From Cellvibrionales bacterium UBA2034 (GTDB lineage Bacteria > Pseudomonadota > Gammaproteobacteria > Pseudomonadales > UBA7239), in NCBI GenBank assembly GCA_002333095.1, contig DDBK01000030.1:1251-15039 (forward strand): a stretch of DNA of 13,789 nt. Reading direction: 5' to 3'. Shown piece by piece: positions 1 through 13,789 of this stretch. A program made the translations under genes and the position numbers. The notes beneath the pieces are model-generated. The model made no database searches and was not told the DNA's origin. It saw nothing but the letters and a program-made list of their open reading frames with translations. Numbering within the stretch: the stretch's first letter is position 1; each line of letters starts with the position of its first letter.

Positions 1-594
1 GACGCGGTAATCGCGGTCATTGGCGTGTACCTGTAACGCACCATTCACGCTCTGGATTTTTCCCTGTGGCGGCGGCAGGGAACGCATGAAATGGTAAAAC
101 GTCAGGAGCGGATCGCCCTTGAGCAATGCAGCATTGATGCCGCCAATCGGGCTATACACCGCTTGGGTCAGCTGGTGTTCAAGCGTGGATAAATCATTGG
201 CCTGCAATAACCTTCGCTGTTGTTCGCTGAGTAATACAGTGCGCCACTGATAGTAAAACTGCCCGATAGCGCTGGCTTGCCCAGTTGTCATGCCTGTCAT
301 GGGCTTGCCGAAAAAATCCTGCTGTTGCAGGCTTTTTTCCACGATGGCGGCGGCTTCGGCAGTTTTTTTTGTATCGGTGTCACCGACCAGTATTAACAGT
401 TTGCGACTGACGCCGCTGTTGCTGCGTTGCAAGGCGTGTAGCAGCACGGGATCATCGCGCAGTGCTGGCAGCAATTCCATGATGTTGTTGCGAACCGGTA
501 TGCCAGGCCATATACCGGAAGTGACTGCCAGCAGGGCTGCTGTACTCAGCACAACGAGCAGTGTCAGCCACACGCGTGGCAACAGCTTTTTCAT
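1..594 (-). CDS. apeM: MMPL/RND-family exporter, N-terminal part (runs off the left edge)
   Basis: An open frame of 198 codons runs from an ATG at 594 to the window edge with no stop, so this is the N-terminus of a longer protein. It begins with a basic residue pair and one hydrophobic segment (about residues 5-26). A periplasmic domain follows, starting VRNNIMELLP, a pattern typical of the first periplasmic loop of MMPL/RND transporters, which usually run to about 750-800 residues. In aryl polyene clusters an MMPL pump (ApeM) sits directly after a LolA-like gene, as here, and is thought to move the lipid-linked pigment out of the inner membrane. The ATG overlaps the LolA stop (ATGA), and no clear ribosome binding site is present, so translation is probably coupled. 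The family call rests on the N-terminus and context; the proton-relay membrane segments are outside the window. Confidence 0.8.
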   Translation of the reverse strand, partial: MKKLLPRVWLTLLVVLSTAALLAVTSGIWPGIPVRNNIMELLPALRDDPVLLHALQRSNSGVSRKLLILVGDTDTKKTAEAAAIVEKSLQQQDFFGKPMTGMTTGQASAIGQFYYQWRTVLLSEQQRRLLQANDLSTLEHQLTQAVYSPIGGINAALLKGDPLLTFYHFMRSLPPPQGKIQSVNGALQVHANDRDYRV

Positions 595-1178
595 GGCACT
601 GTGATATTTTTCAGATGAATCGTGGTGCTGTCGCCATTGCTTTCCGCTATCACCACCGTATTGATCACGCCTTCATGGCCGGTGACGGCAATGGTCTTGA
701 TCAGGGGTTGCAGATCAGCACTCAACGGCGTGACCAGTAATTGCCAGTCAGCCAATGCGCCAGTGGCAGTGACAGCGGCCAGTGTGTCATTGTCCTTCCA
801 TTGGCCGCTGAATGTGGCGGTCATCGCTTGTGTCAGTGCGGCAGCAATCGGGTTTTGCCCTACCTGCAGCGTTCTTTCTCCCTGTGTATCGATTTCGCGA
901 ATCGTGTTACGAGTGAGTATGTAACGCAGCGCGTAAGGTTTCTGTATGTCCCAGATAATCGTGTGTTCTTGACCATCGGGATTCTGGTTGATTTGCAACT
1001 CGCCTTCGGTCACCAGTGGTTTGTCCAGCATGGACAATTTTTTTTCCTGCACGAAATAAAAATGCTTTTGTGTCTGGCCGGCCAGATTGGCCAGTATCTG
1101 TTCGCGTAATGGGCTGTCAGCAGCAACAACTGGCGCGACAAGGAATAAACATGCCAGCCACACACAGAGGCGCTTCAT
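591..1178 (-). CDS. LolA-like periplasmic lipoprotein carrier
   Basis: A 195-residue protein. The ATG at 1178 overlaps the thioesterase stop (ATGA), and the residues from it form a clear signal peptide (basic MKR, hydrophobic core, likely cleavage after PVVAA near residue 20). The longer open frame upstream lacks signal character and would overlap the previous gene by about 100 bp, so I reject it. The mature part shows the LolA-like pattern: an F-x-Q-x-K stretch (residues 42-47), the L-x-x-L-D-K-P-L-x-x-x-G start of the half-barrel strands, and a W-x-I-x-x-P element (76-81). LolA proteins carry lipoproteins across the periplasm. Paralogues in aryl polyene clusters (ApeL type, by position) are thought to carry the pigment-lipid with the MMPL pump encoded immediately downstream. 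It is shorter and more divergent than housekeeping LolA, which fits a dedicated role. Confidence 0.82.
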   Translation of the reverse strand: MKRLCVWLACLFLVAPVVAADSPLREQILANLAGQTQKHFYFVQEKKLSMLDKPLVTEGELQINQNPDGQEHTIIWDIQKPYALRYILTRNTIREIDTQGERTLQVGQNPIAAALTQAMTATFSGQWKDNDTLAAVTATGALADWQLLVTPLSADLQPLIKTIAVTGHEGVINTVVIAESNGDSTTIHLKNITVP

Positions 1179-1648
1179 GATAACAAGCCCGTGGCAGGTG
1201 GTTGGTTCAGTGCCATTTTTTTCTGTTGGTAGTCGACCAGTTTTTCGCGCAGCAAGGGAGGCGACACAAAACACATTTCCTTCGTTCGCATATCAACAGC
1301 TACCTGGATGGAGTACGCCTTGCTCAACTTTTCGCCTGTGTGGGCATCAGTGATCAGGAACTCAATCTTGAGCCGGTTTTCAAATTCAGTCAGTGTGGCG
1401 CAAACGCAAATACGCTGTTTGAAATGCAGTGGCTTGATGTACTTGATGCGCATATCAATGATGGGCCACGCATAGCCGGAATCGCGCATACGCGGGTAAT
1501 CGTATTCAATGCAGTCGAGCAATGCGCAGCGTGCTATTTCCAGATAGCGCGGATAATTGCCATGCCAGACAATCTCCATGGCATCGATATCCTGGAATGG
1601 AATCTCGATATCGATGGTAGTGCTGATTGGCAGTAAGGTGTCGGTCAT
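1175..1648 (-). CDS. apeK: Hotdog-fold acyl thioesterase (4HBT / YbgC type)
   Basis: A 157-residue protein of the usual size for single-hotdog thioesterases. The 4HBT signature lies at residues 18-39: F-Q-D-I-D-A-M-E-I-V-W-H-G-N-Y followed by Y-L-E-I-A-R. Asp20 or Asp22 is the likely catalytic acid, and the H-G-N-Y part lies at the start of the long central helix. These enzymes hydrolyse acyl-CoA or acyl-ACP thioesters in the cytoplasm. In aryl polyene clusters the homologue (ApeK) lies beside the LolA/MMPL genes and is assigned to chain release or removal of stalled chains from the ACP. The start at 1648 has no strong ribosome binding site and follows a 49-bp gap after the lipoprotein gene, the second longest gap in the block. 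The stop overlaps the LolA-like start. Confidence 0.85.
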   Translation of the reverse strand: MTDTLLPISTTIDIEIPFQDIDAMEIVWHGNYPRYLEIARCALLDCIEYDYPRMRDSGYAWPIIDMRIKYIKPLHFKQRICVCATLTEFENRLKIEFLITDAHTGEKLSKAYSIQVAVDMRTKEMCFVSPPLLREKLVDYQQKKMALNQPPATGLLS

Positions 1649-1697
1649 GCATCTGGCTTCGCTGGCAAGTGGAGCCGGTATTCTACCCGACCGCCGA

Positions 1698-2264
1698 TTA
1701 CGGCAATGCCTCTATTTGCAGGCAGTAGTCACGTTCCAGATGGCAGTAGCGCGTCTGGTGCCCATCATACTCAATCCGGATAACAGTCATGGCCTGCGCA
1801 TTCAGCAGGATGCGTTCACGGATAGTGCCGCGGGTGTTTTCAGTCAGGCTGCTGCCAGAAGGCAGGGCGCGTTGCAGCGCAGCAAGATCCAGTGTGGCCA
1901 GCTCGAAATCTGCCAACACGTAGCTGCCATCAAAAGGCGCGGTGAATAGTGGTGACTGCCAGCTTTCCACAGTCTTGCCGTCAAACGAGAGGCTGAACAG
2001 GCGAGTGCCGGTTGGCGTCAGGCCGGCCATTACTACCTGTTGGGGTGAAGCCTGTACCTGCATGATCAGGGTATGTTGTTGCTCGCGGTAACGCGCATGG
2101 ATTTTTTGTGTGAGCGCGATATCCCGTGTGGGCAGCAACAGCTGCATCGGTATCCCGTTGGCTACATTGACAGTGGAAACCGGTTGCACTGAGGTGCAGC
2201 CAGCCAGAAACAGTGTGTGTAACAAGTTGATCGTCAGTAGCGTAAGGATTTTTGCGATTTTCAC
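1698..2264 (-). CDS. DUF3261-type outer-membrane lipoprotein of aryl polyene clusters
   Basis: A 188-residue protein starting with GTG at 2264, whose bases overlap the stop of the preceding gene (GTGA). It has an N-terminal basic/hydrophobic signal ending in a lipobox, F-L-A-G-C, with the lipidated Cys at residue 23. Thr and Ser at +2 and +3 do not give the inner-membrane retention signal, so outer-membrane sorting is expected. The rest is a predicted beta-rich domain with a paired-Cys motif near the end (Y-C-H-L-E-R-D-Y-C). The overall pattern and the position beside LolA, MMPL and ketosynthase genes match the DUF3261 lipoproteins (ApeN type) of aryl polyene clusters. Their function is not established; a role in receiving or anchoring the pigment at the outer membrane is inference. 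The family call is from pattern memory and should be tested by profile search. Confidence 0.75.
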   Translation of the reverse strand: MKIAKILTLLTINLLHTLFLAGCTSVQPVSTVNVANGIPMQLLLPTRDIALTQKIHARYREQQHTLIMQVQASPQQVVMAGLTPTGTRLFSLSFDGKTVESWQSPLFTAPFDGSYVLADFELATLDLAALQRALPSGSSLTENTRGTIRERILLNAQAMTVIRIEYDGHQTRYCHLERDYCLQIEALP

Positions 2265-3145
2265 GAGAGTGATACCTGCAATACGTTAAAGCGTCCGGCG
2301 GGATCACTGTCGATGTGCAGCAGTGTGCGTGCAGGACGCAGCTGGAGAAACTGGCCAAGTGTGTTCCCGCAGTGGCTGTCGTACCAGGGTGGCTCAGGTG
2401 AAGCCGCCCATGCGCTACATCCGGTCAAGTGTTGCAATAACAACCGGGTTGGCGTGTCGATATGTTGGCCGCAAGCCAGCACGGTATTTGCTGGCGATTG
2501 TGGCGATAGAAATTGTGTTGCCAGCCATTGCTGTAGAGCGTCTTTGTCCGGCAGCAAGATGACGGCCTCTATCGTCGCCAGTGTTGTGCCCGGATACGTG
2601 TCATTCGAGAGCAGGAACCAGTGACTGCCTTCACCGACAGCTGTGTCTGCAGGCACGCACAACCGTGTGCGGTGATCGGCAAGTGGCATGGTGCAGATAT
2701 CCACTGAACCGACGAGTGCAGATTGCAAAGAACCGTGATCAAGATCCAGTGCGGCTAATTGCAACGCGCTTTCCAGTGGTGCATGGCGGCGGGTAACAAA
2801 GTGGCTGCGCCCATGTAACCCGAAATGTTTCGCAAGATAAAAACAGGCGGAGTTGCTTACGGTATTGATAAAACTGAGTGGCTTGGGCGGTAACCCGTGT
2901 TCTACCATTTGTTCCAGAACATCGAGTGTGATTTCCAGATCACCGCGCCCTGATGTGAGATAAACGCCGGTATTTTTTGGCGCTGGATTCGCTGTCAGGC
3001 AGCGGCCAGCACCGATCAGTGCCAGCTGGATAAAGCGGCCTACACGCCGCACCGGTTCGCCTGTGGCCTCTTTGACCAATTCTTTTAATGGTGGCAGCGC
3101 GTCTTCTATTTTTTCAGCGTAATGGCCGTGGGCGATAATTTTCAT
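2261..3145 (-). CDS. Ketosynthase-like chain-length-factor partner lacking the active-site Cys
   Basis: A 294-residue thiolase-fold protein, shorter than a full ketosynthase (about 390-420). It has the N-S-x-C-F-Y-L-A-K helix (about 97-106) used by ketosynthases for dimer contacts. Next comes a segment that aligns with the catalytic-Cys elbow: G-L-H-G-R-S-H-F-V-T-R-R-H-A-P-L-E-S-A-L. At the position of the nucleophilic Cys there is His121, and I find no later H-G-T or G-H-T active-site His motif. It therefore cannot condense chains alone. Its gene overlaps that of the complete ketosynthase upstream (ATGA), so I infer a KS-CLF heterodimer, like the KS-CLF pair known in aryl polyene synthesis (ApeO with ApeC) and in type II polyketide systems. 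GGGAG at 3153-3157 is a good ribosome binding site, 7 nt before the ATG. Confidence 0.78.
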   Translation of the reverse strand: MKIIAHGHYAEKIEDALPPLKELVKEATGEPVRRVGRFIQLALIGAGRCLTANPAPKNTGVYLTSGRGDLEITLDVLEQMVEHGLPPKPLSFINTVSNSACFYLAKHFGLHGRSHFVTRRHAPLESALQLAALDLDHGSLQSALVGSVDICTMPLADHRTRLCVPADTAVGEGSHWFLLSNDTYPGTTLATIEAVILLPDKDALQQWLATQFLSPQSPANTVLACGQHIDTPTRLLLQHLTGCSAWAASPEPPWYDSHCGNTLGQFLQLRPARTLLHIDSDPAGRFNVLQVSLS

Positions 3146-4305
3146 CGGGCATCTCCCGTGCCGATCAACAGGGCCGTGTTGTTACCGCCAAACCCGAAAT
3201 AATCCAGCAAGTAAATGCCTGCTGCTGGCACTGCGGGTGTTTGAACCAGGGAGATTCCCAACACGGTGTTATCCGCGCCAATGCCTGTGGTGGCGGGTAT
3301 AAACCCGTTCGACAATGCTTGCCAGAAAAGAATCAGTTCTGTGAGGCCGCACGCACCCAGCGTGTGGCCAATAAACGGTTTCAATGCGCATACAGGTGGT
3401 AGCGTTGAACCGGAAAAAATACGCAACAAGCCTGCAGCTTCTGCTTCATCATTGAGAAGGCTTGCTGTGCCATGTGCCTTGATGGCGGTAATCGCTGTGT
3501 GCGAAATACCTGCTTCCGCCAGTGCTGCTGCAATCACAGCTGCTACAGAAGAACCATCTGCATTGGCTGCCGACATGCTGTGTGTATCGCACATATTCGC
3601 GCCGCCAAGCAGCCGAAAATCGCTATCGTTGCCAGGGCCTAACAGCAATGCACTGGCAGCTTCCCCCAGTACAAGGCCATCGCGTGCTGCATCGAAAGGT
3701 TTCATCACAGAACGTGTGAGCAAACCCAGGCCGTGAAAGCCTAACGCGGTGATGTGGTTGATCACTTCCACACCCAGTACCAGTGCATAACGAATCTTGC
3801 CGGCTTGTATCAGGCGCGATGCATACCACAAGGCATTGGCGCTGCTGGTGCAGGCAGTATTGAAACTGAAGTCAGGTCCGCGAAAGCCGAAGCGCTGGCG
3901 CACGGCTTCGCCGAGTTTGCCAAATGACGGCGAGTCTTCCATCGGAATGGCATCGTTACGCACAGTGTGCGCGTGTTGATAGCTGTATTCAGATAATGAA
4001 ATATCAAAAGAAGACGAGCCGATGAAAAGTGAAATTCCTGCACGATCCGCTCCATCCAGCCCTGCAGCGGCCAATGCCTGCTCGATGACATGGTCGATAA
4101 CAGTATCAAGGCGTTGTGTGATGTCAGCCAGTGGAAAATCGGCCAATAATTTGTACGGTACGCATTCATGGATTGTGCCGATATCACAATTAACTGGCTG
4201 TGGTGGCAGGGGCGCGCGCTGCAGTGCAGCCAGTTGTGCGGCCATGCCTGTCCCAAGATGGGTAGCGATCCCTGCACCCAGAAAGCAGGCCTGGTTCATT
4301 GCCAT
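3142..4305 (-). CDS. Beta-ketoacyl-ACP synthase (catalytic KS, partner of the Cys-less protein)
   Basis: A 387-residue type II ketosynthase with the full catalytic set: nucleophile Cys152 in N-T-A-C-T-S-S-A, His278 in K-A-H-G-T-A, Lys309 and His314 in L-K-P-F-I-G-H-T-L-G-A-C-G, and a C-terminal F-G-F-G-G-N-N-T loop. It would catalyse decarboxylative condensation of malonyl-ACP with an acyl chain in the cytoplasm. The gene follows the ACP gene by 4 bp and overlaps the degenerate ketosynthase-like gene by 4 bp, so ACP, KS and chain-length-factor candidate form a compact unit. The ATG at 4305 is used; a second Met two codons later (4299) is equally possible. It is one of three complete ketosynthases in the window, and which one starts and which one extends the polyene cannot be told from sequence alone. 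Confidence 0.9.
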   Translation of the reverse strand: MAMNQACFLGAGIATHLGTGMAAQLAALQRAPLPPQPVNCDIGTIHECVPYKLLADFPLADITQRLDTVIDHVIEQALAAAGLDGADRAGISLFIGSSSFDISLSEYSYQHAHTVRNDAIPMEDSPSFGKLGEAVRQRFGFRGPDFSFNTACTSSANALWYASRLIQAGKIRYALVLGVEVINHITALGFHGLGLLTRSVMKPFDAARDGLVLGEAASALLLGPGNDSDFRLLGGANMCDTHSMSAANADGSSVAAVIAAALAEAGISHTAITAIKAHGTASLLNDEAEAAGLLRIFSGSTLPPVCALKPFIGHTLGACGLTELILFWQALSNGFIPATTGIGADNTVLGISLVQTPAVPAAGIYLLDYFGFGGNNTALLIGTGDAR

Positions 4306-4309
4306 AACA

Positions 4310-4594
4310 TCAATCGCGCTGGAAGTTGAGGATAGTATCAGCGAGCGTGTTAACCGATTTCAGTGCACGCCTTGCTTCCGGTCCACCTTCAATGCTGACG
4401 CCGTAACGGTTTTTGACGGCCATTGAAATTTGTAATGCGTCCAGTGAATCCAGATCCAGGTCGCCACCGATCAGGATGGCATCGTCATCAATACTGCCGG
4501 GTTCAATATCTTTATCGCATTCCACCACGATCAGTGATTTCAGATCTGTTTTCAGGCTGGCAAGATCAAGCGTGGTGAGATCCACAGTGGTCAT
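4310..4594 (-). CDS. Acyl carrier protein
   Basis: A 94-residue acidic carrier protein. The phosphopantetheine attachment site is Ser50 in G-G-D-L-D-L-D-S-L-D-A-L-Q-I, preceded by the usual helix I and followed by helices II-III (M-A-V-K-N-R-Y-G-V). It would carry the growing aryl polyene chain as a thioester between ketosynthases, ketoreductase and dehydratase, after activation by a phosphopantetheinyl transferase that is not in this window. The open frame extends much further upstream, but those codons lie inside the ABC permease in another frame. The real start is the ATG at 4594, which overlaps the permease stop (ATGA) and has CCGGAG 6 nt upstream. Aryl polyene clusters commonly have two ACPs; only this one is visible. 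Confidence 0.93.
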   Translation of the reverse strand: MTTVDLTTLDLASLKTDLKSLIVVECDKDIEPGSIDDDAILIGGDLDLDSLDALQISMAVKNRYGVSIEGGPEARRALKSVNTLADTILNFQRD

Positions 4595-5790
4595 GTATTT
4601 CTCCGGAATAGTACGAGTGCCAGTGCAATGGTGACGGCGCCAAACAGGAATAATGAACCGGCTTCTGGCAGCACGTCCTTTACACCGCCGCTGCGCAGGA
4701 AAATATCCAGAAAACCTTCCAGGCCCCACGCCATGGGGGAAAAGCCTGCAATCTGCTGCATGCTGTCCGGCATCACAAAACGCGGCACCATGATGCCACC
4801 CAGCGCAGCGAGCAGGATATTGCCCACCCCGCCCAGTGTGGTGGCCTGATCGGTTGTGCGCGCTACCACCGCGATCAGGATGCCATACCCGAGTGCCGCT
4901 ATGCTCAGGCAGACAGACATCAACAACAGGCCCGCCAGTGAGTGACCGAGTGTCAGGCTGTCTGCGCCAAATAGTGGCATCAGGTATACGCCCACGGTGA
5001 GCATCAGCAACACCTGGATCTGGTTGATCACAAAATACGGAACCAGTTTGCCGATGACTGGCAGCGCCAGTGGAACCGGCAAGGTGCGTAAACGGCGCAG
5101 TGTTCCCTGCTGGCGCTCGCTGATCAGCGTGTTGGCCAATGGCACGACAGAAAAAAACATCGCAAATACCAGCCATGCCGGCACGCTCTGTTGAACAGAG
5201 GTGGGTTGAGCAGAAGCAGGTTGAACAGAAGTAGTTTGGTTTTTTTGATAACTGTATTGGATAGTGACCGGGTTGCTATTGAGTGCGTCTTCATCGATGC
5301 CATCATCCAGTGAGAAATCGCTGTCCAGCGCGCGCTTCATCTTGATATTGCGCAATAATGCTTCGATGCGCTGCTTGCTCATTGCTTCGCCGACTACTGC
5401 AGTAAAAATCGCTTCGATCTGCGGGTTCGTGGCAGGCGCTACGAGAATCTCCGCGTGTAAATCATTGTTATTTTGCTGCAGTGTTAACAGGAAAGCGGCT
5501 TCATCGTGACGGATTTTTTCGGGTGCGCTGAGAGTGTCCGTCACATGCCAGGAAAAAACATCGCGTTGTTCCAGCAGCTTGATGACGCTGGCTGCGCTGT
5601 CGCTTCTTGCCTGGTCATCCACGAGCACAGCAATTTTCTGGCCGCCAGCATTTTGTGCAAACTGGCTTTGCAACGCGAGTGACATGATCAGGATAAATGC
5701 AACTGGCATCACAAATAACAGCAGCAAACCATGTATGTCGCGCAGCAATAGCAGCAGTTCTTTTTTGATGGTGGCGATTAATGCAGTCAT
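4591..5790 (-). CDS. ABC-2 type exporter permease
   Basis: A 399-residue membrane protein with the ABC-2 permease layout. It has an N-terminal membrane segment (about 21-40: G-L-L-L-L-F-V-M-P-V-A-F), a large extracytoplasmic domain (about 41-203), then about five membrane segments from 204 to 394, including E-R-Q-Q-G-T-L-R-R-L-R-T-L-P after the second segment, a hallmark of this family (as in YhhJ/DrrB-like permeases). It pairs with the ATPase encoded just upstream to form a lipid, drug or pigment exporter. A TTG at 5808 that overlaps the ATPase stop would add six residues. I prefer the ATG at 5790 because AGGAA lies 7 nt before it. The extracytoplasmic domain contains a 5-residue repeat (187-201) from a 15-bp tandem repeat. 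Substrate unknown; the aryl polyene is the natural guess from context. Confidence 0.9.
   Translation of the reverse strand: MTALIATIKKELLLLLRDIHGLLLLFVMPVAFILIMSLALQSQFAQNAGGQKIAVLVDDQARSDSAASVIKLLEQRDVFSWHVTDTLSAPEKIRHDEAAFLLTLQQNNNDLHAEILVAPATNPQIEAIFTAVVGEAMSKQRIEALLRNIKMKRALDSDFSLDDGIDEDALNSNPVTIQYSYQKNQTTSVQPASAQPTSVQQSVPAWLVFAMFFSVVPLANTLISERQQGTLRRLRTLPVPLALPVIGKLVPYFVINQIQVLLMLTVGVYLMPLFGADSLTLGHSLAGLLLMSVCLSIAALGYGILIAVVARTTDQATTLGGVGNILLAALGGIMVPRFVMPDSMQQIAGFSPMAWGLEGFLDIFLRSGGVKDVLPEAGSLFLFGAVTIALALVLFRRNT
4601..4606 (-). promoter_or_regulatory. Ribosome binding site of the ACP gene
   Basis: CCGGAG on the minus strand, 6 nt before the ATG at 4594. It decides the short ACP start over the much longer open frame that reads back into the permease gene. 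Confidence 0.7.
5190..5234. repeat. Three imperfect 15-bp tandem repeats inside the permease gene
   Basis: Three head-to-tail 15-bp units start at 5190, 5205 and 5220; each begins GTTGA on the plus strand and they differ at a few bases. On the coding strand they give the pentapeptides TSVQP, ASAQP and TSVQQ (permease residues 187-201), a flexible stretch just before the second membrane segment. The frame is preserved because the unit is a multiple of three. Confidence 0.85.
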
Positions 5791-5797
5791 CTGCGCG

Positions 5798-5802
5798 TTC
5801 CT
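5798..5802 (-). promoter_or_regulatory. Ribosome binding site favouring the ATG start of the permease
   Basis: AGGAA on the minus strand, 7 nt before the ATG at 5790. It supports that start over the TTG at 5808, which has no comparable site. Confidence 0.5.
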
Positions 5803-5804
5803 GC

Positions 5805-6581
5805 TCAATCCCGCAATGCGTGGTGTGTCAGCGAGAGATAGAAATCCTCCAGTCGCTGTGCGTTTTGCCGGGCAGGCAGTGCCGGCATATCAGCAGCACG
5901 TGCCAGTATGTTGGCCAGCGAGTCCTGCACCAGCAGTTTGCCATGATCGATAATGGCTATCGCGTCACAGATCGACTGGATTTCTTCCATGTAATGGGAG
6001 GTATAGATAATAGTCATGCCGGCGCGTTGTAATCCGGCAATGGATTCAAGAATAAAATGGCGTGACTGCGCATCGATACCTACGGTTGGTTCATCCAGGA
6101 ACAATAGTTCAGGTTGGTTCAGCAAGCCGAGTGCAAGATTGAGCCGGCGCCGAACGCCCCCAGAACAGGATGATGCGCGCTGGTGCAACAGGTCATCCAG
6201 CCCACACACCTGTACTGCAAAATCAATACGTGCGCGTTTGTGCGCGCCTTGTAATCCATAGAATCCTGCAAAGCAGTCGAGGTTTTCCTGCAAGGTCAGC
6301 GTCGGGTAGAACGCATAATCCTGTGGCACGAGCGAAATGTATTCATGCAGCTTGCGCGTATTGGACAGGCGTTCGCCGTTGATCCGGATGTCGCCATGCT
6401 GCGGCAAAAGAATACCTGTCAGCAATGCCAGCAACGTGCTTTTGCCTGCCCCGTTTGGCCCCAGCAAACCGAAACAACTGCCAGTGTCTATCGACAGTGT
6501 TATATCGTCCACTGCGGGCAATTTCTCGCCGGGATAATGGAAACGGAGATTGCGGACGGCGATAGCCGGTACAGATTCCAT
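5805..6581 (-). CDS. ABC exporter ATP-binding subunit
   Basis: A 258-residue nucleotide-binding subunit with every motif in order: Walker A G-P-N-G-A-G-K-S (41-48), Q-loop Gln87 in V-P-Q-D, signature C-S-G-G-V (139-143), Walker B L-L-F-L-D-E-P (159-165), D-loop G-I-D (168-170) and H-loop His196 in T-S-H-Y-M-E-E. It is of the ABC-2 exporter (CcmA/NatA/DrrA-like) type, and would power the permease encoded next. The signature departs from the usual LSGGQ, with Cys for Leu and Val for Gln. The start ATG at 6581 shares one base with the methyltransferase stop (TGATG), and there is no clear ribosome binding site, so translation is probably coupled. An ABC transporter within an APE-type cluster is a less common addition to the MMPL pump. 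Confidence 0.95.
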   Translation of the reverse strand: MESVPAIAVRNLRFHYPGEKLPAVDDITLSIDTGSCFGLLGPNGAGKSTLLALLTGILLPQHGDIRINGERLSNTRKLHEYISLVPQDYAFYPTLTLQENLDCFAGFYGLQGAHKRARIDFAVQVCGLDDLLHQRASSCSGGVRRRLNLALGLLNQPELLFLDEPTVGIDAQSRHFILESIAGLQRAGMTIIYTSHYMEEIQSICDAIAIIDHGKLLVQDSLANILARAADMPALPARQNAQRLEDFYLSLTHHALRD

Positions 6582-7441
6582 CAGCGTTTGCGCGCCAGCA
6601 CATGGCGCATAGGCATACCAATTTCCTGTTGTACCAGTTCAAAGCCATGTTGTTGCAGCAATGTTGGCACATCCTGTTTATGCCACGCCACTAGAAAAGG
6701 TTCATGGATCAGGCGGGCCAGTGTGTGAAAGTAAATTCCACGCCACCCATGGTGACGCAATAAAGCAAAAAGATTCTGGTGCAGTTGTAAAGGCGACGGT
6801 TCACAAAAGGCCAGCCATCCACCAGGTTTGAGAATACGCGCCCATTCATCAAAACATCTCGCTATGTAGCGCGGTGGAATTTCGTGCAGAAGAAAACAGG
6901 CAGTTATGGCATCGAAACGCGCATCCGGAAAACCGCTTTGTTCTGCCACGCCCTGCACAAAATGTATGCCCGGCCAGTCATGCGCTGCATGTTTCAACAG
7001 ATAGGGTGACGGGTCCAGTCCCCATACATCCGGAATGCCTGCTTGTTGCAGTGCGCCGGCGAGACCGCCGCCACCACAACCGACATCAAGCACACTGCCG
7101 TTCCTGATGGTGGTGTTTGCGGCCAGTTGTTGTGCAATCTGGATATGACTCTTGCGGATTTCACCCAGCATCACACGGTTGAAGCCGGTGATATAGCCGC
7201 GTGTGAATCGCCGTGAATAATTGCCGTTCGGCAGGTTATGGAATTCCTGCAAAACATATTTCGGAATGGTGTCGGCGCCGGGTACGCCAGCAGGCAGTTG
7301 CACGGGTTTGTTATCAAACCCGAGCGCATGACGTATCAATCGCCAGAGATCACGCGGCCGCCGCAAGTCGAGGCTGTCCGGCCAGGTGTCTGGCAAGGTG
7401 ATCGCAGACCAGTCCGGAGCTGTGTGGTCATGCATCGTCAT
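6581..7441 (-). CDS. Class I SAM-dependent methyltransferase
   Basis: A 286-residue protein. Residues 1-110 form a helical, substrate-facing N-terminus. They are followed by a Rossmann methyltransferase domain with motif I V-L-D-V-G-C-G-G-G-G (118-127), the acidic end of strand 2 (Asp143 in G-L-D-P-S), and the post-strand motif R-I-L-K-P-G-G-W-L (202-210). The acceptor is not readable from the sequence. In aryl polyene clusters methyltransferases act on the aryl head (C-methylation next to the phenol in E. coli and Vibrio products) or O-methylate it, and that is the likely role here. The frame could begin at a TTG (7459), but the ATG at 7441 is preferred; a third Met lies two codons on. No strong ribosome binding site is visible. 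The stop overlaps the ATPase start by one base. Confidence 0.88.
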   Translation of the reverse strand: MTMHDHTAPDWSAITLPDTWPDSLDLRRPRDLWRLIRHALGFDNKPVQLPAGVPGADTIPKYVLQEFHNLPNGNYSRRFTRGYITGFNRVMLGEIRKSHIQIAQQLAANTTIRNGSVLDVGCGGGGLAGALQQAGIPDVWGLDPSPYLLKHAAHDWPGIHFVQGVAEQSGFPDARFDAITACFLLHEIPPRYIARCFDEWARILKPGGWLAFCEPSPLQLHQNLFALLRHHGWRGIYFHTLARLIHEPFLVAWHKQDVPTLLQQHGFELVQQEIGMPMRHVLARKR

Positions 7442-7473
7442 GCGCGTACCGGGAGCCAATCCGTTCAGGCAGA

Positions 7474-8220
7474 TCAGGGATAACCGGTTTCGTTTGGATC
7501 CACTTGCACTTCATACACTTGCCATGTGTGATCGTAGTACGAACGGTTGGTAAAAATAATGCGGCCCTTCCCTTTGTAAAGCGAATACTGTCTGGCGGTA
7601 TCCGATCCTTTGAAGTTGAAAGGAATCCACGCCTTGCCAGTGATGTGTCCGGTACTGGTAGTGGGTTCACCGACTAATGCATACGCTTCTGACATGCTCA
7701 TGCCTTTTTTCACAGTGCTCAAGGGCTGGCCTTTACCGCTGCTGCTTGCGCTGCTTTGTGAAGTGCTGCTGGATTTGCTGGCACTGCTGGCAGATTTTTT
7801 CAGGGAAACGGTACCTTTCTTGTATTGAGGCACATTGCTGTCGCTCAGGCTGTCCAGTGCCTGATCTGCGTATTTGCGCAGTTTCTTGTTGGTGCTGCTA
7901 TTGTTAGTCACAGTACTCAGTGTATCGCGGTAGCGCGGATTGCGTGATTTGCCCAGCGCTTTGGCGGCCCACGACAACGCATCGATGTCGCCAGTTGGCG
8001 CATTGGCATAATTCTGTAACAGCACTTCAGCCAGAGTATCCAGAACAGTCTGGTTATCTTCGCTGTTATTGAAGATATCTTGTGATGCCTCCTTGACACT
8101 GCGCATGCTGCCTTCGGTCAGCAGATCAATGTAGCGTTGTTCGGATGCATCGAGTGCATAGCCAATGCTGGCCAACCCGAATAGTGCTGCGGCAATAATT
8201 TTTTTCATCGTGTGTTTCAT
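7474..8220 (-). CDS. Secreted protein: helical-repeat domain, Ser-rich linker, BamE/SmpA-like domain
   Basis: A 248-residue protein whose family I do not recognise as a whole. The start at 8220 is set by AAGGAG 8 nt upstream and by the signal peptide that follows (MKHTMKK, hydrophobic core, cleavage probably near residue 22-24). Residues about 28-128 are helical and resemble HEAT-type repeats (A-E-V-L-L-Q-N-Y, A-A-K-A-L-G, Y-A-D-Q-A-L-D-S-L). Residues 139-163 are a Ser/Lys/Ala-rich low-complexity linker. Residues about 168-240 begin V-K-K-G-M-S-M-S-E-A-Y-A-L-V-G-E-P-T, the typical opening of SmpA/OmlA (BamE-like) domains, with later strands ending in W-Q-V-Y-E-V-Q-V. There is no lipobox, so a soluble periplasmic protein is expected. 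The location inside the pigment operon suggests an envelope role in export or assembly; this is inference. Confidence 0.75.
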   Translation of the reverse strand: MKHTMKKIIAAALFGLASIGYALDASEQRYIDLLTEGSMRSVKEASQDIFNNSEDNQTVLDTLAEVLLQNYANAPTGDIDALSWAAKALGKSRNPRYRDTLSTVTNNSSTNKKLRKYADQALDSLSDSNVPQYKKGTVSLKKSASSASKSSSTSQSSASSSGKGQPLSTVKKGMSMSEAYALVGEPTTSTGHITGKAWIPFNFKGSDTARQYSLYKGKGRIIFTNRSYYDHTWQVYEVQVDPNETGYP

Positions 8221-8228
8221 CAGTCTTT

Positions 8229-8234
8229 CTCCTT
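8229..8234 (-). promoter_or_regulatory. Ribosome binding site of the BamE-like secreted protein
   Basis: AAGGAG on the minus strand, 8 nt before the ATG at 8220. It is the strongest Shine-Dalgarno in the window. It fixes the start at the signal peptide rather than at the upstream Met at 8268, which would overlap the preceding gene. Confidence 0.75.
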
Positions 8235-8257
8235 GAAGTGTATGACGAAATGTAAAT

Positions 8258-8527
8258 CTAGTGACCAATCACATTGCTAGCACGCAGTATGCCAACGATA
8301 CCGACCATGATCCAGAATGTATTCAGCAGGGTATAGGCAGCATCTTTTTTCAGTATTGAACACCATGACAACATCACGGCATCGATAGTGTTGAAAATCC
8401 ACACAAACATGAAAGGGCTGGCAGGGCCCAGCCAGCTCACCAGGCTGAAACTGAAAATCCGCATCAGAACGCCGGTCATTTCAAAAAAACGGATATATTT
8501 AAGTACAAAATCATTCAGTGCTTGCAT
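8258..8527 (-). CDS. Small integral membrane protein
   Basis: An 89-residue protein, mostly hydrophobic. Two clear membrane segments lie at about 36-58 (F-M-F-V-W-I-F-N-T-I-D-A-V-M-L-S-W) and 64-82 (Y-T-L-L-N-T-F-W-I-M-V-G-I-V-G-I-L), joined by a short L-K-K-D-A turn. A weaker hydrophobic stretch lies at 18-32. The N-x-x-D/G...K-K-D...L-N-x-x-W-I hairpin resembles small two-helix membrane proteins of the CBU_0592 type, but I am not sure of this. The ATG at 8527 follows the ketosynthase stop by 5 bp with only a weak upstream GGAAG, so coupling to that gene is likely. Function unknown. Being co-transcribed with the polyene enzymes, it might hold the synthase at the membrane; that is a guess. 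Confidence 0.72.
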   Translation of the reverse strand: MQALNDFVLKYIRFFEMTGVLMRIFSFSLVSWLGPASPFMFVWIFNTIDAVMLSWCSILKKDAAYTLLNTFWIMVGIVGILRASNVIGH

Positions 8528-8532
8528 GGTTT

Positions 8533-9792
8533 TTACTGCTTCCAGCGTTTGAAAATCAGCGATGTGTTGATGCCGCCAAAAGCAAAGTTGTTACTCATCA
8601 CGTATTCGTTGTGCAGGGTGCGGCCTTGGCCAGCGATGTAATCCAGCTCCCCGCAGCGCGGATCGACGTTATCGAGATTCAACGTTGGCGCGTACCAGTC
8701 GCGGTTCATCATTTCGATGGTCAGCCACGCTTCCAGTGCGCCGCATGCGCCCAGTGTGTGGCCGAAATAGCTTTTCAATGAGCTGATAGGCATGCGCGAC
8801 CCAAATACAGCGTGTGTAGCTGTTGTTTCAGCGATGTCGCCAAATTCGGTGGCTGTGCCGTGTGCATTGACATAGCCGATGGCATCTGGCGACAAACCCG
8901 CATCCTGCAGTGCCAGTTCCATGACTGCTTGCATCGTGGCAGCGGTAGGCTGGGTGATGTGGGCGCCATCAGAGTTGGTGCCGTAGCCGACTACTTCTGC
9001 GTGAATGGTTGCACCGCGTGCTTGCGCATGTTCAAGGTCTTCCAGGATCAGCGTGCCCGCACCCTCGCCAATGACCAGACCATCGCGGCCTGCATCAAAC
9101 GGGCGCGGTGTGAGTTCTGGCGTATCGTTTTTCAGGCTGGCAGCGAACAGGGTGTCGAAAACCGCGGAATCCGCCGCGCACAGTTCCTCTGCGCCACCGG
9201 CAGCCATCAGGCTTTGCTGCCCGAACTTGATGGCTTCATAGGCATAGCCCACGCCCTGGCTGCCCGAGGTGCAGGCGCTGGCGGTAGGAATGATGCGCCC
9301 CTTGAGGCCGAAGAACAGGCCGATGTTGACGGCGCAGGTGTGGCTCATCATTTCAATATACGTGGTGGCCGACATCGAGCGGGTGGACTGGTCGGTGTAC
9401 ATCCTGGCGAAGTTGATGGTCGCCTCGGTACTGCCATTGCAGGAGCCGTAGGCCACACCCATGCGGCCATCGGTGATGGACGGATCATTGAGCAGGCCGG
9501 CATCAGCCAGTGCCACTTCTGCGCTGCGTGTCGCCATCAATGCCACGCGCCCCATGCTGCGGGTCTGTTTGCGTGAGTAATGGGCGGGTTTGCTGAAATC
9601 CGGGATCGGTCCGGCCAGGTGTGTCAGTAGCCCTTCGATGGCTGCCCAGTCGTCCATGGTGCGGATACCGTTGCGCCCGGCGCGGATATTGGCCTCGATG
9701 CTCGCCCAGTCCTGTCCCAGCGATGTGATCCCGCTCATGCCGGTCACCACCACTCGTCTGGGAATGTCACGTCTGGGTCTAAATTCTTTCAT
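8533..9792 (-). CDS. apeR: FabF-like beta-ketoacyl-ACP synthase
   Basis: A 419-residue ketosynthase of full FabF length. Catalytic residues are all present: Cys174 in T-A-S-A-C-T-S-G, His311 in V-N-A-H-G-T-A-T, Lys340 and His345 in L-K-S-Y-F-G-H-T-L-G-A-C-G, and the C-terminal N-N-F-A-F-G-G-I-N-T loop (401-410). It comes after a KS-DH-KR trio, the same order as apeO-apeP-apeQ-apeR in E. coli-type aryl polyene clusters, so the symbol is given by position and similarity. It would condense malonyl-ACP with the aryl starter or with the growing chain. It is separated from the ketoreductase gene by 53 bp, the largest gap in the window, and has only a weak ribosome binding site. Confidence 0.92.
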   Translation of the reverse strand: MKEFRPRRDIPRRVVVTGMSGITSLGQDWASIEANIRAGRNGIRTMDDWAAIEGLLTHLAGPIPDFSKPAHYSRKQTRSMGRVALMATRSAEVALADAGLLNDPSITDGRMGVAYGSCNGSTEATINFARMYTDQSTRSMSATTYIEMMSHTCAVNIGLFFGLKGRIIPTASACTSGSQGVGYAYEAIKFGQQSLMAAGGAEELCAADSAVFDTLFAASLKNDTPELTPRPFDAGRDGLVIGEGAGTLILEDLEHAQARGATIHAEVVGYGTNSDGAHITQPTAATMQAVMELALQDAGLSPDAIGYVNAHGTATEFGDIAETTATHAVFGSRMPISSLKSYFGHTLGACGALEAWLTIEMMNRDWYAPTLNLDNVDPRCGELDYIAGQGRTLHNEYVMSNNFAFGGINTSLIFKRWKQ

Positions 9793-9845
9793 GTACGCAA
9801 GCCTGTCATCTGGGCAAACCGGTCATATCGAGGGCTGCTATTGTA

Positions 9846-10577
9846 TCAGCCCACCATGCCGCCATTCACTGAAATCACCTGCCGAGTGATGTAAGCCGCA
9901 CTATCGGAAAACAGGTATGCCACCAGACTGGCCACTTCTTCCGGTGTGCCCATGCGTTCAGCAGGAATGATTTTCATGGCGTGCTCCAGCACCTGGGCTT
10001 CCATCGCCATATCGGTATCAATCAAGCCGGGCGCGACGCAATTGACGGTGATCTTGCGTTTGGCGAGTTCCACCGCCAACGCTTTGCATGCCCCGATCAA
10101 GCCGGCTTTTGATGCGCTGTAATTCACTTGTCCGCGATTGCCCATCACGCCTGATACCGATGACATCGCCACAATACGGCCGCCCTTGCGTGTGCGGATC
10201 ATCGGCATCACCAACGGTTGTAGCACGTTGTAAAAACCGTCGAGGTTGGTATGGATGACAGCATCCCACTCTTCCCCGGTGATGGCAGGGAATGCGTTGT
10301 CACGCGTGATGCCCGCGTTGCACACCACGCCGTAATACGCACCGTGTTTTTCTACATCATCCAGCAATACAGACTGCGCCTGTTCTCGATTGGCGATATC
10401 AAATTGCAGGCAGCGCACATTGCGCCCCATAGCAACAATTTCGTCCCGCACTGCGTGTAACTCTTCCATGCGTGAGCGGCAATGCAACACGATATCAAAA
10501 CCGTTTTGTGCGAGTGCGATGGCCACGGCGCGGCCAATACCGCGGCTGGAGCCAGTGACAAGAGCAGTGCGGGTCAT
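9846..10577 (-). CDS. apeQ: 3-oxoacyl-ACP reductase (FabG-like SDR)
   Basis: A 243-residue classical short-chain dehydrogenase/reductase, the normal FabG length. The nucleotide-binding glycine motif is T-G-S-S-R-G-I-G (8-15), with C-N-A-G at 86-89. The catalytic tetrad is Asn111, Ser140, Tyr153 and Lys157 (Y-S-A-S-K), and V-N-G-G closes the fold near the C-terminus. It would use NADPH (inferred from the Ser-Arg in the glycine motif) to reduce each beta-keto group on the ACP-bound chain before dehydration. The ATG at 10577 overlaps the dehydratase stop (ATGA) and has AGGAA 7 nt upstream. The open frame extends 39 codons further upstream but those lie inside the dehydratase gene. Confidence 0.95.
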   Translation of the reverse strand: MTRTALVTGSSRGIGRAVAIALAQNGFDIVLHCRSRMEELHAVRDEIVAMGRNVRCLQFDIANREQAQSVLLDDVEKHGAYYGVVCNAGITRDNAFPAITGEEWDAVIHTNLDGFYNVLQPLVMPMIRTRKGGRIVAMSSVSGVMGNRGQVNYSASKAGLIGACKALAVELAKRKITVNCVAPGLIDTDMAMEAQVLEHAMKIIPAERMGTPEEVASLVAYLFSDSAAYITRQVISVNGGMVG

Positions 10578-11056
10578 GTGGATATTCCTGTCGGATGCTG
10601 GAGTGAAAAAGGCCTGACAAAATTTTGCGGATTGTCTGGCCGGAATGCTTTTATCTGGGCAGTGGCGCGAATGTCTCCCGCCTGGATCACGCAATCAAAT
10701 GCACCCAGCCCGCTGTCATCGCGATAGACCGGTTTTGCAGCGAGCGCCAGCGTAGAGCCAGCCGGGAAAACAGCGCTATTACAATCATAGCTGCGGCAAC
10801 CCAGCAAGAACCCCGCTTGCACAGGTTTGTTGTGGGTCAATTGTTGATGGCCAGCCCATATGCCGATGGTCTGTGCCATGTATTCCATACCTACCCAGCT
10901 GGGTACGCCACCGAGTTCTGCATCAAAAAACGGCGAATCTGGTGTGATATGTACAAGCGCCTCGGCAAAATTATCGTCGTAATCGACCACTTCGCTCAGC
11001 AACAGCAGCGGTGCACGGTGTGGCAATAAAGTTTCCAGATCCAGGATTTTTTTCAT
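10574..11056 (-). CDS. apeP: FabZ/FabA-like hotdog dehydratase subunit (ApeP type)
   Basis: A 160-residue hotdog-fold protein. It opens with L-L-P-H-R-A-P-L-L-L-L (10-20), a FabZ signature. The central helix element F-F-D-A-E-L-G-G-V-P-S-W-V-G-M-E-Y-M-A-Q (43-62) matches the FabZ stretch that normally reads F-x-G-H-F-P-G-x-P...P-G-V-x-x-E-x-x-A-Q. The catalytic acid is kept (Glu58), but the position of the catalytic His holds Glu47. A lone homodimer would then lack half its active site. In aryl polyene systems ApeP works as a heterodimer with ApeI, which fits this pattern; no ApeI candidate lies in the window. The ATG overlaps the ketosynthase stop (ATGA), with a weak TGGAAG 7 nt upstream. 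Its job is removing water from 3-hydroxyacyl-ACP to make each double bond. Confidence 0.87.
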   Translation of the reverse strand: MKKILDLETLLPHRAPLLLLSEVVDYDDNFAEALVHITPDSPFFDAELGGVPSWVGMEYMAQTIGIWAGHQQLTHNKPVQAGFLLGCRSYDCNSAVFPAGSTLALAAKPVYRDDSGLGAFDCVIQAGDIRATAQIKAFRPDNPQNFVRPFSLQHPTGIST

Positions 11057-12246
11057 GTATGAGCTTCCAGAATGACCGCAGCATTGCTACCGCCGAAAGC
11101 AAAGGAGTTGCTCAACATGCGCAGGATATTTTCATTCGGCAAAGTTTCTGTTGTGCGCAATAATTTTATCTTTGCCAAAGTGCCATCTGGTGTTGCTGTA
11201 TTGATCTGTGCAGGCAGCATGCGATTACTGTTTATATCTGACAATAACAACCAGCACAGTGCGGCTTCTGTCGCGCCAGCTGCGCCAAGCGTGTGGCCAG
11301 TCAATGGCTTGGTGGAACTGCACGGTGTGTTTTCACCAAAAACACGGGACACGGCAGCGCTCTCCATCGCATCATTCAGCGGTGTGGCGGTGCCATGCAG
11401 GTTGATGTAGTTGACAGAATGTGTGTGGATGCCGGCATCGGCCAGTGCAGCACGCATCGCAGCTTCTGCGCCGATGCCATCCGGATGCGGTGCTGAAATA
11501 TGGTGTGCATCAGATGATTCGCCAATGCCGGCCAGTAAAATGCCATCGCCATATTCATTTTTTACCATCAGGAACAGTGCAGCACCTTCGCCGATATTGA
11601 TACCATCCCGATTTGCTGCAAATGGTTCGCAACGGGCAGGTGACATCGCTTCCAATGCAGTGAAGCCGTTTAACGTGAGTTTGCACAGTGAATCGCTGCC
11701 ACCACAGATCACAGCATCGCACAGATCCAGCTCTAGCAATTGTCGTGCACTGCCGAGGGTTTTTGCGCTGGATGAACAGGCAGTAGAAACGGTGTAGGCA
11801 ATGCCAGGCAGCTCAAGAAAGCGCGCCAGAAATTCTGCAGGGGAGCCAATTTCCTGCTGGCGATAATGGTAATCAGCAGGCCACACACCGTGGTGCATTT
11901 TCTCCGCCAGTGCGGCTTCGCCTTCTGCAATGCCTGATGTGCTGGATCCGATCACAACGCCGATGCGGTCGCGGCCAAATACAGTTATCGCTTCGTCTAT
12001 GTCGTTTTGTATCTGTGCCAATGCCTCAAGCAGCAATTGATTATTGCGGCAGTCGAACGATTGTAAATGTGCAGGCACAACAGGCAATGTAGTCGTAACA
12101 CACCCCACCCACACGTTCCGTTCCGGCAGCCAACCTGATTGCTGTTGCATGCCGGCTGCGTGCCCTGCAAGCAAGTTGGTCAATACCTCGGTTTTGTTGT
12201 TGCCGAGTGCGTTGAGCAAACCCAGAGCAGAAAGAACAGGCTTCAT
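11053..12246 (-). CDS. Beta-ketoacyl-ACP synthase (first KS of the KS-DH-KR-KS block)
   Basis: A 397-residue ketosynthase with Cys157 in V-S-T-A-C-S-S-S-A, His284 in L-H-G-T-A-T, Lys313 and His318 in T-K-P-L-T-G-H-T-L-G-A-A-G, and the C-terminal F-A-F-G-G-S-N loop. All catalytic residues are present. By position before the dehydratase, ketoreductase and second ketosynthase it matches apeO of aryl polyene clusters, but another complete KS sits beside the chain-length-factor candidate, so I leave the symbol open. The ATG at 12246 is chosen because it overlaps the stop of the FAD enzyme (ATGA). An alternative TTG at 12258 would add four residues. It probably extends the polyene chain with malonyl units. 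Confidence 0.92.
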   Translation of the reverse strand: MKPVLSALGLLNALGNNKTEVLTNLLAGHAAGMQQQSGWLPERNVWVGCVTTTLPVVPAHLQSFDCRNNQLLLEALAQIQNDIDEAITVFGRDRIGVVIGSSTSGIAEGEAALAEKMHHGVWPADYHYRQQEIGSPAEFLARFLELPGIAYTVSTACSSSAKTLGSARQLLELDLCDAVICGGSDSLCKLTLNGFTALEAMSPARCEPFAANRDGINIGEGAALFLMVKNEYGDGILLAGIGESSDAHHISAPHPDGIGAEAAMRAALADAGIHTHSVNYINLHGTATPLNDAMESAAVSRVFGENTPCSSTKPLTGHTLGAAGATEAALCWLLLSDINSNRMLPAQINTATPDGTLAKIKLLRTTETLPNENILRMLSNSFAFGGSNAAVILEAHT

Positions 12247-13475
12247 GCAGCGCGACAAATTTCCGCGAGAACATTCACGCGGCGTTCGCTTTCCTTGACG
12301 TAAGGATTGTTTTCATCCCACGCATACCCGGCCAGTATCGAGCAGATCATGGCTTTCACATTGTCGAGTTGTGTGTGATGGAAAATAATGTCCTGGAAGC
12401 GCTGGTCATACCATGCCGTCACAAATGTGCGGAATGCATCCACGCCGCGCTTCAATGGCACGGCATATTCTGTTTCCCAGTTGATGCTTTCGCCTTTCAG
12501 TTGGCGGTCGAGCAGTGCGGCAGCCATGCTGGCGGATTTCATGGCAATCGTGACGCCGGAAGAAAACACCGGATCAAGGAATTCACCGGCATTGCCGAGT
12601 AATGCAAAGCCGTTGCCGTGCAAACTTTTTACGTTGGCCGAATAGCCGGTGATCTGGCGGGCAGGCTGGATGATTTCAGCGCGCTCCAGCAATTTGGCCA
12701 GTCGTGGCTCTTCATCCACGATAGTCATCAGCCGTTCTTCCAGATTTTCTGTATACGGTGTAAAAAATTCCTGTTTGGCAACAACGCCCAGTGAGCAAGT
12801 GCCGTTGGCAAAAGGAATTGTCCAGTACCAGACATCACGTTGTGTTGGATGGATGCTGACGAGAATCTTGTTGCGATCAAAATGTGTATCGGTAATGTGG
12901 TCGCGAACATGGGTAAAGCACGCTTGGCGCACAGGGAAGTCTGACGGGTATTCAAGATCGAGCAAGCGCGGCAGTGTCCGACCGAAACCGCTGGCATCCA
13001 GCAGAAATTTCGCACTCGCTGTGCGCACGTCTCCCTCCGGTGTGCGATACGTGACATGGGGGCATTCGCCGCCGACATCCACAGCAGTGATTTCATGATG
13101 GTAGCGGATGTCTGCACCAAAACGCGCTGCTTCATCTGCAAGGATTTTATCAAAACGCCCACGCTGTACCTGGAATGTAGTGCCAGGGCCGGGTGAAAAC
13201 TTTTCTGTAAAATTGAATTCTGTGTATTTGCCGTCGTGCTGGAATGCTGCCCCGTTCTTGAACTGGAAATCCCCGGCTTGCACAGCGGCCAACATGCCGG
13301 CTTCTTCCACAAACGCCATACACTGCGGCAACAGGCTTTCGCCGATGGAAAAACGTGGAAATTCCTCGCGCTCCAGAACCAGGACGGAATAGCCTTTCTG
13401 CACGAGCAATGCGGAAGCGATTGCGCCGGATGGGCCGGCACCGATAACAATTACATCAGGATCTTTGGCTGTCAT
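12243..13475 (-). CDS. FAD-dependent halogenase/oxidoreductase-family enzyme
   Basis: A 410-residue flavoprotein. The N-terminal FAD motif is G-A-G-P-S-G (12-17), followed by E-R-E-x-F-P-R-F-S-I-G-E-S-L-L-P (35-50), shared by flavin-dependent halogenases and geranylgeranyl-reductase-type enzymes. The second FAD contact is D-A-S-G-F-G (160-165), and G-N-A-G-E-F-L-D-P-V-F-S-S-G-V lies near the end of the FAD domain. Two halogenase-type marks are present: W-Y-W-T-I-P (216-221), matching the WxWxIP motif, and Lys73 in F-K-N-G-A-A-F, near where the catalytic Lys lies in phenol/pyrrole halogenases. Such enzymes occur in xanthomonadin and flexirubin clusters. Halogenation or hydroxylation of the aryl head is possible; many homologues have no proven activity. 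AGGGG 6 nt upstream supports the start. It ends in an ATGA overlap with the ketosynthase gene. Confidence 0.87.
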   Translation of the reverse strand: MTAKDPDVIVIGAGPSGAIASALLVQKGYSVLVLEREEFPRFSIGESLLPQCMAFVEEAGMLAAVQAGDFQFKNGAAFQHDGKYTEFNFTEKFSPGPGTTFQVQRGRFDKILADEAARFGADIRYHHEITAVDVGGECPHVTYRTPEGDVRTASAKFLLDASGFGRTLPRLLDLEYPSDFPVRQACFTHVRDHITDTHFDRNKILVSIHPTQRDVWYWTIPFANGTCSLGVVAKQEFFTPYTENLEERLMTIVDEEPRLAKLLERAEIIQPARQITGYSANVKSLHGNGFALLGNAGEFLDPVFSSGVTIAMKSASMAAALLDRQLKGESINWETEYAVPLKRGVDAFRTFVTAWYDQRFQDIIFHHTQLDNVKAMICSILAGYAWDENNPYVKESERRVNVLAEICRAA

Positions 13476-13481
13476 GGATTA

Positions 13482-13486
13482 CCCCT
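13482..13486 (-). promoter_or_regulatory. Ribosome binding site of the FAD enzyme
   Basis: AGGGG on the minus strand, 6 nt before the ATG at 13475 and within the 18-bp gap after the ammonia-lyase stop. Confidence 0.5.
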
Positions 13487-13493
13487 GCAGGCA

Positions 13494-13789
13494 TTAACGG
13501 AATAGCGGCCATTCTCGGCGCTGGATCAAGTCAATGGTATGACGCAAATCAGTTTCCAGCGCCCGGTCTTCATCGACAAATGCGAAATGTGAAAAAACGG
13601 CCCGTTTCATTGAGGCAACTGGCGCTGTCAATGCATCTGCATCGAGATCATTTTGACGGATACGCAACTCAAGCCCTTGCGTAGCAGCCAGCAGGCTGGC
13701 CGCTGCTACTTGTTCTGTCAGTTGCAGTACCCGCAAGCAATCGCGCGCTGCAATAGTGCCCATGCTCACCTTGTCCTGGTTGTGGCATT
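13494..13789 (-). CDS. Aromatic amino acid ammonia-lyase (HAL/TAL/PAL family), C-terminal part
   Basis: The last 98 codons of a gene that enters from the right edge; no start is visible. The first readable residues are C-H-N-Q-D-K-V-S-M-G-T-I-A-A-R-D, the conserved C-terminal motif of the MIO-containing histidine/tyrosine/phenylalanine ammonia-lyases, which normally lies about 90-100 residues before the end, as here. These enzymes remove ammonia from an aromatic amino acid. In flexirubin and several aryl polyene clusters the member is a tyrosine ammonia-lyase giving 4-coumarate as aryl starter (for example the Flavobacterium johnsoniae enzyme). The Ala-Ser-Gly triad and the substrate-selecting residue lie outside the window, so histidine, phenylalanine and tyrosine cannot be told apart here. 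The apparent Met at 13769 is internal. The stop is 18 bp before the FAD enzyme start. Confidence 0.88.
   Translation of the reverse strand, partial: CHNQDKVSMGTIAARDCLRVLQLTEQVAAASLLAATQGLELRIRQNDLDADALTAPVASMKRAVFSHFAFVDEDRALETDLRHTIDLIQRREWPLFR

Follow-up and report, generated by a model that had tools for sequence, protein, structure and literature searches.

An aryl polyene-dialkylresorcinol gene set, predicted to specify a flexirubin/arcuflavin-type pigment, in a Cellvibrionales-type gammaproteobacterium

Comparison of open reading frames (ORFs) with Pfam and NCBIfam profiles placed every cluster gene of a 13,789-nt stretch from Cellvibrionales bacterium UBA2034 (the window) on the minus strand. 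In order of falling coordinate, the C-terminal portion of an aromatic amino acid lyase came first, followed by a flavoenzyme, an ApeO-like ketosynthase (KS), an ApeP-like dehydratase, a ketoreductase and an ApeR-like KS, then by two ORFs of no family, a methyltransferase, an ABC ATPase, an ABC-2 permease, an acyl carrier protein (ACP), a KS and a KS/chain-length-factor (CLF)-like protein, and finally by a DUF3261 protein, a thioesterase, a LolA-like protein and the N-terminal part of an MMPL-type transporter. The best Pfam matches had E-values of 3e-20 or lower for the flavoenzyme, dehydratase, ketoreductase, three ketosynthases, DUF3261 protein, both ABC genes and the methyltransferase; weaker matches were noted for the thioesterase (PF13279, 5.8e-9), the LolA-like protein (PF19574, 1.8e-12), the lyase end (PF00221, 2.2e-11), the ACP (NF006617, 1.7e-11, under the cut-off of that model) and the CLF-like protein (best Pfam 2.4e-4). 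None of the 18 ORFs scanned in the window matched an enoyl-reductase-specific family, the adh_short_C2 matches being to the ketoreductase. The gene content and the lack of an enoyl reductase reported in an initial annotation of this DNA were thus confirmed.

Homologues of ApeO, ApeP, ApeQ and ApeR were contiguous and in the order typical of aryl polyene (APE) clusters. They comprised the ApeO-like KS (11053..12258; NF006618, PRK09185, 543 bits; 49% identity to E. coli ApeO), the ApeP-like dehydratase (10574..11056; PF22817, 3e-20; 39% to ApeP), the FabG-type, ApeQ-like ketoreductase (9846..10580; TIGR01831, 398 bits; FlxB 269 bits, cut-off 340; 63% to ApeQ) and the ApeR-like initiating KS (8533..9792; NF006587, PRK09116, 724 bits; 60% to ApeR). 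At the low-coordinate end of the window were an ApeN-like DUF3261 lipoprotein (1698..2264; PF11659, 1.2e-27; 31% to E. coli ApeN), which gave no match at E 1e-3 to its Pseudoalteromonas counterpart, an ApeK-like hot-dog thioesterase (1175..1648; 50% to ApeK), an ApeL-like periplasmic carrier of the LolA type (591..1178; LolA2_flexi 54.8 bits, cut-off 125; 21% to ApeL) and the N-terminal part of an ApeM-like MMPL/RND exporter (1..594). The last of these had no Pfam match within the window and was named from the longer piece on the window's contig (C47), which runs on to the contig end and showed 30% identity in a 540-position alignment with E. coli ApeM. A GT/acyltransferase outside the window on C47 matched ApeJ at 47%.

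The lyase gene contributes its C-terminal 97 residues to the window (13494..13789, minus strand) and extends to 16032 of contig locus L004. Its N-terminal part matched PF00221 at 1.1e-83, and stretches of N interrupt the gene, the two pieces of which scored 179 bits (N-terminal) and 37.5 bits (C-terminal) against the FlxA model (cut-off 700) and shared 64% and 51% identity with the lyase of the Pseudoalteromonas APE cluster. The adjacent FAD enzyme (12243..13475; PF04820, 9.9e-23) belongs to the flavin-halogenase family (Trp_halogenase/FAD_binding_3). It possesses a Lys and a W-x-W-x-I-P stretch that align with those of solved halogenases, that were invariant in all nine aligned APE flavoenzymes and that we take to be halogenase motifs. 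The initial annotation had regarded the lyase and the halogenase-family enzyme as unusual, a view that was not borne out, both being present in an annotated Pseudoalteromonas APE cluster and in related genomes. Among 293 genomes of the order, ApeP matches were noted in 88 at E 1e-3 and in 67 over the cut-off; co-location was scored on 59 matches of at least 35 bits, one per genome, with weaker rows dropped. Because 43 of 48 flavoenzyme matches in these 293 genomes lay less than 5 kb from an ApeP match, the flavoenzyme is a standard part of APE clusters, as is the lyase. Retention of the two halogenase-like features is what favors the reading first proposed, namely an APE cluster with an unusual starter, a halogenated head group and ABC export but no dialkylresorcinol (DAR) part. 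This reading is nevertheless very improbable given that 43 of the 59 genomes have the same flavoenzyme next to ApeP, that its closest solved relative in a search of PDB sequences was 3nix, labelled flavoprotein/dehydrogenase (375 bits versus 144 for the best halogenase), and that DAR genes adjoin the APE genes through the contig overlap described below. Any halogenating activity of this enzyme is putative.

Between the two groups of APE genes in the window lay a set of genes that was compared across 80 cassette loci, using thresholds for presence and absence set for the present analysis. The set included an ABC exporter ATPase (5805..6581; PF00005, 3.9e-32; at 65 of the 80 loci), an ABC-2 permease (4591..5808; PF12698, 3e-34; at 70), an ACP in the darC position (4310..4594; at 78), a KS in the darJ position (3142..4305; PF02801/PF00109) and a degenerate, CLF-like KS in the darK position (2261..3145). 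A methyltransferase of the SAM type (6581..7459; PF13649, 1.3e-20) adjoins the ABC genes here and in loci L046 and L048. The two ORFs without a family match encode a small membrane-like protein (8258..8527), with an 85% identical protein in a sister genome (L046), and a putative exported repeat protein (7474..8268), with similar proteins at 7 of the 80 loci, two of these seven being contigs of sister genomes (G001 and G029). The ABC exporter is no chance addition but part of a conserved cassette that accompanies DAR genes. The ABC-ACP-KS-CLF set is portable, with loci in several phyla and often with DAR genes; the cassette is not coupled to DAR everywhere, however, since DarH was present without DarA or DarB at 19 of the 80 loci.

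A search of PDB sequences with the CLF-like protein returned pentatricopeptide-repeat rows without a significant stretch and one weak FabF match (E 0.03). Its nearest CLF model was that of ishigamide, a polyene-forming CLF. It is conceivable, though quite unlikely, that the cassette is a second, independent KS-CLF line making its own unsaturated chain, in which case the pigment would combine an aryl polyene with a second polyene, either borne by the resorcinol or standing in its place, and cassettes with DarH/DarG but without DarA/DarB would attach polyenes to some other acceptor.

The remaining genes were found on contig C111, which encodes ApeC-I, DarH, DarG, DarB and DarA. The ends of C47 and C111 overlap within a single MMPL gene, with 181 of 221 alignment columns identical and 36 of the remainder gaps, and this overlap, with its 36-base length difference, indicates that the two contigs belong to one locus. 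Sequences from C111 matched E. coli ApeC, E, F, D, G and H at 29, 60, 49, 39, 40 and 32%, respectively. Together, the two contigs matched 16 of 18 E. coli ape genes, from apeC to apeR, with no match to apeA or apeB on either contig; the apeI match was weak, consisting of 37 bits for a small ORF and 32.7 bits for the Pfam ApeI-like family PF22818 (cut-off 28.5) at the end of the ApeH-like ORF. Against NCBIfam, DarB scored 584 bits for the StlD/DarB subfamily (cut-off 450) and 471 for the narrow DarB model (cut-off 550), DarH 471 (cut-off 300) and DarG 167 (cut-off 70). For DarA, neither NCBIfam nor Pfam gave a match, and the protein was named by homology to locus L018 and from deposited names, some close relatives being deposited as "dialkylresorcinol condensing enzyme". 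By way of the C111-C47 overlap, DarA and DarB are thus encoded with the polyene genes. The gene mix is that of two known modules, an APE cluster and the accessory half of a DAR cluster, and the window probably makes up the middle section of a hybrid APE-DAR cluster, which upholds the APE-type cluster with a flexirubin-like component proposed in the initial annotation.

Association of the two gene sets was also evident across genomes. DarA was noted in 9 of the 293 genomes of the order, and the cassette KS was present in every one of the nine (Fisher p 3e-16), as was the APE flavoenzyme (Fisher p 4e-8), values that ignore kinship and were obtained with query alignments drawn from five of the nine genomes, leaving four independent. 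A tenth genome (G033) contained a partial cassette KS and no DarA match. The cassette KS and DarA were on the same contig in six of the nine, at coordinates 4.1–4.8 kb apart, and an APE-type ketoreductase and DarA occurred within a single stretch not exceeding about 21 kb at 7 of the 80 named loci, including four Marinobacter records and a Pseudomaricurvus. Two adjacent but separate pathways, in which the aryl polyene stays free, the dialkylresorcinol stays free or serves another use, and each is exported independently with no ester between them, would agree with two observations. Of the six genomes that have the cassette KS and DarA on one contig, four have the APE flavoenzyme at a distance of 58 kb or on a different contig, and 2-hexyl-5-propyl resorcinol is a compound in its own right in a Pseudomonas chlororaphis (PMC6403133). 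We consider such an arrangement unlikely: DarH, which exceeded the cut-off of its acyltransferase model, adjoins DarG, DarB and DarA, DarA was restricted to genomes with the APE flavoenzyme in the 293 sampled, and in both studied systems that combine the two gene sets the products, flexirubin (PMC3992019) and arcuflavin (PMC3949708), are joined.

For the hybrid APE-DAR cluster, then, the likely product predicted from gene content is an aryl polyene esterified with a dialkylresorcinol, a pigment of the flexirubin/arcuflavin type. The ammonia-lyase would provide a 4-coumarate-type starter, which the ApeH-like ligase on C111 may load onto the ApeE/F ACP. ApeR would start the chain and ApeO/ApeC extend it, while ApeQ with ApeP/I would leave one double bond per round. 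DarB and DarA, encoded on C111, would form the dialkylresorcinol, and an acyl or beta-ketoacyl chain for it probably comes from the ACP, KS and CLF-like protein encoded next to the ABC genes. The candidate for linking polyene to resorcinol as an ester is DarH, an acyltransferase of the BtrH type, and transport of the pigment as far as the outer membrane may involve the ABC-2 exporter together with the LolA/MMPL/DUF3261 set. The literature searched contained no functional test of DarH; named relatives suitable for testing the roles of DarH and the cassette are Marinobacter changyiensis, M. persicus and a Pseudomaricurvus.

With regard to known systems, the ApeC-R complement of UBA2034 resembles those of the annotated E. 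coli APE region (L156) and of plasmid pPBSW1 of Pseudoalteromonas sp. Bsw20308 (L155), the latter also having an ammonia-lyase and FAD enzyme. Gene order differs from that in E. coli, and the ABC pair, cassette CLF, methyltransferase, DarH, DarG and DarA gave no match at E 1e-3 among 18 E. coli and 19 Pseudoalteromonas APE proteins. In agreement with the initial annotation, the hybrid gene set suggests a product different from that of E. coli, whose proteins served for comparison. Flexirubin genes of Chitinophaga pinensis, as outlined in sections of PMC3992019, share with UBA2034 an ammonia-lyase starter, a type II PKS polyene, DarA/DarB, LolA and exporter genes but are split, polyene from DAR, over two clusters, whereas Flavobacterium johnsoniae has both within one 37 kb cluster. 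The flexirubin lyase is the tyrosine ammonia-lyase FlxA; that of UBA2034 is a putative aromatic amino acid lyase with N stretches in its gene. Arcuflavin of Azoarcus sp. BH72 is an APE-DAR hybrid, and excerpts of PMC3949708 place an ABC ATPase, permease, ACP, KS, next ORF, BtrH-like protein, DarB and DarA in its dar set, as in UBA2034. The first five of these follow the darF, darI, darC, darJ, darK order, except that Azoarcus has two extra genes between darF and darI. Its arc genes occupy two loci that are not linked, with the dar genes at a further locus, in place of the one locus seen here, and a chorismatase is proposed to provide the starter instead of an ammonia-lyase. Hybrid clusters are described for marine Pseudomonadaceae (APE-DAR V1-V3; PMC10165715), and arylpolyene-resorcinol hybrids of Marinobacter persicus are in print (PMC12874462). 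As here, these join an APE cluster to a DAR cluster in Gammaproteobacteria, the APE cluster of V1 being said to be similar to those of E. coli and V. fischeri; the M. persicus loci L076 and L089 contain the same cassette, DarA, DarB and APE core genes as UBA2034. With respect to grouping with a characterized family, the condition under which the initial annotation's claim of an unusual mix was to fall, that claim is in part refuted, as the class had already been described although the gene order proved distinct; the annotation as a whole was partly supported. What seemed odd about the window is resolved as a defined kind of pigment, probably flexirubin-like, that is known from related bacteria. 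This locus adds another example with its own gene order, APE genes flanking the DAR genes on both sides, unlike APE-DAR V1-V3 and the M. persicus hybrids as these are described in the text of their reports.

Scans with Pfam and NCBIfam of the 18 open reading frames (ORFs) of the window (C47:1251-15039), all on the minus strand and several of them overlapping, confirmed the presence of the genes named in the initial annotation. The ammonia-lyase is represented in the window by its last 97 residues; the remainder, interrupted by N stretches, lies on the same contig (C47), where a fused glycosyltransferase/acyltransferase is encoded upstream. The MMPL piece within the window gave no Pfam match of its own. 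No enoyl-reductase-specific family was matched among the scanned ORFs, as had been noted, and such an enzyme is likewise absent from the annotation of the E. coli aryl polyene (APE) cluster.

In the source assembly (2.24 Mb, 193 contigs), the low-coordinate end of C47 overlaps the start of a second contig, C111, within the MMPL gene, with 181 of 221 alignment columns identical and 36 of the remainder gaps, and the two contigs probably belong to a single locus. The 36-base difference in length between the overlapping MMPL sequences suggests strain variation in the assembly, and a strain variant may, we infer, have caused the break. C111 continues with the rest of the MMPL protein and then, on the opposite strand, DarH, DarG, DarB and DarA; beyond DarA are a small FabA-like ORF, an unassigned ORF, ApeC, ApeD, ApeE, ApeF, ApeG and an ORF resembling ApeH, the end of which is ApeI-like. 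The order on the coding strand, J-lyase-FAD-O-P-Q-R-(two family-less ORFs, methyltransferase)-ABC-ABC-ACP-KS-CLF-N-K-L-M-DarH-G-B-A-C-D-E-F-G-H/I (KS, ketosynthase; CLF, chain-length factor), differs from that in E. coli (C-D-E-F-G-H-I-J-K-L-M-N-O-P-Q-R), whereas the usual order is retained across the stretch on contig C161 of a sister genome, G029.

When C47 and C111 proteins were compared with APE proteins from E. coli (18) and Pseudoalteromonas (19), there were matches for all of ApeC to ApeR and none for ApeA or ApeB; for ApeI, the weak match was a small ORF and the Pfam match the end of the ApeH-like ORF. In the Pseudoalteromonas cluster, acyltransferase and thioesterase flank an aromatic ammonia-lyase, and the MMPL position and DUF3261 flank an FAD enzyme; identities to these were 64% and 51% for the two lyase pieces and 58% for the FAD enzyme. 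In three loci from relatives (L019, L020 and L021), the APE core was accompanied by lyase (located in adjoining L053 in the case of L020), thioesterase, LolA, MMPL and FAD enzyme, with no ABC match within 20 kb. L016 had this same content as far as its contig end, which precedes the ketoreductase, and L022 had no lyase, thioesterase, LolA or ApeR match in its 20 kb. The APE half is ordinary, and the idea that its lyase and FAD enzyme make it unusual was not supported.

Nor is the FAD enzyme special to this cluster. It was found in 48 of 293 genomes of the order (inferred to be Pseudomonadales), with 43 of the 48 matches within 5 kb of an ApeP match (at least 35 bits). Its closest solved relative was 3nix ('Flavoprotein/dehydrogenase'; 375 bits, residues 5-407), halogenases ranking lower in the solved-structure search (144 bits at most). 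The halogenases 3e1t, ChlB4 and PltA align with the enzyme at a lysine and a W-x-W-x-I-P stretch, both invariant in all nine aligned APE homologues; halogenation is a possible activity. APE-type flavoenzymes away from the ApeP contig of the same genome were noted at L017 14738-15949 (G032), with one internal TAG, and in G070:C6.

The second half of the cluster is a dialkylresorcinol (DAR) cassette, its partner genes being on C111. NCBIfam scores there were 584 bits for the StlD/DarB subfamily (cut-off 450), 471 for the narrow DarB model (below its cut-off of 550), 471 for DarH (cut-off 300) and 167 for DarG (cut-off 70). No NCBIfam model matched DarA, some homologues of which are deposited as 'dialkylresorcinol condensing enzyme'. 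An exported-looking repeat protein without family match (window 7474-8268) was found at 7 of 80 cassette loci; in L046 and, more distantly, in L048, it lies next to the ABC genes and the methyltransferase gene.

Among the 293 genomes, the cassette ketosynthase was matched in 10 (at least 328 bits; next match, 222 bits) and DarA in nine, all among these 10; five of the nine were the source of the query alignments. Six of the nine genomes have both genes on one contig, and there the distance between them was 4.1 to 4.8 kb. All nine DarA genomes contained the APE flavoenzyme (Fisher p 4e-8, ignoring kinship among genomes), which was within 10 kb of the cassette ketosynthase in G021 and G145, 58 kb from it in G062 and on a separate contig in G022, G122 and G248; G029 was too fragmented for this comparison, and one contig of the sister genome G001 bears an ApeR-like ketosynthase and the ABC genes.

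From 227 relatives of the cassette ketosynthase, the best 80 loci were analysed, many of them ended by contig ends. These contained the ABC ATPase (65), permease (70), ACP (78), CLF-like gene (80), DarH (58), DarG (55), DarB (38) and DarA (36), and seven (L073, L076, L078, L088, L089, L092 and L102) combined DarA with an APE-type ketoreductase. DarH occurred without DarA or DarB at 19 loci, 11 of at least 20 kb. These KS/CLF/DarH loci, mostly with ABC genes, were mainly from Syntrophales, other delta-type bacteria and Spirochaetes (L081, L086, L090, L093, L095, L096, L098, L099, L107, L109, L110, L116, L120-L122 and others). L098 additionally carried ammonia-lyase, LolA, ketoreductase, AMP ligase and B12-binding radical SAM genes, and its product may be a polyene conjugated to a different acceptor. 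Alphaproteobacterial cassettes (Caulobacteraceae, Hyphomonadaceae and others; L058, L061, L064, L066, L069 and L071) had ABC genes, DarH, DarG, DarB and DarA, with no scored APE core gene in the fetched flanks.

Family membership is the basis on which all enzymatic steps of the proposed pathway are predicted. In Chitinophaga, the lyase and ligase reactions of the flexirubin pathway were demonstrated (PMC3992019), and roles of ApeR, ApeO and ApeC are summarized in PMC8253772; in the literature surveyed, no tests of DarH or cassette function were found. Genome G021 has, after its APE core, another methyltransferase-like ORF and then genes for the ABC ATPase, permease, ACP, ketosynthase and CLF-like protein. 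Next, on the opposite strand, come BtrH-like and DarG-type genes, DarB and a presumed DarA. The functions correspond to those listed for darF, I, C, J and K and for darE, D, B and A in Table 1 of the arcuflavin paper (PMC3949708), except that two extra genes separate darF from darI there; the BtrH-like gene, darE in that paper, is called DarH here, following NCBIfam. The window is a further representative, from a Cellvibrionales-type lineage and with its own gene order, of a pigment cluster type that is already known.
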